A stretch of 64,000 bases of DNA from Lentibacillus sp. Marseille-P4043 (GTDB taxonomy: Bacteria > Bacillota > Bacilli > Bacillales > Amphibacillaceae). The notes beneath the pieces were generated by a model. That model was not told where the DNA came from. It saw only the letters and a list, made by a program, of their open reading frames with translations, and made no database searches. Location of the stretch: assembly GCF_900258515.1 (NCBI RefSeq), contig NZ_LT984884.1:3408499-3472498 (forward strand). The letters are read 5' to 3'. A program made the position numbers and the translations under genes. Of the stretch, positions 1-64,000 are shown piece after piece (position 1 is the first letter of the stretch; each line of letters begins with the position of its first letter).

Positions 1-418
1 CTGCTTTCGCGATGCTGATTCGTGCCTCTGGGCGCTGTTTTTGCTCTCGTGATGATGTTTCCTGTCTCGAGGCGATGTTTCTGCTCTCGGGCCGATGTTT
101 CTGCTCTCGGGGCGATGTTTCCGCTCTCGGGGCGATGTTTCTGCTCTCGCGACGATGTTTCCTCTCTCGGGACGATGTTTCTGCTCTCGCGCCGATGTTT
201 CCTCTCTCGGGACGATGTTTCCTCTCTCGGGACGATGTTTCCTCTCTCGGGTTGATGTTTCTACTCTCGCGCCGATGTTTCCTCTCTCGGGACGATGTTT
301 CTGCTCTCGCGCTGATGTTTCTGCTTTCGCGCTGATGTTTCCGCTCTCGGGACGATGTTTCTGCTCTCGAGACGATGTTTCTACTCTCGCGCCGATGTTT
401 CTGCTCTCCCGCATGTAA
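1..418. repeat. 20-bp tandem repeat array (array 1), runs off the left edge
   Basis: About twenty direct copies of a 20-bp unit stand head to tail. The unit core is CGATGTTT followed by CTGCTCTCGGG, with variation at a few positions (GGG/GCG, C/T). Because 20 is not a multiple of three and the unit has no plus-strand stop, all three plus frames stay open and give Ser/Leu/Arg/Cys-rich reading frames that are almost certainly not genes. The first copies (1-60) are degenerate and the array continues beyond the window. Related units occur at 20701-20752 and 60832-61448. There are no unique spacers, so this is not a CRISPR array. Its function is unknown. Confidence 0.95.
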
Positions 419-529
419 ACAAAGTCACAAAAAAATTTTTATAAAAATGGTTGCTAAATCCAGATAAAAAAGTTAGACTAAAAAACGTTGAAAATCTAAG
501 TGCAAAAATTAGCTTAGGGGGTATTTGAT

Positions 530-634
530 ATGAAAGGTAAAGGCAATACAGCTAAACGGGAATTCACAGACAATTTGTGGTATATACCCCTAATTGTATT
601 TATCGGTGCTATTATTGCGGTGAATTTCTATTAG
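530..634 (+). CDS. Small single-pass membrane protein, 34 aa
   Basis: The gene starts at ATG 530 after an AGGGGG ribosome binding site and ends at TAG 632-634. The product has a charged N-terminus (MKGKGNTAKREF) and one hydrophobic segment from about residue 17 (WYIPLIVFIGAIIAV) to the end, as expected for a small membrane-anchored peptide with its N-terminus inside. Similar short peptides of unknown role are common in Bacillaceae. It stands alone between array 1 and the convergent E3 gene. The strong RBS and sensible hydrophobic profile support it; the function is not recognised. Confidence 0.6.
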   Translation: MKGKGNTAKREFTDNLWYIPLIVFIGAIIAVNFY

Positions 635-758
635 CAAGCATTCCAAAAATTTTAATTCAAAATGACGGTCAACAGTCCTATTTAGAAAAGAAAAGGAATG
701 TTGACCTTATTTATTGATAAAAATACTTCCGCAGTAGATGTGATTGCAATAAATACAC

Positions 759-788
759 GAAAAATAGACCCCCTCTTATCAAGAGAGG
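759..788 (-). terminator. Terminator of the 2-oxoacid dehydrogenase operon
   Basis: On the minus strand a hairpin with arms CCTCTCTT and AAGAGGGG is followed by a T-rich run (TCTATTTTTC). It lies about 50 bp after the E3 stop codon and should end the operon that begins at the thioesterase gene. The remaining 635-758 stretch holds nothing I can name. Confidence 0.65.
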
Positions 789-838
789 ATCGCAAATACT
801 TATTGATATTCCCTTCCGAAAACAATCAGTGTATTTTT

Positions 839-2272
839 TTATAACGTTGTTTCTTTTTTCTTTCTCGGCGGTATGTGGATAGCGCTTTCCGTCAACCCTT
901 CTACTGCTTCTAGAATTGTTTCATTAAAACTTGGATGTGGATACATCGGAAAACGCAAATCTTCATCACGACCGACCATTTCGAGTGCTGTTACACCCGT
1001 ATTTACTAATTCAATAGCGCCAGCACCAATCGCATGATACCCTAATAGTAAATCTGTATCAACATCCTTAATTAGCTTTGTAACCCCGTTTTTTTCATTG
1101 GCAATCATTGCATAGCTGTTGCCACTATGCGAGAATTGACTTGTTTTTACGTTATAGCCCTGTTCGATAGCTTCCGTTTCTGTCAGTCCAACTGAGGCAA
1201 TTGGTGGCGTACTATGAACAACAGTTGGTATGAAAGTAAAATCAGCTTCACTCTGTAATCCTGCTATTATCTCCGCTGCTACTTTTCCTTGCTTAATCGC
1301 TTTTAAGGCAGATGGTGTTCCTGCTGTCACATCACCAACCGCAAAAATATGCTTTACTGTTGACCGCATTTGACTGTCTATATCGATATAGCCATCGTTC
1401 GTTATACGAATACCAATCCGCTCTGCTCCTAATGAATCAATCATTGGCTGTTGCTTCGTTTCAACATACACATGTGTTCCGGATATATCTTTTGCTTTTC
1501 CATCCTTTGACAGACTGATCTCTACAATTTGTTCAGAAGGTGTTAGCTTATCAATCGTATATCCTCGGTATACATTTATTTTTTCTTTTTTCAGTATGCG
1601 CTTCAGTTCCCTGTTTATGGTACCGTCAAATGGAAAATCAGTTTCTCCGTCTAAGACAATGGATACGTTGGCACCTAATTGATGAAAGCTAAATGCAACT
1701 TCTAATGAAATCGCATCCCGGCCACAGACAATTAGCTCCTCTGGCATTTCGTTATGATTGTAAACGGTGTCGGCAACTAAAAGGCGATCCTTATGATTCT
1801 GAAAACGTTCCGGAATGTCAGAGCTGCTCCCTGTTGCGATAATCGCATGCTTAAACTCAAACATTTCAAAACGATGACCAATTTCAACCCCGATTCGATT
1901 TTCAGCTAAGAAATTTGCCGTTCCTTTAACAACTTCAATCTGATTTTGAGTACATAACGCCTCCACCCCTTTTCTTAGTTGGGTGACTGTTTTTTCCCTA
2001 TATTTTGTTAACTGATCATAATCAAAGCTTGCCTCACCAGTGGAAATTCCCAATGATTTGAAATTCGAGATCGAGGCAAGTTGTTTGGCTGCATGGGTGT
2101 GAACTTTAGATGGGATACAGCCTTTATTTAAACAAACCCCCCCAAGTTCCGCTTTTTCAATTAACGTCACTTGAACACCTAATTGCGCTGCACGAATAGC
2201 GGCATTGTATCCACCAGGTCCACCACCAATAATGATCAGTTCACGTTGTTCTGCAAATTCTCCAACTACCAA
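839..2272 (-). CDS. lpdA: Dihydrolipoyl dehydrogenase (E3), with a degenerate NAD motif
   Basis: This is the FAD-dependent E3 subunit that reoxidises the dihydrolipoyl arm of E2 and passes electrons to NAD+. The 477-aa length is normal. The FAD fingerprint GGGPGG is at residues 16-21, the redox pair GGVCLNKGC has Cys47 and Cys52, and the C-terminal HPxxxxE motif has His446 and Glu451. Oddly, the second Rossmann fingerprint, usually GGGYIG, reads CGRDAIS at residues 183-189, so only one glycine remains. The start is TTG, three bases after the E2 stop, with GGAGTTGG upstream. It is the last gene of the operon. Family assignment is sure; full NADH-forming activity is less so because of that motif. 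Confidence 0.93.
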   Translation of the reverse strand: MVVGEFAEQRELIIIGGGPGGYNAAIRAAQLGVQVTLIEKAELGGVCLNKGCIPSKVHTHAAKQLASISNFKSLGISTGEASFDYDQLTKYREKTVTQLRKGVEALCTQNQIEVVKGTANFLAENRIGVEIGHRFEMFEFKHAIIATGSSSDIPERFQNHKDRLLVADTVYNHNEMPEELIVCGRDAISLEVAFSFHQLGANVSIVLDGETDFPFDGTINRELKRILKKEKINVYRGYTIDKLTPSEQIVEISLSKDGKAKDISGTHVYVETKQQPMIDSLGAERIGIRITNDGYIDIDSQMRSTVKHIFAVGDVTAGTPSALKAIKQGKVAAEIIAGLQSEADFTFIPTVVHSTPPIASVGLTETEAIEQGYNVKTSQFSHSGNSYAMIANEKNGVTKLIKDVDTDLLLGYHAIGAGAIELVNTGVTALEMVGRDEDLRFPMYPHPSFNETILEAVEGLTESAIHIPPRKKKETTL

Positions 2273-3493
2273 TTAAACCAACTCCAATAATAACTTTTTC
2301 GGATCTTCAATTAACTCTGTAAACCGGTTCGTAAATGAAATAGCCAATGCACCATCTGCAACCCTATGATCAAATGAGAGCGACATAGTCATGATGGAAC
2401 GAACTGCAATTTCATCATTTTCCATTACAACAGGTGTTTTTTTCGTTTTATGAAAGGCAATAATTCCTGTCTCCGGATGATTAATAATTGGTGTTGCGCC
2501 AACACCGCCAAGTGGCCCAACATTACTGATTGTGAATGTGCCATTTTTCATATCCTTAGGGGTTAATTTTCCATCCTGTGCCTTCTTTGTCAATGCCTTC
2601 ATCTCTTTGTTAATTGTTTGTAATGACTTTTTATCAGCTTGCTGAAGTACAGGAACCATTAATCCAGAATCAGTATTTGTTGCAAGCCCAATATTGTAAT
2701 CCGTTGCCAATCGAATAACTTCATTCTCTTCATCCAACCTTGCATTAAAAATACGATGCTCTTTTAACGTAATGACAATTGCCTTAATGAAAAAAGCTGC
2801 AACAGATATGTTCACACCATCTTCTTTAAGTTCATTGCGAAATTCAAGTACATTCGTTAAATCAGCCTCCTCAAAATGCGTTACATGTGGAATGGTAGTT
2901 AAAGAATGTGTCATTTTCGCTGCAATTTGTTTTCGTATTCCACTAAATGGGATTGTATCTGCTGCTGGTTGATCTGTGCTAAGGCTAGACGCATGATCTG
3001 GAACTTTCGCTTCTGTTTCAAGAGGCGGCGTATCACTTTTGGTAAATTGATAGACATCTGCGTCAGTCACACGGCCGGCGGGTCCTGTCCCGTGTATTTG
3101 TTCAATATCAATCCCAAGATCTCGTGCAATTTTTCTCGTATATGGTGCCGCCAAAATTCGTTTTGTTCGATTGGAGAACTCCTGTTGTTGTGGTATTGTT
3201 ATTTTCTCTGTTTCCTGATGATTTTCTATCTTAGGGGCTTGGGGTTGTGACCCGTCTTGACCGTTATCAATTTCGATAAGTACCGTACCAACCGTTATCA
3301 CATTTCCTGTTTCAAAATGAATTGTTTTAATTTTGCCTGCAGCTGGTGAGGGAATTTCCGCGACCATTTTATCTGTTTGCAATTCAACAAGTGGCTGATC
3401 AACCTTAACTTCATCACCCTCATTAACAAAGTAATGGAGAATTTCTCCCTCATTCATTCCTTCCCCAATATCACTAAATTTTACTTGAACCAT
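2273..3493 (-). CDS. 2-oxoacid dehydrogenase E2 (dihydrolipoyl acyltransferase)
   Basis: This is the core subunit that carries the acyl group on lipoyl-lysine and transfers it to CoA. One lipoyl domain occupies about residues 1-75, with the lipoylated Lys42 in LQTDKMVAE. An E1/E3-binding domain follows at about 113-150 (APYTRKIARDLGIDI). The catalytic domain ends in SFDHRVADG with His376 and Asp380. The 406-aa length fits branched-chain or acetoin-type E2 proteins with a single lipoyl domain. It begins 12 bp after E1beta with GGAGGTGCAATC as RBS. The substrate cannot be read from the sequence; context next to a PheDH-like gene and a thioesterase suggests an aryl-pyruvate or branched 2-oxoacid. 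Confidence 0.93.
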   Translation of the reverse strand: MVQVKFSDIGEGMNEGEILHYFVNEGDEVKVDQPLVELQTDKMVAEIPSPAAGKIKTIHFETGNVITVGTVLIEIDNGQDGSQPQAPKIENHQETEKITIPQQQEFSNRTKRILAAPYTRKIARDLGIDIEQIHGTGPAGRVTDADVYQFTKSDTPPLETEAKVPDHASSLSTDQPAADTIPFSGIRKQIAAKMTHSLTTIPHVTHFEEADLTNVLEFRNELKEDGVNISVAAFFIKAIVITLKEHRIFNARLDEENEVIRLATDYNIGLATNTDSGLMVPVLQQADKKSLQTINKEMKALTKKAQDGKLTPKDMKNGTFTISNVGPLGGVGATPIINHPETGIIAFHKTKKTPVVMENDEIAVRSIMTMSLSFDHRVADGALAISFTNRFTELIEDPKKLLLELV

Positions 3494-3504
3494 GATTGCA
3501 CCTC

Positions 3505-4527
3505 CTAAAAATTTACAACCTTTTGAATAGCATCTATTACACGATCAGGTGTCGGCAAATAATCATTTTCCAATGAAAATAATGGAACCGGAACATCGAA
3601 GCCTGTTACCCGCTGAATCGGCGCTCTTAGGTAAAGAAAAGATGTGTCATTAATGATCGAAGTAATTTCACTGCCAACCCCACCCGTTTCATGGGCCTCA
3701 TGCACAATAACAACTCTTCCCGTCTTTTGTACTGATTCTGCAATGATGTCCTTATCGAGCGGATACAAAGTCCTTAGATCAATGACATCACATGTAATAT
3801 TATGTTGCTTCATTTGCTCTGCAGAAGTCAATGCAATCGGCATCATCGCACCCCAGGCAAGAATTGTTACATCCTCCCCCGCTTCAACTAGTTTTCCTTT
3901 TCCAATCTCCACATGATATTTTTCTTTTGGTACATCCCCACGTTGCCCCCGATACAGACGCATTGGTTCTAAAAATAATACCGGGTCTGGATCCTCAATA
4001 GCTGCGATCAGTAACCCTTTTGCATCATGTGGTGTTGACGGACATACAACTTTAATTCCAGGCATATGTGTAAAAATCGCTTCCACACTGTCTGAATGGA
4101 TTTCTGGTGAGCGAACCCCCGCACCATATGGGGCTCGAATTACCATTGGCAAATGATAATGTCCAAGTGTACGAGTCCGAGTCCGCGTTACATGTGTCGC
4201 AATTTGTTCATAGGCGGGATAAATAAACCCAAGAAATTGTATTTCCACAACTGGCCTTAATCCATTCATCGCCATTCCTACTGCAGCGCCAACAAATCCA
4301 GCCTCACTTAATGGTGTGTCAACCACGCGATTTTCACCATACTTTTCCTGCAAGCCATCCGTTGCCCGAAACACGCCACCATTTTTTCCGATATCTTCCC
4401 CTAATAAAAGTGTGTGGTTATCCTCTGCTAGCATCACATCTAATCCATCATTAATGGCTTGTATCAAGGTAAAGGAATTTGTCTCGATTTTCTGTTGACT
4501 TCGCTGCTTTTCTAAAGACATTACCAT
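3505..4527 (-). CDS. 2-oxoacid dehydrogenase E1 component, beta subunit
   Basis: This subunit pairs with E1alpha to form the thiamin-diphosphate decarboxylase of the complex. The product has the transketolase pyrimidine-binding and C-terminal domains, with GEDIGKNGGVFRAT, the DTPLSEAGFVGAAVGMA helix and RAPYGAGVRSPEIHSDS, all typical of PdhB/BkdAB proteins. The chosen start is ATG 4527, just beyond the E1alpha stop and after an AGGGGGG RBS; ATG 4521 is also possible. An ATG at 4584 in the same frame would add residues that overlap E1alpha, so I reject it. The product is about 340 aa, the usual size. Confidence 0.93.
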   Translation of the reverse strand: MVMSLEKQRSQQKIETNSFTLIQAINDGLDVMLAEDNHTLLLGEDIGKNGGVFRATDGLQEKYGENRVVDTPLSEAGFVGAAVGMAMNGLRPVVEIQFLGFIYPAYEQIATHVTRTRTRTLGHYHLPMVIRAPYGAGVRSPEIHSDSVEAIFTHMPGIKVVCPSTPHDAKGLLIAAIEDPDPVLFLEPMRLYRGQRGDVPKEKYHVEIGKGKLVEAGEDVTILAWGAMMPIALTSAEQMKQHNITCDVIDLRTLYPLDKDIIAESVQKTGRVVIVHEAHETGGVGSEITSIINDTSFLYLRAPIQRVTGFDVPVPLFSLENDYLPTPDRVIDAIQKVVNF

Positions 4528-4529
4528 CG

Positions 4530-5594
4530 TTATTTGTTCCCCCCTAATGCCAAAAGGCTGTTCTTTTGTTTTTCGATTGTCCATGTAGGTTTTTCAAATA
4601 CGTAATCAAACATGTCGGCAATCTTTGGCTTGTTGTAAGACTCCATTTTTTCAATTGCCTCATCCAATTCTGTTTGAATAGCTTGATTGATTCCGGAAGC
4701 CCATTCCGCATCCCACATGTCATTATTTTTCATAAACCGATCCATACGTAAAACGGGATCTATTTCATCCCGCATATCATTTAATTTGTCTTGGTCGCGA
4801 TATTTGGATGGGTCATCCGCTGTTGTATGTGCACCAAACCGCCATGTAACAGCTTCAATTAATGTAGGACCATCCCCGCGTCGTGCTCGTTCAAGTGCTT
4901 CTTTCACAGCTACATGAACAGCGAAAACATCCATCCCATCAACCCGAATACCAGGGATACCGTACCCTTGTGCCTTTTGTGCAATTGTTTCCGAGTTCAT
5001 TTGTTTTTCAACAGGAAGTGATATCGCAAAGCCATTGTTCTGGTTTAAAAAAACAACTGGCGCTTTAAATACACTAGCAATATTAAGCCCCTCATGAAAA
5101 TCTCCTTCTGATGTTGCACCATCACCAAAATAGGCAATTGCTGCATTCGTTGTTCCTTTATACGTTTCTGCCATTGCAGCCCCTGCTGCATGAGGGATAT
5201 GTGTCGCAATCGGAATGGATGCTGGTAATATGTGTTTTTCTTTTGACGGCAAACAACCCTCAATCCGTCCATTCCAATGAAGCAACATTCGGTCCAGATC
5301 GGCACCAAATGTTAGTGTTGCACCATGATCTCGATATGTTGGAAACATCCAATCATTCTCCATTAATGCTAGAGCGCTTCCAACTTGAGATGCTTCCTGG
5401 CCTGTAAATGGCACATAGGTTCCAATGCGACCCTGACGCTGCAAAGCAACTCCTTTTTGATCGTACGTTCGAATACGCATCATGTGATAGTACAGTTGTT
5501 TCGCTTTTTCCTCGGTCAACTCCGAACGATATTCTTTCGTAACGATTTCCCCTGTCTGGTCAACAATTTGAAAAAGAGGATACATCTCCTTCAT
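4530..5594 (-). CDS. 2-oxoacid dehydrogenase E1 component, alpha subunit
   Basis: This is the thiamin-diphosphate-binding subunit that decarboxylates a 2-oxoacid and passes the acyl group to E2. The ThDP motif is seen as GDGATSEGDFHEGLN...NQNN, and the N-terminal part has GQEASQVGSALAL and YRDHGATL, as in PdhA-like E1alpha proteins. The length of 354 aa is usual. ATG 5594 follows GGTGGGATTGA; an internal ATG three codons on lies too close to its own AAGGAG. It follows the amino-acid dehydrogenase by about 27 bp in the same operon, so its 2-oxo substrate is probably the product of that enzyme. Confidence 0.93.
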   Translation of the reverse strand: MKEMYPLFQIVDQTGEIVTKEYRSELTEEKAKQLYYHMMRIRTYDQKGVALQRQGRIGTYVPFTGQEASQVGSALALMENDWMFPTYRDHGATLTFGADLDRMLLHWNGRIEGCLPSKEKHILPASIPIATHIPHAAGAAMAETYKGTTNAAIAYFGDGATSEGDFHEGLNIASVFKAPVVFLNQNNGFAISLPVEKQMNSETIAQKAQGYGIPGIRVDGMDVFAVHVAVKEALERARRGDGPTLIEAVTWRFGAHTTADDPSKYRDQDKLNDMRDEIDPVLRMDRFMKNNDMWDAEWASGINQAIQTELDEAIEKMESYNKPKIADMFDYVFEKPTWTIEKQKNSLLALGGNK

Positions 5595-5621
5595 TCAATC
5601 CCACCTTTTGTATTTTTAGCT

Positions 5622-6761
5622 TTACTCTTTGATATTCCACTTCGGTCTGCGGGTACGCACAAAGAAATTATTCCGGTTCTGTTCTTCTGTTAATCGTTTC
5701 TGGCATTTTTGATTTGCCGCCTCAACTGTTGTCACACAATCCAGATTTGCTTGTTCATAGATTTCCAACAGTGAATCATAGATTGCCTTTGTTTTTAGTA
5801 AAACACGCTCATGATTGGGACCATAAAGTTCATCTGCAACCTGTATTAGACCACCCGCGTTCACAATATAGTCTGGCGCAAATAAAATTCCTCTATCTAG
5901 AAGGTCTTGTGCATGACTATCTGCCTGTAATTGATTGTTTGCTGAACCTACGACAGCTTTTACTTTTAACTGCGAAATTGTTTGATCATTAATCACACCG
6001 CCCATTGCACATGGTACAAATACATCTGCATCAACATTATAAATATCCTCACTGTCCACTACGTTTACAATTGATCCCATTTCCTTAGCTTTTTCATTGA
6101 TTGCTTCAATTGATGCCGTATTAATGTCTGTTACATATAAATTTGCACCTGATTTTAACAAATGCTCAGAAACCTTAAATCCGACCTTTCCTAATCCCTG
6201 AACAGCATACGTTTTCTCTGCTAAACTATCATTTCCATACAAATATTGATTGGTCGCTTCTAAGCCGTATATAACACCCTGCGCAGTCGGTACTGATGAA
6301 TCACCACTGCCACCAAAAGCTTCAGGCACTCCATTAACGAAATTCGTTTCCTTTAACGCATGCACAAAGTCATCCATTGTGGTTCCCATATCTGTTCCCG
6401 TATAAAATCTTCCATTCAATGAATCTACAAATTGTCCAAATGCCCGAAACATAGCCGGAGACTTATCTTTTTTTGGATCGCCTATAATTACCGCTTTTCC
6501 TCCACCAAAATCGACATCAGCAGCAGCACATTTGGAGGTCATTCCTGCTGACAATCGGAGTACATCTTCAAGCGCATCATCAACAGTTGCATATGGATAC
6601 ATCCGTGTTCCACCTAAAGCGGGGCCAAGTGTTGTATCATGAATTGCGATAATTGCTTGTAAGCCTGTTTTAGGATCGTTACAAAACATCACCTGTTCAT
6701 GTTCAGCTATTTTTTGAAACGTATCGAGTTCCATTGTCCTGTTCTTTTCCAATTGTTTCAT
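5622..6761 (-). CDS. Glu/Leu/Phe/Val-type dehydrogenase, most like phenylalanine dehydrogenase
   Basis: The enzyme oxidatively deaminates an amino acid to a 2-oxoacid with NAD+. The family fold is clear: substrate lysines in GMTSK (Lys77) and FGGGK (Lys89), NAD motif VQGLGKVG, and [15 protein letters not shown] near the C-terminus. Several diagnostic stretches follow phenylalanine dehydrogenases rather than leucine dehydrogenases: [23 protein letters not shown] and [11 protein letters not shown], where leucine enzymes usually have NAAAGLNLGGGK, RYITAEDVGT and NAGGVINVADE. PheDH often also accepts tyrosine. ATG 6761 follows a GGGAGG RBS. Automated pipelines would probably label it leucine dehydrogenase. 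The comparison is from memory of the families and needs an alignment. Confidence 0.85.
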
Positions 6762-6791
6762 TTCAAATTTCCTCCCTTAATATCAGTAATA

Positions 6792-7202
6792 TTATCCTTC
6801 AGAATTTGCAGTTTCATATGTCCCAAGTTTTGCTTCAATTATTTTTTTAGGAAGTATGGCCTGTTTAACTTCCCCTTTTCCAATTAAACCTTGCTCATTT
6901 TCCACACAAACATCTGTCACAATTTCGCTTTTAGTAAAATCAGTGACAGTTGCTGTTACACTAATTTTCGTACCTAATCCAGAAGGTGCAATATGTTTGA
7001 CTGTCACAGCAGATCCCATTCCTTCTTCATGATCCTCCAAAAATGGCAATAAAAGTTTTCTTGAAGCCCATTCCATGTGGTATACCATAGATACCGTCGA
7101 ATACGCTGGATGCACGATTTCACCATCAAATTGTGCAACCATTTCATTTGTCACTACGGCAGTTAGAGTCGCTGAATCACCGACCTTCAACCCTTCTTTC
7201 AT
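6792..7202 (-). CDS. FlK-like hotdog acyl-CoA thioesterase
   Basis: This 136-aa protein resembles the fluoroacetyl-CoA thioesterase FlK family, which hydrolyses small acyl-CoAs. The start MKEGLKVGD parallels MKDGMRVGE of FlK. The catalytic triad residues of FlK (Thr42, Glu50, His76) have counterparts at Thr36, Glu44 (HMEWA) and His70 (VKHIAPSG), with the same spacing. ATG 7202 is preferred because GGATGG lies eight bases before it; upstream in-frame ATGs at 7214 and 7247 lack a spaced RBS. It is the first gene of the PheDH-E1-E2-E3 operon, so it probably hydrolyses the acyl-CoA made by that complex. The substrate is an inference. Confidence 0.8.
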   Translation of the reverse strand: MKEGLKVGDSATLTAVVTNEMVAQFDGEIVHPAYSTVSMVYHMEWASRKLLLPFLEDHEEGMGSAVTVKHIAPSGLGTKISVTATVTDFTKSEIVTDVCVENEQGLIGKGEVKQAILPKKIIEAKLGTYETANSEG

Positions 7203-7312
7203 TTGATTATCCATCCTTTCAAAATTACTAGATTTCGTCAAAAGCATGTTAATGATTATGTAGTTTCCAACCGTTTGTATCCGCTTTCATAATATCCGTT
7301 GAAATGATTTAC

Positions 7313-7411
7313 GAGCTAGTGCGGATATGATAGCTCATAAAAAATTAAAATATTTAAATATATCTGTATGTTACAATATTCTTTTTATTTAGTCAACAGT
7401 TAACAGTTAAC
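7313..7411 (-). promoter_or_regulatory. Candidate control region of the thioesterase-PheDH operon
   Basis: Three adjacent 7-bp direct repeats AGT(C/T)AAC fill 7391-7411. The last overlaps a minus-strand TTGACT, and TAACAT lies 17 bp further on, a weak sigma-A-like promoter. Downstream in the leader there is an inverted repeat GAGCTA-N12-TAGCTC (7313-7336) and the motif TATCCG or its complement occurs three times between 7278 and 7326. These look like regulator-binding sites. Which regulator uses them is unknown; the adjacent GntR protein is the first candidate. Confidence 0.4.
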
Positions 7412-7430
7412 CAAATTGAAATACGAAAAT

Positions 7431-7461
7431 AGTCCCCAATCCAATATATCGGACTAGGGAC
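7431..7461 (-). terminator. Terminator of the GntR gene
   Basis: The minus strand carries AGTCCC and its complement GGGACT around an imperfect inner stem, followed by ATTTTCG. It lies 20-50 bp after the GntR stop codon. It separates the regulator from the thioesterase operon, which then needs its own promoter. Confidence 0.55.
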
Positions 7462-7481
7462 TGAAGAAAATCCTTCCTATT

Positions 7482-8132
7482 TTATTTTGTATCAATATGC
7501 ATTAATACACCTTCCAAGCCTTTATTAATATGCTTTTTCATTATTGTTGCAGCTTCTTCCTCGTTTCCCTCTAACAAGATCTGATAAATCCGTTCATGCT
7601 CCTCAACAAAAGACGGGTAAAAGTCTCCGTTCACCATGCTTGTGCGCATATAATGAATCTTCGTCCTGATGACGTCCAATAATTCCATTAACTGTTTATT
7701 CTTTGATGCTGTAATGATAATATCGTGAAATTGCTGGTCCAATTTTCCCAATTCCATACTTTTATCATTTGCAAACGCTTGGCTTGTTTCTTTTAAATTT
7801 GTCGCCAATTGCTTTTGCTCTTCATCAGAAATATGCTTAATTGCCAAGCTGATCGCTAATGTTTCTAAACTCTCACGGCACTGAAAAATCTCCACAACAT
7901 CTTGAACAGTTGGCTGATAAACGCGAACAAAGCCATCATTATAATTAAGCAATCCATCTTGTATAAGCATACGAAGTGCTTCACGAACTGGCCCCCTACT
8001 AATACCAAGTTTGTCAGCCATCCTAGCCTCTACCACACGTTCAGAAGGTTGATAATCTCCCTCCAAAATTCCTTTTTTTATAATATTGTAGGCTTGCAAA
8101 TGGAGAGATTCAGGTTTAACAATACGACTCAT
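7482..8132 (-). CDS. GntR-family transcriptional regulator, FCD (FadR-like) subgroup
   Basis: This 216-aa protein has a winged helix at about residues 5-75 (SERVVEARMADKLGISRGPVREALRML is the recognition region) and a C-terminal all-helical FCD ligand domain with the usual metal/ligand positions (FHDIIITASKNK, EHERIYQILLEG). ATG 8132 follows GGAGGTCATT. It stands alone between two catabolic operons, with a terminator on each side, and is the natural candidate regulator for one or both of them. FCD ligands are usually carboxylic acids, which fits a hydroxyphenylacetate or 2-oxoacid signal, but the ligand is not visible in the sequence. Confidence 0.9.
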   Translation of the reverse strand: MSRIVKPESLHLQAYNIIKKGILEGDYQPSERVVEARMADKLGISRGPVREALRMLIQDGLLNYNDGFVRVYQPTVQDVVEIFQCRESLETLAISLAIKHISDEEQKQLATNLKETSQAFANDKSMELGKLDQQFHDIIITASKNKQLMELLDVIRTKIHYMRTSMVNGDFYPSFVEEHERIYQILLEGNEEEAATIMKKHINKGLEGVLMHIDTK

Positions 8133-8159
8133 AATGACCTCCAGATGAATTATATTATT

Positions 8160-8201
8160 ATGGATAATTGTCTATTATATAGAAATTTAAAGAATTAGCA
8201 A
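8160..8201 (-). promoter_or_regulatory. Promoter and candidate autoregulatory operator of the GntR gene
   Basis: On the minus strand TTGCTA (8196-8201) and TATAAT (8174-8179) are 16 bp apart. Overlapping the downstream end of the -10 is a 16-bp quasi-palindrome (8160-8175, ATGGATAATTGTCTAT), in which 12 of 16 positions are symmetric and the rest keep purine/pyrimidine symmetry. That position would suit autorepression. Confidence 0.5.
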
Positions 8202-8218
8202 AATAAAACGCAAAATAA

Positions 8219-8259
8219 AACCCGAATAGAAACGTTCCAAAAACGTTCCTATTCGGGTT
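8219..8259 (-). terminator. Terminator of the hpa operon
   Basis: A long hairpin pairs ACCCGAATAG-AAACGTT with AACGTT-CTATTCGGGT and is followed on the minus strand by TTTTATTTTG. It lies 30 bp after the succinate-semialdehyde dehydrogenase stop and marks the end of the 4-hydroxyphenylacetate transcript. Confidence 0.8.
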
Positions 8260-8288
8260 CATTCTCACTCATAGCAGAAGATCTTGCA

Positions 8289-9719
8289 TTAAAACGCTAG
8301 CGATACATATTTTGTTTCTAAAAATTCCTCAATTCCTTGATGGCCGCCTTCTCTACCCAAACCACTTTCTTTAAATCCACCAAATGGTGCTTGCGGTGTT
8401 GAAGGGCCTCCATCATTCAGTCCAATAATACCATATTCCAATGCCTCACTAATTCGAAGTGCCTTTCCTATATTTTCCGTAAATACATATGCAGCCAATC
8501 CAAATGGCGTATTGTTTGCTCGTTGAATTACTTCTTGTTCATCTGTAAAGGAAGCGATTGGCATCAATGGTCCAAATGTTTCTTCATTCATACAAAGCAT
8601 GTCATCATTTGCATTCATAACAATAGTCGGCTTATAATAATTGCCATGTTCCGTATCGTACTGATTCCCACCTTGTTTTATTTGTGCACCTTGTTCAACC
8701 GCATCTTCCACATGTGCGGTAACTTTTTCAAGTGCTGATTTATCGATCAGTGGGCCAATATCTGTACCTTCTTCCAAACCGTCCCCTATCTTAAGTTTAG
8801 AAACCGCTTTGGAAAGTTTCTCTGTAAAAGCCTGCTCAATGGACGTATGTACATATACACGATTTGTACAAATACAAGTTTGTCCAGCATTACGGAATTT
8901 AGATGCGATAACACCAGCTACAGCTTTATTTAAATCCGCATCATCCATCACAATGAATGGTGCATGCCCACCAAGCTCGAGCGATATTTTTTTCACTGTA
9001 TCTGCTGCATCACGCATAAGCAATTTACCAACTTCTGTAGATCCCGTAAATGTTACCTTTCTTACGCGACTATCATCTGACCATGTTTTGCCGATTTTAC
9101 TGGAGCTACCCGTAATAATATTAATTACTCCTTTTGGAAAACCTGCTTTTTCCGCTAATTCCACTAATTTAAAGGCAGTTAAAGGTGTCTGTGTAGCTGG
9201 CTTAATAACAACGGTACATCCAGCTGCAAGTGCAGGTGCAACTTTTCTGGTAATCATTGCAGCAGGGAAATTCCATGGTGTAATTGCCGCAATTACACCA
9301 ACTGGCTGCTTATGGACGAAAATTCGCTTGTTTTGCTGTGAAGCAGGAATCGTTTCGCCATATACTCTTTTCCCTTCTTCCGCATACCAAGAGATGAAAC
9401 CATTGGCATAATTCACCTCACCAACCGCCTCTTTCAACGGCTTTCCTTGTTCTAATGTCATTATTTTACCAATTGTTTCTTTTTCTTCATCGATCAGTTG
9501 ATGCCACTTGGTTAATAGTTTAGAGCGTTCTTCTGCTGTTTTATGTGACCATTCAGGAAATACAGTACTTGCTGCATCTACCGCTTGTCTCGCTTCATTC
9601 TCCCCGCCCTTTGGTATTGTTGCGATTACGTCATCTGTCGCAGGATTATAAACATCGATTTGTTCTAATTCTTCTCCAACCCATTTGCCATTTATATACA
9701 TTTTATAGTCTTTTTGCAA
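8289..9719 (-). CDS. NAD(P)+-dependent succinate-semialdehyde dehydrogenase
   Basis: The enzyme oxidises an aldehyde, most likely succinate semialdehyde, to the acid. It shows the ALDH fold with TPWNFPAAMITRK, FTGSTEVGK, the general base glutamate in LELGGHAPF and the catalytic cysteine in NAGQTCICTNRVYV, plus QAPFGGFKESGLGREGG at the C-terminus, all typical of GabD-type proteins. The preferred start is TTG 9719 (reading MQKDYKMYINGKW), with AGGGGTG seven bases upstream; a start at 9743 would put the RBS inside the gene. It is the last gene before the operon terminator. Homoprotocatechuate meta-cleavage yields succinate semialdehyde, so its place here makes sense. Confidence 0.88.
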   Translation of the reverse strand: MQKDYKMYINGKWVGEELEQIDVYNPATDDVIATIPKGGENEARQAVDAASTVFPEWSHKTAEERSKLLTKWHQLIDEEKETIGKIMTLEQGKPLKEAVGEVNYANGFISWYAEEGKRVYGETIPASQQNKRIFVHKQPVGVIAAITPWNFPAAMITRKVAPALAAGCTVVIKPATQTPLTAFKLVELAEKAGFPKGVINIITGSSSKIGKTWSDDSRVRKVTFTGSTEVGKLLMRDAADTVKKISLELGGHAPFIVMDDADLNKAVAGVIASKFRNAGQTCICTNRVYVHTSIEQAFTEKLSKAVSKLKIGDGLEEGTDIGPLIDKSALEKVTAHVEDAVEQGAQIKQGGNQYDTEHGNYYKPTIVMNANDDMLCMNEETFGPLMPIASFTDEQEVIQRANNTPFGLAAYVFTENIGKALRISEALEYGIIGLNDGGPSTPQAPFGGFKESGLGREGGHQGIEEFLETKYVSLAF

Positions 9720-9774
9720 TGTACACACCCCTAAAGTAATCAATTTTTCACTCTACTATTCTATTACACGAAAG

Positions 9775-10158
9775 CTAGTTGTTAAAACGTGTATGAATAT
9801 TGTTTTTCTTGTATGTGGGATTACTAAATTCATATAATTCCATTGATAATGCTAAATAACGTTCCTCGAACATTTCTTGGAAGTGACGCTCCATTTCATT
9901 AAAAAGGTCATCACAAAGTGCGGTTTTATCTGCTTCTGAACGACCTTTTCCAAGTTTAAGTGTCGCATGAACAAATGCATCATCATCCGATCCATCGGCT
10001 ATCAGATAATCAGTTAATTCGATTGCCCTGATCCTAAGCCCCCCAACTGGGATAATTTGCTGATGGGAAAGAAACACACGATTCATTTTTTGAAGTAAAC
10101 CTGGTACGTCTGCCTCTGACTTAATATTATCCGTGTATTCAATATAAAAATGTGGCAT
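9775..10158 (-). CDS. hpaF: 5-carboxymethyl-2-hydroxymuconate isomerase
   Basis: This 127-aa protein belongs to the CHMI family of the tautomerase superfamily and isomerises 5-carboxymethyl-2-hydroxymuconate to 5-oxopent-3-ene-1,2,5-tricarboxylate. The mature protein begins with the catalytic Pro (MPHFYIEYTDN), and the conserved RIRAIELTDYLIADGSDDDAFVH region is present. ATG 10158 follows GAGAGGGG. It lies 37 bp after the hpaG2-like gene. Identification rests on motif, length and pathway context. Confidence 0.88.
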   Translation of the reverse strand: MPHFYIEYTDNIKSEADVPGLLQKMNRVFLSHQQIIPVGGLRIRAIELTDYLIADGSDDDAFVHATLKLGKGRSEADKTALCDDLFNEMERHFQEMFEERYLALSMELYEFSNPTYKKNNIHTRFNN

Positions 10159-10195
10159 ATGATTTTTCCCCTCTCTTACATTTTACGCTTTCTAA

Positions 10196-10951
10196 TCAAT
10201 TGGTAAAAGCATCATCACCTATAATTGTATTGACAAGACTGCCAACACCCTCAATTTCCGTGATCACTTCATCACCGACTTTGGTATCTACAGGGCCCTT
10301 AGGTGTACCTGTTAAAATAATATCCCCAGCGTTTAACGTCATAAAGCTACTAAGGTATTCAATCAGTTCAGGAACACCCAAAATCATATCCGCTGTTGTT
10401 CCCTCCTGTGTTTTTTCCCCATTAACATATGTACGCAATGTTAGATTCATTGGGTTCTTAATATCTTTCGCATCTACCAACCAAGGGCCGATCGGTGTGC
10501 ATGTATCACGGTTTTTCGCTCGCAAGTTCGGTCGATAGTAATTTTCTAGATAATCACGAATAACGTAATCATTTGCAATTGTGTACCCTGCAACGTAATC
10601 ATAAGCATCTTCTTTCTTCACATGTTTACATGGTCCATTCATTACCACTGCCAATTCACATTCATAGTGCATAAATGTTACATCACTCGGGCGGTAAGTC
10701 TGTCCTCGATGTCCGATCAATGTATTAGGTCCTTTCAAAAACACTAATGGTTCCTTTGGTGCGCTAAAAGATAATTCTTTTGCATGGTCCTCATAATTCA
10801 ACCCTAACGTGAAAATAGTATTCGGAATTACCGGTGACAGCCATTCCACTTCATTTTCGCTAACCACTCTACCATCGGGTAATGTTAGTTTCCCATCTTT
10901 TTCAATCGCATGTTGAAGTGATCCTTTATATACAACACGTGCATGCTTCAT
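10196..10951 (-). CDS. hpaG2: Fumarylacetoacetate hydrolase-family protein (HpaG C-terminal-half type)
   Basis: The FAH-fold enzyme is expected to decarboxylate or isomerise the oxo-pentene tricarboxylate of the homoprotocatechuate pathway. The 251-aa sequence has TLGLNYEDHAKE, FLKGPNTLIG, the metal-binding Glu-x-Glu in YECELAVVM and the GDIILTGTPKG signature. In Escherichia coli HpaG is a fusion of two such halves; here they are separate genes that overlap by 4 bp (ATGA). GGGAGG precedes ATG 10951 inside the end of the upstream gene, so translation is probably coupled. Confidence 0.88.
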   Translation of the reverse strand: MKHARVVYKGSLQHAIEKDGKLTLPDGRVVSENEVEWLSPVIPNTIFTLGLNYEDHAKELSFSAPKEPLVFLKGPNTLIGHRGQTYRPSDVTFMHYECELAVVMNGPCKHVKKEDAYDYVAGYTIANDYVIRDYLENYYRPNLRAKNRDTCTPIGPWLVDAKDIKNPMNLTLRTYVNGEKTQEGTTADMILGVPELIEYLSSFMTLNAGDIILTGTPKGPVDTKVGDEVITEIEGVGSLVNTIIGDDAFTN

Positions 10952-11739
10952 CTAACAATCCCTCCCAACACATCTTCCTCTTTATGAATTGTATTTTTCA
11001 ATGTACCAATACCTGCAATCTCAATTTGAACATGATCATTTTCTTTTGCTAACGGGGCATGTTCCGGAACACCAACCATAAGCGTATCTCCCGCATAAAG
11101 TGTCATAAATGAGGTAACATCGGCAAGTAATTTCCTAACTGACCGAATCAAATTTTTTGTGTTATTTTCTTGTTTCAATTCGCCATTAATTGAAACACTT
11201 ATGGCCAATTCATCAGGATTTTCGATCGCATCCCGTTCCATAATCCATGGACCTACAGGGCAAAACCCATCACGGGCTTTTTCCTTGATGGCAGGTCGGT
11301 AAACACTGTCATGCGGGATGCTTACATCATTAACTATCGTATAACCAAATACATAATCCAAGGCTTCTTCTTCCTTTACTTTTGATGCTTGTTTACTAAT
11401 AACAATGCCCAAAGCCGCTCCCATTTCCAATTCGGAAACATGATTAGGCATAGGGATTGCTGCCTCCGCACTAATTTGTGTGTTTGTTGGTTTAATATAT
11501 AAAATAGGTGCTTTTGGGGGTTTTTTGTAAGGGTCTTTATTCATAGAACTCTCCAATGCTTCATAGACACCTTGATAGTTTAATAGCGTTCCATAAATGG
11601 TTCCGGATAGTGGTACATCAACCGGAAGTTCGTCCACCTTATATTCAGATCCGTTTATTTTTACTGTCTGATCGTTGAAATTCACTGTTCCTTCATTTAA
11701 TTGCTGTACACCGCGCATCTTCAATTTCACCTTGCTCAT
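10948..11739 (-). CDS. hpaG1: Fumarylacetoacetate hydrolase-family protein (HpaG N-terminal-half type)
   Basis: This 263-aa protein is the partner half of HpaG. It has GTLLNYQGVYEAL, ILYIKPTNTQIS, the ELEMGAALGIVI segment with Glu-x-Glu, FGYTIVNDVS and GDTLMVGVPEHAP, where the usual LTGTP is altered. Together with the next gene it should convert 5-oxopent-3-ene-1,2,5-tricarboxylate to 2-oxohept-3-ene-1,7-dioate. A GGGAGGAG RBS precedes ATG 11739. A 580-bp palindromic repeat region separates it from hpaC, which may divide the transcript. Confidence 0.87.
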   Translation of the reverse strand: MSKVKLKMRGVQQLNEGTVNFNDQTVKINGSEYKVDELPVDVPLSGTIYGTLLNYQGVYEALESSMNKDPYKKPPKAPILYIKPTNTQISAEAAIPMPNHVSELEMGAALGIVISKQASKVKEEEALDYVFGYTIVNDVSIPHDSVYRPAIKEKARDGFCPVGPWIMERDAIENPDELAISVSINGELKQENNTKNLIRSVRKLLADVTSFMTLYAGDTLMVGVPEHAPLAKENDHVQIEIAGIGTLKNTIHKEEDVLGGIVR

Positions 11740-11761
11740 GCTACCACTCCTCCCTTAAACT

Positions 11762-12290
11762 CTAGTCAGAAAAACAGACCAGTTGTTTACTGGCCTTAAA
11801 GCTATTATTTTAGCATTGTGTGTTGCTATCTGCCCCGCAGCCCGTATACACTTCGCTTTCCGGGGGCGGCTGGAGAGCCTCCTCGTGCTAACGCACTGCG
11901 GGGTCTCACCGATGCCTCTCTTCCCCCAGGAGTCTACGTGTATACGGGCTGCTTGCGAGGAAATATATGCATATGCTTTAATATTTCCCTGTAATCAAGC
12001 ATCAAAATAATTGTAATAATATTATAAAGAAGCACAACACCAGCGGAGGAAAAACACATAAACTCCTGCGGGAAAAGCAACGGCTGAAGATCCCGCAGGA
12101 CAAGGAAAGCTTCGGCAGCGTTACATCGCACGCAGAAAAAGCAATTTTCCTTTTTCAAGGAAGTGCTTTTCTTCCGAGGAAGCTGAAGCGTTGCCCTAAG
12201 GTCCGCGTAGTGTATTTTCCGTAGCGGCAATTTTGAACACTACTTACATTGCACTCTATATCTATTGTGTAAAAAACAACAACTTTTTAG
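11762..12290. repeat. GC-rich palindromic intergenic element between hpaC and hpaG1
   Basis: Two long imperfect stem-loop blocks lie here: 11830-11965, where GCAGCCCGTATACACTTCG faces CGTGTATACGGGCTGC, and 12040-12235, with TCCTGCGGGAAAAG and ATCCCGCAGGA. The right edge carries GTGTAAAAAACAACAA, also seen at 30842-30857. The core CTTTCCGGGGGCGGCTG matches the elements at 26275 and 43750. Short reading frames inside are artefacts of the palindrome. It interrupts the hpa cluster on the minus strand and could form strong RNA structure. This is a member of a dispersed repeat family, not a gene. Confidence 0.8.
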
Positions 12291-12322
12291 AAAACAGACA
12301 AAATCAAAGTTATAAAACTACC

Positions 12323-12799
12323 TTACGCGTATTCTTCTGCTTGATAGCACCCATACTTCCCGGAATAAAATGTTAGTGGGTGGCCATCTTTCAAATCTAG
12401 TTCAATCACTCTGCCGATAAATAGGGTGTGGTCTCCAACGACAAAGGATCGGTCTAGATCACAAACAATTGAAGCCAATGATCCATTCACAACAGGTACA
12501 TCACGGATTAATTCAAAATCGATGTCTTCTTCCTCTTTTTTCTGACCTGCGAAATGCATGGAAATATTTTGCTGTTGATCAGAAAGAATATTAACAGCGA
12601 ATTTGCCAGCCTGCTTAATCTTTTCAAGCATATGTGCATTGTTATCTATGGAAATAGAGATTAGCTTTGGATCCATCGAAACAGACATGAAAGCATTGGC
12701 AGTCATCCCCCGAATTTCACTTCCTGCTTTCGTTGTAATGACAGTCACCCCAGTGGCAAACTTCCCCATTGCATTCCGGAAAACGCGATCATCCATCAT
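12323..12799 (-). CDS. hpaC: 4-Hydroxyphenylacetate 3-monooxygenase, flavin reductase component
   Basis: This short-chain flavin reductase (158 aa) supplies reduced FAD to HpaB. The flavin-reductase domain is clear: MGKFATGVTVITT, GMTANAFMSVSMDPKLISISI, LDRSFVVGDHTLFIGRVIEL. ATG 12799 or the adjacent second ATG could start; GGAGC lies upstream. It stands directly downstream of a FAD synthetase gene, and hpaD and hpaB precede that. The specific substrate partner is inferred from the operon, since flavin reductases of this family serve many monooxygenases. Confidence 0.88.
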   Translation of the reverse strand: MMDDRVFRNAMGKFATGVTVITTKAGSEIRGMTANAFMSVSMDPKLISISIDNNAHMLEKIKQAGKFAVNILSDQQQNISMHFAGQKKEEEDIDFELIRDVPVVNGSLASIVCDLDRSFVVGDHTLFIGRVIELDLKDGHPLTFYSGKYGCYQAEEYA

Positions 12800-12826
12800 T
12801 TATCATGCTCCTTTCCCTTTATTTTT

Positions 12827-13648
12827 TTAAGATGAAACAGTAGTTGCTGCCGATATGCTGTTTAAAAATTTTATTGAAATGTCCTTTGCACTACAATCAA
12901 ATGGTTCATTCACAAATATTCTGTTATCAGTATATGAATTTCGGTAAAATACGCCATTGATCGTTTTTTTGCCATTCGATAGTTTTACTTCATATTTTCC
13001 CGGCTTTGGCAACATACCATTATCATGGATTTGTACAGCTAACACACCAGCTCTTTTTTGCTGGATTATTGCGCCTTTCAAGGTATAATTCATTCCTAAA
13101 TAATATGGAACCATTTCAATATTTCCTTCACTCAGCAATTCCCTTATACGTGTGGAGCTAATTTTTTGGCCATGAAATGTTTGTTTAGGAATAATACTTA
13201 AACCAAATTCCCCCTTTTTCGCTTCTTTTTTTAGGAAGTGTGTGTCACCTTGGGCTTTGAACCCAAATGTAAAGTCAAAGCCGACGACAACATGTTTCGT
13301 ATTTGTGGCTCTAATATAATTCGTTATAAAATCAATTGGAGGAAGGGAAGCGAATGACTTATTAAATGTAACAACAAATAATTTTTCCACTCCAAGTTCA
13401 GCCATTTTCTCAACCTTTTGTGGTAATGGTGTTAGATATTCCCTGTTTTTGTCCCCTTTAATGACTTCATCAGGATGCGGACTAAACGTCATTGCCGAAA
13501 ATACAATACCTTTTTTCTCCGCTATCTGTTTTGCACGATTCAACAATTGTTGATGTCCTAGATGTACGCCATCAAAAAATCCAATTGCCAGGACCTGTTC
13601 GTCACTATTTATTTGTCCGATCGGGTGTGTTACATAATATACTTCCAT
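12827..13648 (-). CDS. FAD synthetase-family protein dedicated to the hpa operon
   Basis: The N-terminal two thirds is a RibF-type FAD synthetase (nucleotidyltransferase) domain: AIGFFDGVHLGHQQLL, FSPHPDEVIKGD, VGFDFTFGFKAQGD and the ISSTRIRELLSEG motif. The C-terminal part (about residues 190-273) is a short barrel without the usual riboflavin-kinase PTxN motif, so it probably adenylylates FMN but does not phosphorylate riboflavin. The start is ATG 13648 with GGAAGGGAG upstream; longer in-frame starts overlap hpaD. At 273 aa it is shorter than the bifunctional housekeeping enzyme (about 315). Its place between hpaD and hpaC suggests local FAD supply for HpaB. Confidence 0.82.
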   Translation of the reverse strand: MEVYYVTHPIGQINSDEQVLAIGFFDGVHLGHQQLLNRAKQIAEKKGIVFSAMTFSPHPDEVIKGDKNREYLTPLPQKVEKMAELGVEKLFVVTFNKSFASLPPIDFITNYIRATNTKHVVVGFDFTFGFKAQGDTHFLKKEAKKGEFGLSIIPKQTFHGQKISSTRIRELLSEGNIEMVPYYLGMNYTLKGAIIQQKRAGVLAVQIHDNGMLPKPGKYEVKLSNGKKTINGVFYRNSYTDNRIFVNEPFDCSAKDISIKFLNSISAATTVSS

Positions 13649-13689
13649 TCTACTTCTCCCTTCCGTATTTTTTTCAAAGCTGTTATAAA

Positions 13690-14679
13690 TCACACAATGA
13701 AGTCAGGTTTTCTCTGTTCTAAATTTGCTTCACTAACGGAAACAGGCTGCCCTCTGTTTAAATCAACAAATTGCATTGCCTCATTAAACCAACTTTCAGG
13801 TGGTTCATGTCCCCAGAATGTTGCTCGTTGCGGATCGTCCAAATCCCATCGTATAGGCTCAAAATCAGAATCCCCTGTAAAATAATCACCAGTATACAAT
13901 TCAACACGGTTTCCATCAGGATCACGTAAATATAGGAAAAAGGCATTTGACAACCCATGACGTCCAGGACCTCGCTCAATACTGCTTGCATATCCAAGTG
14001 AAGCAAGGACATCACACGTGTGAATAACGCTCATTGGATCACTAAGCCAGAATCCTACATGATGCAAACGTGGGCCTTTACCATTCATAAAGGCGATATC
14101 ATGGACAGCCGGTTTACGGTGTAACCATGCAGCCCAAATATCATCATTTTTTGTTGTCGTATATTCCGAACAAGCGTAACCAAGTTCGTTAACATAAAAG
14201 TCGTATGCTTTTTGCACATTTGGTACCATACAATTAAAGTGATCAATTCGCTGCATCCTAGACCCTCTATATTGATCATAACGCTGCAGCATTCGTTCAA
14301 CTGTATCCATGCTGCAAAAGAATTCAATTGGAATGCCTGAAATATCTTGAACCCTTAAAGAACGCCCAATTGCATGTTGACTTCCGTTTTCAAACCATTT
14401 TGTCTGTATTCTCTTTCCCTCAAAGTAAGCCGCAAGTTTATCTAAATCTTCTTCTTGCTCTACTTTATAACTGATGACCTCGACACCTGGCTGATCTGCC
14501 TTTTTCAGCACATAGCTATGATGTCCCCGTTCCTCTAACCCTCTTAAATAGATATATTGATCATCAGATTCAGTCTCAATAAATCCTAACCCATTAACAT
14601 AAAAGTCTCTGGCAGCATTTAAATCTGTCACCCTAACAATTGCTCGGGCTGTACGGATAATGTTAAATTTTCCAGTCAT
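13690..14679 (-). CDS. hpaD: 3,4-Dihydroxyphenylacetate 2,3-dioxygenase
   Basis: This type I extradiol dioxygenase (329 aa) opens the ring of homoprotocatechuate. There are two VOC domains. The metal ligands His, His, Glu are expected in RIDHFNCMVP, LHHVGFWLSD and RVELYTGDYF, matching the Brevibacterium/Arthrobacter homoprotocatechuate enzymes. The N-terminal domain begins IIRTARAIVRVTDL. ATG 14679 follows a GGGGGGAA stretch. It lies 11 bp after hpaB. Confidence 0.9.
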   Translation of the reverse strand: MTGKFNIIRTARAIVRVTDLNAARDFYVNGLGFIETESDDQYIYLRGLEERGHHSYVLKKADQPGVEVISYKVEQEEDLDKLAAYFEGKRIQTKWFENGSQHAIGRSLRVQDISGIPIEFFCSMDTVERMLQRYDQYRGSRMQRIDHFNCMVPNVQKAYDFYVNELGYACSEYTTTKNDDIWAAWLHRKPAVHDIAFMNGKGPRLHHVGFWLSDPMSVIHTCDVLASLGYASSIERGPGRHGLSNAFFLYLRDPDGNRVELYTGDYFTGDSDFEPIRWDLDDPQRATFWGHEPPESWFNEAMQFVDLNRGQPVSVSEANLEQRKPDFIV

Positions 14680-14690
14680 ATTCTCCCCCC

Positions 14691-16166
14691 TTACGCCTTT
14701 ACTAGACCTGGCTTCGAAACATTTAAACTATCAAGGAATTCCTTCACACGTTCTTTATATGGATCTTTGTCATAGTTATCAAAATAAGCCATTCCCATTT
14801 TGATTGGATCTCCAAAGAAATAATATTCATAATGGGTTTGCCGATTTCCAAAGGCGCTCATCGTTAAGTCCCAAGCTAAGCGGAATATTTGTACACGTTC
14901 ATATCCTTCCACATTTTTACCTTGCATTGCCCGGTGAAGAATTGGGCCAATTTCGTCATTTGAAAAGTCAGCATATGTCGGAATACCCATCAAACCAGAT
15001 GCCCCAAGAATACGTACAATTTCCGCCATACGCGGATATACACGCGGATACCAATTTCTAGCAGCGTCTAATGCAGCAAAATCCGGTGTCATCATACCCC
15101 ATTTATCAATTTTTGCATTATGTTCTGCCCTGTATAGATGCGATTTCATTGTTTCTAGTGTCAACATGATCTCGGTTCCCTTATCTTTGACATGTTGAAA
15201 ACCATCGATGCCAATCGAATCCATTAGTGTCAGTACGACACCAAGCAGGAATTCCGTTTTCGCTACCCCTTTGGAAATTACTTGATGAGACATATGGGAT
15301 ACAGCATTCGTTTCGCCAAATGCCCGATTACAAATAGATGAATTTTCACAAACAAAAACGCGATCCCAAGGCACGAGGACATTATCAAACGCTACTATCG
15401 TGTCCCCTTCTTCAAACGTTGCACTTAAAGGATGATCAAATTTGTTTTTTCCATAATCGAATGATTCACGTGATAAATACTTCAAGCCTGGTGTGTTATT
15501 TGGCAGGGCAAACGCAAGTGAATATGGATCATCAAGCTCACCTGACTTTTTAACAGTAGATGGGAATACAAGAATCTCATCTGTAATTCCACCTTGTGTT
15601 GCTAATAACCTGATTCCATCGACAATGATGCCTTCATCCGTTTTCTTTACAAGATGAAGTGCAACGTTCGCATCCTTTTGTTCCGCTTGGATTTTAGCAC
15701 GGTTCACCTGTGGATGGATAAGTGTATGGGTTAAACTAATATCATTCTCGCGTGCATACTCTGCATATTTCTTAGCGTTTTCAGCAAACATCGGGTCGCC
15801 TTCTGCAAAAAATTCACTAGCTTCTCCCATTGCCATTACATCAGCATTAAGATAGTCAGGCGAACGTCCCATTAATCCATTTGTAAAATGTTGCCATTCC
15901 ATTATTGCTTCACGACGTTCAATTAAATCGTCGATCGTTTTCGGAACCATAAATGTTTTACCAACTTTATTACCGGTAGTTGGATTCGTATAAAGCATTT
16001 TTTCTGGCCTTTCATATTGAAGGTCATACAGTTTTGCCATTGATTGAATAACATTTTTAAATGCTGCATGTTCCGTCACATCATCTACTCGTTCCCCATG
16101 AATATACACATTATTATTTGCTTTTTTTAGACGTTCAATATATTCTTTCCCTGTTTTTGCTGGCAT
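14691..16166 (-). CDS. hpaB: 4-Hydroxyphenylacetate 3-monooxygenase, oxygenase component
   Basis: This FADH2-using hydroxylase (491 aa) converts 4-hydroxyphenylacetate to 3,4-dihydroxyphenylacetate. The family signature is seen as TGKEYIERLKKANNNVYIHGERV at the start, HTLIHPQVNRAK, VDGIRLLATQGGITDEILVFPS and FDNVLVPWDRVFVCEN; the longest of these define the flavin and substrate site. The C-terminal helical domain is complete. It lies between hpaE and hpaD in the operon. Length and motifs match HpaB of Bacillaceae and Thermus. Confidence 0.93.
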   Translation of the reverse strand: MPAKTGKEYIERLKKANNNVYIHGERVDDVTEHAAFKNVIQSMAKLYDLQYERPEKMLYTNPTTGNKVGKTFMVPKTIDDLIERREAIMEWQHFTNGLMGRSPDYLNADVMAMGEASEFFAEGDPMFAENAKKYAEYARENDISLTHTLIHPQVNRAKIQAEQKDANVALHLVKKTDEGIIVDGIRLLATQGGITDEILVFPSTVKKSGELDDPYSLAFALPNNTPGLKYLSRESFDYGKNKFDHPLSATFEEGDTIVAFDNVLVPWDRVFVCENSSICNRAFGETNAVSHMSHQVISKGVAKTEFLLGVVLTLMDSIGIDGFQHVKDKGTEIMLTLETMKSHLYRAEHNAKIDKWGMMTPDFAALDAARNWYPRVYPRMAEIVRILGASGLMGIPTYADFSNDEIGPILHRAMQGKNVEGYERVQIFRLAWDLTMSAFGNRQTHYEYYFFGDPIKMGMAYFDNYDKDPYKERVKEFLDSLNVSKPGLVKA

Positions 16167-16194
16167 TGTTTTTCCTCCTTGTTATGAATATGAA

Positions 16195-17715
16195 TTAATT
16201 TTTCTTCTTTCCGAATTGTGGAATATGGTGATCCTTCAGTGCAACATGAATAACTTGATGTTCTGTGTAAAAATCAAATGCATAGTGACCACCTTCTCTG
16301 CCAATACCACTTGATTTGGAACCACCAAACGGAATACGTAAATCACGAACATTTTGTGAGTTAATCCACAACATTCCCGAATCAACTGCCTGTGCTACCC
16401 GGTGTCCACGCTGAATATCTTTCGTCCATACATATCCGGCTAGACCGTATTCCACATCATTCGCCAACGCAATAACTTCTTCCTCTTCCTTAAATTTCAT
16501 TACAGTAAGAACCGGACCAAATACTTCCTCTTGGGCAACTGTTTTATCATTCGTAACATTTAAGATCATGGTTGGGGCTACAAAATTACCTTGCTTCATT
16601 GACGCTGGTACATTTCCGCTAACAATATCTGCCCCTTCTTCCTTTGCTATTTCCAAATAACGTTTTACATTGTTAAAATGTGTTGGATGAATAAGTGGCC
16701 CAACCTGTGTTTCCTCATCTAATGGATCGCCGACGACAATGTTATCCACTCGTTCTTTCAATCTTTCAACAAATTCATCATAAATACTTTCATGTAAGAA
16801 TAAACGTGAATTTGCTGTGCAGCGTTCCCCATTAAAAGAGAAAATCCCCCATGTACAAGCATCAAGTGCTCGCTCAAAATCTGCATCATCAAAAACAATA
16901 ATTGGTGATTTACCACCTAGTTCCATTGAATACCGTTTTAAAGTATCTGCACCATTCTTGGTAATTTCTGAACCTGTTTTCGTCTCGCCTGTAAACGAAA
17001 TTAATTTGACATCAGGATTGGCAACAAGGGATGCACCCGCAGTTTCGCCAAATCCGTGTACGACATTGAAAACCCCTTCAGGAAGGCCAACTGAATCAAT
17101 TAACTCCGCAAGTTTATTCGCTGTCAGCGGTGACCATTCCGCTGGTTTTAAAACAACCGTATTGCCTGTTGCCAATGCAGGAGCAATTTTCCATGTTTCC
17201 AGCATAAATGGTGCATTCCATGGTGTAATTAATCCGGCAACCCCAATTGGTTTGTGGATTGTGTAATTAATGAACTCGTCATCCACCTGGTAAGCTTCAC
17301 CAACCATTCTGCTTGATACCATCTCCGCATAAAAGCGAAAGTTTTTCGCGGCACGAGCAACCATTTTTTTCGTCTGACTGATCGGAAGGCCTGTATCATA
17401 CGACTCAAGTGGAGCAATTTCTTCCACATGTTCATCAATAACATCCGCTATTTTGTTGATAAATTCTAAGCGCTCGGAAACCTTCATTTTCCCCCATGGT
17501 CCCTTGAATGCTTTATCTGCCGCAGTAACCGCCTTATCAATATCTGCTTGATCGCCTTCAGCAATTTGATTGATTACTTCATTCGTAAACGGATTTAAAT
17601 TTTCAAATGTTTTACTTGATTCTGCATCCACAAATTTACCATTTACATACAATTGAATATCTTTTACATCTAAATCAGTTACCATTTGTTGTTTGTCAAG
17701 TTGCTTTTGCGTCAT
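16195..17715 (-). CDS. hpaE: 5-Carboxymethyl-2-hydroxymuconate semialdehyde dehydrogenase
   Basis: The ALDH enzyme (506 aa) oxidises the ring-cleavage semialdehyde with NAD+. It has TPWNAPFMLETWK, FTGETKTGSEI, the catalytic Glu in MELGGKSP and Cys in NGERCTANSRL, and the IPFGGSKSSGIGREGG end. PWNAPFMLETWK and NGERCTANSR are typical of HpaE rather than betaine-aldehyde types. ATG 17715 follows AGGAGTGAGC. It precedes hpaB by 28 bp. Confidence 0.9.
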   Translation of the reverse strand: MTQKQLDKQQMVTDLDVKDIQLYVNGKFVDAESSKTFENLNPFTNEVINQIAEGDQADIDKAVTAADKAFKGPWGKMKVSERLEFINKIADVIDEHVEEIAPLESYDTGLPISQTKKMVARAAKNFRFYAEMVSSRMVGEAYQVDDEFINYTIHKPIGVAGLITPWNAPFMLETWKIAPALATGNTVVLKPAEWSPLTANKLAELIDSVGLPEGVFNVVHGFGETAGASLVANPDVKLISFTGETKTGSEITKNGADTLKRYSMELGGKSPIIVFDDADFERALDACTWGIFSFNGERCTANSRLFLHESIYDEFVERLKERVDNIVVGDPLDEETQVGPLIHPTHFNNVKRYLEIAKEEGADIVSGNVPASMKQGNFVAPTMILNVTNDKTVAQEEVFGPVLTVMKFKEEEEVIALANDVEYGLAGYVWTKDIQRGHRVAQAVDSGMLWINSQNVRDLRIPFGGSKSSGIGREGGHYAFDFYTEHQVIHVALKDHHIPQFGKKKN

Positions 17716-17758
17716 ACGAATCGCTCACTCCTTTTAATGTTTTGTACGTTTCCTAGTA

Positions 17759-18685
17759 TTAATGTTGAACCGTTTCCTTTACATCAGCGTAATCTTGTAA
17801 AACATTCTTAATTTCCGCTTGAAGTTCTTTCGAAGGTACATCCATTGGCATTCTTAATGTTGGATTGATTTTTCCAAGCATACCTAATGCAGCTTTTGCT
17901 GGTGCTGGATTTGTGTCCTTAAATAACACATCGTTAAGTGGCATTAATTCAAAATGTAAATCCTGGGCGCGTTTAATGTCTCCTTCGTTCCACGCATTGT
18001 GCATTTCTGCAACTTTAGCCGGCGCAACATTTGCAGTAGCACTAATGGAACCCGCACCACCGATAGCAAGCATCGGGTAACATAGTAATTCAATACCAGA
18101 ATATAGAAGGAAGTCCCTGCCACAATGAAGTAATACACGGTTAACATGTTCAAAATCTTTATTTGATTCCTTAACCCCAATAATATTCGGACAATCTTTG
18201 CTTAACCTTGCTAACGTTTCTACTTCAAGGTTAACCGCTGTTCTTCCAGGAATGTTATAGACGATAATTGGAAGATCTACAGAATCGGCAACTGTTTTGT
18301 AGTGTTTATATAGTGCTCCTTGATTTGGTTTGTTGTAATATGGAACAATTACTAACGCAGCATCCGCACCGATCTCAACTGCTTTTTTTGTTAAGTACAT
18401 CGTTTCATCGTGGTTTGTTGTACCGGTTCCTGGTAAAAACGGAACTCTCCCATCAATTGCTTTCATCGCTGTTTCCATTACCTTTACACGTTCATCTACG
18501 GTTAAAGAACTCGGCTCACCACTTGTTCCTGTTACCGAAATAGCATGGCTGCCACTTTTAATTTGCCAGTCAATTAAGTTTTCAAGCGATTCAAAGTCGA
18601 TGGAACCGTTTTCATTAAATGGTGTAATAACAGGACAAATGGAGATACCGCGCAATCGTTGCTTCGTTTCTTCAAGGTTAGGCAT
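17759..18685 (-). CDS. DapA-family class I lyase, possible hydratase-aldolase of the hpa pathway
   Basis: This 308-aa protein has the dihydrodipicolinate-synthase/N-acetylneuraminate-lyase fold: TGTSGEPSSLTVDER (carboxylate-binding loop, with Ser for the usual second Thr), VPYYNKPNQGALYKHY, YNIPGRT with the catalytic Tyr, and the Schiff-base Lys in IGVKESN. It leads the enzyme block of the hpa operon, and no HpaH hydratase or HpaI (HpcH-type) aldolase is present anywhere in the cluster. Some DapA relatives (NahE, PhdJ) hydrate an enone and cleave it to pyruvate plus aldehyde. It may therefore replace HpaH and HpaI here. The family is sure; the role is an inference, and lysine-pathway DapA is the alternative. 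Confidence 0.85.
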   Translation of the reverse strand: MPNLEETKQRLRGISICPVITPFNENGSIDFESLENLIDWQIKSGSHAISVTGTSGEPSSLTVDERVKVMETAMKAIDGRVPFLPGTGTTNHDETMYLTKKAVEIGADAALVIVPYYNKPNQGALYKHYKTVADSVDLPIIVYNIPGRTAVNLEVETLARLSKDCPNIIGVKESNKDFEHVNRVLLHCGRDFLLYSGIELLCYPMLAIGGAGSISATANVAPAKVAEMHNAWNEGDIKRAQDLHFELMPLNDVLFKDTNPAPAKAALGMLGKINPTLRMPMDVPSKELQAEIKNVLQDYADVKETVQH

Positions 18686-18734
18686 ATCTATTTTCGCTCC
18701 TTTTTAAATTATTTGAATTTTTCCTTATATTTAA

Positions 18735-18802
18735 ATACTATCATGACAGTGAGTATATTAAAAATATCTAATTAATTTCATTCGTATATGAAAAATATAT
18801 AC
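18735..18802. promoter_or_regulatory. Inverted repeats between the symporter and DapA-like genes
   Basis: Two dyads stand in the 126-bp gap: ATACT-N12-AGTAT (18735-18756) and GTATAT-N7-ATATAC (18784-18802). They may bind the LysR or GntR protein and drive an internal promoter for the enzyme genes. AT-rich chance symmetry is an alternative. Confidence 0.3.
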
Positions 18803-18811
18803 TTTTCCCAA

Positions 18812-20410
18812 TTATTTAGAAATTACTTCCTTTTTCAATGTATCCGCACCTGTCTTGTTAGCATGTTTATCTTTAGTCATTAAACTAACGACAATAAAAA
18901 CTGCAGCAGATAGTGGTAAAGCATAAAATAATGGATCAATATGTGTCATGGGAAATCCAGCTAATGCTGTTTTTCCGAATAATGCGTTGGAAATACCAAA
19001 AGCAGCCGCCTCTTTTTCATGGAAAAATACAAAGCCAATAATACTGATCACAAAACCGACTACAACACTTGCATTAGCGCCAGTTCTTGTCCCCTTTCTC
19101 CAAAAGAGTGCCCCGATTAATACCGGCAAGAAACCAGCCGCACAAATTCCAAACCAGAATGCCGTTGCCTGCGCAATGACACCACCAGGTAACACATACG
19201 CAAGTAATACCGCTGCAACCATTCCAATAATAACGCCTAATCTTGCTAGTCCTGCCTTCTTTCCAAAGATCGATGTAATCCCCATTTTTTTCAAAATATC
19301 TTCACTAAAAGAAGATGCTTGTACATGAATGAGAGAACTTACCGTTGACAATACTGCAGAAACCGCAGTCAGTGTAAATAAATAAACAAACCAATCTGGC
19401 ATCATCTGACCAATTAAAATAGGAACAACCGTGTCTGGATTACCACCTGCCACACTCATAGAAAGCGCACCTTCTGTATTCGAGAAGTAGACATTACTAA
19501 GCGGTCCAATCATGTATATTGCACCAGTCATAAAAAATATAAATACCCCACCAATTAACACGGAACGGTATAAAGAACGATCATCTTTAACAGTCATAGC
19601 CCTCATTGCCAATTGCGGTTGGGCCAACACACCGATACCCACTCCCATTATCAATGTACTGACAAGTGTCCACCATAATGGTGATCCAAATTCTGGCATT
19701 GATGTCCAACCTTGGTGCCCTTGTGCTACCAAATCCTCCGGCACAAGATCTTTCATCGCTGTCAGAGCACTATGTCCAGCCGTAACACCACCGACAGCCT
19801 GATATGTTATAAAGAGAAAAATAGCCATCATCACTAGCATAACTAATCCAGCAAAAGCATCCGTATACATAACAGCCTTTAGTCCACCACTTAGCACATA
19901 TGCACTCACAACGGCAGCAATGAGAAAAAGGGCTACATGGAAGTTAACCCCTAACGCTTCTTCCAAAAAACGTCCCCCACCAACGAGAACGATACTCGTA
20001 TATGCCGGCATGAAAATAAAGATCATCACCCCGGAAAAAATAGTAATAAAATTAGACTGATAACGTTCCCCTAATAAAGATGGGAATGTAAACACATTTA
20101 ACTTCCTTGAAAGCCGCCGTATTCGGGTGCCGAAAATCGCAAAGGCCACAAAGACCCCTAATACAATATTCAAAAACGCCAGCCACAGCAAACTAAAACC
20201 ATATGACGAAGATACGCCTCCAAAACCAATCAGTGAAGACGTACTGATAAACGTGGCACCATAGGAAAGTGCCATGACAACAGGGTTTATGTTCCCACCA
20301 GCTACCAAGTAATCTGCCTCTGTAACTGTTTTTCGATATCCATAATAAGCTAAACCTGACATAATCAAAAAGTAAACAACAAGCAATGGAATAAATACGG
20401 CTAAGTTCAT
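18812..20410 (-). CDS. Sodium:solute symporter (SSS family), candidate 4-hydroxyphenylacetate uptake
   Basis: This 532-aa polytopic protein has about 13 membrane segments and SSS-family motifs: TEADYLVAGGNINP, GATFISTSSLIGFGG near the sodium site, and GAFWRKGTRTGANAS-like text after the last core helix. ATG 20410 is chosen because GGAGATGGAAAGGA precedes it and its ATGA overlaps the stop of the small upstream gene; a longer in-frame start at 20533 would overlap that gene entirely. As head of the hpa operon it probably imports 4-hydroxyphenylacetate or a related aromatic acid. The substrate is inferred from context only. Confidence 0.88.
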   Translation of the reverse strand: MNLAVFIPLLVVYFLIMSGLAYYGYRKTVTEADYLVAGGNINPVVMALSYGATFISTSSLIGFGGVSSSYGFSLLWLAFLNIVLGVFVAFAIFGTRIRRLSRKLNVFTFPSLLGERYQSNFITIFSGVMIFIFMPAYTSIVLVGGGRFLEEALGVNFHVALFLIAAVVSAYVLSGGLKAVMYTDAFAGLVMLVMMAIFLFITYQAVGGVTAGHSALTAMKDLVPEDLVAQGHQGWTSMPEFGSPLWWTLVSTLIMGVGIGVLAQPQLAMRAMTVKDDRSLYRSVLIGGVFIFFMTGAIYMIGPLSNVYFSNTEGALSMSVAGGNPDTVVPILIGQMMPDWFVYLFTLTAVSAVLSTVSSLIHVQASSFSEDILKKMGITSIFGKKAGLARLGVIIGMVAAVLLAYVLPGGVIAQATAFWFGICAAGFLPVLIGALFWRKGTRTGANASVVVGFVISIIGFVFFHEKEAAAFGISNALFGKTALAGFPMTHIDPLFYALPLSAAVFIVVSLMTKDKHANKTGADTLKKEVISK

Positions 20411-20526
20411 TCCTTTCCATCTCCTTCGTAATTCCAAAACACAACCCCAAATATGACGCAGCCAACTGCTGATAAAATCGTAGCAATCCAGGAAAGTGTA
20501 ATAATTCCATCTTCCATCCCAAGCAT
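20407..20526 (-). CDS. Symporter small accessory protein, 39 aa
   Basis: The gene starts at ATG 20526 after TTAGGAGGAATTGAATC and ends at TGA 20407-20409, overlapping the symporter start by four bases. The peptide begins MLGMEDGIITLSWIATILSA, continues as one hydrophobic helix to about residue 30 and ends in a charged tail (NYEGDGKE). Such 35-50 residue single-helix partners precede SSS transporters in many bacteria. Translational coupling suggests a 1:1 complex in the membrane. It is too short to be caught by usual gene-length cut-offs. Confidence 0.82.
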   Translation of the reverse strand: MLGMEDGIITLSWIATILSAVGCVIFGVVFWNYEGDGKE

Positions 20527-20580
20527 GATTCAATTCCTCCTAACTTATTTTTTTCTTGATTCTTAATACAAGGCTGTTTT

Positions 20581-20650
20581 CGCATAAATTGTTGCTTTCT
20601 GCTCCGCGACCCGTTTCTTCGTAAGCTACAATCTATATAACAGCCTTACA
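20581..20650. repeat. Remnant of the palindromic repeat family
   Basis: The text TTGTTGCTTTCTGCTCCGC and the flanking AAGGCTGTTTTCGC resemble the left edges of the elements at 11800 and 30750. An imperfect pair AAGGCTGTT / AACAGCCTT (20569-20577 and 20639-20647) closes it into a hairpin. It sits upstream of the symporter operon. Confidence 0.45.
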
Positions 20651-20700
20651 TAAAATAATAATTTTAGTTAAAGACCTCACCTCCCAAAATAAATAGCACC

Positions 20701-20752
20701 TATTCTCGGGTTGATGTTTCTGTTCTCGGGTCGATGTTTCTGCTCCCCAGTA
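20701..20752. repeat. Short 20-bp tandem repeat (array 2)
   Basis: Two full units and a partial third (TATTCTCGGGTTGATGTTTC, then TGTTCTCGGGTCGATGTTTC, then TGCTCCC) match the units of arrays 1 and 3. It lies in the 360-bp intergenic region between the divergent symporter and LysR genes. The unit is intermediate between the CTGCTCTCGGG type of array 1 and the GATGTTCTC type of array 3. Confidence 0.8.
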
Positions 20753-20840
20753 TAAATAATCAATTCACGATTCAGAGTTTTCGCTATATTCACTATTGAA
20801 AAGGTTATCATAATGGTTTACAATATGTGAAATATCTATT

Positions 20841-20854
20841 TACTTGGCAAAGTA
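20841..20854. promoter_or_regulatory. Candidate LysR operator
   Basis: The dyad TACTT-GGCA-AAGTA lies 34 bp before the LysR start codon in the divergent intergenic region. LysR proteins typically bind short interrupted dyads (T-N11-A type) next to their own promoters. No functional evidence is visible. Confidence 0.35.
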
Positions 20855-20887
20855 TATGTTAAAAATATAAAGCAGGGGGAAAATGGA

Positions 20888-21784
20888 ATGGACATGAGAC
20901 AATTGCGCTATTTTCACACAATTGCTTCTGAGGGACAAATAACTCGTGCTGCAAAAAAACTTCATATGGCTCAACCACCTTTAAGTCAAACGTTAAAAAT
21001 GCTTGAGGATGAATTAGGCGTAACATTACTTGAACGCAATGGAAGAAAAATGGAATTAACTGAAGCGGGAATCGTTTTATATAAAAAAGCGGAAACCCTC
21101 TTCCATTCTCTAAATGAAGCTGTCGTGGAGGTAAAAGAAACAGGAAAAGGAATTAAAGGAAGGCTGTCGATCGGCTGTGTGAAATCATGTTTTTCTTTCA
21201 TCCCAGAACGAATAAGTAAATTTCGCAAGCAGTATCCGAATGTTACCTTTGAATTAAGAGAGGGCGATTCATTCCGTTTAGCCGAACAATTATATAGCCG
21301 GAATATCGATCTCGCAGTTGTACGTTTGCCGTTGGAAATGAGAGCGTTTTCCTCGATTTCTTTACCGGATGAAAATTACGTCGCTGTATTACCAGAAAGT
21401 TGGGTTAACGAAAATTCTAAAATGACTATCTCCATGAAAGAATTAGCAAAAACGCCGCTATTACTATTACTTCGAATTAGTGGTGTGGGACAGTATGAGA
21501 TCATCATCGATCAATTTAAAAACCATGGTCTAAAGCCAAATGTTATTTGCGAATGCCCTGATGCCGATATGATATTGGAACTTGTCACGGAAGAAATCGG
21601 CGCAACTGTTATACCTAAATCGGCCATTTCTAACCTTCATCAGTCCGGAATAAATGTATTACAGATTGAAGATGCGAATATTGTATCCCAGTCTTCCGTT
21701 ATATGGTTGAAGGATCGTTACCTATCAAAAAGCGCCCATCGATTTATTGATTTATTCCATGGTGAAGTTAAACAAATAATGTAA
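20888..21784 (+). CDS. LysR-family transcriptional regulator
   Basis: This 298-aa protein has an N-terminal winged helix (MDMRQLRYFHTIASEGQITRA, with AAKKLHMAQPPLSQTLKMLEDELG as the recognition region, about residues 1-60) and a two-lobed effector-binding domain. The GRLSIG, LREGDSFRLAEQL and AVVRLPLE stretches are typical of the BenM/CatM-like subgroup that sense aromatic or dicarboxylic effectors. It is transcribed away from the symporter-hpa operon, and such LysR proteins usually control the divergent operon. ATG 20888 follows a GGGGGAAA RBS. Confidence 0.9.
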   Translation: MDMRQLRYFHTIASEGQITRAAKKLHMAQPPLSQTLKMLEDELGVTLLERNGRKMELTEAGIVLYKKAETLFHSLNEAVVEVKETGKGIKGRLSIGCVKSCFSFIPERISKFRKQYPNVTFELREGDSFRLAEQLYSRNIDLAVVRLPLEMRAFSSISLPDENYVAVLPESWVNENSKMTISMKELAKTPLLLLLRISGVGQYEIIIDQFKNHGLKPNVICECPDADMILELVTEEIGATVIPKSAISNLHQSGINVLQIEDANIVSQSSVIWLKDRYLSKSAHRFIDLFHGEVKQIM

Positions 21785-21861
21785 TTTTAAAAGTACATGC
21801 AAAAAAATCGTGCAATAAAACTCCCTATTAAGGAAACTTTACAGCACGATTCATTAAGCTA

Positions 21862-23313
21862 TCACTCCGAAACTGGCCGATTACTTGCCTTAGATTTAAT
21901 TTTGTTCGTATCCCCAACACCTGGCCGGGAGTTTTTAATAAAGAATGCCAATACGAGTGCGATAACTGCGAATACACCTGCAACGATAAATGATACGTTT
22001 ACGCCATGTACAAATCCTTGAACACCTTCTTCAGGTATTGCACTATTTGTCATAACAGTTACAAGTAATGCTGTTCCAACCGCTCCAGCTACCTGTCTCA
22101 TGGTGTTGTTCATTGCTGTACCATGTGGAATTAAGTCTGTTGGCAATTGATTCAATCCAGCTGTTGTAACAGGCATCATGACCATAGAAATACCAAACAT
22201 TCGGATCGCATTAACCGTTGCTATATACGTAAATGTTGTATCCTTCGTCATGTCAGCAAACATGAACGTTGTAACAACAACAATCGTTAATCCGATAATT
22301 GCAAGCCATTTTGCACCAAACTTATCAAATAATCTCCCGGTAATTGGGTTCATTACTCCCATTAAAGCCGCACCTGGTAACAGAGCTAAGCCGGATTCGA
22401 ATGCAGTAAACCCGAGCATATTTTGCATAAGTAATGGTAAAACAACCGCTGCACCGATCATGGCAATAAATACGACCATACCAAGAATCGTTGTTAATGT
22501 GAATATTTTATTTTTAAATACCCTGAATTCTAAGATTGGTTGTTCCAGTTTCATCTGTCTTAGGATAAACCATGTCAGCGCTAATGCGCCAATAATCATA
22601 GAAATAACGACCTGTGAACTGCCCCATCCACTATTTCCTGCTGTACTAAATCCATATAGCAAACCGCCAAATCCTAAAGTGGATAAGATAATGGATAAAA
22701 TGTCAAGCTTCGGAAATGTCTGATCGGTAATGTTTTTGAGCATAAAATAAGCAACAATAATATCGATGATAATGATTGGCAAAATGATATAAAATAAACT
22801 TCTCCATGGAAATTGTTCAACCATCCAACCTGATAATGTTGGGCCTATTGCCGGAGCAAAAGCAATTACTAACCCAAACATTCCCATCGCTGTTCCTCGT
22901 TTTTCAATTGGAAAGATGAGGAATAAAATGGTTTGCATCAATGGCATAATAATACCTGCACCGGCAGCTTGAAGAATTCGTCCCACCATCAATAGAGAAA
23001 AAGTTGGTGCAATGGAACAAATTGCAGTACCTAAAGCAAACACACCCATTGCGGTAAGAAATAGACCTCTAGTGGTAAAACGTCCAATTAAAAACGCTGT
23101 AATCGGAATCATGATGCCATTAACAAGCATAAAAATGGACTGCAGCCATTGTGCAACGTTTGCATCCAAATCTAAATCGCTCATTATATGCGGCAGAGCT
23201 GTCGCTAAAAGTGTCTGATTCAAAATAGCAACAAAGGCCCCCGAAATTAAGACAATCATTATTGGGATTTTGTTGATTTCTCCAGATTGTGCTGGAGCTT
23301 GACTATTAGCCAT
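21862..23313 (-). CDS. MFS multidrug exporter, DHA2 (EmrB/QacA-like) family
   Basis: This 483-aa protein has 14 predicted membrane segments. Signatures are LNQTLLATALPHIMSDL in helix 1, the loop text FLIGRFTTRGLF, and motif C-like GPTLSGWMVEQFPWRSLF. It resembles LmrB/EmrB-type drug-proton antiporters. ATG 23313 follows AAGAAGGAAGATT. It converges with the LysR gene and has no regulator beside it. The exported compound cannot be told. Confidence 0.88.
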   Translation of the reverse strand: MANSQAPAQSGEINKIPIMIVLISGAFVAILNQTLLATALPHIMSDLDLDANVAQWLQSIFMLVNGIMIPITAFLIGRFTTRGLFLTAMGVFALGTAICSIAPTFSLLMVGRILQAAGAGIIMPLMQTILFLIFPIEKRGTAMGMFGLVIAFAPAIGPTLSGWMVEQFPWRSLFYIILPIIIIDIIVAYFMLKNITDQTFPKLDILSIILSTLGFGGLLYGFSTAGNSGWGSSQVVISMIIGALALTWFILRQMKLEQPILEFRVFKNKIFTLTTILGMVVFIAMIGAAVVLPLLMQNMLGFTAFESGLALLPGAALMGVMNPITGRLFDKFGAKWLAIIGLTIVVVTTFMFADMTKDTTFTYIATVNAIRMFGISMVMMPVTTAGLNQLPTDLIPHGTAMNNTMRQVAGAVGTALLVTVMTNSAIPEEGVQGFVHGVNVSFIVAGVFAVIALVLAFFIKNSRPGVGDTNKIKSKASNRPVSE

Positions 23314-23539
23314 AATCTTCCTTCTTTCTATTTAAAAATTGATAACCTTATCGTTTCCCAGTAAGCCCTTTTTATGAATTTGTAGCAGGCTTACTGTTAG
23401 AAATATTCCCTATATTCTTCCTTCCGAAAAAGTAACATATAATACCTTACCACAATCAGAGGTTGACGAAAAGAAATAAAGAAGGATTTTTTTATTTCTT
23501 TTCATTTATTATTTGATGACCTTTTAATTAACTCCTAAA

Positions 23540-23666
23540 ACACAAAAAAGAAAAGGACATACGGGGCAGCGTACATCCTTTTCTTCTCATCACTTTGTAT
23601 ATAACAAAGGGGGATGGGAGAAAGTTCATGGTCAAACAAAGGGGTTTTGTTTGTTATTTATTTTAC
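23540..23666 (-). ncRNA. Candidate small RNA of about 125 nt
   Basis: A good promoter (see next entry) points into this stretch, which ends at a strong hairpin: AAGAAAAGGA and TCCTTTTCTT enclose a second stem TACG/CGTA (23549-23586), followed on the minus strand by TTTTTTGTG. No convincing reading frame lies between. The 5' part contains TTTGTTTGACC and a C-rich single-stranded CCCATCCCCC run. The rest of the 23314-23814 gap is AT-rich with nothing else I recognise. The class is unknown. Confidence 0.42.
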
Positions 23667-23672
23667 ATTTAT

Positions 23673-23701
23673 ACTATAGCAATAATAACATTGTTATTCA
23701 A
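23673..23701 (-). promoter_or_regulatory. Sigma-A-like promoter for the candidate small RNA
   Basis: On the minus strand TTGAAT (23696-23701) and TATAGT (23673-23678) are exactly 17 bp apart. No protein gene starts downstream before the terminator-like hairpin at 23549-23586. Confidence 0.5.
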
Positions 23702-23814
23702 TAAGTTTGTTCATTGTTTCACAGAACTGTCACACTTTCTATAAACTTATCCTTCTAAGTCTACTTTTATTCACATATGATTTATTAACACATTTGTTGA
23801 TTGGAGGGCTTTCG

Positions 23815-23991
23815 GTGCATGATATTCTCCCATTTTTATTTTTGATTATGACGATTGTTTCCTTTTTCCTTACGATTCTTGGTCTAATGAAGTTAATCCC
23901 TCTTTTTATTTCTTTGCCATTATTATTTATATCAATTTATTTGACCATTTTTACGTTTACCCACAAACGTGTATTCCGAGGAATGCGATAA
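23815..23991 (+). CDS. Small two-helix membrane protein, 58 aa
   Basis: GTG 23815 is preferred because GGAGG lies seven bases upstream; an in-frame ATG at 23707 has no RBS. The peptide (starting MHDILPFLFLIMTIVSFFL) has two hydrophobic segments separated by a short turn and ends HKRVFRGMR, so both termini would be cytoplasmic. It stands alone, convergent with pepF. No family is recognised. Confidence 0.5.
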   Translation: MHDILPFLFLIMTIVSFFLTILGLMKLIPLFISLPLLFISIYLTIFTFTHKRVFRGMR

Positions 23992-24075
23992 TCATGTAGA
24001 ACGGTAAAAACGGGTTGTATGTGTTTCATCCAATAAATGAGCAATAAACCTCCAAATAATCCAGATTTTGCAATC

Positions 24076-24110
24076 AAAAAGCCGCTTCACTAATGTGAGG
24101 CGGCTTTTTG
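24076..24110. terminator. Bidirectional terminator between the small membrane protein gene and pepF
   Basis: GCCGCTTCAC and GTGAGGCGGC pair around TAAT (24081-24104) with A5 before and T5 after, so it can stop transcription on both strands. It lies directly after the pepF stop codon. Confidence 0.9.
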
Positions 24111-24112
24111 AT

Positions 24113-25927
24113 TTATCCTAACAATAACTTTTCCATTTCGTTCAATTTTTCTTCAAAGACATTTAAGGCATCTAAAATTGGTTGTTTTGATGTCATGTCT
24201 ACTCCCGCATGTTTCAATACTTCAATTGGATAGTCACTGCTGCCTGCCTTTAGAAACTTGTTGATATAACGATCGACCGCTCCCTCATCACCAGAGAGAA
24301 TCTGATTAGCTAATGCAGTTGCAGCAGAATAGCCTGTTGCATATTGATAGACGTAATAATCCATATAAAAATGTGGAATCCGTGCCCATTCAAGCCCAAT
24401 TTCTTCATCAGAAACAACATCATCACCGAAATATTTCTTATTTAACGCATAATAAATCTCGGTTAATTTATCAGCTGTCAATGCTTCCCCATTTTGCATA
24501 CGTACATGGATATCATGTTCAAACTCAGCAAACATCGTCTGACGGAATAATGTACCACGGAAGCCTTCAAGAAAATGATTTAACAAATACAATTTTTGCT
24601 GTTCATCATCAGAATGCTTTAACATGTAGTCATTTAATAATGCTTCATTACATGTCGACGCGACTTCTGCAACGAAAATGGAATAGTTTCCATAACGAAA
24701 TGGCTGCGCTTTTCTTGTGTAATAGCTATGAACAGAGTGTCCTAATTCATGTGCCAACGTGAACAAATCGTTTACGTTGTCCTGCCAATTTAATAAAATA
24801 TATGGATGTGTTCCATAAGCACCAGATGAATATGCTCCACTGCGCTTTCCTTTATTTTCCTCTACATCAATCCAACGATTTTCATAGCCTTCTTTTAAAA
24901 TCGAAACATACTCCTCACCTAGTGGCGCTAATCCTTTTAACACATATTCCTGTGCTTGTTCGTATGGGATTTCCATATCAACATCTTTAACAAGCGGAGT
25001 ATACATGTCATACATATGCAGTTCATCAAGATCGAGTACTTTTTTCCGCAGTGCTGCATAACGGTGCAACAATGGTAATTTTTCATTTACAGCTTCAATC
25101 AAATTATCATATACCTGTTCATCGATTTTATTACTATCAAGTGCAGCTTGTCTTGCTGAATCATAATGACGGACTTTTGCATAAAAGTTATCCTTTTTCA
25201 CCGTACCAGCCAACGTTGAAGCAAATGTATGCTTATATTTTCCGTATGTTTCATACATCTTTTTAAAAGCTTCCTCACGTACACGACGGTCTTTCGATTC
25301 CAGAAATCCGATGAAACGGCCATGTGTAAGATCAACTTCTTCACCTTTTTCATTCGTAATACTTGGAAACGTTAAATCAGCATTATTCAGCATGCCAAAT
25401 GTTTGGGAAGCACTATCCATTGGCTCAGATGCTTCAGCAAGCAAAGCCTCTTCTTGTTGACTTAATATATGTGGACGTTGCCGCGTAATTTCATCTAACG
25501 TATGTTGATACTCTTGCAATTCTTTCTTTTCTTTTAGAAATCCTTTCAATGTTGCTTCATCCATCGCAAGAATTTCGGGAACAATAAAACTCATCGAACT
25601 AGATGCTATTGTTAACACATTTTCTGCTTTTGCATTGATTTCTTGATAGAAAGAGTTCGTTGTGTCCTCATCATAGCGCATATGTGCGTATGTAAATAAC
25701 TTACCAAGACGCATTGACAAATCATCTTGCAATTTCAATAAATCATACAAGTTTTGTGCCGATTCGGAAAGTTTCCCTTTATATTCCTCCACTTTTGGAA
25801 TGTCATTTTTTAAATGCTGTAATTCCTCTTCCCAGACATCATCCGTTGCAAAAATATCTTCCAATTTCCATTTGCGTTCTTCAGGTATTTCACTTCTTTT
25901 TGGTAGTTCTTTTGTTCCTTTAGCCAA
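24113..25927 (-). CDS. pepF: Oligoendopeptidase F (zinc M3 peptidase)
   Basis: This cytoplasmic metalloprotease of 604 aa cleaves medium-length peptides. The zinc site HELGHS lies in FTLAHELGHSVHSYY about two thirds along, with the downstream Glu in VAEVASTCNEALL. The N-terminal helical PepF domain is complete. The start codon is TTG 25927 with GGAGGAAG upstream. In Bacillus pepF follows coiA and mecA in the same order, as here. Overproduction of PepF is known to affect sporulation signalling peptides in Bacillus. Confidence 0.95.
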   Translation of the reverse strand: MAKGTKELPKRSEIPEERKWKLEDIFATDDVWEEELQHLKNDIPKVEEYKGKLSESAQNLYDLLKLQDDLSMRLGKLFTYAHMRYDEDTTNSFYQEINAKAENVLTIASSSMSFIVPEILAMDEATLKGFLKEKKELQEYQHTLDEITRQRPHILSQQEEALLAEASEPMDSASQTFGMLNNADLTFPSITNEKGEEVDLTHGRFIGFLESKDRRVREEAFKKMYETYGKYKHTFASTLAGTVKKDNFYAKVRHYDSARQAALDSNKIDEQVYDNLIEAVNEKLPLLHRYAALRKKVLDLDELHMYDMYTPLVKDVDMEIPYEQAQEYVLKGLAPLGEEYVSILKEGYENRWIDVEENKGKRSGAYSSGAYGTHPYILLNWQDNVNDLFTLAHELGHSVHSYYTRKAQPFRYGNYSIFVAEVASTCNEALLNDYMLKHSDDEQQKLYLLNHFLEGFRGTLFRQTMFAEFEHDIHVRMQNGEALTADKLTEIYYALNKKYFGDDVVSDEEIGLEWARIPHFYMDYYVYQYATGYSAATALANQILSGDEGAVDRYINKFLKAGSSDYPIEVLKHAGVDMTSKQPILDALNVFEEKLNEMEKLLLG

Positions 25928-26055
25928 TTACACTTCCTCCTTTATAATCCTCACATTACACTTTCGATAGAAAACCTACATTTTCCTCTATTTATTTAGT
26001 ATAACGAATTTACCCTAAATCATGCTTGTATTTTGATTGAATTGTTTGTTATTCG

Positions 26056-26758
26056 CTCAACTTTCGCACCAATAACATAAGATCAATAGTTAGCTGAGGC
26101 AAACTTGAAACGTTTCTAATATTGCCTTGACAACCTAGGTAAACATAAAGATTGTTTTCTAAAAGATTGGGACTGCGATTACTCGTCCCATCGAAAGCAT
26201 TTGTGGTTTTGTATATAAAAGATATAAAATGCGAAGTAACTAAGAAATTGCTCCCTCGCCGTTCCGGAAATACACTACGCTTTCCGGGGGCGGCTGCTGA
26301 GCCTCCTCGTGCTAACGCACTGCGGGGTCTCACCTAGGCCTTTCCTCCCCCAGGAGTCTCCGCGTATTTCCTCCACTGGTTTTGCATTTACTACCATTAA
26401 CTGTAGTAGTATGTGTTCTACCAAGCCACATTCTACCGCTTCACTAGTCCGGGTGAGTGGAGGGTGGTGACTCCTGCGGGAACAATGGTTTTCGGTGGGG
26501 CGAGTTAGCGCAGCCCCAGCACGTGTCCGAAGACCCCGCAGGAAGTGGTTTTCTTCCGAGGAGGCTATGGGCCGTGCCCGCGGAAAGCAACCACCCGGAG
26601 CGATCCCGGACGGCGGCAAATGTGCGTATTTATAGAAAAGAGTCTAGCAGTCACAGCTTGATTAAATGTGATTAATCCAAGTCAACTTGAGCAGTGAATC
26701 TCCATCCTTCCTCATTCTATCAAGGCTTATTTGCCCATTTCACGCTGCGAAAGTTGAG
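26056..26758. mobile_element. MITE-like element, copy 1 (703 bp, no transposase)
   Basis: The ends are perfect 13-bp inverted repeats CTCAACTTTCGCA ... TGCGAAAGTTGAG. The inside holds two large GC-rich palindromic blocks (about 26265-26390 and 26456-26610) and AT-rich flanks; there is no transposase gene. A second copy lies inverted at 43261-43983 and matches along nearly its whole length except for one internal block. No exact target duplication is seen here (left TTATTCG, right TAATTAG). The right end lies inside coiA. It is a non-autonomous element presumably mobilised by a transposase elsewhere in the genome. Confidence 0.85.
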
Positions 26759-27920
26759 TAATTAGTTGATTGATGATGTTTTTATCTTCTTCTAATGCAG
26801 CTTCTATCGATTGATGAAACTGGAAATTAGTTTGTTTAATAAAATGTTGAGAAGACTTTTGTTTCAGGATGTTCAATTGTGCTAACAAAAGGAGATAATG
26901 CTGAATTGGATTGTTGTCGGCTTTTATTAACGGAAAATTGGATAGGGGAATCATCTGGTTTCTTAGGAAATGATAGCAGGTCTGAAGTGAAATGTGTCCG
27001 CCTATTGGGAGTGGATTCAGTAGATCAAGGCAAAGGCGGCTTTGCCAATCCCATAATGGTACTCGCATTTGGTATTGTGCTGCAACCGGCAAGTAGATAA
27101 CCGATGGAAGGTGTTCCACATGTGTCTTCTTTAAATAAAGCCATTGATGCCAAGCTAACTCCCGTCCATATAGACGGTTTCTTGGTCGTAAGCGGAATCG
27201 CTGCTTTTCCTTTCTCCATATTGTATATAGTTGTTGCTTGGATAATCGATACTGGTGAAAAAGATCGGTAAATACTATATTATGGAGTGAATGAAACGAT
27301 AGCTTTCCAACCGCCTGCTGAGTTGTTGTATCATGAATGTCTTGGAAAAATGTGAATTGCATTGTGTTTGGACAGAAGAAGTATAAAGATAGGGGGGAAT
27401 CTGATGAAAACTGGTGCATAAGCTGCCTTAAAAACTGATCTACTTTCATGCTGTACGCATTTTTTCGTTTAAACTGATTCGCACCAATGATCCAAATTGG
27501 GGTGACTCCAGCCTGTTTGTATCCTGCCGTTCGTTTTTGTATAACATCAGCACCAATTCTAGCACACTGAAACTCAATCGCTATTTGTTTACGATTTATC
27601 GTTACAAGCAGATCAGGCCGTTGTCTAATATCTGGCAAAAATGCTTCCAACTTTACATCAAGTTGCTGATATTTGAACCATTGGTACAGAAGGAATTTCC
27701 CTTTTTCATGATAACCGCTTTCCCCACCTTCCAAGGAAGTGCAATTCACCTTCTGTCGATGGGCAAAATGGGGGATCATCTTCGTACCAGCCTTGACAAT
27801 TACGCGTTCGTCACATGTCGGACAGAAAAATTGTTTATGTGCTTTATGATATGCAATTTCTTTTTTTGATAATGAAGCAAGTGTGATAAATTTGCCATTC
27901 TTTGTTTTAGCTTGCAGCAT
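26727..27920 (-). CDS. coiA: Competence protein CoiA, 3' end supplied by a mobile element
   Basis: CoiA (397 aa) acts in natural transformation after DNA uptake and carries a nuclease-like fold. The N-terminal region has a CPTCDERV zinc-ribbon-like stretch and MIPHFAH. The PD-(D/E)xK-like core is RQRPDLLVTINRKQIAIEFQ. ATG 27920 with AGAGAGGTG upstream is chosen; an in-frame ATG 29 codons earlier lacks an RBS. The last ten codons (TQLSQREMGK) and the stop fall in the terminal repeat of the element at 26056-26758. The natural C-terminus was therefore replaced, probably without loss of the core domains. pepF follows, as in Bacillus. Confidence 0.9.
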   Translation of the reverse strand: MLQAKTKNGKFITLASLSKKEIAYHKAHKQFFCPTCDERVIVKAGTKMIPHFAHRQKVNCTSLEGGESGYHEKGKFLLYQWFKYQQLDVKLEAFLPDIRQRPDLLVTINRKQIAIEFQCARIGADVIQKRTAGYKQAGVTPIWIIGANQFKRKNAYSMKVDQFLRQLMHQFSSDSPLSLYFFCPNTMQFTFFQDIHDTTTQQAVGKLSFHSLHNIVFTDLFHQYRLSKQQLYTIWRKEKQRFRLRPRNRLYGRELAWHQWLYLKKTHVEHLPSVIYLPVAAQYQMRVPLWDWQSRLCLDLLNPLPIGGHISLQTCYHFLRNQMIPLSNFPLIKADNNPIQHYLLLLAQLNILKQKSSQHFIKQTNFQFHQSIEAALEEDKNIINQLITQLSQREMGK

Positions 27921-28074
27921 ATGTTCAAAATCACCTCTCTCTTTATTCCTTATTCGACAAAAAGAGGTGAATTCCTGCAAAAAAACAAAATAAAAAACCT
28001 GCAACACTATGCTTGCAGGCCTTCTGATTTTTGTTTATGGTGACGTGTCTAGATGCTACCTTAGAAATTAACCC

Positions 28075-28776
28075 TTATCGTTGAGCTGGAAAATAAGTTT
28101 TCACTTGAGAAAATGTGTCATTTGCAAACACCTTTTTCCCATATTCCTCTAGAAAATGAATGGTGACATCCGAATCATAACCGAATTCAAGCACTTGGCT
28201 AATCATATCCTCTTGATTATCATCATCTAATTCATCTTGGGAAAATTCCATGTATAGATAATAGGTATCCTTATAGTGGAATAAACTATTTTCATCAATA
28301 CCTGTAGAACTGTCTTGGAAATAATGACTTAACTGAATAACATCCTCAAAATCCTGAAAGCTTACAATCAATGATAAATTACCATCATCAGATTCTTCTT
28401 CAGATTTTCTGGCAGTATTATTCGTACTACTTTTTCCAAATTTATCGTCTAAGATATTTTCAATTTTTTCATCAACGGATAAGTCGATTGTTTTCCCGTC
28501 TTCTTCAGGAAGCTCAATATTATCGCCGTTTTTGGAAATCTGTGCTTTTGTAACAATGATTTCTAAGCCTTTTTCCAATGCCTGCACTTGAATCCACAAT
28601 GGGCCGTCAACATTAAAATCCTCTTTATAATTCACCTCATCCATCATTTGCCAAAATAATTGTTCACTACGTTCGCGATTATACCAAATTTCTTCCCGTT
28701 CAAATCCGCGATCCTCAATATCAATATAAGAAATATAAAATTTTACCGTATTCTCATTTATACGTTCTATTTCCAT
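28075..28776 (-). CDS. mecA: Adaptor protein MecA
   Basis: MecA (233 aa) delivers ComK, ComS and other proteins to the ClpCP protease and restrains competence. The N-terminal targeting domain begins MEIERINENTVKFYISYIDI, and the C-terminal ClpC-binding domain includes LIVSFQDFEDVIQLSHYF and the last helix. An acidic, low-complexity linker joins them. ATG 28776 follows GAAGGGAGAG. The neighbours spxA and coiA are the standard ones. Confidence 0.95.
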   Translation of the reverse strand: MEIERINENTVKFYISYIDIEDRGFEREEIWYNRERSEQLFWQMMDEVNYKEDFNVDGPLWIQVQALEKGLEIIVTKAQISKNGDNIELPEEDGKTIDLSVDEKIENILDDKFGKSSTNNTARKSEEESDDGNLSLIVSFQDFEDVIQLSHYFQDSSTGIDENSLFHYKDTYYLYMEFSQDELDDDNQEDMISQVLEFGYDSDVTIHFLEEYGKKVFANDTFSQVKTYFPAQR

Positions 28777-28797
28777 TTCATTTCTCTCCCTTCTAAA

Positions 28798-28822
28798 GAA
28801 AAACGTCCAATGTGCGTTTTTC
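28798..28822. terminator. Hairpin just upstream of mecA (possible attenuator)
   Basis: A perfect 8-bp inverted repeat GAAAAACG / CGTTTTTC with a 9-base loop ends about 20 bases before the mecA start codon on the minus strand. The T-rich 3' arm is followed by TTTAG. It may be a weak terminator or attenuator, or only an AT-rich hairpin. The remaining 28823-29070 stretch is AT-rich, with TTGTTC and TATAGA 16 bp apart on the minus strand near 28960 as a possible mecA promoter. Confidence 0.35.
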
Positions 28823-29070
28823 GTTACTTTAAACTACAAAGCTTTAACTATTTTTAAATAGTTAGGTGGAAGAGATAACTTCACCTGATACTTCATTACT
28901 ATTTATTTACCCTTTACGAAATAACCCTAACCATTCATTCCTAGTTTATATCTATATCATTATTGTATGACAGAACAACTGATTTTGAAAATTTAAATGC
29001 CTATAATATTTAATTAAATATGATAACTGATTCAGCCTAAATTGTCACTACCCTTTAGAAAATAAGAGAA

Positions 29071-29108
29071 TAAAAGCGCAGATCGACAACAAAGGATCTG
29101 CGCTTTTA
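29071..29108. terminator. Terminator of spxA
   Basis: AAAAGCGCAGATC and GATCTGCGCTTTT pair around a ten-base loop, with T-rich sequence on both sides. On the minus strand it lies about 35 bp after the spxA stop codon and separates spxA from mecA. Confidence 0.9.
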
Positions 29109-29141
29109 TTTTTGTATCAACGTTCTACATGAATAGACCGA

Positions 29142-29537
29142 TTAGTTTACCATTCGTTGAGCTTCATGCAGTTGCAACGTGCGAACTGTTCGTGGTAAGA
29201 ACCGACGAATTTCATCTTCATTATACCCAACTTGCAAACGCTTTTCATCTAAAATAATTGGTCTGCGTAACAATCCAGGATTTAGTTGAATTAATTTGAA
29301 CAAATCCTTCATTGGCAATTGATCAATATTGACATCTAATTTTTGAAAAACTTTAGAGCGTGTTGAAATTATCTCATCCGTTCCATCTTCTGTCATTCGC
29401 AATATTTCTTTGATCTCATCCAATGATAATGGCTCAGAAAATATATTTCGTTCCGTAAAAGGTATTTCCTGTTTTTCTAGCCATGCTTTTGCTTTTCTGC
29501 AAGATGTACAACTTGGTGAGGTATAAAGTGTTACCAT
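29142..29537 (-). CDS. spxA: Transcriptional regulator Spx
   Basis: Spx (131 aa) is an ArsC-like protein that binds the RNA polymerase alpha subunit C-terminal domain and rewires transcription under disulfide stress. The redox switch CTSC is at Cys10-Cys13, and the [20 protein letters not shown] segment holds the conserved arginine that contacts polymerase. ATG 29537 follows GAGGAGTG. It lies in the conserved yjbC-spxA-mecA order, although a repeat and more than 500 bp separate it from yjbC here. Confidence 0.96.
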
Positions 29538-29584
29538 GAAACTTCACTCCTCATTTCTAAAATTTAAAGAAATTATTATAGTCG

Positions 29585-29830
29585 AACCAGCGTATATCTG
29601 AACCCTAAAAATGCCACGTCCAGCTCCAGTACCCAGCGACTAGTAGACAACCCCCGCCTCCGTACGATAAGTCAACATCAGTTCGCTCCTAGCTCACTGT
29701 GTTTCCTTTATCTCCTACGGTAGGAATGTTCGGTTAAAATCGCTACTTTGCGCAGCAACACCGAACCACCCGTATTGCGTGGGCGCAGTCCATACATCGC
29801 TAAACGGCTACTTCCGCTTTTGTTCATTGT
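29585..29830. repeat. Dispersed intergenic repeat upstream of spxA
   Basis: The stretch with CACGTCCAGCTCCAGTACCC, CCGCCTCCGTACGATAAGTC and TTCGCTCCTAGCTCACTGTG has the base composition and wording of an intergenic repeat that I have seen in several Bacillaceae genomes. It is much more GC-rich than its surroundings and has no open frame. Other copies are not present in this window, so the repeat status rests on recollection. Confidence 0.5.
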
Positions 29831-29887
29831 ATGGTCATTTCATAAACTTTTGAACAACTTATCAGATTAAAATAAGTTTAAATAACC

Positions 29888-29916
29888 TATATGTATAAGT
29901 ATACTACAATTGTCAA
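29888..29916 (-). promoter_or_regulatory. Possible spxA promoter
   Basis: A minus-strand consensus TTGACA (29911-29916) is followed 17 bp later by CATATA (29888-29893), a poor -10. If used, the 250-bp repeat at 29585-29830 would lie in the spxA leader. The stretch 29917-30047 is AT-rich with nothing recognised. Confidence 0.35.
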
Positions 29917-30047
29917 GCAAAAGGTAGGGTATTTCCTAGAAAAATCAGCTAAAATTCAAATGTTCACGAAATGTTTATATTTATGTATAAGGTACCCTAG
30001 TTTATTTTCAATTAAACATCTTATTTGAAAAAAATTAGAATTTAGAA

Positions 30048-30080
30048 GGTCACCCCTTGAGGCAAAACTCAAGGGGAACC
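30048..30080 (-). terminator. Terminator of yjbC
   Basis: The minus strand reads GGTTCCCCTTGAG, loop TTTTGC, CTCAAGGGGTGACC, then TTCTAAATTC. It lies directly after the yjbC stop codon, so yjbC and spxA are not simply co-transcribed. Confidence 0.75.
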
Positions 30081-30083
30081 TCC

Positions 30084-30671
30084 CTAAGCTTTTTCTTTTA
30101 TTCCATTAAAAATGTTATCTGATTCTCGATCCTCATCATAGCTTAGCACTTCCTCAACCGGTTGATAAGCTTTGCCATATATCTCTTCATCTTTATACGT
30201 ATGAATGTCTTCATACATTTTTTTCATTTTTTCATAAATCATTTCTTCTGATTCGTTATCTGGAGACCAATATAAAATTTCCATTGGAGTTTCTTCATTT
30301 GTAGCAAGTGATCGGCGATTATAACCGATGGACTGGGCGTGGGTAAATCCTTCTCTTTGATAAAAATGAAGTCTTTTCTCAGTATCAGAATCGTCGTAAT
30401 CAACAGGTTCAACTTCTAAAATAATTGGTTTATTTTTCTCTTTAAGTTTCTCAATCAACTTATGTCCAATTCCCTGACCTCTTGATTTCGCTGAAACCCA
30501 AAGATAATCAATAAACAAAAATTTGTCGAACTCTGCGAACATTAGAACGTGATAAGGACCTTCATCCTTGTAATATACGTCTCCTTTTTCCTTTAGCAGC
30601 ATTTCCATATGCTCCTTGGATTTCATTTCTTCTACTGGAAAGTACTCGTTTAACTTTTCATACCAATTCAT
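30084..30671 (-). CDS. yjbC: GNAT-family acetyltransferase, YjbC-like
   Basis: This 195-aa protein has a GNAT domain with the acetyl-CoA-binding VSAKSRGQGIGHKLIEKL and the beta-bulge text IDYLW before it. The C-terminal extension is charged. In Bacillus subtilis yjbC is upstream of spxA, which matches this place. ATG 30671 follows AAGGAG; an earlier in-frame ATG would add 39 residues of unlikely sequence. The acetylation substrate is unknown. Confidence 0.85.
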   Translation of the reverse strand: MNWYEKLNEYFPVEEMKSKEHMEMLLKEKGDVYYKDEGPYHVLMFAEFDKFLFIDYLWVSAKSRGQGIGHKLIEKLKEKNKPIILEVEPVDYDDSDTEKRLHFYQREGFTHAQSIGYNRRSLATNEETPMEILYWSPDNESEEMIYEKMKKMYEDIHTYKDEEIYGKAYQPVEEVLSYDEDRESDNIFNGIKEKA

Positions 30672-30739
30672 TGATCTACTCCTTTTTTTTACGTCTTTTC
30701 TATTATAACGAAAATTTCCCAATTTGTTAAATTTACATT

Positions 30740-30930
30740 TTAAAAGGCTCATTTCACATTGTTTGTTGCTTTCTATCCCGCAGCCCATATAACTACGCTT
30801 TCCAGGGGCGGCTGGAGAGCCTCCTCAGGCCAACACGACGTTTGGTCATTGTGTAAAAAACAACAAATTTTTCGATGGGCGAGTAATCGCAGTCCCAAGC
30901 TTTAATAGCCTTTTTGCAAAAGCACCATGT
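30740..30930. repeat. Fragment of the palindromic repeat family
   Basis: TTGTTGCTTTCTATCCCGC, CTACGCTTTCCAGGGGCGGC and TGGAGAGCCTCCTC match the left half of the element at 11800-11900. The right half (GTGTAAAAAACAACAA and GGGCGAGTAATCGCAGTCCC) matches parts of the elements at 12270 and 43850. The middle is deleted. This fills most of the gap between yjbC and the next gene. Confidence 0.65.
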
Positions 30931-30963
30931 CTAGTTTACCCGCTGAACATTATTTTAAACGAT

Positions 30964-30991
30964 GTCTGTCCCCCGCGCCGAAGGACAGACC
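30964..30991 (-). terminator. Terminator of the glycosidase-like gene
   Basis: GTCTGTCC and GGACAGAC pair around a GC-rich loop and follow the stop codon of the next gene by about 8 bp on the minus strand. A weak T-run (ATCGTTTAAA) follows. Confidence 0.65.
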
Positions 30992-30998
30992 TCGTTTT

Positions 30999-32201
30999 TT
31001 ATGGAGTATAATCTACATTTTCTGTGTACGAATTCCCAGCATTCCAGATCAAAAATTCATTTATACCATTTTCCTGTAATGCTTTAATTTGTTTCTCTAC
31101 TTCTGCTTTCCCATATTGGGTGGGAGCACCATCATACAACCATGGCGCTTCAAAGTCTTGAATCCATGGTCTTGAGATTGGCGGATTATCCAGCTTCCCA
31201 AGCACTTTATTTTCCACTTTCGCATATTCTGTAACCAATTTATATGGATGTTTATCCGGGAAGTCAATTCCAAAATAAGATGTCCAGTGACTTGGATAAA
31301 TCATCGACGAAATAACATCGACATTGTTAGCGATTTTTGAAAAATTTTGTCCAATCCCCGGTGCTTCCGGGATCGTTGCGGAATAGCCAAAAATGTCAAC
31401 GCCAACTTTCACATCGTAATACCCTAATTCTTCTTTTGCATATGAAACAAAATCTGTTACAGCTTGAACACGGCGCTGAACATTTTTTATGTCCGCGTTT
31501 TTATATTCACCCTGGCTATATTCCAGTTCCTCATCGTAATGTTCAAACCCTTCAGGAAATCGGACATAATCAAATTGAATTTCCTGAAAACCTAATTCCG
31601 CAGCCTGTTTTGCAAGGTTTACGTTGTATTCCCATACTTCTTTTTTAAATGGGTTAACGAAAGCTTCCCCTTTTCCATTCGTCCAAACCTTACCATTCTT
31701 TTTAAAGGATAAGTCAGGGCGTTTTTCTGCTAAAACCGAATCTTTAAAAACAACAATCCTCGCAATTGGATAAATTCCTTTTTTCTCAAGAGTTTCTAGC
31801 ATTTTACGTGGTTCATCAATATAATTTTTAGCAATATCTTCATATGGTGAGCCTTTTTCTGGTTTGTATGTGATATTCCCATGATCTTCTTTAATATCGA
31901 TTACCATTGTGTTCAAGTCAGTGGAATCAATTAATTTCACCAGTGAATCAAAGCGGCTTCCCCCAGCAGATGGCCCAGTAACATAGATACCCCGAACGGC
32001 ATCAGGATAGGTGAAATCCAAACCTGAATTATATGTAAATCGTTTGAAATGTTTCGTTGTGTCAATTTGTTCTACATTTGTCGTATTCGTTGCGTGTGAG
32101 TGAGCAATTTGTATTTCCTTTCCGCTACTGATGGTTGGGATACTTAGCCCAACAATGAGAAATCCGATAGCTGTTATATTCTTTAATTGTCCTCTCCACA
32201 T
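30999..32201 (-). CDS. Secreted putative glycoside hydrolase (DUF4015 family)
   Basis: The 400-aa product begins with a signal peptide (MWRGQLKNITAIGFLIVGLS, then IPTISSGKE). The rest is a TIM-barrel-like domain: AVRGIYVTGPSAGG, TMVIDIKEDHGNITY, FQEIQFDYVRFPEG with candidate acidic catalytic residues, VGVDIFGYSA and the C-terminal RPWIQDFEAPWLYD and FLIWNAGNSYTENVDYTP. Such proteins are annotated as putative glycoside hydrolases in Bacillus; the substrate is not known. ATG 32201 with AGGGG ten bases upstream is chosen over TTG 32210. It appears monocistronic. Confidence 0.85.
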   Translation of the reverse strand: MWRGQLKNITAIGFLIVGLSIPTISSGKEIQIAHSHATNTTNVEQIDTTKHFKRFTYNSGLDFTYPDAVRGIYVTGPSAGGSRFDSLVKLIDSTDLNTMVIDIKEDHGNITYKPEKGSPYEDIAKNYIDEPRKMLETLEKKGIYPIARIVVFKDSVLAEKRPDLSFKKNGKVWTNGKGEAFVNPFKKEVWEYNVNLAKQAAELGFQEIQFDYVRFPEGFEHYDEELEYSQGEYKNADIKNVQRRVQAVTDFVSYAKEELGYYDVKVGVDIFGYSATIPEAPGIGQNFSKIANNVDVISSMIYPSHWTSYFGIDFPDKHPYKLVTEYAKVENKVLGKLDNPPISRPWIQDFEAPWLYDGAPTQYGKAEVEKQIKALQENGINEFLIWNAGNSYTENVDYTP

Positions 32202-32357
32202 AATAATCAATCCCCTATTTCCTGCAGTCTATGAATCTAGTATAAAGGAAAGCGCTAAATATTTGAACGGATTTTTAGTTATTTTGTCGAATTTTTTATG
32301 TGATTCACTTCTTTATTGAGAACATGTATACAAAAATTATTCTAGCCTGCCTAATCA

Positions 32358-32390
32358 TAAAAAAACCGGCTCTATTATACAATATGCCGG
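32358..32390 (-). terminator. Terminator of the two-component operon
   Basis: On the minus strand CCGGC and GCCGG enclose an AT-rich imperfect stem and are followed by TTTTTTTA. It is about 70 bp after the histidine kinase stop and ends the operon that starts near 36950. Confidence 0.75.
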
Positions 32391-32460
32391 AGAGTTCCTT
32401 TTCATTTATAGAAATAAGTAAATTATCTTCAATCGTCTCAAAAACAATTGCTAATTCGTA

Positions 32461-33540
32461 TTACACCAATGGCAAGGTAAACCAAAAAGTATGGTAAGTA
32501 CCGTTGGATCTGATTCCAATTTGACCATTATGGTGGTCGACAATTTCCTTTGAAATAGCAAGTCCCAACCCTGTTCCTCCTGTATCACGTGCCCGAGAAG
32601 GATCAACTCGATAAAAACGTTCAAAGATTCTACTTTGTTCTGATAATGGAATGATTTGACCTGGTCCTGAGACGGAAACCTTGTATTCCGTGCTTAAATT
32701 TTCACCGGTAACTATAATTGGTTCAATTCCCTGATAGTAACGAATAGCGTTATCAATTAAATTACTGATAACTTGTGGAATCCCTCCATCATACACATTT
32801 ACGACACCTGACTTAGTCTGAACCTTTACTTCGATTCCGGCACTCCTCAATGACCAGTGAAACATCTCAACTGTTTGCTCCACCAACATGACCATATCCA
32901 AAGGCTCTTTTTGGGAAAATGTTTGCTTAGATAAATAATCCCATTCTTTTAGTTGTTCAAATTGTTCCACCAAACTGATCAGCCTTTTTAACTCCTCATG
33001 AAGTGATTGGTATAGTTGCTTGTCACCTGATATCACTCCACTTTTTAATGCATTGAGGTAACCATTTAAATTTGACAAGGGGGTTCGTAGTTCATGCGAC
33101 AAGTCTGATACAAGCTTTTGCCGGTATTGTTGATTGTTTTTTAATTGTTCAACTAAATCATTGAAATGATTAATCAATTGTCCTGTCTCATCATCCGAAT
33201 TAACCACAAGTGGATTGGGATATTGGCCCTGTTTCATTTGCTTCGTAGACTCAATTAGCTCCCTTATTGGGTGTATCAATTTCTTTGTGAAATAAAAATG
33301 AATTAGGCTACCAATTACGATTGCTGAAATGCTAAATACCCACAAATATTGAAAGAGTGTTGCATCAAATTGACCTTGTTTTTGGCTATCCATCGTCCCC
33401 ATTCCATCTGCCAAAAAACAAGCTGTATTGTAGATTGCCCAGCTACTAAGTGCAATAAAGGAAGCAATAATAATAATATTTGTAAATGTTAATCGCCATA
33501 AAATTTGTTTGGGAAACCACGTCTTTCTATGTTTATTCAT
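32461..33540 (-). CDS. Sensor histidine kinase (BaeS/ResE-like)
   Basis: The 359-aa membrane kinase has two transmembrane segments (about residues 17-40 and 62-82) with only about 20 residues outside, a HAMP linker, the H-box DLSHELRTPLSNL, and N, G1 and G2 boxes (NLIDNAIRYY, DTGGTGLGLAIS). The tiny external loop suggests sensing in the membrane. ATG 33540 overlaps the regulator stop codon (ATGAATAA), so the two are translated together. A longer in-frame start would run into the regulator gene. Linked genes point to a redox or thiol signal. Confidence 0.92.
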   Translation of the reverse strand: MNKHRKTWFPKQILWRLTFTNIIIIASFIALSSWAIYNTACFLADGMGTMDSQKQGQFDATLFQYLWVFSISAIVIGSLIHFYFTKKLIHPIRELIESTKQMKQGQYPNPLVVNSDDETGQLINHFNDLVEQLKNNQQYRQKLVSDLSHELRTPLSNLNGYLNALKSGVISGDKQLYQSLHEELKRLISLVEQFEQLKEWDYLSKQTFSQKEPLDMVMLVEQTVEMFHWSLRSAGIEVKVQTKSGVVNVYDGGIPQVISNLIDNAIRYYQGIEPIIVTGENLSTEYKVSVSGPGQIIPLSEQSRIFERFYRVDPSRARDTGGTGLGLAISKEIVDHHNGQIGIRSNGTYHTFWFTLPLV

Positions 33541-34216
33541 CGACAAATTTATACCCCATTCCACGGACTGTATGAATACGTTTAGGTGAAGCAGGATTAT
33601 CCTCAATCTTTCTCCGTAACTTCTTAATATGTGCATCAATTGTACGATCTAATACCGTTTTATCAGCGTATGGATAAAGTTGCTGAATAAGTTTCTCTCT
33701 TGATATAACTACATTTGGGTTCTCCATAAAATAGTAAAGTAGGTTAAATTCATGTTTTGTCAAATTCAATTGCTTATCAAACAACATTACCTCACCTTTT
33801 CGTGGTTTTATACATAATCCACCATAGGTAATCTTTTGACAATACTGTCCTGTTCTTCGCAAAACAGCCTCAACATGTGCAACTAATTCATCCGGTTCAA
33901 ATGGCTTTGTCACGTAATCATCCGCACCAATTTTCAACCCGTTAATTTTATCTGTTGTACTTGTTTTTGCAGACAGCATAATAATGGATACTTCATTACG
34001 CTCCTGCTCCCTAACCCATGTACAAAAATCTTCTCCACTTAATTTTGGAAGCATTAAATCAAGTATAATTAAACATGGATGATACGTTAAAAAGACATCC
34101 TTTGCCATTTCCCCATCAGTAGCCTCTACCACATGGAAGCCTTCCTTTTTCAAATAAATATGGACAAGCTCACGGATCATTTTATCATCTTCCACTACTA
34201 AAATGGTTTGCCTCAT
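33533..34216 (-). CDS. OmpR-family response regulator
   Basis: This 227-aa regulator has a receiver domain (VVEDDKMIRELV, phospho-acceptor Asp in LIILDLMLPKLSG, Lys in YVTKPF) and a C-terminal winged helix (LTKHEFNLLYYF, TVLDRTIDAHIKKLRRKIED, VRGMGYKFVDE). ATG 34216 follows GTAGAGGTG; an in-frame ATG at 34258 overlaps the thioredoxin gene and lacks an RBS. It lies between two TlpA/ResA-type genes and its cognate kinase. Confidence 0.93.
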   Translation of the reverse strand: MRQTILVVEDDKMIRELVHIYLKKEGFHVVEATDGEMAKDVFLTYHPCLIILDLMLPKLSGEDFCTWVREQERNEVSIIMLSAKTSTTDKINGLKIGADDYVTKPFEPDELVAHVEAVLRRTGQYCQKITYGGLCIKPRKGEVMLFDKQLNLTKHEFNLLYYFMENPNVVISREKLIQQLYPYADKTVLDRTIDAHIKKLRRKIEDNPASPKRIHTVRGMGYKFVDE

Positions 34217-34254
34217 TTCCAACACCTCTACTTCATTATAAGTAAAACGGCGCC

Positions 34255-34866
34255 TCATTTCATCTGCTCTAACTCTTGAACCATCATCTCATAATGTAGT
34301 GCACCAAATGCCTTATTTCTAATAATTCCATTTGAATCAATCATAAACGATGTTGGAATTGGCCGAATGGCATACCTATTTGCTACTTCAATATTTTTAT
34401 CCAACAAAATTGGAAATGTTAGCTCAAACTCATGAACGAAGTCTTTTATTTCCTGCATGCTCTGCTCTGTCTGCGTCAAATTAACCGCCAGAATAATAAC
34501 ATCATTATTTTGGTGGAATTTTTCCAGATCCGGCATTTCCGCGCGGCATGGCGGACACCAGGTAGCCCAGAAGTTAACCATGACACGTTTTCCCCTGTAA
34601 TCAGATAATTTTACTGTGCTACCGTCTAATGTTTGAAGCTGGAAGTCCGGTGCAGCATTTCCTATTTCCAAACCGACAGTAATTTCATCCGCTTTATCAC
34701 TTTCTTCACCAGCAGCAACATCGCTATCCACCTTATTATCAGAATTAGTTGTTTCTATTTCCTCATTTTTAGACGAATTTGATGTATCATTTGGCTGTTT
34801 CACAAAATCGTATACAGCCCAACCAAGCATACCAGCAATAACAACAATAAAAATTGCTTTTTTCAA
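34255..34866 (-). CDS. Membrane-anchored thiol-disulfide oxidoreductase, TlpA/ResA-like (second copy)
   Basis: The 203-aa product has an N-terminal anchor (IFIVVIAGMLGWAVYDFV), an acidic Ser/Asp/Glu-rich linker to about residue 70, and a thioredoxin domain with WATWCPPC and the cis-Pro in RPIPTSFMID. It should act outside the membrane as a reductant partner of CcdA. The start is TTG 34866 with GGAGGGG upstream. It is paralogous to the next gene, with which it shares even the anchor sequence (GMLGxAxYDFV), so a tandem duplication is likely. Confidence 0.9.
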   Translation of the reverse strand: MKKAIFIVVIAGMLGWAVYDFVKQPNDTSNSSKNEEIETTNSDNKVDSDVAAGEESDKADEITVGLEIGNAAPDFQLQTLDGSTVKLSDYRGKRVMVNFWATWCPPCRAEMPDLEKFHQNNDVIILAVNLTQTEQSMQEIKDFVHEFELTFPILLDKNIEVANRYAIRPIPTSFMIDSNGIIRNKAFGALHYEMMVQELEQMK

Positions 34867-34939
34867 TCATTGCCCCTCCTTCCTATACAATTTCTCTATT
34901 AAATCGCGTTGAATAGCCTACTAAATTTCCGGTTCTCAT

Positions 34940-35536
34940 TCATTCTATTTTTTCCAATTCCTGTACCATAAGATCATAATTCATCGCACCCATTGCAATA
35001 AATTGGATACGACCATTCGAATCAATCATATAGGAAGTCGGGTATGCTCGAACTTGATAAGTAGATGCAACATCAGAATTTGTATCCTTTAACACAGGGA
35101 AAGTCATCCCAAATTCTTCTACAAAATCCTTTACATCCCCTTCACTCTTTTCCGATCCAGTCAAATTTACCGCTAAAATAGCCACATCCTTTTTATCATA
35201 AAGTTTTTGTAAATCGGGAATTTCAGCCCTACACGGCGGACACCAAGTAGCCCAAAAATTAACTAAGACTCGTTGTTCGCCTTTGTAATCAGATAAACGT
35301 ACTGTATTTCCCTCAAGCGTTTTTAATTCAAAATCGGGTGCAAATTCACCTTTCGCAATTCCCACACTATCAGACTCTGTGATCTCATCCCCATTATCTT
35401 TAAGTGGAGAAGTAATCATACCCCCGGAGATATCTTCATTTTCTTCTTGTCCTGTTTTATCACTCGAGATAACAAAATCATAGGTTGCGAATCCTAGCAT
35501 TCCTACTATAACCACAATAATGATAACTTTTTTCAT
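34940..35536 (-). CDS. Membrane-anchored thiol-disulfide oxidoreductase, TlpA/ResA-like (first copy)
   Basis: This 198-aa protein has a transmembrane anchor at residues 4-21, a linker to about residue 65 and a thioredoxin fold with WATWCPPC and YPTSYMID. ATG 35536 follows GGAGGTC. It is just downstream of ccdA, which would supply electrons across the membrane. Targets could be apocytochromes c or other cell-surface disulfides; no cytochrome biogenesis genes other than ccdA are in the window. Confidence 0.9.
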   Translation of the reverse strand: MKKVIIIVVIVGMLGFATYDFVISSDKTGQEENEDISGGMITSPLKDNGDEITESDSVGIAKGEFAPDFELKTLEGNTVRLSDYKGEQRVLVNFWATWCPPCRAEIPDLQKLYDKKDVAILAVNLTGSEKSEGDVKDFVEEFGMTFPVLKDTNSDVASTYQVRAYPTSYMIDSNGRIQFIAMGAMNYDLMVQELEKIE

Positions 35537-35554
35537 TGATAATGACCTCCATTG

Positions 35555-36313
35555 CTATCCTAATTTTGATAACCATGTATCTTTCACCAAGTTAAGTAGA
35601 AATTCTGTGATTCGTGGCATTTGACCAAAGAACAAAACTAGCCCCATTATAATCATAATGACTGCTCCAATTCTCATAATTACCTGACTGTGCCGCACAA
35701 TCCATCTAGTCGATCCAAGAAAGAAAGTTAATACAATAAATGGTAATGCGAAACCAATAACATACATAACTGTGTAGAATATACCTTGAGTGGGGTTACT
35801 TGCAGCCAAAAGTAAGATAGACCCAAAAATCGGACCGATACATGGAGTCCAGCCTGCAGCGAAACCAAGTCCAACAAAAAAAGCACCCAAATACCCAGCC
35901 GGCTTTTTGGAATAGTGAAAACGCTTTTCTTTCATTAGTGCGGTAATATTAAGCCAACCACCAATAAATAGCCCCATAACTATAATGAAAATCCCCGCGA
36001 TACGTTGAATAAATAAACCAGAATCACCAAGTAGTAAATCCTGAATCCATCGACCTAAAAATGAGGCACCGGCACCCAAGCTAATAAATACCAATGAAAC
36101 TCCGAGTAAGAAGAAAATAGAATGACTTAACAATTTACCACGGATTTTAGCTTTCTGATTTCCTTGCAATTCTTTTACACTTATCCCCGTAATATATGAC
36201 AAATATGCCGGGAAAATAGGAAGTACGCAAGGTGACAAAAAAGATAATGCCCCAGCTCCTATTGCCAAAAACATTCCAACAATCAACATTGTATCTGCTT
36301 CAATTCCGCCCAT
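35555..36313 (-). CDS. ccdA: Cytochrome c biogenesis protein CcdA (transmembrane electron carrier)
   Basis: This 252-aa DsbD/CcdA-family protein has six membrane helices and carries reducing power from cytoplasmic thioredoxin to surface thioredoxin-like proteins. The two redox cysteines lie in LSPCVLPIFPAYLS and GWTPCIGPIFGSI. ATG 36313 overlaps the end of the preceding gene by 14 bp and has AGAGGG upstream. Confidence 0.93.
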   Translation of the reverse strand: MGGIEADTMLIVGMFLAIGAGALSFLSPCVLPIFPAYLSYITGISVKELQGNQKAKIRGKLLSHSIFFLLGVSLVFISLGAGASFLGRWIQDLLLGDSGLFIQRIAGIFIIVMGLFIGGWLNITALMKEKRFHYSKKPAGYLGAFFVGLGFAAGWTPCIGPIFGSILLLAASNPTQGIFYTVMYVIGFALPFIVLTFFLGSTRWIVRHSQVIMRIGAVIMIIMGLVLFFGQMPRITEFLLNLVKDTWLSKLG

Positions 36314-36950
36314 TACGATCCCTCTTTCTAATTAGTAAAAACAAACTTACGATAAAAAATACTCCCACAAACCATGGTGCCATGATATAACCAAACACCG
36401 TTACGAATGGTTGAATAAATGATAATACTAGGATTCCAGTGGTCCAACCAATTAATATCAAACATATTAGTGTTCTAGTTGTTACATGTCCACGGATGAG
36501 AAGGTAGGAAACCATGAGAATAGTAAGTAAAACTATATACCCAAAAGAATATGTATTGTTGTTCCAAATCAGTTGAATAAACTCATATGTAAAAGATGCT
36601 GCCAAAAATACGGGTAGAAAGGATGCGATAAATGCAAGCATATTAATTCGACCCCGTTTGGATTTATAAGCAAGTACGAAGCCACTAAATAATACAGCCA
36701 AGTAAAAGCCTTGTGAACCACTAGGATAAGCCAATATTGCTAATGGATCCTTTATAAAAACAGAAAAATGCAATATGATTTTTCCAATCCAGATAAAGAT
36801 CACAAAATTAATAAGTTGTGAGGCAAATTCCTCCAGCTGTTTCATTTTTCGTACCTTTGTTTCATCACTTAATACATAATAGAAAACAAGTCCCACAATT
36901 ACACTTAGAACAATAATTGCAATCGACATTAATTTACTAGCCACCGCCAT
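36300..36950 (-). CDS. Polytopic membrane protein of unknown function
   Basis: The 216-aa protein has about seven hydrophobic helices with short loops and a basic end (LLIRKRDRNGRN). The early segment LVFYYVLSDETKVRKMKQLEE is the only charged stretch. ATG 36950 is chosen because GGGGGAA lies just upstream; ATG 36971 lacks an RBS. It is the first gene of the ccdA-tlpA-tlpA-regulator-kinase operon and overlaps ccdA. I do not recognise the family; a partner role in thiol redox or electron transfer is suggested by position only. Confidence 0.75.
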   Translation of the reverse strand: MAVASKLMSIAIIVLSVIVGLVFYYVLSDETKVRKMKQLEEFASQLINFVIFIWIGKIILHFSVFIKDPLAILAYPSGSQGFYLAVLFSGFVLAYKSKRGRINMLAFIASFLPVFLAASFTYEFIQLIWNNNTYSFGYIVLLTILMVSYLLIRGHVTTRTLICLILIGWTTGILVLSFIQPFVTVFGYIMAPWFVGVFFIVSLFLLIRKRDRNGRN

Positions 36951-37143
36951 AGACAGTTCCCCCGTTTCCATCCACCATTACAATACAACACCAATATGAA
37001 AATTTGATGAAAATCCTAACAAACTATATGAAAATGTGACAACTTTAAGACATCCAAATACAAGATTGGGGACAACCCCTGTACAAAAAGCTTTCCTCGC
37101 TTCATGTAGTAGGTGCTATCCCCAATCCGTATTTGCTCTTTAT

Positions 37144-37527
37144 TTAAATTGACTTTTCAATGCATGCTTTTAATCTTTTTTCAATATCTTGCGCAAATTC
37201 TACAATGGATTCATCCTCGACCATTTGGATTAACGCTGTCGGGCGTGGCATACCGATTTTCGTTTTTCCATTATCTTGATATACAACAATTTTGCAAGGT
37301 AAGAAATAACCAACAAGCTGATTCTGTGACAAAATGTGATTTGCTGCCTGTGGATTGCACACTTCTAACACATGATAAGGTTGCTCAAAATCAAATCCCT
37401 TTTTCTGTAATGTATCCTTCATATCAAGATGCCAGAGAATACCAAACTTATCCTCTTTTAAGCTTTCTTCCAATGACCCAATTGCTTCGTCGACTGTTTT
37501 TGTTGTCTCAACTGTATAATGAAACAT
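37144..37527 (-). CDS. DUF302-family protein
   Basis: This 127-aa protein matches DUF302 in length and pattern: VDEAIGSLEESLKEDKFGIL at the start, HVLEVCNPQAANHIL with a conserved cysteine, and FLPCKIVVYQDNGKTKIGM with a second. DUF302 proteins often accompany sulfur, copper or thiol-stress genes, which fits the next genes. ATG 37527 follows AAAGGAGA. The exact role is unknown. A weak 9-bp inverted repeat at 37064-37127 lies after its stop. Confidence 0.85.
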   Translation of the reverse strand: MFHYTVETTKTVDEAIGSLEESLKEDKFGILWHLDMKDTLQKKGFDFEQPYHVLEVCNPQAANHILSQNQLVGYFLPCKIVVYQDNGKTKIGMPRPTALIQMVEDESIVEFAQDIEKRLKACIEKSI

Positions 37528-37571
37528 GATAGTGTATCTCCTTTTTCATTAAATTTTCCAACAACAAGGGC

Positions 37572-38138
37572 TTATTTTGGTATTGCTTTTATAGCATAAT
37601 TTCCTGGATTCAATGTGATGACTTCCACCTGAAAATTATTCCGTTCAAAAACTTTAGCCATTTCACTGGAAGAAATTCGATGATGTAACGGAGGGCCTGA
37701 TTCTGTTTCGACCGCTTCCCAATCAAGTAAAAGCATCTGTCCTCCTGGCTTTAAAATACGTTTTATTTCACCAAGAGTCCTATCGACATCTGGAACTTCA
37801 TGCATGACGAAAGCGATCATAACTTTGTTTACGGAGTTATCATCAAGTTTAATATGGTCCAAGTCACTTTCCACATAATGAATGTTATCCGTTGTTTCTT
37901 TGTTTGCATTTTGCTTCAACATTTCCAACATTTTCGGCTCAATGTCAACGGCATAAACCGATTCCGCATGCTTTGCTAGTGGGATTGCAAAATACCCATT
38001 ACCAGCCCCAAGGTCGGCAACTATATCATTTGCATTTACATGTAAATATTCGATAATTTCCTCTGGTGGCAATAAAGCCCTGCGTTCCTCTCTCATAAGT
38101 GATTGTGCCTTTTCAGGATTAAAGCGCTTATCCGTCAT
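37572..38138 (-). CDS. Class I SAM-dependent methyltransferase
   Basis: The 188-aa protein has the Rossmann methyltransferase motifs: VADLGAGNGYFAIPLAK (motif I), VYAVDIEPKMLEML (motif II), IAFVMHEVPD (motif IV) and ILKPGGQMLLLDW. It resembles UbiE/arsenite-methyltransferase-type small enzymes found with rhodaneses. ATG 38138 overlaps the upstream rhodanese by 11 bp, so the two are co-translated. The acceptor may be a thiol or metalloid; this is unproven. Confidence 0.87.
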   Translation of the reverse strand: MTDKRFNPEKAQSLMREERRALLPPEEIIEYLHVNANDIVADLGAGNGYFAIPLAKHAESVYAVDIEPKMLEMLKQNANKETTDNIHYVESDLDHIKLDDNSVNKVMIAFVMHEVPDVDRTLGEIKRILKPGGQMLLLDWEAVETESGPPLHHRISSSEMAKVFERNNFQVEVITLNPGNYAIKAIPK

Positions 38139-38457
38139 TTTTGTGGCCCCTTTCTTTTTTCTCTAATTTGCCTTTCCAATCATTCATGCCACCAATCATA
38201 TCTTCAACGTCGTAACCGAACGCACTTAGAATACCACAGGCAGCCTTACTACGGTTTCCAGATTGACAAACAACAACAAACGTTTTGTTTTTATCCAACT
38301 CATCTTTACGTATTGTAAGATGTCCAAGCGGAATCTGTTTTGCACCAGGTATTTTCCCAGTGGTTATTTCATTATTTTCCCTAACATCTATTATCGTAAC
38401 ATTCTCCCCATCTTTTAGTCGTTTAGCAAGCTCATCTGGAGTAACACTTTTGACCAT
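38128..38457 (-). CDS. Rhodanese-like sulfurtransferase
   Basis: This single rhodanese domain of 109 aa has the active loop VVCQSGNRSKAA with its cysteine and the upstream IIDVRENNEITTGKIPGA text. The last residues are Lys-rich and overlap the methyltransferase gene. ATG 38457 follows AGGGGGAA. It should accept sulfane sulfur as a cysteine persulfide. Confidence 0.9.
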   Translation of the reverse strand: MVKSVTPDELAKRLKDGENVTIIDVRENNEITTGKIPGAKQIPLGHLTIRKDELDKNKTFVVVCQSGNRSKAACGILSAFGYDVEDMIGGMNDWKGKLEKKERGHKNDG

Positions 38458-38474
38458 GTCTTATTCCCCCTGTC

Positions 38475-38834
38475 CTATACCCAGGCACCCATACCACCTT
38501 TTACATTGGTCACCTTTTCAAATCCTTGTTTTTTCAAGATCTTAGCTGCTTTCATACTTCTCATTCCACTTTGGCAAATTACGACTACTTCTTTATTCTT
38601 ATCCAATTCTTTTGATCTATTAGCCAATTCAGACAAGGGGATATTTTTAAATGGTTTGCGATGTTTTGCCTTGTATTCGCCTGGTGTCCGCACATCGATA
38701 AATTGAACATGTTTGTCTTGAAACTTATCTTTTGCTTCTGGTACGGTAACTTGTGATACACCTTTGATAGGCAAAAATTGCTTCACAAGGAAAGCAGCTA
38801 TAATAATAATGATTACCCATTGTATGATTCCCAA
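38475..38834 (-). CDS. Membrane-anchored rhodanese
   Basis: The 119-aa product starts with a hydrophobic anchor (GIIQWVIIIIIAAFLVKQFL) and continues as a rhodanese domain with VVICQSGMRSMKAAKIL as active loop. The start is TTG 38834, seven bases after AGGAGG; an upstream GTG lies inside the RBS. It lies 17 bp from the next rhodanese and forms a pair with it. Confidence 0.88.
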   Translation of the reverse strand: MGIIQWVIIIIIAAFLVKQFLPIKGVSQVTVPEAKDKFQDKHVQFIDVRTPGEYKAKHRKPFKNIPLSELANRSKELDKNKEVVVICQSGMRSMKAAKILKKQGFEKVTNVKGGMGAWV

Positions 38835-38871
38835 CTTTACACCTCCTACCACTTTTTCGTTTCTTAATTAA

Positions 38872-38965
38872 AAGCTGTTTTCTAGATTGTTGTTTTAACA
38901 GAATAGATATAGAATGCGACGTAAAAAGAAGTTGCTCTCCCGCCGTTCCGGAAATACACTCACAC
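38872..38965. repeat. Truncated fragment of the palindromic/MITE repeat family
   Basis: AGTTGCTCTCCCGCCGTTC and CGGAAATACACT match the inner region of the elements at 26250 and 43780, and the preceding GTTGTTTTAACAGAATAGATATAGAATGC fragment resembles the edge at 12250. The rest is missing. It lies between the membrane rhodanese and TauE genes. Confidence 0.6.
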
Positions 38966-39025
38966 TAAAGTTACTTCACATTTTATATAACTACAAAATT
39001 TAAAAAGTAACAGAGTAGGGTCTAT

Positions 39026-39811
39026 TTAAATAAAAATATCAATCCAGATTTTTATTGCTGTTCCCAGGATCAGTATTGCTAAAATCCATTGTAGATATTT
39101 TGTGTTCAGTTTTTTTCCTACTTTCGCACCTAATGGAGAAGCTAGTAAACTGGCAACTATCACAATAATTGCAGGTATCACCAATACTTGATCTGTCAAT
39201 ATTTTACTTGTTGCAGAGCCAATCGATGAAATAAACGTAATCGCCAATGATGATGCTATCGTAATCCTTGTTGGTATTTTTAGTACTGTCAACATAATTG
39301 GAACTAATAAAAATGCTCCTCCAGCACCAACAATACCAGCTGCTATTCCGACAATCAGAGCAATTATTGCTGCCAGCCACTGATTGAAATCGGCCTTATC
39401 AAAAGTCGCCTTTTCACTTTCTTTTTTGGGTAAGAACATCATAACAACTGCAGTCAAGGCTAATATTCCGTATATAATATTGATGCCTGCTTCAGACATA
39501 GATGACGAGATAAATCCACCTGCAAGACTACCAACTAAAATACTTATCCCCATATAACCAATGATTGTTTTGTTTAAAAATCCGCCTTTTCTATATGCGA
39601 AAACTCCACCAATTGTTGCAAACAATACTTGAATAGCGGTAATGCCTGAAACTTCATATGCGCTAAAACTAGCTATTCCTAAAGCAGCCGGGATATACAA
39701 CAACATCGGAAAATTAACAATAGCTCCGCCAATTCCTACCATCCCAGAAATAAAGGAACCGACAAAACCAATGAGAAAAATGGTTATGACAAAAATCATA
39801 CTATAATCCAA
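39026..39811 (-). CDS. TauE/SafE-family sulfite/sulfonate exporter
   Basis: This 261-aa protein has about eight membrane helices and the duplicated TauE/SafE motif: [21 protein letters not shown] near the N-terminus (split here for length as [13 protein letters not shown]) and [18 protein letters not shown] in the second half. It probably exports sulfite or thiosulfate, end products of persulfide oxidation. TTG 39811 follows AGGGGGAT; ATG four codons later is the alternative. It follows tusA by 46 bp and probably shares its promoter. Confidence 0.9.
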
Positions 39812-39857
39812 TGATATATCCCCCTAAAAAAGGGGACCCATGTAGGTGAGTCCGCCA

Positions 39858-40085
39858 TTATGCTTTTTTTATCCAAAATTTGAGCACACTATCTTCTTCT
39901 GTATTTTTTAAAAGCTCATGCCCTAAAGATTTTGCCCATGCAGTAAGGTCACTTTTCGCACCTTTATCTGTCGCATGAACCTCTAAAATTTCACCTGAGT
40001 TAATTGATTCCATCGCCTTTTTTGTTTTTACAATTGGCATTGGACATGCAATCCCTTTTGCATCTAAAACCTTATCCGCGTTCAT
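39858..40085 (-). CDS. TusA-family sulfur carrier
   Basis: This 75-aa protein has the TusA signature with the sulfur-carrying Cys in GIACPMPIVKTKKAM and a C-terminal acidic/hydrophobic sheet. It relays persulfide sulfur between rhodanese-type proteins. ATG 40085 follows AGGGAGGCG. A CstR-like operator lies 56 bp upstream, so it starts a transcript with the TauE gene. Confidence 0.93.
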   Translation of the reverse strand: MNADKVLDAKGIACPMPIVKTKKAMESINSGEILEVHATDKGAKSDLTAWAKSLGHELLKNTEEDSVLKFWIKKA

Positions 40086-40140
40086 CTTTACGCCTCCCTG
40101 TTATTTATAATAAATTACTGGTTTACCAACTCGTTCATAA

Positions 40141-40156
40141 ATACCATCCAGGGTAT
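40141..40156. promoter_or_regulatory. CstR-type operator upstream of tusA-tauE
   Basis: The sequence ATACCATCCAGGGTAT fits ATACC-N6-GGTAT, shared with the two sites near cstR (42653 and 43102). It lies in the 86-bp gap between the persulfide dioxygenase and tusA genes. Confidence 0.7.
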
Positions 40157-40171
40157 AAAAGATCGAAAAAA

Positions 40172-41302
40172 TTATCCCTCAACCGCACAACGGTTAGGAC
40201 CAGATTCCATTTCTTTTTGCTCTTCCAAATCTGGGTTCATCTTACCCATGTTTGTTTTACGAATTGTTTCATACTCATTTGGTTGTGGTGGAAGATTTTC
40301 AGTAACCATTTTCCTAAATGCATTCGGATCGTCTACCTGAAGTCCTTCGTTTTGTTGGTAAAGATCCCCTAAACGAGCCCGGACCATGCCACCTTCACTA
40401 AGTTCGTCAACAAACGAATAATGGGCGGGTAGTACAATTAAATCATCGGAAAGTTTTTTATATCGTCTATAGAGCGTATCACGGAGATCCTCTACCCAAT
40501 CTTCTGCCAGACCTGCTAAGTCAGGACGACCAATTGATCTCACAAACAAAATATCCCCGGATAATAAATACGTATCATCAATGATAAATGACGTACTGCC
40601 AATGGTGTGTCCCGGGGAATAGATTGGCTGTACTTGAACAGAAGTATTTCCGACGACAATATCATTTCCTTCTTCCAATGGTGTGTAATCGAACATTACC
40701 TCTGTTGCATCCTTAGGTGGTAGATGATAGGAACCACCTACACTCTCAGCAAGCTGCCGTCCACCAGATATATGATCAGCATGTAAGTGTGTATCCATAA
40801 CGTGTTTAATTTGCACACCATGTTCATCGGCAAATTTTTCATAAACATCAATCATACGGCTTGCATCAATTACCGCCGCTTCACCGTTTGATTCAACAAA
40901 ATATGATAGACATCCCTTACCCAATCTGACAAATTGAAAGAGACTTCCGCCATCATGCAAATCGGCAATTTTCACAGGTCGCAAATACTCACTCCACGCC
41001 TTCATACCACCTTCCAAGCTAAATGCATGAGTAAAGCCTGTTTCTTCAAGTAAATTAGCGACCATTTCAGATGATCCGCCTTTTGCACATACAACGATAA
41101 TCTCCTGATCTTTTTCCAGCTTATCAGCAATTGGATCAATTCCATCCAATAAGTTAAAATACGGTTCATTGATGGTTTCTACGTTTTTACCTTCTATTTT
41201 CCAGTTATTAAATTCACCGGTATTCCGAACATCTAAAATGAATGTTTTTTCATCACTAATAAGTTGCTCCGCTAGTGTTTTAGCCGTGATTGTTTTAGAC
41301 AA
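40172..41302 (-). CDS. Rhodanese-persulfide dioxygenase fusion (MBL fold)
   Basis: The 376-aa protein has an N-terminal rhodanese domain (residues about 5-110, active Cys in [11 protein letters not shown]) and a metallo-beta-lactamase domain (about 115-330) with the metal motif [22 protein letters not shown] and [13 protein letters not shown], typical of ETHE1-like persulfide dioxygenases. It should oxidise glutathione- or bacillithiol-persulfide to sulfite, fed by its own rhodanese. In Staphylococcus CstB the MBL domain comes first; the order is reversed here. TTG 41302 follows AGGAGGAGTC. Confidence 0.9.
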
Positions 41303-41319
41303 AACTGACTCCTCCTTGC

Positions 41320-41718
41320 TTAAAATGATAAAGTAATGTTGGCATCTTTTGCGAATTCGATAAATGTTGCAGCTCCGCCAACTTCAATGCCATCAATGAA
41401 TGCATCTTTTTCTAAATTCATCACATCCATTGTCATCTGACACCCCATTAATTTGATACCCAATTCCTGAGCGATACTTACCAGTTCCTCAATAGATGGG
41501 ACGTTTGCTTGTTCAAATCCTTTTGCAAAGTGTTCTTTCCCTTCTGGTAGTGGAAGGTTTTTGTGGCCTTCCTTGTGAATCAAGTTCAACCCTTCAAACG
41601 TAAAGAAAATCCCCACCTCAGCATCAGACGCCGCTGCTGCAGTCGCCACGTTAAATACCTTATATGCGTCGAATAATGTTCCGTTTGCTGCAATAATTGC
41701 TACTTTTGTGTCTGCCAT
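41320..41718 (-). CDS. DsrE/DsrF-like sulfur-relay protein
   Basis: This 132-aa protein has the DsrE/F fold: [34 protein letters not shown] and the conserved cysteine in [13 protein letters not shown]. Such proteins hand persulfide sulfur to TusA. It lies between the TusA-rhodanese and persulfide dioxygenase genes in a tight operon. ATG 41718 follows AGGAGG. Confidence 0.88.
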
Positions 41719-41739
41719 TTTAAAATTCCTCCTAAGTTT

Positions 41740-42312
41740 TTAGTAATTTCTTTCTGTTGGTCCATCCCATTTAGCCATTCCAGGTACAACATTCTTTACA
41801 TTGTTAAAGCCCTTTTTAGTCAGCTTTTGTGCAGCTAAATCACTGCGATTCCCCGTACGGCAAATGACATGTATTTCCTTATCTTTGGTAATTTCATTCA
41901 ATCGGTCTTCTAGTTCCCCAAGGGGTATATTTACCGCGCTAGGTATATGACCAAAAACAAATTCAGCTGGTTCTCGAACATCGAGAATGAAAATAGATGT
42001 TCCTTCTTCTATTTTGTTGTGAAGTTCTTCCAAATCAGTAACACTTTCATGTCTCGTTTCTTCTTTTGTTTCTTCATCACTTGCTTTTCGCAAATAATGC
42101 TTTAAAACATCACCATCTTCAACAGTTCCAAGGTATTGATGTCCTGTATTCTCTGCCCATGCCTTCATATCTGCGGTCGATCCTTTATCGGTTGCTTGGA
42201 CTTCCATAACTTGACCAGGTTCCAAGTTTGTTATAGCTTTTTTTGTTCGAACAATTGGCATTGGACAAGCTAATCCTTTTGCATCAACTATTTCATTTAC
42301 TGTAATACCCAT
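41740..42312 (-). CDS. TusA-rhodanese fusion (CstA-like)
   Basis: The 190-aa protein fuses a TusA domain (residues 1-75, Cys in GLACPMPIVRTKKA) to a rhodanese domain (about 95-185, active Cys in VICRTGNRSDLA). Staphylococcal CstA has a rhodanese with TusA-like domains, so this is a CstA-like sulfur-handling protein. ATG 42312 follows GGGGGAG. It is the second gene behind the CstR-controlled promoter at 42653. Confidence 0.88.
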   Translation of the reverse strand: MGITVNEIVDAKGLACPMPIVRTKKAITNLEPGQVMEVQATDKGSTADMKAWAENTGHQYLGTVEDGDVLKHYLRKASDEETKEETRHESVTDLEELHNKIEEGTSIFILDVREPAEFVFGHIPSAVNIPLGELEDRLNEITKDKEIHVICRTGNRSDLAAQKLTKKGFNNVKNVVPGMAKWDGPTERNY

Positions 42313-42324
42313 ATAAACTCCCCC

Positions 42325-42624
42325 CTATTTTTCTACGTCATCTTCCCAATCAAGCATGCCGCCCGCCATATTGGTTACGTCATAACCTTGATCATGTAAA
42401 AATGCAGATGCCCTTCCACTTCTTCCTCCTGAACGACATACCATGTAATAATGTTGATTTTTATCAATTTCATCTAGACGATCAGGGAGTTGACCTAATG
42501 GGATATGGTGAGCACCTGGGATTTTACCTTGGGCCACTTCTTCATCTTCTCGGACATCGATAATGTTTACGCTCTTTCCTGTATTTAATTTGTTTGCCAA
42601 TTCCTTTGCTGTAATTTCCCTCAT
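42325..42624 (-). CDS. Rhodanese-like sulfurtransferase, first gene of the cst-like operon
   Basis: This 99-aa single rhodanese domain has NIIDVREDEEVAQGKIPGAH and the active Cys in YMVCRSGGRSGRA. ATG 42624 (MREITAKEL) is chosen with TTGGAGGGAACG as RBS; an upstream TTG in frame lies within it. The gene starts about 30 bp after a CstR-like operator. Confidence 0.9.
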   Translation of the reverse strand: MREITAKELANKLNTGKSVNIIDVREDEEVAQGKIPGAHHIPLGQLPDRLDEIDKNQHYYMVCRSGGRSGRASAFLHDQGYDVTNMAGGMLDWEDDVEK

Positions 42625-42652
42625 AATCGTTCCCTCCAATTATTTTATACGA

Positions 42653-42668
42653 ATACCCGTATAGGTAT
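42653..42668. promoter_or_regulatory. CstR-type operator of the rhodanese-CstA-DsrE-dioxygenase operon
   Basis: ATACCCGTATAGGTAT fits ATACC-N6-GGTAT. On the minus strand TTGCTA and TAATAT (17 bp apart) lie just upstream, so a repressor here would overlap the start of transcription. The site lies 29 bp before the first start codon. Confidence 0.75.
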
Positions 42669-42752
42669 ATATTATATTTAAAAAATAAGGTTAGCAATTT
42701 TTTTGCTTAACCTATTTTTAAGGTTAAAGATGCAGAAATTGATTGTCAAGGC

Positions 42753-43013
42753 TTACCTGCTTCTAACAAGTAAATTAACCGCTTCTTTGATGAGGTCCTC
42801 AGAACTTTCGCCAGCTTGTTTTTCTTCGCGAATACATTGTTCTAGGTTCTTACTGACAATTAATGCAGCAGTGCGATCAATTGCACTCCTCACAGCAGAC
42901 ATTTGGGTCACAACATCCCGACATTCCTTTTCTTCTTCCATCATTTTTAACAATCCTCTAACTTGCCCTTCTATCCGTTTCATTCTGTTTTTCATTTGGG
43001 CATCGTATTCCAT
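42753..43013 (-). CDS. cstR: CsoR-family persulfide-sensing repressor CstR
   Basis: The 86-aa protein is a helical DUF156 (CsoR/CstR/FrmR) repressor: MKNRMKRIEGQVRGLLKMM, KECRDVVTQMSAVRSAIDR and KNLEQCIREE. Cys appears at residue 31 and near 60. The residue four before the second Cys, His in copper sensors, is Asn here, as in CstR, so a persulfide rather than Cu(I) is the likely signal. The 86-aa length equals that of Staphylococcus CstR. ATG 43013 follows AGGAGTG. It lies 129 bp upstream of the operon it should control. Confidence 0.88.
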   Translation of the reverse strand: MEYDAQMKNRMKRIEGQVRGLLKMMEEEKECRDVVTQMSAVRSAIDRTAALIVSKNLEQCIREEKQAGESSEDLIKEAVNLLVRSR

Positions 43014-43096
43014 CCGAAGACACTCCTTTCCTTTGTTTAGTATGAAAGTAAAAGATAACTTTATAGAACTTGAGGCCTTTGTTCCTTCATGCCAAC

Positions 43097-43125
43097 ATGA
43101 TATACCCACACAGGTATTTTGTCAA
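43097..43125 (-). promoter_or_regulatory. cstR promoter with embedded CstR-type operator
   Basis: On the minus strand TTGACA (43120-43125) and TATCAT (43097-43102) are 17 bp apart. The operator ATACCCACACAGGTAT (43102-43117) fills the spacer, an ideal position for autorepression. Confidence 0.78.
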
Positions 43126-43260
43126 CTTATTTTGTTCGTAAACGTTAATGATGTAAAATTATTTGGAAGAGAACAATTTTATACTTGAAGGACTCTTGAG
43201 TACATTATTGTAGAGTTAACGAAAAAGCGAGTGGCTATTCTCCACGTTCTTTTATATTTA

Positions 43261-43983
43261 CTCAACTTTCGCAGTGTGAAATGGACAAATAAGCCTTGAT
43301 AGAATGAGGAAGGATGGAGATTAACTGCTCAAGTTGACTTGGATTATTAATCACATTTAATCAAGCTGTGACTGCTAGACTCTTTTCTATAAGTACGCGC
43401 ATTTGACGCCGTCCGGGATCGTTCCGGGTGGATGCTTTCCGCGGGCACGGCCTCAGCCTCCTTGCCCCGGCGAGGGGTATGTCGACGTTGTCCGCAAAGG
43501 ACGGTTTTAGTCGACCTTCCTTTTCAAACCACTCTGCGGGGTCTTCGGACACGTGCTATTCCCGCAGGAGTCACCACCCTCCACTCACCCGGACTAGTGA
43601 AGTGGTAGGATGTGACTTGATAGAACATACTACTACAGTTAATGGTAGTAAATGCAAAACCAGTGGAGGAAATACGCGGAGACTCCTGGGGGAGGAAAGG
43701 CCTAGGTGAGACCCCGCAGTGCGTTAGCACGAGGAGGCTCAGCAGCCGCCCCCGGAAAGCGTAGTGTATTTCCGGAACGGCGAGGGAGCAATTTCTTAGT
43801 TACTTCGCATTTTATATCTTTTATATACAAAACCACAAATGCTTTCGTGGGACGAGTAATCGCAGTCCCAATATTTTAGAAAACAATCCTTATGTTTACC
43901 TAGGTTGTCAAGGCAATTATTAGAAACGTTTCAAGTTTGCCTCAGCTAACTGTTGATCTTATTTTATTGGTGCGAAAGTTGAG
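43261..43983. mobile_element. MITE-like element, copy 2 (723 bp, inverted)
   Basis: The ends are the same 13-bp inverted repeats as in copy 1, and the element is flanked on both sides by TATTTA, a likely 6-bp target duplication. It matches copy 1 in reverse orientation, apart from a different block around 43470-43540. It has no transposase gene; reading frames inside are palindrome artefacts. It lies between cstR and the truncated 44-kb module. Confidence 0.88.
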
Positions 43984-44088
43984 TATTTATAATGACCATT
44001 TTTATCAAAATATTTCATGAATTAACTGGCTTATTTTCACATTAAACATGGTATACTATAAGTAACCTTTAACAAGTGGTGATGAGAA

Positions 44089-44322
44089 ATGCAAAGAATA
44101 AACATTAAAGATCTTAACCAATGGATAGATGAAGAAAAAACCGAAGTAGAGCAGTTAATTGTTAGGAATCGCAGTTCAGAAAAACGGATGCGTACCCGCG
44201 AAAGAGATAAGGAAGAACAAATGATTATCGATAAACTCTGTAAAGAACGCTGGAAAAAGGCTGAACAAGAAGGCAAAATAAAATACCTTTCTAAACGGAA
44301 GTGGTTCTATGATTTCGATTGA
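44089..44322 (+). CDS. Short charged protein of unknown function, 77 aa
   Basis: The product (MQRINIKDLNQWIDEEKTEV and onward) is rich in Lys, Arg and Glu and should be mostly helical. A GTGGTGATG stretch precedes ATG 44089. It overlaps the next, truncated frame by 14 bp, an arrangement typical of two-gene modules with an antitoxin-like or partner protein first. I do not recognise the family. It may be a leftover of a decayed module. Confidence 0.55.
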   Translation: MQRINIKDLNQWIDEEKTEVEQLIVRNRSSEKRMRTRERDKEEQMIIDKLCKERWKKAEQEGKIKYLSKRKWFYDFD

Positions 44323-44464
44323 TGAGGCTAAATCAAAAATTGATCAGTTAAAGGGAAAACCTAAATTCGAGAAGATGCTTCAAACAACGGCTATACTTAC
44401 CAGCCTTTTCGGACAAGAAAATTTAAAACCTGTTGTTGTTGGGGGGTTAGCTGTAGAAAGATGA
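44309..44464 (+). pseudogene. Truncated nucleotidyltransferase-like (DUF6036-type) gene
   Basis: The frame from ATG 44309 encodes 51 residues: an amphipathic N-terminus (MISIDEAKSKIDQLKGKPKF), then LKPVVVGGLAVER and a stop. The VVVGGLAVE text is the beginning of a nucleotidyltransferase-fold motif that should continue with the Asp-rich metal site; here the gene ends against the phoU 3' end. It is best read as the 5' remnant of a nucleotidyltransferase gene, possibly of toxin-antitoxin type. No downstream remainder is visible in the window. Confidence 0.5.
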
Positions 44465-44481
44465 TGACAATCCTTTAGAGA

Positions 44482-45138
44482 TTAATTCAACTCAAAGGAC
44501 TCACCTTTAACAAGATATATAATACTTTCACCAACATTAGTTGCATGATCAGCAATTCGTTCAATATATCTTGCACTAAAAGCCACCTGCATAATATGCT
44601 GAACTTTTCGTGAATTAGCGGCTGTTTCTTCTAACATCTCTCTAACCACTTCGCCATACATATTATCAACTAAATCATCCATATTTGCTAACTTCCGTGC
44701 CAACGTAATATCCTCATTTTCATAAGCCTTGATTGTTAAGTCAATCATATCAATAGCTTTCTTTTTCATCTCATTTAATACAGGGTTAATTTCGATACCA
44801 TGATCTTCACCAAGGTGTATCGTTGCCTTGGCAATATTTTTTGCATTATCAGCCATCCGTTCTAAATCAGATGAAATACGGATAGCCACAATCAATCTTC
44901 TCAAATCTGTTGCTACTGGTTGTTGCTTAGCAATCAGAAGTATTGCTTCATCATTGATTTTTTTATCTAATTTATCTAGCCGTTTATCATCTATCGCCAC
45001 TTGATTGGCCTTTTTTACGTCTTGATTATATAAGCCATCCACAGCTTCCATTAATAAGTTTTCAGCACCCTTTGCAAGCTCAATAATCCTGTCTTTCATT
45101 TTATTTAATTCCATTTCAAATTGTTCTCTTGGAGCCAT
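44482..45138 (-). CDS. phoU: Phosphate signalling regulator PhoU
   Basis: PhoU (218 aa) is a cytoplasmic two-repeat, three-helix-bundle protein that tunes phosphate uptake and PhoR signalling. The metal-binding signatures are SSDLERMADNAKNIAK and ARYIERIADHATNVGE, one in each half. ATG 45138 follows AAGAGGGATAAACG. It ends the pst operon. The 3' end abuts the truncated module. Confidence 0.94.
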   Translation of the reverse strand: MAPREQFEMELNKMKDRIIELAKGAENLLMEAVDGLYNQDVKKANQVAIDDKRLDKLDKKINDEAILLIAKQQPVATDLRRLIVAIRISSDLERMADNAKNIAKATIHLGEDHGIEINPVLNEMKKKAIDMIDLTIKAYENEDITLARKLANMDDLVDNMYGEVVREMLEETAANSRKVQHIMQVAFSARYIERIADHATNVGESIIYLVKGESFELN

Positions 45139-45163
45139 ATCGTTTATCCCTCTTTTCTTTTAT

Positions 45164-45940
45164 TTAACCAAACCGACCAGTGATATAATCTTCTGTTCTT
45201 CTATCATTTGGCTTAGAGAATAATGTGTTTGTATCCGAAAATCCCACAATCTCACCGTGCAAAAAGAATGCCGTTTTGTCAGATATTCGTGCTGCTTGCT
45301 GCATGTTATGCGTTACGATTACAATGGTATATTTATCCTTCAATTCCATGATTAATTCCTCTATTTTCAAAGTAGAGATAGGATCTAACGCCGACGTTGG
45401 TTCATCCATTAAAATCACTTCTGGTTTGGTGGCTAATGCCCGAGCAATACATACTCTCTGTTGCTGGCCTCCTGATAATCCTCTTGCATTACTATTAAGA
45501 CGATCCTTTACTTCATCCCATAAGGCTACGTCTTTTAAGGATGACTCAACAATTTGGTCAAGCTTTTTCTTACTTTTAACCCCATGAATTCGAGGTCCGT
45601 ATGCAACATTATCGTAAATGGACTGTGGAAATGGGTTACCTTTCTGAAAAATCATTCCAATTTGTTTTCTTAATTCGACTAAATCAGTTCTACCACTTAA
45701 AATATTCGAACCGTTATAGTTTATTTCACCAGCCATTTTTACAGTTGGAATCATATTAACCATTAGATTAAGTGTCTTTATAAATGTAGATTTACCACAT
45801 CCGGAAGGTCCGATTATTGCTGTCACCTCTCCTTTTGACATGGAAAATTTTAAATTTTTAAGAGCATGAAAACTTCCATACCATAGGTTCAGATCCTTCA
45901 CATCAAAAACGGTATTGGTTTTTGTTAATGTAACACTCAT
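45164..45940 (-). CDS. pstB: Phosphate ABC transporter ATP-binding protein PstB (downstream copy)
   Basis: The 258-aa ATPase has Walker [10 protein letters not shown], the Q-loop, signature LSGGQQQR, Walker [13 protein letters not shown] and the switch His in VTHNMQQA. Bacillus also has two PstB copies in this operon. It is 25 bp from phoU and 11 bp from the other copy. ATG 45940 follows AGGAGGAA. Confidence 0.93.
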
Positions 45941-45951
45941 TTTCTTCCTCC

Positions 45952-46776
45952 TTAGCCAAATCTGCCCGATATATAGTCCTCAGTTTTTTGTTGGACAGGG
46001 GTGGTGAAAATCGTTTCCGTGTCATCGTATTCAATGACTTCCCCATTTAAGAAAAAGGCAGTCTTATCCGATATTCTTGATGCTTGCTGCATATTATGTG
46101 TCACGATTACGATAGAATAATCGTTTTTAAGCTCAGCGATTAATTCTTCAACTTTTGCATTTGAAATTGGATCAAGTGCTGATGCCGGTTCATCTAATAA
46201 TAAAACATTTGGTTCCATCGCAAGTGTTCTAGCAATACAAAGTCTTTGCTGTTGACCACCAGATAGCGATAAAGCACTTTCGTGAAGTCTGTCTTTTACT
46301 TCATCCCAAAGGGCTGCTTTTCTTAAACTTTCTTCCACTATTTTATCCAATTCTTTTTTGCCTTTAATTCCATAAAATCGTAATGCGAGCGTAATATTGT
46401 TATAAATAGACTTAGGAAATGGATTCGGCTTTTGAAAAACCATTCCGATCTCTTTTCTTAGTGCGATAACATTAATATTTTCATCAAGAATATTAATATC
46501 TTCATAAATTATTTCTCCCTGATTGTAAGAGATTGGAATCAAATCATTCATTCTATTGATACTTCTAAGGAAGGTTGATTTTCCACACCCTGAAGGACCA
46601 ATCAGTGCTGTTACAGCGTTTTTTTTAATGTCAAATGATGCCTTTTTTACTGCTTCATTATTTCCATAAAAAATGCTTAAATCTTTGACACTCAAAATGA
46701 TTTCTTTCGTTGCAAATTTATCTTCCTCATTTTGATTTTTCCTCGGTTTTTCTTGTATGCTTGTTGATTTTTTCAT
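45952..46776 (-). CDS. pstB: Phosphate ABC transporter ATP-binding protein PstB (upstream copy)
   Basis: This 274-aa ATPase has Walker [10 protein letters not shown], signature [13 protein letters not shown] and Walker [14 protein letters not shown] 28-residue polar N-terminal extension ([19 protein letters not shown]) distinguishes it from its tandem paralogue. The two may form a heterodimer or alternative homodimers on PstAC. ATG 46776 is 20 bp after pstA. Confidence 0.92.
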
Positions 46777-46796
46777 AGCTTTTTACACCTACCCTT

Positions 46797-47684
46797 TTAC
46801 TTGCTAGCTGTAACCTTTCTGTGAACGAGTTTTCCTATCAAGCGGGCTAATAAATTAAAAATTAACACGGAAATAACCAAAACAGCTGATGAACCGTCTG
46901 CAATTTTTTCGACATCTGGCATAATTCCATTTGTGTTTACCGCCCATATATGCACTGACAACGTCTCTGCTGGCCGAAAGAGATTTAATGGTGAAGTTTC
47001 TGAAAAAGGATTCCAATTCCCGTAATCTAAATTTGAGGTCGATAAACCTGTCGTAAAAAGCAATGCAGCGGCTTCTCCAAAAACACGGCCAGATGCAAGG
47101 ATTGCCCCCGTTAATATCCCTGGAAAGGCACTTGGAATTAGTAATGTTTTGATTGTATGCCAATGGGTAATCCCTAGCGCCAGACTTGCTTCCTTTTGCT
47201 CAGATGGAACTGACCGAATGGCATCTTCTGTAACGCGAACCATAACAGGAATATTAAAAATGGTTAATGCCAAGGCTCCCACAACAATCGAATAACCCCA
47301 CCCCATCGTGTTTACGAATATAAGTAAACCAAACATACCAACCACAATGGAAGGAAGCGATGCAAGCATTTCAATGCACGAACGAATAAAGTTTGTTACC
47401 CTACCTTGTTTCGCATATTCAGCCATATAAATTCCGCCAAAAACACCTAATGGAACAGTTATCAGCATGGTGACAAATAAAACATAAAAGGAATTAAATA
47501 GTTGATCACGTATTCCCCCTCCAGCACTTACGGTACTAGATGCAGAAGTTAAAAAGTCCCATGAAATTTCCGGGACCCCTCTAAATAAAATAAAGGAAAA
47601 TAATCCAGCTAGTATGATTACAATAATGGATGCTAATAAAATAAAAACACCTGTAGCTATACGGTCTGTTACCTTGCTGTTCAT
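46797..47684 (-). CDS. pstA: Phosphate ABC transporter permease PstA
   Basis: The 295-aa permease has six membrane helices and the EAA loop text EQKEASLALGITHWHTIKTL-like coupling motif to PstB. ATG 47684 overlaps the pstC stop by one base. Sequence and order (S, C, A, B, B) are standard for Bacillus pst operons. Confidence 0.93.
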   Translation of the reverse strand: MNSKVTDRIATGVFILLASIIVIILAGLFSFILFRGVPEISWDFLTSASSTVSAGGGIRDQLFNSFYVLFVTMLITVPLGVFGGIYMAEYAKQGRVTNFIRSCIEMLASLPSIVVGMFGLLIFVNTMGWGYSIVVGALALTIFNIPVMVRVTEDAIRSVPSEQKEASLALGITHWHTIKTLLIPSAFPGILTGAILASGRVFGEAAALLFTTGLSTSNLDYGNWNPFSETSPLNLFRPAETLSVHIWAVNTNGIMPDVEKIADGSSAVLVISVLIFNLLARLIGKLVHRKVTASK

Positions 47685-48619
47685 TAAATTTTCCTCCTAG
47701 ATGACAAGTAACGAATGATTAAAATAAATAGGAATGAAATAATTAATAAGATTAATCCCATCGACCACAACGTATTATTTTCTACACTACCGTATGTGGT
47801 ATGACCCATATTTAACGTAATAATGGTAGTTAGTGTTGCAGATGGGTCTAGTAATGAAGCCGGAAGATCACGAACATTTCCGATAACCATTTGAACTGCT
47901 AGTGCTTCTCCAAATGCTCTGGACATACCCAAAACAACCGCTGTTAATAATGATGGCAATGCCGCTGGAATTAAAACCTTCCGTATTGTTTGCCATCGTG
48001 TTGCCCCTAGCGCATAAGACCCTTCACGCAAGTTACCCGGTAATGTCCCCATTGCATCTGTAGCAATGGTGGTAATTGTCGGCAATATCATAACCGATAA
48101 TACAATTGTTCCAGCTAACAAGCTAAAACCTGCCGGCGAGCCTTCAAACGTATTCCGTACAAGTGGTACTAACACGGTAAGACCGATAAATCCATAGACA
48201 ACAGATGGAATTCCTACTAGTAATTCGATAACAGGTTGTAATACCTTTTTCCCCCAAGACGGTGCGATTTCCGTCATAAAAATGGCTCCCCCAATACCCA
48301 AAGGCGCCGCAACTAAGGCTGATAGAAATGTTACAGCGAGAGAGCCAAAAGCAAATGGCAGCGCACCATATTGAGGATTTTCATTACTGGTGGGATTCCA
48401 ATCCATACTGGTTAAAAATTCAATTGGATTCACACCATTTACGATAAAAGATTGAAGTCCTTTTATTGTAAGGAAAGCAGTAATAGCAATCGTTGCAATT
48501 ATCATAATAAGCGCACACAACTTAACTAGCATTCGTCCTCTGAACTCACCCTGTGATCTTTTTTTATTGGATTTTAACAACCTTTCTTTTGCTGTAGTAG
48601 CCGTCGTAGTGATTTTCAT
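47684..48619 (-). CDS. pstC: Phosphate ABC transporter permease PstC
   Basis: This 311-aa permease has six membrane helices and the coupling-loop text LREGSYALGATRWQTIRKVL. ATG 48619 is chosen because AGGGGTG lies eight bases before it; an upstream in-frame GTG is within the RBS. A hairpin separates it from pstS and probably lowers its expression relative to pstS. Confidence 0.93.
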   Translation of the reverse strand: MKITTTATTAKERLLKSNKKRSQGEFRGRMLVKLCALIMIIATIAITAFLTIKGLQSFIVNGVNPIEFLTSMDWNPTSNENPQYGALPFAFGSLAVTFLSALVAAPLGIGGAIFMTEIAPSWGKKVLQPVIELLVGIPSVVYGFIGLTVLVPLVRNTFEGSPAGFSLLAGTIVLSVMILPTITTIATDAMGTLPGNLREGSYALGATRWQTIRKVLIPAALPSLLTAVVLGMSRAFGEALAVQMVIGNVRDLPASLLDPSATLTTIITLNMGHTTYGSVENNTLWSMGLILLIISFLFILIIRYLSSRRKI

Positions 48620-48632
48620 GAAATTCACCCCT

Positions 48633-48670
48633 AAAAATCGTAGTAGGGTAAATTCGTTATTTTACCCTAC
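48633..48670 (-). terminator. Intergenic attenuator between pstS and pstC
   Basis: On the minus strand GTAGGGTAAA and TTTACCCTAC pair perfectly around an 8-base loop and are followed by GATTTTTAG. Partial termination here would give more pstS than downstream mRNA. Confidence 0.75.
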
Positions 48671-48703
48671 GTAATTTGAGTTAAATATTTTTTACCTAGC
48701 GTA

Positions 48704-49597
48704 TTATTTATCAGTTTGGTTCCCTTCCGCATCACGCTTCACTTGCATTTTTGTAGCAGCAATATAACCTTGTTCAGGAAGTAACCCATCTTGTATGTCA
48801 TCACTCATTAGATACTCTAAGAATGCTTTTGCTAAGCCAGTCGGTTCGCCTTTCGTATATGAATGTTCGTAAGCCCAAATGGGAAATTCACCTGATTGAA
48901 CATTTTCATCTGTTGCTTCTATGCCATCCACAGATAGAGGAACGACTGAGTCATCTGTGAAATAGGAAAATGCCAAGTACCCAATTGCACCAGGAGTCTC
49001 TTTAATAATTTTCTTAACTGTATTGGAAGAATCTTCAGTTATACCTTCTGCGGGTATTGCACCATCTAAAGCATAGTTAACAAATGTTGCACGAGTACCT
49101 GATGAATCAGGACGGTTCACTAATGTAATAGCTTGATCTTTCCCACCCACTTCAGACCAGTTGGTAACCTCGCCAGTGAATACCTTAATCAAGTCTTCTT
49201 TAGAAAGATTATTAATTCCTACTTCTAGATTTACTGCAGCAGTCATACCTACCACAGCCACTTTGTGATCTACTAACTCATCAGCAGGTATCCCATCTTT
49301 TTCTTCAGCGAAGACGTCGGAGTTACCGATATCTACCGTCCCCTCAGAAACTTCACTTAATCCAGTACCAGATCCACCAGCATTGACTGTTACATCTGCT
49401 TTAGGATTTTGTGCCATGAATTCTTCTGCGGCTGCGGCAACTAACGGTTGCATTGCACTAGAACCAGAAACTACAATAGAACCACTTTTTTCATCTGAGT
49501 TTGAGCTACTTCCTTGTTCTTCTTCTCCAGCACCACATGCTGTAAGTAATCCTGCAGTTAAAATAAGAAGTACGGACAATCCTGCTAATTTTTTCAA
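48704..49597 (-). CDS. pstS: Phosphate-binding lipoprotein PstS
   Basis: PstS (297 aa) captures phosphate at the cell surface. It starts with a lipoprotein signal peptide, with lipobox LLTAC (Cys21). The phosphate-site motifs follow: SGSSAMQPLVAAAAEEF, NAGGSGTGLSEVSEGTVDIG, VNRPDSSGTRATFV and APGAIGYLAFSYF-like text. ATG 49597 follows AGGGGGAAATAG. Four PhoP boxes lie upstream. Confidence 0.95.
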   Translation of the reverse strand: MKKLAGLSVLLILTAGLLTACGAGEEEQGSSSNSDEKSGSIVVSGSSAMQPLVAAAAEEFMAQNPKADVTVNAGGSGTGLSEVSEGTVDIGNSDVFAEEKDGIPADELVDHKVAVVGMTAAVNLEVGINNLSKEDLIKVFTGEVTNWSEVGGKDQAITLVNRPDSSGTRATFVNYALDGAIPAEGITEDSSNTVKKIIKETPGAIGYLAFSYFTDDSVVPLSVDGIEATDENVQSGEFPIWAYEHSYTKGEPTGLAKAFLEYLMSDDIQDGLLPEQGYIAATKMQVKRDAEGNQTDK

Positions 49598-49652
49598 TTC
49601 TATTTCCCCCTTAATTTATAGTGTCAAGCTTGGTTTAACCAAGCTCAATTTC

Positions 49653-49706
49653 ATCATAACTGATTAACATTAACTCACTGTAAACTAATCGTTAAAATAT
49701 TGTAAA
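49653..49706 (-). promoter_or_regulatory. PhoP-box promoter of the pst operon
   Basis: Four hexamers TTTACA, TTAACG, TTTACA and TTAATG on the minus strand begin at 49706, 49695, 49684 and 49673, exactly 11 bp apart, the PhoP arrangement known from Bacillus subtilis. A -10-like TATGAT (49653-49658) follows ten bases later. The rest of the 49707-49999 gap is AT-rich with no clear further element. Confidence 0.88.
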
Positions 49707-49999
49707 TTTAACTTGAGGCCGTCAGTTTTAGTTAAAATATTTTCGTTATCTTGCTTTGCTTTTGATTTGGAATAAGATATTCTGCAGCCCTTACGTCGCA
49801 TATGAGACCCCTAACGCATATTCTTTCAACTAATTTAAAAAAATAAAAAAATCAGATCATTGTCACCGTGTGATTCATAAAAGTGGGAAATTGGCAGGTT
49901 GCAGATTAACGTGTCAGGATTCCGATGAAAGATAGATTACTTGAATTAGGACGGGTAAAACTGTAATAATTTTGATACAGAAGTAAGTGGAGGTACAAT

Positions 50000-50641
50000 A
50001 TGCAATCCAACTATCAATTAACCTATGACATGCTATTCAACCATTATGGCCCACAAAACTGGTGGCCTGCTGATACACACTTTGAAATGTTAATCGGTTC
50101 CATACTTGTTCAAAATACGAATTGGCGAAATGCTAACAAGGCATTGCAAAAACTAAAGCCTTATATGGATCCTGAATTAATTGATCAATTGTCTGCAGAA
50201 GAGCTTGCGCAGCTTATCAGATCAAGTGGATTTTTCAATATAAAAGCCAAGCGTATAAAAGCATTTATTGGATGGTTTAAAAACTATCATTATGACATTG
50301 ACAAAATTAAAAAGATAGATAGATGGGAATTGCGCAATGAACTGCTAAACATAAACGGCATTGGTCGGGAAACCGCTGATGTTATGCTACTTTATGGATT
50401 TGATAAACCCATATTTGTTGCTGATGCTTATGCAAGAAGGATTTTTTATCGAATGGGATATGATATGCAGACATCCTACGATGGATTTCGTCAGCAAATT
50501 GAGAAAGATTTTCCGGACGACTTACAATTATATAATGAATTTCATGCACTTTTAGTGGAACATGCGAAGCAATTTTGCAGGGTGAAACCGATATGTGAAA
50601 CTTGTCCATTGGCAAATAATTGTGATCAAAGATTGGATTAA
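50000..50641 (+). CDS. Endonuclease III-like HhH-GPD DNA repair protein
   Basis: The 213-aa protein has the helix-hairpin-helix and catalytic region (LNINGIGRETADVMLLYGF, then PIFVADAYARRIFYRM) with the aspartate of the GPD motif in VADAY. A [4Fe-4S] cluster motif C-x6-C-x2-C-x5-C closes it (CRVKPICETCPLANNC). The lysine of true endonuclease III glycosylase/lyases appears as ETADV context, so a MIG/EndoIII-related glycosylase is likely. ATG 50000 follows GTGGAGG. Confidence 0.88.
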   Translation: MQSNYQLTYDMLFNHYGPQNWWPADTHFEMLIGSILVQNTNWRNANKALQKLKPYMDPELIDQLSAEELAQLIRSSGFFNIKAKRIKAFIGWFKNYHYDIDKIKKIDRWELRNELLNINGIGRETADVMLLYGFDKPIFVADAYARRIFYRMGYDMQTSYDGFRQQIEKDFPDDLQLYNEFHALLVEHAKQFCRVKPICETCPLANNCDQRLD

Positions 50642-50726
50642 GTACTTCTAAGGCGACGGAAACAAGCAAAAAACGATACACAGATGCGGAAGTTAAAAGT
50701 TAACAAAGATATGTTACACAAACTCA

Positions 50727-50754
50727 TTGACAGTTCAAAAAATTGATATATAAT
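50727..50754 (+). promoter_or_regulatory. Promoter of the EamA transporter leader
   Basis: Consensus TTGACA (50727-50732) and TATAAT (50749-50754) are 16 bp apart. It drives a leader of about 150 nt before the EamA start. Confidence 0.75.
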
Positions 50755-50830
50755 ATAAAAAGCCTATACCATTAGCGATGATAATTTAAATAAAAGATAA
50801 TCTTGAGCACATTGTTATAGAAGTTATGTT

Positions 50831-50862
50831 AAGAAGCGGGTGAAGAGTAACCGCTTCTTTTA
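50831..50862 (+). terminator. Leader terminator upstream of the EamA gene (candidate riboswitch or attenuator)
   Basis: GAAGCGG and CCGCTTC pair around an 11-base loop, followed by TTTTATATTT, between the strong promoter at 50727 and the transporter start at 50909. There is no reading frame in the leader that would end a preceding gene, so this terminator must be a regulated step. The leader (about 50762-50830) does not match a riboswitch class I recognise. Confidence 0.6.
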
Positions 50863-50908
50863 TATTTGGATTACCATTAATCATTTTGTATGTAGGAGCG
50901 TAAAAAAT

Positions 50909-51799
50909 ATGTTAAAAGCTTATTTGTGGCTTACTGTTTGTGTTGTCGTTTGGGGAAGTAATTTTGTATTTGGAAAGATATTAGTTCAAGATTTTTCCCC
51001 AACCCTGTTAACATCATTAAGACTATTCTTTATTGTATTTGTTTTAACTGGAATAGCGCTTTCTAAAAAGCATGTAAAACGACTAAATAAGAACGATTTA
51101 CTTGCAATATTGTTTCTGGGAATTATTGGTGTTTTCGTTAATCAATGGTCTTTTTTTGTTGGTTTACAAACAGCTGATCCAACAACATCTGCATTAATTC
51201 TAGCAACAACGCCCATTTTAACCGGCTTTTTAGCTGCAATTTTTTTGAAGGAAAAAATAACGATACGTACATTGTTGGGTTCTGTCGTTGCGATTATAGG
51301 AATTTATTTGGTTGTTACAAAAGGAGACTTAACCTCTATAAACATTGATAAAGGCCTAATATGGATTGTAGTAACGATGATCACATTCGCCATAATGATT
51401 ATTATAACTAGAGTTCTCTCTCAAAGGGTTGATCCACTTTCCATTACGTTCTATTCAAATATTGTCGGATTTATTGTCTCAATCCCTTTTGTTTTCATAA
51501 TTGACCGTCCAATGCGAATAAGTGTCGCCATTCCTGATTGGGCTCTTCTAATTGGAACAGCCGTTATTGTCCATGGAATAGCTACCCTTATTTGGAATAA
51601 CAACATTCGCCATGTTGACGCTTCAAAAGCATCAATTCTATCCAATTTAGAACCTTTTGTCGCCATGATTGTCGGATTACTTTTACTTTCCAAGCCGGTT
51701 ACAGGAATAGAATTGGTAGGATCAGTCTTTATCGTGGGGGGAGTCATCCTTTCCAGCTATCAACGAAAAAAAAGACAATTGGTAAAGAACAGCGAGTAA
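50909..51799 (+). CDS. EamA-family (DMT superfamily) metabolite exporter
   Basis: The 296-aa protein has ten membrane helices in two EamA repeats (VWGSNFVFGKIL near the start; ALILATTPILTGFLAAIFLKE at the end of the first repeat; ASILSNLEPFVAMIVGLLLL in the second). ATG 50909 follows TAGGAGCG; an in-frame ATG at 50840 lies inside the leader hairpin. The substrate is unknown; such carriers often export amino acids or metabolites. Expression seems controlled by the leader. Confidence 0.88.
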   Translation: MLKAYLWLTVCVVVWGSNFVFGKILVQDFSPTLLTSLRLFFIVFVLTGIALSKKHVKRLNKNDLLAILFLGIIGVFVNQWSFFVGLQTADPTTSALILATTPILTGFLAAIFLKEKITIRTLLGSVVAIIGIYLVVTKGDLTSINIDKGLIWIVVTMITFAIMIIITRVLSQRVDPLSITFYSNIVGFIVSIPFVFIIDRPMRISVAIPDWALLIGTAVIVHGIATLIWNNNIRHVDASKASILSNLEPFVAMIVGLLLLSKPVTGIELVGSVFIVGGVILSSYQRKKRQLVKNSE

Positions 51800-51934
51800 T
51801 TGATAAACTCTAAATCTACTTGAGCATTTCAAGTGGCTGCATATGAAAAAATGTTGCCGAAAATCATCCCGGCACGTTTTCATGATAGCTTGTAAATCTT
51901 AGGAATGCTCTCTTAAACTTCAAGGTGAAGCTAC

Positions 51935-52849
51935 TTATGAACGATTCCTAAGTTCCATCATATCTGATGTTAGCCTTGATACAAAGTTCCTAATAATGGC
52001 TGTGCTACTCTTTGTTTTTGACCAAACCAAAGCCATTCCCGGATAATCTTGTTCAAGATTAGCAATCTCGATTGGTACAATTTCTCCCGTTCGAGCATAA
52101 GGATCGTTTTTCACCGTATAATCGGGAGCTATTGTGATTGCCAAATTTTCGATGACAGCATTACGAATAGCATCCAAATTATTGGTCGAAAACAAAATAT
52201 CTGCAGCGCCGAATTGGGTTGTGAGATCGTTGATAAACTCCCACATTCGATCATCATTGTAGATAACAAGCAAGTAGTTTCGAATTTCTTGTGGTGTGAC
52301 TGATTTTGTAAAGGCTAACGGGGATTGTTTGCTCGCAGCTGCTATCATTTTTCCACGTAAGACAATTTCAAATACAATGTCTTCGTCCCTCATTTCTTTC
52401 CCTTCTCTGCTCAAACCAATTAGCCCAATATCAAGCCTATCTTGTTTTATATCATCTATAATAGCTTGTGATGCCTTTTCTGCAATCTCAATTTGTATAT
52501 TTGGATAATCTTCTTTAAACGATGATAGCGTCTTAGGTAAGTACATCAAAGGACTCGGAATTGTTCCTAATCTTAATTTTCCACCTACCAAATTAAGACT
52601 CATGTCGGCTTCCAGTTTTATTTCTTCCAGTTTCTCCAATGTTTCTAAAGCCTTCTTGATAATTTTATAGCCCATATCTGTAGGTGTAGCCCCAAGTCGT
52701 GAGCGATTAAAAATTTTCACACCTAATTCAGCTTCTAGATTCGTGATCGACTGACTTATAGCTGATTGTGTAATGTGAAGTTGCTGGGCCACTGAAAGCG
52801 ATCCCAATTTTGCGACTTCCGCGATGTATCTTAGTTGTTCGATATTCAT
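51935..52849 (-). CDS. LysR-family regulator divergent from the MBL/ADH genes
   Basis: The 304-aa protein has the LysR winged helix (MNIEQLRYIAEVAKLGSLSV, then QQLHITQSAISQSITNLEAELG) and effector domain (GGKLRLGTIPSPLMYLPKTL). ATG 52849 follows AGGGAGGGTG. It is divergent from the hydrolase-dehydrogenase pair starting at 53005, with 155 bp between them, so it probably controls that pair. A hairpin (about 51842-51883) lies between it and the EamA gene. Confidence 0.9.
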   Translation of the reverse strand: MNIEQLRYIAEVAKLGSLSVAQQLHITQSAISQSITNLEAELGVKIFNRSRLGATPTDMGYKIIKKALETLEKLEEIKLEADMSLNLVGGKLRLGTIPSPLMYLPKTLSSFKEDYPNIQIEIAEKASQAIIDDIKQDRLDIGLIGLSREGKEMRDEDIVFEIVLRGKMIAAASKQSPLAFTKSVTPQEIRNYLLVIYNDDRMWEFINDLTTQFGAADILFSTNNLDAIRNAVIENLAITIAPDYTVKNDPYARTGEIVPIEIANLEQDYPGMALVWSKTKSSTAIIRNFVSRLTSDMMELRNRS

Positions 52850-53004
52850 ATAGACACCCTCCCTTTACTATTAGTAAAACTTAACAAATTATCATTATAA
52901 TTAAATATACATTATAGAAATGAGTTTGTATAATATAATTAGAAACTTCAGAATAGATTATTAACCACAAACTACATCGATCAGTAAAATCAGGAGGGGT
53001 ATCA

Positions 53005-53196
53005 ATGAAAACAGAAAATCTTGAAACGCAGGACATTTTTCAACGGATACCACATTTTGAGGAAGCTCATAATGACCCTAATCCGGGCAGACAGTTACAA
53101 AAAGTTAAGGAGGCCGTTCCAGGTTTTAAGGAATGGTTTAAAGAGACCGGTAAAGTAGCAGCGTTTTATTCTTTCGACTTGGTTACAGTTCCATGA
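53005..53196 (+). pseudogene. Metallo-beta-lactamase-fold hydrolase, N-terminal fragment (probable frameshift)
   Basis: The frame from ATG 53005 (GGAGGGG upstream) gives 63 residues ending KVAAFYSFDLVTVP and TGA 53194-53196. That TGA overlaps ATG 53193 of the next frame. The sequence is too short to fold as an independent hydrolase, and the following frame starts in the middle of a domain. A one-base change near 53190 would join them. The break is either a real frameshift mutation, a sequencing error or an ATGA-coupled split gene. Confidence 0.6.
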
Positions 53197-54128
53197 AAAT
53201 TGAATATGGGTTGTGGAGGGCGAAACGAAGTCTGTCACCGTATCTATGGTTTAAAAATCGTATGTTCATTGTACAATGGGAGGCTGAGGGCCGTACTTGG
53301 ACACTGTTAAATGAGCCAACCGAAGCCGAATTGAGTGTGGGAACACCGTATTTTAAATCAACTGTAGAAAAGTTTGGTGAGTTTCTAAGTACAAAGGTAG
53401 TTTCCAAGTTTCATGGAACGGTTGAAGGTTATTTAGAACAAGCAGGACTTAAACCTGAGGATATTGATTTTATTACGTATGATCATCTTCACACTCAGGA
53501 TATACGCCGATGGGTTGGTACAACTAAGCCACAAGCTGATCTTAGTCCACGTGAACCAATCAAACCCTATTTTCCTAATGCGAAATTGATCGTGCAAAAA
53601 AAGGAGTGGGATATATTGCCATATCTTCACCCATTGCAAACGATTTGGTATCAACCTGAGCAATTCGAGGATATACCTGAGGATCGAATCATATTCACAG
53701 AAGGGGATGTGCTTTTAGGACCGGGTGCCATGCTGATGTTTACTCCGGGCCACACACATGGCAATCATTCTTTGGTAGTTAATACGGATACAGGAATCTG
53801 GGTATCGAGTGAAAACGGGATCGCGGCGGAATGTTATGCACCAGAGGAAAGTGGCGTCCGCGCTCTAAGATCATATGCGAAAAAAACAGGATTCGATGTT
53901 GTCATCAATGGGAACACCCTTGAGGAAACGGCTAGACAATACAATTCCATGGTCCAGGAAAAATTAGTGGCTGACCCTAGTAAGGAAAATCCAAAATTCC
54001 CTCAGGTCTTCCCAAGTTCTGAATGGTCACCAAAATTTCCTTTGATAGGTCCAAAACCTTCATTTAGGCATAAAAAAGTAGCAATCGGTACCATAAAAAG
54101 ACCGAAAAAAGATGGCGGTCAGACATGA
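53193..54128 (+). CDS. Metallo-beta-lactamase-fold hydrolase (main part, atypical metal motif)
   Basis: The 311-aa product has MBL-fold features but with unusual metal ligands: YDHLHTQDIRRW in place of HxHxDH (His-x-His-x-x-Asp), TPGHTHGNHSLVV (standard second His) and SSENGIAAE in place of the usual SGD. Without the 53005-53196 part it lacks the N-terminal strands. It ends with ATGA coupled to the dehydrogenase gene. Substrates of this subgroup are unknown to me; a lactone or ester paired with an alcohol dehydrogenase is a guess. Confidence 0.65.
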   Translation: MKIEYGLWRAKRSLSPYLWFKNRMFIVQWEAEGRTWTLLNEPTEAELSVGTPYFKSTVEKFGEFLSTKVVSKFHGTVEGYLEQAGLKPEDIDFITYDHLHTQDIRRWVGTTKPQADLSPREPIKPYFPNAKLIVQKKEWDILPYLHPLQTIWYQPEQFEDIPEDRIIFTEGDVLLGPGAMLMFTPGHTHGNHSLVVNTDTGIWVSSENGIAAECYAPEESGVRALRSYAKKTGFDVVINGNTLEETARQYNSMVQEKLVADPSKENPKFPQVFPSSEWSPKFPLIGPKPSFRHKKVAIGTIKRPKKDGGQT

Positions 54129-55351
54129 AAGGAATAGTTTACGACTTTACTATACCAAAATATTTAGCAGCAAAAGCGTTTGGCAAACACTTTCCTTCGC
54201 TGTATTATGGGAAACCTTCTGCATTATCACTAAGCCATGTGGAAGAGCCGACACTTCCAAACGAACGCTGGCTGAAAGTAAAACCAATTTATGCTGGGGT
54301 TTGTGGATCGGATATGGGAGCAATTTTCTATAAAACGTCACCATCAATTACCCCCTTTAATTCATTCCCATCTATTTTAGGGCATGAAGTTGTCGGCATT
54401 GTGACCGAAGTTGGGAACGATGTCACAGAGGTAGAGGTGGGGCAGCGTATCACACTGGACCCCTATATCACCTGTGAAGTTCGCGGATTGAAAAGTCCCT
54501 GTCCTGCATGCAGAAAAGGACTGCATAGCTTATGCCGGTATAAAAGTGGAACAGATACATTCGGTCCAGGAATGATTCTTGGATTCTGTAAAGATTTGCC
54601 AGGTGGATGGAGTGAATCACTAGTTGTCCATGAATCCATGGCCATTCCAGTTCCTGATACAATATCCGATAAGGTTGCCGCAATGTCCGAACCGTTAAGC
54701 GTTGGATTGCACGCAGTACTTCGTCAACCACCTAAGAGTGGTGAGCACGTTCTTGTCATCGGTGGTGGCATGATTGCCTACGCGGTAATTGCAGCAATTC
54801 ATCTGCTAGAGATCGACTGTCACATTACACAACTGAGCCTGCTTCAATACCAGCGAGAGATGGGATTAAAACTTGGCGCAAATAATGGATTAACGAGTCG
54901 GAAGGAACTAGAGGATACATTATTAAAAATGCCTGAAACGTCAAGACATAAGCCTGCCCTTGGAAGAGATATTTTTGTCGGGGGCTATGATGCTGTTTAT
55001 GATTGCATTGGCAGTAAGGAGAGCCTAGATGATGCGCTAAGAATGGCACGTGAACGCGGAAAGGTGACACTGGTAGGCTGTGCAGGTGAAATTAAAAAAT
55101 TAGATTGGACGTTCGTTTGGGCAAACGAGCTGACCGTGTTGGGCACACATGCGTATTCAAAAAAAGAAACTTGGGAAGGAATTACAACCTCAACACAGGA
55201 GCTACTCTTTGAACTAATTGAACAGCATCCAGATTATCCGCTTGAACAGTTAGTTACACATGAATATCCTTTGGAAGATTATCGGGAAGCAATCACAGCA
55301 AATTTGGATCGCGGGAAGTATCAATCGGTCAAAACACTATTTCGTATTTAG
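54125..55351 (+). CDS. Zinc-dependent alcohol dehydrogenase (MDR family)
   Basis: This 408-aa medium-chain dehydrogenase has the catalytic-zinc motif GVCGSDMGA and LGHEVVGIV, structural-zinc-like cysteines in CEVRG-PCPACRKGLHSLC, and a Rossmann segment HVLVIGGGMIAYAVIA. The glycine motif is complete, so NAD(P)+ binding is expected. It overlaps the hydrolase by four bases and is surely co-translated. The substrate alcohol is not known. Confidence 0.88.
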   Translation: MKGIVYDFTIPKYLAAKAFGKHFPSLYYGKPSALSLSHVEEPTLPNERWLKVKPIYAGVCGSDMGAIFYKTSPSITPFNSFPSILGHEVVGIVTEVGNDVTEVEVGQRITLDPYITCEVRGLKSPCPACRKGLHSLCRYKSGTDTFGPGMILGFCKDLPGGWSESLVVHESMAIPVPDTISDKVAAMSEPLSVGLHAVLRQPPKSGEHVLVIGGGMIAYAVIAAIHLLEIDCHITQLSLLQYQREMGLKLGANNGLTSRKELEDTLLKMPETSRHKPALGRDIFVGGYDAVYDCIGSKESLDDALRMARERGKVTLVGCAGEIKKLDWTFVWANELTVLGTHAYSKKETWEGITTSTQELLFELIEQHPDYPLEQLVTHEYPLEDYREAITANLDRGKYQSVKTLFRI

Positions 55352-55561
55352 CAGATGGCGCGCAAAGTTAGATAGTTTAATTACCCTTTTGCAGCAAAAA
55401 TATGTATTATCAAAATTCCTTGTAGAAAAGCTCGGCCTATGTCTCGTCCAATATAGCGTATGCCGAAACTTTAGTAAATGAAAAACTAATGGTTGATATT
55501 GCTCCTATGAATGGATGTTGTCAAACTCTTTGTTCGATTTTTTCTTGCTCATCATTACATC

Positions 55562-55603
55562 TCTAAAAATTAGGAGCTTTATTTTCCAAGCTCCTAATTT
55601 TTA
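55562..55603. terminator. Terminator between the dehydrogenase and SEC-C genes
   Basis: CTAAAAATTAGGAGCTT and AAGCTCCTAATTTTTAG form a perfect 17-bp stem around TATTTTCC. It can serve both convergent transcripts. A second dyad (GTATACAAAAAG / CTTTTTGTATAC) follows at 55606-55648. The stretch 55352-55561 contains no gene; a frame reading NEKLMVDIAPMNGCC near 55470 looks like coding debris of unknown origin. Confidence 0.85.
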
Positions 55604-55676
55604 GAAGTATACAAAAAGCAAGGCGGCTATCCACACTTTTTGTATACTATTGTCATCATTAAATATAAAAATATAA

Positions 55677-56618
55677 TCAATCGTTAGTTAATTCATGCAA
55701 TCTTTCTTCCACAGCTTCTCGATCATACTTATCCAAAGCCTTGTTAATAGCTTTTTTGTATAAAGAAATTGAACGCTCCTTATTCGGCATTTTGGATTGC
55801 ATTTCCGGATTATATAAATCCCCCCAAAGAACATAGGGCCAAAAATTATCTGGATTTTTTTGGATATACTCTTGAAACACAACTTCAGATTCCTCATATC
55901 CCCCTAAATAAAATAATGACTCTCCTTTAGCTACAGTCATATTTTGGATAATTAGTGAATCAGAATCAGGAAATTTTTCCAGAAAATCATTTGTAAAATC
56001 TTTTCTCATTGTAGCGTACCTAACATCACTTCTACCAGCATTTGCTAGAGCCATTTCAAAATCTTGAACCCAGTTGCTGTAAAATTGGCTCATTAATGGA
56101 CGGGTTCTATCATTCAATTCCCTAATATCAGTTAACTGTGTATCTCCTAACCATAGCAGTGTTTTCTCCCATACTTCCATCCATTTTTCGACCGCTCGTT
56201 CTTCATGATTTAACTGTTCATCATTGTACCCTTCCAGCATTAAATCATCTATCTGTTCTAGTAACAGATGTGTAGGTGCCAACCTGGAAGCTAATACTTT
56301 GATAGCCAAGAAGGTAAAATCAATCATAGAATCGTTAGTATTTAAATGATATAATTTTTCCCATTTAAATAGTAATTCTCCAACCGAGCTAACATTCCTT
56401 ATTACACGCTTAAAATCATCAACTGTTATAGGAATACCAAAACTTGTTAGATTGTCCATAATAGCATCTGAATCCAGCTTGTTTACTTTTTCTTCTGTCC
56501 ATCGATAGTTTAAAGGTAATATTGGATTCCCGGTAGCAACTTCCTGTTTATGAACACAACACTTTTTATATTTTTTTCCACTTCCACACGGACAAGGGTT
56601 ATTTCTTCCAACTTTCAT
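55677..56618 (-). CDS. SEC-C motif protein of unknown function
   Basis: The 313-aa protein starts with a SEC-C zinc motif (NNPCPCGSGKKYKKCC at residues 6-21), followed by a helical domain with a TPR-like C-terminus (LFYLGGYEESEVVFQEYI, FWPYVLWGDLY). SEC-C ends are usually protein- or nucleic-acid-binding. It is the last of three minus-strand genes (58738 to 55677) that look like an accessory cluster. No specific function is known. Confidence 0.82.
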   Translation of the reverse strand: MKVGRNNPCPCGSGKKYKKCCVHKQEVATGNPILPLNYRWTEEKVNKLDSDAIMDNLTSFGIPITVDDFKRVIRNVSSVGELLFKWEKLYHLNTNDSMIDFTFLAIKVLASRLAPTHLLLEQIDDLMLEGYNDEQLNHEERAVEKWMEVWEKTLLWLGDTQLTDIRELNDRTRPLMSQFYSNWVQDFEMALANAGRSDVRYATMRKDFTNDFLEKFPDSDSLIIQNMTVAKGESLFYLGGYEESEVVFQEYIQKNPDNFWPYVLWGDLYNPEMQSKMPNKERSISLYKKAINKALDKYDREAVEERLHELTND

Positions 56619-56632
56619 AGCTTGTATCTCCT

Positions 56633-57007
56633 TTAGAAAGTTTTTTTACTTTTTGCTTGTACATAATGAGTCGAATACAATTCCTCCATAAAAGGATTAC
56701 CTGATTTAGAAAAACGTAAATGCTTTTTCGGTCCCTTTCCCCAAGATTTATAGACCGTGATGGATGGTTTTAGATTTTGTTCTTCCGCAAATTTCTTTAA
56801 TGTTTTCAGTGCATGATTTAAGTTCGCTAGATTTCCAACTGTTACCCGTTCTAAATAGGATATTCTTTTAAAACGCCAATCTTCTACTTGTTTCGGTGTC
56901 AGCCTATCCATTTTCAATAGAAGGTCTACTGGACTAATATAGCCTTTTTCCTTTATCAATTCTATAGAATGTCGTCGTATTCTTTGTTCAATATTTTTCT
57001 TACTCAT
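56633..57007 (-). CDS. Hypothetical protein, 124 aa, basic
   Basis: This Lys/Arg-rich protein (SKKNIEQRIRRHSIELIKEK, then KTLKKFAEEQNLKPS and KSWGKGPKKHLRFSKSGNP) stands 14 bp before the SEC-C gene and is co-transcribed with it. ATG 57007 follows AAAGGATG. The basic, helical character would suit nucleic-acid binding. I do not recognise a family. Confidence 0.75.
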   Translation of the reverse strand: MSKKNIEQRIRRHSIELIKEKGYISPVDLLLKMDRLTPKQVEDWRFKRISYLERVTVGNLANLNHALKTLKKFAEEQNLKPSITVYKSWGKGPKKHLRFSKSGNPFMEELYSTHYVQAKSKKTF

Positions 57008-57331
57008 CGTTACATCCTTTATTATTCAATATAATCCAAATTATAGCGTTCACTATTTTTTTTGCAATTTATTAATAGCAGATTGTGATTCATACGGTAA
57101 TCCTTCTCCAAATTTCTTTTAATCCCCACTGACAAACAACCCCCTCATTTTAATGGACTAGTTATTTAGTATATTAATCTTACCAGGTAAAATCTAGTCC
57201 ATATATGATTAAGCCTTTAGGGGGACTTGCCCTCATCACACTGATAAACGACTTTTCCACGGCATTTTTGCACCATTTGTGGCACATCACACCAATAAAG
57301 ACCTTGTACTAGCAGGGAACTGTGCTCTCTC
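57008..57331. other. Intergenic stretch with possible coding debris
   Basis: This gap separates the basic protein gene from the pRiA4b-type gene. On the minus strand 57220-57330 contains a frame with LVQGLYWCDVPQMVQKC that is not in phase with any gene and may be debris of a lost gene. Nothing else is recognisable. Confidence 0.4.
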
Positions 57332-58738
57332 CTAATACCAAAAGTATTGTTCTGGACCTTCCCCAAGCGATGCAACAAGATAGGGTGTTTCTGGCTCAGG
57401 TTCATCCCCTGAAATGTCTTCAACCGTAATGGTAAATTGCCATTCATCACCATAATCATATAAGTACAGAAACCGTTGACCTGAATGCATTCCAAGCGTT
57501 CCAATGTTGACTTCATCTGCGGTAGGATGGCCGTCATAATCTCCTGGTGCGACAATGCTTTCATTGGACCACTTTCTTCCATCCATAAAGAAACCGTATA
57601 GGTGGTCATCATCAAATTGATATGACTTTATAATCACCCTATGTAGATCCTCCATGGTGTGATTGGCTGATAAGACAACTTTCCGCCATATACCTTTGTC
57701 AAAAGATACTTTAAACGTATACACACCCTTTACAAAGCCTTTTTCCATTCTTGGTAATGTTTGCTGCAAATCTCTCTTGTTAAAAACTTTCACAAATGCT
57801 TGATAAAATGGTTCAGTGCTTCGATCTATCCTATCTTCTTTAATAGAGTCTAAATTATAGATAAATGGCATTGCTGAACCTGGTTGAGGATTTACCTCTC
57901 CTCTTTGTCGTCGTAATGAGATATTCCATTTTTCAACATTTCGCTTTTCCATTAAAATCGGAATCATTTTTTTGCCGAATTCTGTTAACGTGATAGATTT
58001 GGCAAAATAACAGTTCTTTTTTCCGTATTTATCGATTTTTTCCTGATCCTTTTCGCATACCCAGAATCCAAACCACTCGAAATACAGAAGAAAATAATGC
58101 CAATCATAAATAAATCTTGCTAAAAGACCTTGATCATTTAATTGAAAACGATTAGCAGATTTTTCGTCTCTTAATTGCCTCAATATTTCTGGAAGCATAT
58201 GATGAATTTCCCAATTCCTTTTATTTTGCAAATGTGCCCAGTTCGTATCGACCCAAAAGCTTTCTAATAAAAAGCAATATTTTTCTGTATCCGTTAATGA
58301 TTGATATAAGTTCCACCGATCGGTTACTTGGATTTTGGGCTTATTCGTATCGAGGGAAACCTTTTCGACTAACCTTCCCCCTAAAGCGAGATAATACAAA
58401 AAATGAATATATGGATAATATTCCTGTTGCGAAGATTTTGTAGCATTTTCCGCTTTTATGGATAAGCACTCGTTTATCTCTGGCAGATATTTTTTTGCAA
58501 TATGCGCATTTAATTTAGTCAAGTTTACAGGACTGTTCGCAATATATTCTAGAAAGCGATTAAAATCCAAAACAAGTTGAATAGGAAACGATTTTCGAGA
58601 TATATTATTAGATGGCTTTGTACGTATCAATGCTGATATTTTTCTGGAATCTTTTTCAGATTCAATATTCTCTTCAAAATAACTATCAAATGTTAATTGT
58701 CCAATTGAATCTTGGTTTCTATTTGAAGGTTTTGCCAA
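57332..58738 (-). CDS. Plasmid pRiA4b ORF-3-family protein
   Basis: The 468-aa protein has a C-terminal pRiA4b ORF-3-like domain (from about residue 340: VYTFKVSFDKGIWRKVVLSA, FDDDHLYGFFMDGRKW, YLYDYGDEWQFTITVEDI, GEGPEQY). The N-terminal 330 residues are helical and of no known family. This family occurs in mobile and accessory regions and is often found with SEC-C domains, as here. TTG 58738 follows GAGGAGAA. The function is unknown. Confidence 0.82.
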   Translation of the reverse strand: MAKPSNRNQDSIGQLTFDSYFEENIESEKDSRKISALIRTKPSNNISRKSFPIQLVLDFNRFLEYIANSPVNLTKLNAHIAKKYLPEINECLSIKAENATKSSQQEYYPYIHFLYYLALGGRLVEKVSLDTNKPKIQVTDRWNLYQSLTDTEKYCFLLESFWVDTNWAHLQNKRNWEIHHMLPEILRQLRDEKSANRFQLNDQGLLARFIYDWHYFLLYFEWFGFWVCEKDQEKIDKYGKKNCYFAKSITLTEFGKKMIPILMEKRNVEKWNISLRRQRGEVNPQPGSAMPFIYNLDSIKEDRIDRSTEPFYQAFVKVFNKRDLQQTLPRMEKGFVKGVYTFKVSFDKGIWRKVVLSANHTMEDLHRVIIKSYQFDDDHLYGFFMDGRKWSNESIVAPGDYDGHPTADEVNIGTLGMHSGQRFLYLYDYGDEWQFTITVEDISGDEPEPETPYLVASLGEGPEQYFWY

Positions 58739-59002
58739 TGCCTGAGTTCTCCTCTCTACTATTAATCCCGATATGGAGGGAGGTTAATCGAATTTTTAAT
58801 TGTGTGTGATTTGTACTTTTACAATTTTTTACATTCCGATTTTACAAGCGAAACTGCTTGGATAGGTTCAATAACTCATCCAGCAGTTTTGTGTTTTATT
58901 TTTATTATATTCTCAACTAAAGCACGCTCTTGCTGAACAATCTATTACCCTTTTGTTAGTATAAAACCTGAGTTTAACAAAAAGGTTTCAAACAATAATT
59001 TA

Positions 59003-59120
59003 TTATGGCTTAGTTGTCATTAATTTTAGACCAAGACCAATAAAAACAACTCCTGCCACCTTATTCATAACCGTATTAAATATTTCGCTGTCTCTTAAGT
59101 TTTTGGTTGCCAATGTTGTA
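59003..59120 (-). pseudogene. C-terminal remnant of a LysE/RhtB-family exporter
   Basis: The minus strand from about 59120 to the TAA at 59003-59005 reads LATKNLRDSEIFNTVMNKVA then GVVFIGLGLKLMTTKP. The end FIGLGLKL is a typical LysE/RhtB last helix. Upstream the frame breaks and no start exists, so this is a decayed fragment. The neighbouring 58739-59002 and 59121-59528 stretches are AT-rich and hold no gene. Confidence 0.6.
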
Positions 59121-59528
59121 CCATAATATTGAAGATTATACACGATTTTGGATGTACTGGTCTAGTATATTTTATTTGCTTATAAAATACACCTTATCCT
59201 TCAACTTCGTATTCCACAATAAGCACCAGATAATTAAACATAGGTTAAGCAGCACCTTTAAACAATCCTGTCACTATAATAATACAGGTACGAATCTTTT
59301 ATTAAAGGATTGCATCCGTTAACATAATACACCAGGTGCAAAAGCAATATTTATTCATATTCTATTTTCGTAATGAACTGAAAAACTGTCGAGGGCTTGA
59401 TCATCTTCTTGTCCCTAGGAAATTAATTTAGCATACTCTTCAGGACTTAGAACAGATGTATCAACTTCAACATGTATTGTTTGCTATTTATCACAGTGGA
59501 CAATCCGACCTCAAACTACACTTTCAAC

Positions 59529-59557
59529 TTGCATTTTACAACAATGATATATATAAT
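59529..59557 (+). promoter_or_regulatory. Promoter of trpS
   Basis: TTGCAT (59529-59534) and TATAAT (59552-59557) are exactly 17 bp apart, just upstream of the T-box. Confidence 0.7.
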
Positions 59558-59573
59558 AAGAAAAAATCAATAC

Positions 59574-59775
59574 CTTAGCAATGAAAAAGGCGTAGTACAA
59601 TTACCCACTGATTTTAAGAGAACTTGTGGCCGGTGAAAACAAGTATCAAGGTATATTGGAATTGGACTTTGGAGCTAAAAAATTTTAAAATAAAGTGATT
59701 CTGCATAAGCAGGATAATCAGGGTGGCACCGCGGTTCATTCGTCCCTTTTCGATGGGATAAATGGGCTTTTTTAA
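59574..59775 (+). promoter_or_regulatory. T-box riboswitch (tryptophan) of trpS
   Basis: The conserved T-box GGGTGGCACCGCGG is at 59721-59734. The upstream stem I has the AAGAGAACTTG...CCGGTG distal features and a likely specifier codon TGG (59663-59665) before the closing TTTGGAGC. A terminator hairpin (CGTCCC ... GGGAT) with a T-run follows at about 59741-59775. Uncharged tRNA-Trp should stabilise the antiterminator and raise trpS expression. Confidence 0.93.
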
Positions 59776-60816
<1,041 letters not shown>

Positions 60817-60831
60817 TTGATGCCTTCGCGG

Positions 60832-61448
60832 TCAAGGCGATGTTTACGATTTCGCGCCGATGTTCTTGGTCTCGGGTTGATGTTCTCACTTTCGGGGTTG
60901 ATGTTCTCGGTCTCGGGTCGATGTTCTCGTTTTCGGGTCGATGTTCTCACTTTCGCGCCGATGTTCTCGGTCTTGGGACGATATTTTCGTTCTCCGGGTC
61001 GATATTCTCGCTTTCGGGTTGATGTTCTCACTTTCGCGCCGATGTTCTCGGTCTCGGGACGATATTTTCGTTCCCCGGGTTGATGTTCTCGGTCTCGGGT
61101 CGATGTTCTCACTTTCACGCCGATGTTCTTGGTCTCGGGTCGATGTTCTCGCTTTCGGGTCGATGTTCTCGGTCTTGGGACGATATTTTCGTTCTCCGGG
61201 TTGATGTTTTCGGTCTCGGGTCGATGTTCTCACTTTCGCGCCGATGTTCTCGGTCTCGGGTCGATGTTCTCACTTTCGCGCCGATGTTCTTGGTCTCGGG
61301 ACGATATTTTCGTTCTCCGGGTTGATGTTCTCGTTCTCGGGTCGATGTTCTTGGTCTCGGGACGATATTTACGTTCCCCGGGTTGATGTTCTCGGTCTCG
61401 GGTCGATGTCTCGTTCTCGGATCGATGTTCTCGGTCTTGGGACGATAA
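60832..61448. repeat. 20/21-bp tandem repeat array (array 3), about 30 units
   Basis: Direct units with core GATGTTCTC and a variable second half (GGTCTCGGGTC, ACTTTCGCGCC, GTTTTCGGGTC and others) fill this region. A 21-base variant starting GATATTTTCG recurs about five times and always follows a unit ending GGGAC, so blocks of four to six units were duplicated together (a higher-order repeat). Both strands remain open over long distances and give spurious frames. It begins 15 bp after the trpS stop. It is related to arrays 1 and 2. There are no spacers. Confidence 0.95.
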
Positions 61449-61490
61449 TCTCCCCCTGGCACCGTTGCCCACACATATGCACGCATAAAC

Positions 61491-61522
61491 AAAGCCCGGA
61501 TTAAATTCTAATCCGGGCTTTT
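61491..61522. terminator. Bidirectional terminator for trpS (plus array) and yjbA
   Basis: AAAGCCCGGATTA and TAATCCGGGCTTT pair around AATTC, with T-rich sequence on both sides. It is directly after the yjbA stop on the minus strand. Confidence 0.9.
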
Positions 61523-61527
61523 ATATG

Positions 61528-62292
61528 CTACCTTAACTTCGAAGTATTTTGCTGTTCCTGATTCTGCTCCAGTTCCCACATTTTTTCTAAGAATGGCTGG
61601 CCTTTAATCAATTTTCCACAAAGTTCCTCATGAGCATTGCTCCACCCATACTTCACGCCATTGTATAATGCTTGCCAAACCTTTTCTTCGTCCATATAAC
61701 GAATGAACGGGTACTTTTTTGGATTCCATTCTGTTAACCAATAGCGTAATTCTTCGAGATTATTTGCCGTATGTAGTTGGTCAAGTGCCATCATGAGTAA
61801 CTGTTTTAGTTGTCGCTCACGTCTGGTCAATCCATAAATCAATTCTGGCGGCATAGATAACATATGATACTCTTTCTGATACAGATTTTCATCAAATTTA
61901 AATGATTGCTTTTTTGTGTTTTCAATCATATCAAAAACTAGCTGCTCCTGCCTTGGGATTAATCTGCTTTTGCGGATGGGAATCTGATAACCAATCGTGT
62001 CCAAGGCGATAACATCCGACCCATCGGTAACAATACAAGCATAATCCAATACAGTTCTTTCTTGCCCTTTGCGAATATATGCACGTTTATAAATACAATC
62101 AAGCATTGGCTTTGGCAAATCATGCATATCATTTTCAATATAATCGTAAAGTGTTTCATTTATGTACAGCAATGGAACCTGATCCAGTAGCTCGATTCCA
62201 TCTTCTTTACGCCATTCATGAAAATAACACACATTATAACCATTTTCTTCTCCTTCAAACCAATTCACCCACACATCGTGCAAATACAACAT
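61528..62292 (-). CDS. yjbA: YjbA-like protein (DUF3603)
   Basis: This 254-aa protein matches the YjbA family of Bacillus: [18 protein letters not shown] at the start, [20 protein letters not shown] and [18 protein letters not shown]. The role is unknown; the family is conserved next to trpS and fabF. ATG 62292 follows GCGAGGG; TTG 62298 in frame is less well placed. Confidence 0.88.
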
Positions 62293-62370
62293 AAACAACC
62301 CTCGCTTTTCAACTAACCTTTACCATTTATTATGACCATCCGTTTAGAAAATTATTCTGGGATTTTTATT

Positions 62371-62577
62371 TCAATGTGTGTTTGGATATCGATAAATTGC
62401 AATGGCCATAAGTAGAAAACCTACTGGTAAAAAATAACACTCCGGTCTTCCTGTTAAAAAAATGAGGTAATCTATCCAGCTTAATCCAGCTGGCAAAAAA
62501 TTGGAATAGGCAATAATGCTAACACCGCCAGAAACCGCTAATCCAAATCCTAATAAAAAGATAAATATAAAGAACAT
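62371..62577 (-). CDS. Small membrane protein between fabF and yjbA
   Basis: ATG 62577 follows GGGTGGGG. The 68-residue product has two hydrophobic segments (FFIFIFLLGFGLAVSGGVSI and YFLPVGFLLMAIAIY) joined by a short polar loop. It is found in the same place in my reading of related genomes but I cannot name its family. Confidence 0.65.
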   Translation of the reverse strand: MFFIFIFLLGFGLAVSGGVSIIAYSNFLPAGLSWIDYLIFLTGRPECYFLPVGFLLMAIAIYRYPNTH

Positions 62578-62708
62578 GTCCAACCCCACCCATGCCTGTC
62601 CTTCTTTTATTTCATTTTATGCAGTAAAGATTAAATACATGATTAGGGTCGTCCATTTTTAAGTAAATCGTGTTAATAGAAGATATCAAACATCATGGCA
62701 ATAAAAAA

Positions 62709-62734
62709 AGGCCAACCAGATAACTGGTTAGCCT
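62709..62734 (-). terminator. Terminator of fabF
   Basis: On the minus strand AGGCTAACCAG and CTGGTTGGCCT pair around TTAT and are followed by TTTTTTTA. It lies about 15 bp after the fabF stop codon. Confidence 0.88.
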
Positions 62735-62749
62735 CTATCATCGAATTAT

Positions 62750-63988
62750 TTATTCATATTTTTTAAAAATCAAAGCGACATTATGTCCACCAAAACCAAG
62801 TGAATTACTCATGACAACATCCACATTCTGTTTACGTGCTTTATTTGGGACATAATCCAAATCACATTCTGGATCTGATGTTTCATAATTGGTTGTTGCT
62901 GGGATAACACTATCTTCAATCGACTTCACCGCAATAACCGATTCAATTCCACCTGCAGCACCTAATAAGTGACCTGTCATCGATTTCGTTGATGAAACAG
63001 CTACATCACCAGCATGGCCCCCGAATACGCTTTTGATCGCTACGGTTTCATACTTGTCATTAAGCTCTGTACTCGTACCATGTGCATTAATATAATCAAC
63101 ATCTGCTGGAGATAAGTTGGCATCATCCAAGGCTTGTTGCATAGCTCTCGCTGCACCTTCACCATCAAGCGCTGGCGCTGTAATATGGTAAGCATCACCT
63201 GTTGCACCATAGCCAACAATTTCACCATAAATACGTGCACCACGTTTTTGTGCTGATTCCAATGTTTCAAGAATTAAAATACCGGAACCTTCGCCCATAA
63301 CAAATCCGTCACGATTTTTATCAAATGGTCTGCTTGCTGATTGTGGGTCATCGTTTAATGACAATGCTTTCGCTGAACAGAATCCGGCAAAAGCCATGTT
63401 TGAAATCGGTGCCTCTGTGCCACCTGCGATCATGTAGTCTGCTCCACCGCGTTGAATGACCTTAAACGCATCGCCAATGGAATTAGCACCAGAAGCACAT
63501 GCAGTTGTTGAACATGAATTAATTCCTTTTGCACCTAGTTGAATCGAGACTTGACCTGCAGCCATATCAGGGATCATCATCGGTACAAAAAACGGACTGA
63601 CCCGTCGAGGACCCTTTTCCAAAAACTTCTTATGTTGGTCTTCCCAAGTCTGCATACCGCCAATTCCAGATCCGATCCAAACACCAACACGGTTCGCAAT
63701 ATCTTCATTGATCTCAAGTTTTGCATCTTCTACCGCCATTTTCGCAGCTGCTACAGCATATTGGGTGAATGGATCCATCTTTCTTGCATCTTTTTTATCC
63801 ATATAGGATGTTGGCTCGAAATCTTTCACCTCAGCAGCTACTTTTGCAGGAAAATCGTCTTTATTAACTTTTGTGACAAAATCAACGCCCGACTTCCCAG
63901 CTACAATGTTATCCCATGTTGACTTAACGTCATTGCCTAACGGAGAAACGGCTCCTAATCCAGTTATAACAACTCTTCTTTCCTCCAT
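62750..63988 (-). CDS. fabF: Beta-ketoacyl-ACP synthase II
   Basis: FabF (412 aa) elongates fatty acyl-ACP with malonyl-ACP. The catalytic triad is visible: Cys in [11 protein letters not shown], His in [11 protein letters not shown] and His in [33 protein letters not shown] is the normal N-terminus. The gene is complete and begins 13 bases before the right window edge, so its promoter and any fabH partner are outside the window. Confidence 0.96.
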
Positions 63989-64000
63989 TTTGGTAATTCC

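Follow-up and report, generated by a model that had tools for sequence, protein, structure and literature searches.

A candidate tyrosine branch of an arylpyruvate dehydrogenase system beside the Hpa operon of Lentibacillus sp. Marseille-P4043

Gene content of the locus

The window (the whole 64,000-nucleotide stretch of DNA that was analysed) carries a self-contained minus-strand unit, encoding an FlK-family thioesterase, a phenylalanine dehydrogenase (PheDH)-class enzyme and the subunits E1α, E1β, E2 and E3, which adjoins a homoprotocatechuate (Hpa) operon that is nearly complete. All genes named in the initial annotation were recovered with family matches. The front unit, referred to here as the FlK unit, comprises the following features:

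791-767: terminator-like element 3' of the E3 gene
839..2272, minus strand: E3, dihydrolipoyl dehydrogenase-like (TIGR01350, 393.5 bits, below the cut-off of 408.8)
2273..3493, minus strand: E2 with one lipoyl domain, an E3-binding domain and an acyltransferase domain (Pfam matches: 2-oxoacid_dh 284.3 bits, Biotin_lipoyl 76.2, E3_binding 51.5)
3505..4584, minus strand: E1β (Transket_pyr 141.7 bits, Transketolase_C 134.3 bits)
4530..5594, minus strand: E1α (PF00676, 309.7 bits)
5622..6761, minus strand: PheDH-class amino acid dehydrogenase with Asn143 (ELFV dehydrogenase domains present)
6792..7247, minus strand: FlK-family thioesterase (PF22636, 112.7 bits, cut-off 27)
7392..7411, minus strand: operator-like inverted repeat that overlaps the unit's promoter-like site
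7431..7462, minus strand: terminator-like hairpin 3' of the GntR gene
7482..8132, minus strand: GntR/FCD regulator accompanying the FlK unit (family matches)

By Pfam, the domain set of a lipoamide 2-oxoacid dehydrogenase is complete (E1α, E1β, E2 with lipoyl, E3-binding and catalytic domains, and E3). E1α also exceeds the cut-off of TIGR03181, a model named pyruvate dehydrogenase. The start codon of E1β is unsure, its reading frame overlapping that of E1α by 55 bases. The thioesterase probably starts at 7202 (MKEG...), because the alignment of its relatives begins at about residue 15.

The Hpa operon and its divergent regulator follow:

8218..8260, minus strand: terminator-like hairpin of 20 pairs, 3' of the SSADH gene
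8289..9743, minus strand: succinate-semialdehyde dehydrogenase, SSADH (TIGR01780, 677.4 bits, cut-off 646.35)
9775..10158, minus strand: HpaF, 5-carboxymethyl-2-hydroxymuconate isomerase (PF02962, 166.8 bits, cut-off 26.5)
10196..10951, minus strand: HpaG, C-terminal-type subunit (TIGR02303, 398.9 bits, cut-off 276.4)
10948..11739, minus strand: HpaG, N-terminal-type subunit (TIGR02305, 280.5 bits, cut-off 228.65)
12323..12799, minus strand: HpaC-like flavin reductase (PF01613, 134.1 bits, over the cut-off)
12827..13693, minus strand: stand-alone FAD synthetase domain protein (PF06574, 173.5 bits)
13690..14679, minus strand: HpaD, 3,4-dihydroxyphenylacetate 2,3-dioxygenase (TIGR02295, 447.4 bits, cut-off 321.4)
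14691..16166, minus strand: HpaB, 4-hydroxyphenylacetate 3-monooxygenase oxygenase (TIGR02309, 828.3 bits, cut-off 480.2)
16195..17715, minus strand: HpaE (TIGR02299, 788.9 bits, cut-off 638.35)
17759..18685, minus strand: HpaI-type aldolase, DapA family (TIGR02313, 490.7 bits, cut-off 396.7)
18812..20533, minus strand: sodium/solute symporter (PF00474, 192.4 bits)
20888..21784, plus strand: divergent LysR regulator (family matches)

HpaG is split, its C- and N-type halves forming two genes. HpaF passes the Pfam cut-off alone (NF011605: 115.9 bits, below the cut-off of 215), and the HpaC-like protein stays below the cut-offs of the HpaC models (NF042921: 139.8 bits, cut-off 200). The symporter is a possible uptake system for 4-hydroxyphenylacetate (4-HPA). 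Contrary to the initial statement, gene order does not strictly follow the order of use. A profile search of the Hpa operon genes returned no match for the hydratase HpaH, which counts against the tyrosine assignment developed below. The HpaI-type aldolase and the stand-alone FAD synthetase were absent from the initial gene list. An open reading frame at 11934-12230 was rejected as a gene, as it has no family match and overlies a dispersed repeat.

The two operons look separately regulated

The FlK unit comes with a GntR gene, an operator-like site and terminators of its own, and the Hpa operon has a LysR gene, which adjoins HpaB in the relatives' loci L038, L057-L059, L069 and L071. The two thus look separately regulated, and the shared regulation that the initial annotation had entertained was not borne out. 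Within the family, a GntR gene lies near FlK in 12 of 16 loci, one of the 12 being a fragment. The operator-like pattern recurs upstream of FlK exactly in six of 12 relatives and with 2 mismatches in another four, and is absent from the remaining two. An operator common to both operons was rejected: 7392..7411 is the single exact palindrome genome-wide, and no second operator was found at the Hpa promoter, again a point against a tyrosine branch. Allowing up to 2 mismatches, genome counts (85+76) fell below those of a reversed-pattern control (108+133); therefore, only the exact site is meaningful. The promoter-like site (TTGACT-17-TAACAT, 7396-7368) is of a kind equally frequent in shuffled sequence. 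RNA elements at the gathering threshold were absent from positions 1-26000.

Relatives repeatedly unite the front genes with Hpa

In 16 relatives, PheDH lies inside the Hpa operon, between hpaC and hpaG, mostly together with E2 and twice with E1-E2-E3. Window E1α falls within a 13-row clade (support 100/100) that includes the Hpa-embedded E1 genes of G054 and G150. The four genomes of the genus Oceanobacillus that possess the FlK unit carry it 12-22 kb from HpaD, and all four lack PaaA and PaaC of the phenylacetyl-CoA (Paa) cluster; G144 likewise keeps the unit and lacks both. Across the family, HpaD occurs in 16 of 17 FlK-positive genomes versus 19 of 142 FlK-negative ones (Fisher p-values, uncorrected for relatedness: 1.7e-11 for the family, 8.8e-9 for the order). 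Virgibacillus-type relatives (for example, G140) hold the FlK unit and the Hpa operon far apart. The initially proposed link of PheDH and the 2-oxoacid dehydrogenase to Hpa is supported by the 16 relatives, the four Oceanobacillus genomes, a Sporosarcina/Psychrobacillus group and the PheDH residue pattern described below. The initial refuting condition, that relatives hold the two operons apart, fails in those genomes.

Overall, comparative genomics supports a tyrosine link of the FlK unit. Further points in favour are a second, separate PheDH-E1 pair within the Paa cluster of the same genome, and that genome's BCKDH-like and presumed PDH complexes, described below. The homogentisate route went unseen and was rejected, because none of the 159 family genomes has an HPPD over the cut-off (105 yield weak matches far below it).

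Residue 143 of PheDH tracks the neighbouring pathway

The window PheDH belongs to a sequence class distinct from leucine dehydrogenase (LeuDH): 40 rows score at least 537 bits and the next one 397, and the genome's own LeuDH-class gene (C1:2603215) is 49% identical to it. Database names of close relatives are mixed (phenylalanine dehydrogenase, Leu/Phe/Val or leucine dehydrogenase). The closest solved structures are leucine dehydrogenases, which, like the TIGR03181 name of E1α, speaks against a tyrosine branch.

At site 143 the enzyme has Asn, and this is the position that we take to give tyrosine activity; residue 145 of Bacillus sphaericus PheDH has reportedly been the subject of such work. 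Asn occupies the site in all 22 Hpa-linked rows, both doubly linked rows and one of 62 Paa-linked rows; Paa-adjacent PheDH nearly always has Val. This count left out 12 loci (nine repeats of a genome or locus already included, plus L055, L056 and L061), lost zero rows to internal stops, and takes in L185, which was labelled Hpa and whose Paa genes may lie beyond the fetched stretch, as well as four Oceanobacillus loci labelled Hpa by hand from distances, because HpaD lay outside the fetched stretch.

At the genome level, with 18 rows left out, HpaD was present in 38 of 39 tested Asn-PheDH genomes and also in 26 of 48 Val-PheDH genomes, the latter figure weighing against the tyrosine reading; the 38 include 10 of 10 named Asn-PheDH genomes, versus one of six Val controls. 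Four Val-type loci (G352, G215, G191, G293) lie 13-21 kb from HpaD, so proximity to Hpa alone does not bring Asn. A quick tree (SH-aLRT support only, midpoint root) placed the PheDH of Sporosarcina/Psychrobacillus, where one cluster holds Paa and Hpa together, in a second, separate Asn clade. From its sequence, we predict that the window PheDH tolerates tyrosine.

A predicted route from tyrosine to pyruvate and succinate

Building on the genes and their families, on how often relatives join them physically to Hpa and on the residue found at the PheDH site, we somewhat favour a reading in which the window encodes the tyrosine arm of an arylpyruvate-dehydrogenase system that feeds Hpa. PheDH (Asn143) would convert tyrosine and NAD+ into 4-hydroxyphenylpyruvate, which the dedicated E1-E2-E3 complex, whose substrate is suggested by linkage, would oxidize to 4-hydroxyphenylacetyl-CoA, yielding a second NADH. 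The FlK-family thioesterase is predicted to hydrolyse this ester to free 4-HPA and CoA, and HpaBC, HpaD, HpaE, HpaF/HpaG, the DapA-type HpaI and SSADH would then turn 4-HPA into pyruvate and succinate, HpaI perhaps taking the place of HpaH in hydration. GntR would control the front unit and LysR the Hpa operon.

The chief competitor, which we regard as doubtful, is a general aromatic module, in which one E2-E3 core would serve two E1 pairs for phenylpyruvate and 4-hydroxyphenylpyruvate, and FlK would be a CoA-recycling valve for any arylacetyl-CoA and not a dedicated 4-HPA step. Consistent with a shared core, the genome holds four E2 genes, none of which adjoins the E1 pair of its Paa cluster; in the fetched loci of G095 and G101 (L039 with L107, L040 with L106), E1 lies in the Paa cluster and E2 with the Hpa genes in their operon. 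A valve would also suit the distribution of FlK: of the order's 397 genomes 127 have a match, 74 of these 127 are without HpaD, and FlK occurs in Paa clusters of such HpaD-less genomes. Outside the family, the unit lies mostly beside Paa (32 of 36 loci, these 36 being the ones read out of 126 order-wide). Conversely, the 16 PheDH loci embedded in Hpa all lack FlK, and 12 of these 16 genomes gave no match genome-wide; G054, with the whole complex inside Hpa but neither FlK nor PaaA/PaaC, likewise tells against the tyrosine branch. The thioesterase, initially seen as an Hpa-specific step, is therefore the weakest step of the proposed route. Set against a general module, the Asn/Val split and the separate PheDH and E1 clades point to specialized front enzymes, and the four Oceanobacillus genomes and G144 keep the unit without PaaA/PaaC.

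Like the fluoroacetyl-CoA thioesterase FlK, the window protein belongs to PF22636, and its relatives share an aligned Thr51, Glu59 and His85 (conserved without exception across 76 rows), presumably the FlK triad. It matches FlK itself only weakly (~34 bits), its closest solved relative being 2cwz, a 'thioesterase family protein' (76.6 bits). A thioesterase of a different kind in Hpa-embedded units was also considered. Among the open reading frames of seven gaps in seven such loci, L116 (489 aa) and L124 (466 aa) have a membrane-protein-like one, and those in L122 and L123 are the HpaG and E2 genes; an unusual thioesterase may still lie within such gaps.

It is improbable that the unit handles phenylalanine, as its Paa-linked relatives would, and came to lie beside Hpa by accident. 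Paa is the commonest neighbour in the order and a phenylalanine role has been proposed in print (PMC2615787), but the genome already has a Paa-linked PheDH-E1 pair, and the repeated union with Hpa and the Asn at the PheDH site also tell against this reading. Similarly improbable, in our view, is a unit that produces phenylacetate, 4-HPA or indoleacetate to be exported or to balance redox state, with Hpa serving external 4-HPA: a thioesterase would waste the CoA ester, the Hpa operon starts with a symporter gene and gut anaerobes form such acids by ferredoxin-dependent enzymes (PMC13290082), but aerobic ring-cleavage genes share the operon in 16 relatives. That the complex is a common dehydrogenase for pyruvate, branched-chain 2-oxoacids or acetoin is hardly credible despite the TIGR03181 match, since the genome has a BCKDH-like complex, encoded next to the LeuDH-class gene, and a further one taken to be the PDH by exclusion; in the E1α tree both lie on long branches far outside the window clade, and window E1α does not group with the BCKDH.

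Relation to known systems

The decarboxylase and aldehyde dehydrogenase route from 4-hydroxyphenylpyruvate leads to the same 4-HPA as the window proposal, but without a CoA ester. The window shares HpaB, D, E, F, G and SSADH with the 4-HPA meta-cleavage pathway (HpaBCDEFGHI), and differs in its split HpaG, DapA-type HpaI, FAD synthetase, PheDH/2-oxoacid dehydrogenase neighbour and the lack of an HpaH match in the operon.

For Exiguobacterium sibiricum 255-15, PheDH and an adjacent 'pyruvate dehydrogenase' were suggested in 2008 to feed phenylacetate degradation (PMC2615787). Its locus (L194) resembles the window in having FlK, then PheDH, then E1-E2-E3, with Paa genes adjoining; unlike the window, its PheDH has Val at the site, HpaD has no match in the genome at 1e-60 and the proposal, in the passages that describe it, covers phenylalanine only. 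Order-wide, the FlK unit is usually beside Paa (phenylalanine), in line with this hint.

Gut anaerobes convert arylpyruvates to arylacetyl-CoA by 2-oxoacid:ferredoxin oxidoreductases, one of which accepts 4-hydroxyphenylpyruvate at ~50% relative activity (PMC13290082). The same oxidation is proposed for the window; the gut route, however, is anaerobic, uses a ferredoxin enzyme and releases the acids, whereas the window has a lipoamide complex and ring cleavage. In passages of a Rhodococcus ruber paper (PMC6498646), a PheDH cluster and the homoprotocatechuate pathway are named and not joined. Titles and abstract openings of open-licence PMC literature yielded no description of a tyrosine route via a CoA ester. 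The PheDH-2-oxoacid dehydrogenase route has already been suggested for phenylalanine, and its tyrosine counterpart would be encoded here: the FlK unit and Hpa would represent a known type of arylpyruvate module in a version for tyrosine, with predicted enzymology.

Implications

Tentatively, the data may be extended to a two-armed aromatic amino acid system of Bacilli, with duplicated and specialized PheDH/E1 pairs that differ by Val or Asn in PheDH. In the phenylalanine arm, which leads to Paa, the CoA ester would stay intact; in the tyrosine arm, which leads to Hpa, it would be hydrolysed, here by the FlK-family enzyme. Both arms would dock on one shared E2-E3 core, here encoded in the tyrosine unit.

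If the tyrosine branch is real, aerobic Bacilli would have a tyrosine route via an aryl-CoA ester that captures 2-oxoacid oxidation as NADH. Name-based labels (pyruvate dehydrogenase, leucine dehydrogenase, FlK) would then need replacing on a unit that, judged by its FlK gene, 127 of the order's 397 genomes carry, and PheDH site 143 would offer a quickly testable, one-residue marker for tyrosine-linked PheDH.

Gene content and transcription units

Every gene claimed by the initial annotation is present in the sequence, each with family matches. The front unit encodes an FlK-family thioesterase (FlK), a PheDH-class amino acid dehydrogenase (PheDH), E1α, E1β, E2 and E3; the Hpa operon, for 4-hydroxyphenylacetate (4-HPA) degradation, also carries a DapA-type HpaI and an FAD synthetase, both missing from the initial list. 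The features are:

839-7247, minus strand: front unit, all six genes
Immediately upstream of the front unit: GntR/FCD gene
7396-7368: promoter-like TTGACT-17-TAACAT
7392-7411: inverted repeat overlapping the promoter-like element
7462-7431 and 791-767: terminator-like hairpins
8260-8218: terminator-like hairpin of 20 pairs, after SSADH
12827-13693: stand-alone FAD synthetase, Hpa operon
17759-18685: DapA-family HpaI, Hpa operon
11740-12322 (hpaC/hpaG gap, one copy), 26320-26334 and 43705-43719: dispersed repeat with GGTGAGACCCCGCAG

The promoter scan is by itself weak evidence (6 found versus 5.9 expected). The front unit and the Hpa operon look like separate transcription units because of the 20-pair hairpin after SSADH. 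Regulation shared by both operons, a point raised with the initial annotation, finds no support, given this hairpin and an exact palindrome at the FlK-unit promoter only, the sole exact match of the pattern in the Lentibacillus genome.

No HpaH was found within the Hpa operon. Hydratase-aldolases belong to the DapA family, and such activity of HpaI could explain the missing hydratase. The FAD synthetase, whose Pfam matches include no riboflavin kinase domain, recurs in the Hpa operons of five relatives' loci (L038, L057, L058, L059, L071) and may supply FAD for HpaB/HpaC. The dispersed repeat has three copies in the window (shuffles: mean 0.00). Ten ORFs scanned between 26000 and 64000 appear unrelated to the pathway; they include ABC transporter parts, CoiA, a ketoacyl synthase, a histidine kinase and a tRNA synthetase of class I (W/Y type).

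Association of the unit with Hpa

FlK occurs in 17 of 159 Amphibacillaceae genomes, the relatives compared including Oceanobacillus, Ornithinibacillus, Virgibacillus and Lentibacillus. HpaD scored over the cut-off in 16/17 FlK-positive versus 19/142 FlK-negative genomes, the sole FlK-positive exception (G111) being a draft assembly in which one contig end carries part of HpaD. Of the 16 FlK loci besides the window, 14 have PheDH nearby, 13 have E1α together with E1β, and 12 have GntR, in one case as a fragment. Among 12 relatives checked, the palindrome 5' of FlK is exact in six, carries two mismatches in four Oceanobacillus loci and is absent from L032 and L036. The closest PheDH among the 8000 candidates sharing most words, from 'Virgibacillus sp. 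FSP13', is 95% identical. Units are incomplete at L032, L036, L037 and L033; genomes G138 and G139 have GntR-FlK-PheDH with no E1 nearby, and G144 has a unit without PheDH.

The operons stand apart in some relatives and together in others. The FlK unit lies far from Hpa in G140 and others; four unit-bearing Oceanobacillus genomes have HpaD at 12-22 kb, in clusters of LysR, HpaB, FAD synthetase and HpaC, E, D, I, G and F. PaaA/PaaC, of phenylacetyl-CoA degradation (Paa), gave no match in these four or in G144. Among 20 loci taken around high-scoring PheDH genes, selected largely for nearby HpaD, 16 have PheDH between hpaC and hpaG. E2 follows in 15 of these (one only 40% alike) and E3 in three; E1α-E1β-E2-E3 is whole within the locus in two, G054 and G150, and PaaA/PaaC was not matched in G054. 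A membrane-protein-like ORF, NhaC-like by eye, separates E3 from hpaG in both complete Hpa-embedded units (L116 15750-17219, L124 15488-16888). None of the 16 loci contains FlK; four of their genomes (G095, G101, G104, G150) have it in a Paa cluster, in G150 without PheDH or E1, and twelve lack it. Co-occurrence and these embedded loci thus support well the proposed tie of PheDH and the 2-oxoacid dehydrogenase to Hpa.

Association with Paa across the order

FlK was found in 127 of 397 Bacillales genomes. In the 36 of 126 FlK loci besides the window that were read, E1α and E1β are present in 36/36 and PheDH in 35/36; Paa genes lie inside the stretch in 32/36, so phenylacetyl-CoA degradation is the usual partner of the unit in its commonest form. 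HpaD occurs in 53/127 FlK-positive versus 39/270 FlK-negative genomes; in the 74 FlK-positive genomes without HpaD, FlK therefore cannot be an Hpa-directed step.

PheDH residue 143

In Bacillus sphaericus PheDH, which accepts tyrosine, residue 145 is Asn, and mutating it moves the Phe/Tyr preference. We take residue 143 of the window PheDH to be the equivalent site. For the B. sphaericus enzyme, an activity of 18 U/mg on L-dopa is given in PMC11750938. Residue 143 is Asn in 22/22 Hpa-linked rows and in 2/2 linked to both pathways, while the 62 Paa-linked rows have Val (58), Thr (2), Ala (1) and Asn (1), this last being a Sporosarcina locus that ends before the hpaG position of its relatives. 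The 23 rows with neither pathway in the stretch have Asn (15), Val (6), Ser (1) and Cys (1). HpaD occurs in 38/39 tested genomes with an Asn enzyme versus 26/48 with a Val enzyme, genomes with both types entering each row (named genomes: 10/10 versus 1/6). A simple Hpa-means-Asn rule is weakened by G352, G215, G191 and G293, which have Val despite HpaD 13-21 kb from FlK.

The PheDH tree places the window among 39 rows, mostly Asn enzymes, that group together with SH-aLRT 100. A smaller Asn clade of four rows (99), from Sporosarcina/Psychrobacillus, is nested in the Paa-type branch, with FlK-PheDH-E1-E2-E3 followed by hpaG and hpaF in three of its four loci; the simplest reading of the sequences, though not a forced one, would be a second gain of Asn there. 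Three supported clades of the E1α tree hold the Asn-associated rows.

Paralogues and E2 supply

The Lentibacillus genome has a second PheDH in its Paa cluster, 65% identical to that of the window, with E1α (56%) and E1β (66%); FlK, E2 and E3 are all absent from that stretch. Four E2 genes were found, in a BCKDH-like complex beside a LeuDH-class gene, in a complex taken by exclusion for PDH, in the window unit and adjoining an OGDH-type E1. With these placed elsewhere, the Paa-linked E1 presumably borrows its E2. In the fetched loci of G095 (L039 with L107) and G101 (L040 with L106), the Paa cluster carries E1 and the Hpa operon E2; one E2-E3 core may serve both E1 pairs.

Proposed route

On the favoured reading, tyrosine would be converted to 4-hydroxyphenylpyruvate, then to 4-hydroxyphenylacetyl-CoA and to 4-HPA, which would enter the Hpa pathway, HpaH's usual hydration step falling, we infer, to the DapA-type HpaI. 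Comparative genomics supports well the link from tyrosine to Hpa via this unit, as the initial annotation proposed; its thioesterase step is plausible but unproven, FlK missing from 12 of the 16 genomes above. Release of the free acid is the weakest step, because FlK is absent from most genomes with Hpa-embedded PheDH, including G054, and present where HpaD is not. FlK itself is likely an active thioesterase, since its Thr/Glu/His residues are unchanged in 76/76 rows. In the FlK-less Hpa-embedded cases, either another thioesterase is at work or FlK serves as a valve for arylacetyl-CoA in general.

The 2008 Exiguobacterium sibiricum genome paper suggested PheDH and an adjacent 'pyruvate dehydrogenase' for phenylalanine (PMC2615787), whereas our reading here is tyrosine; that strain's locus is our L194.
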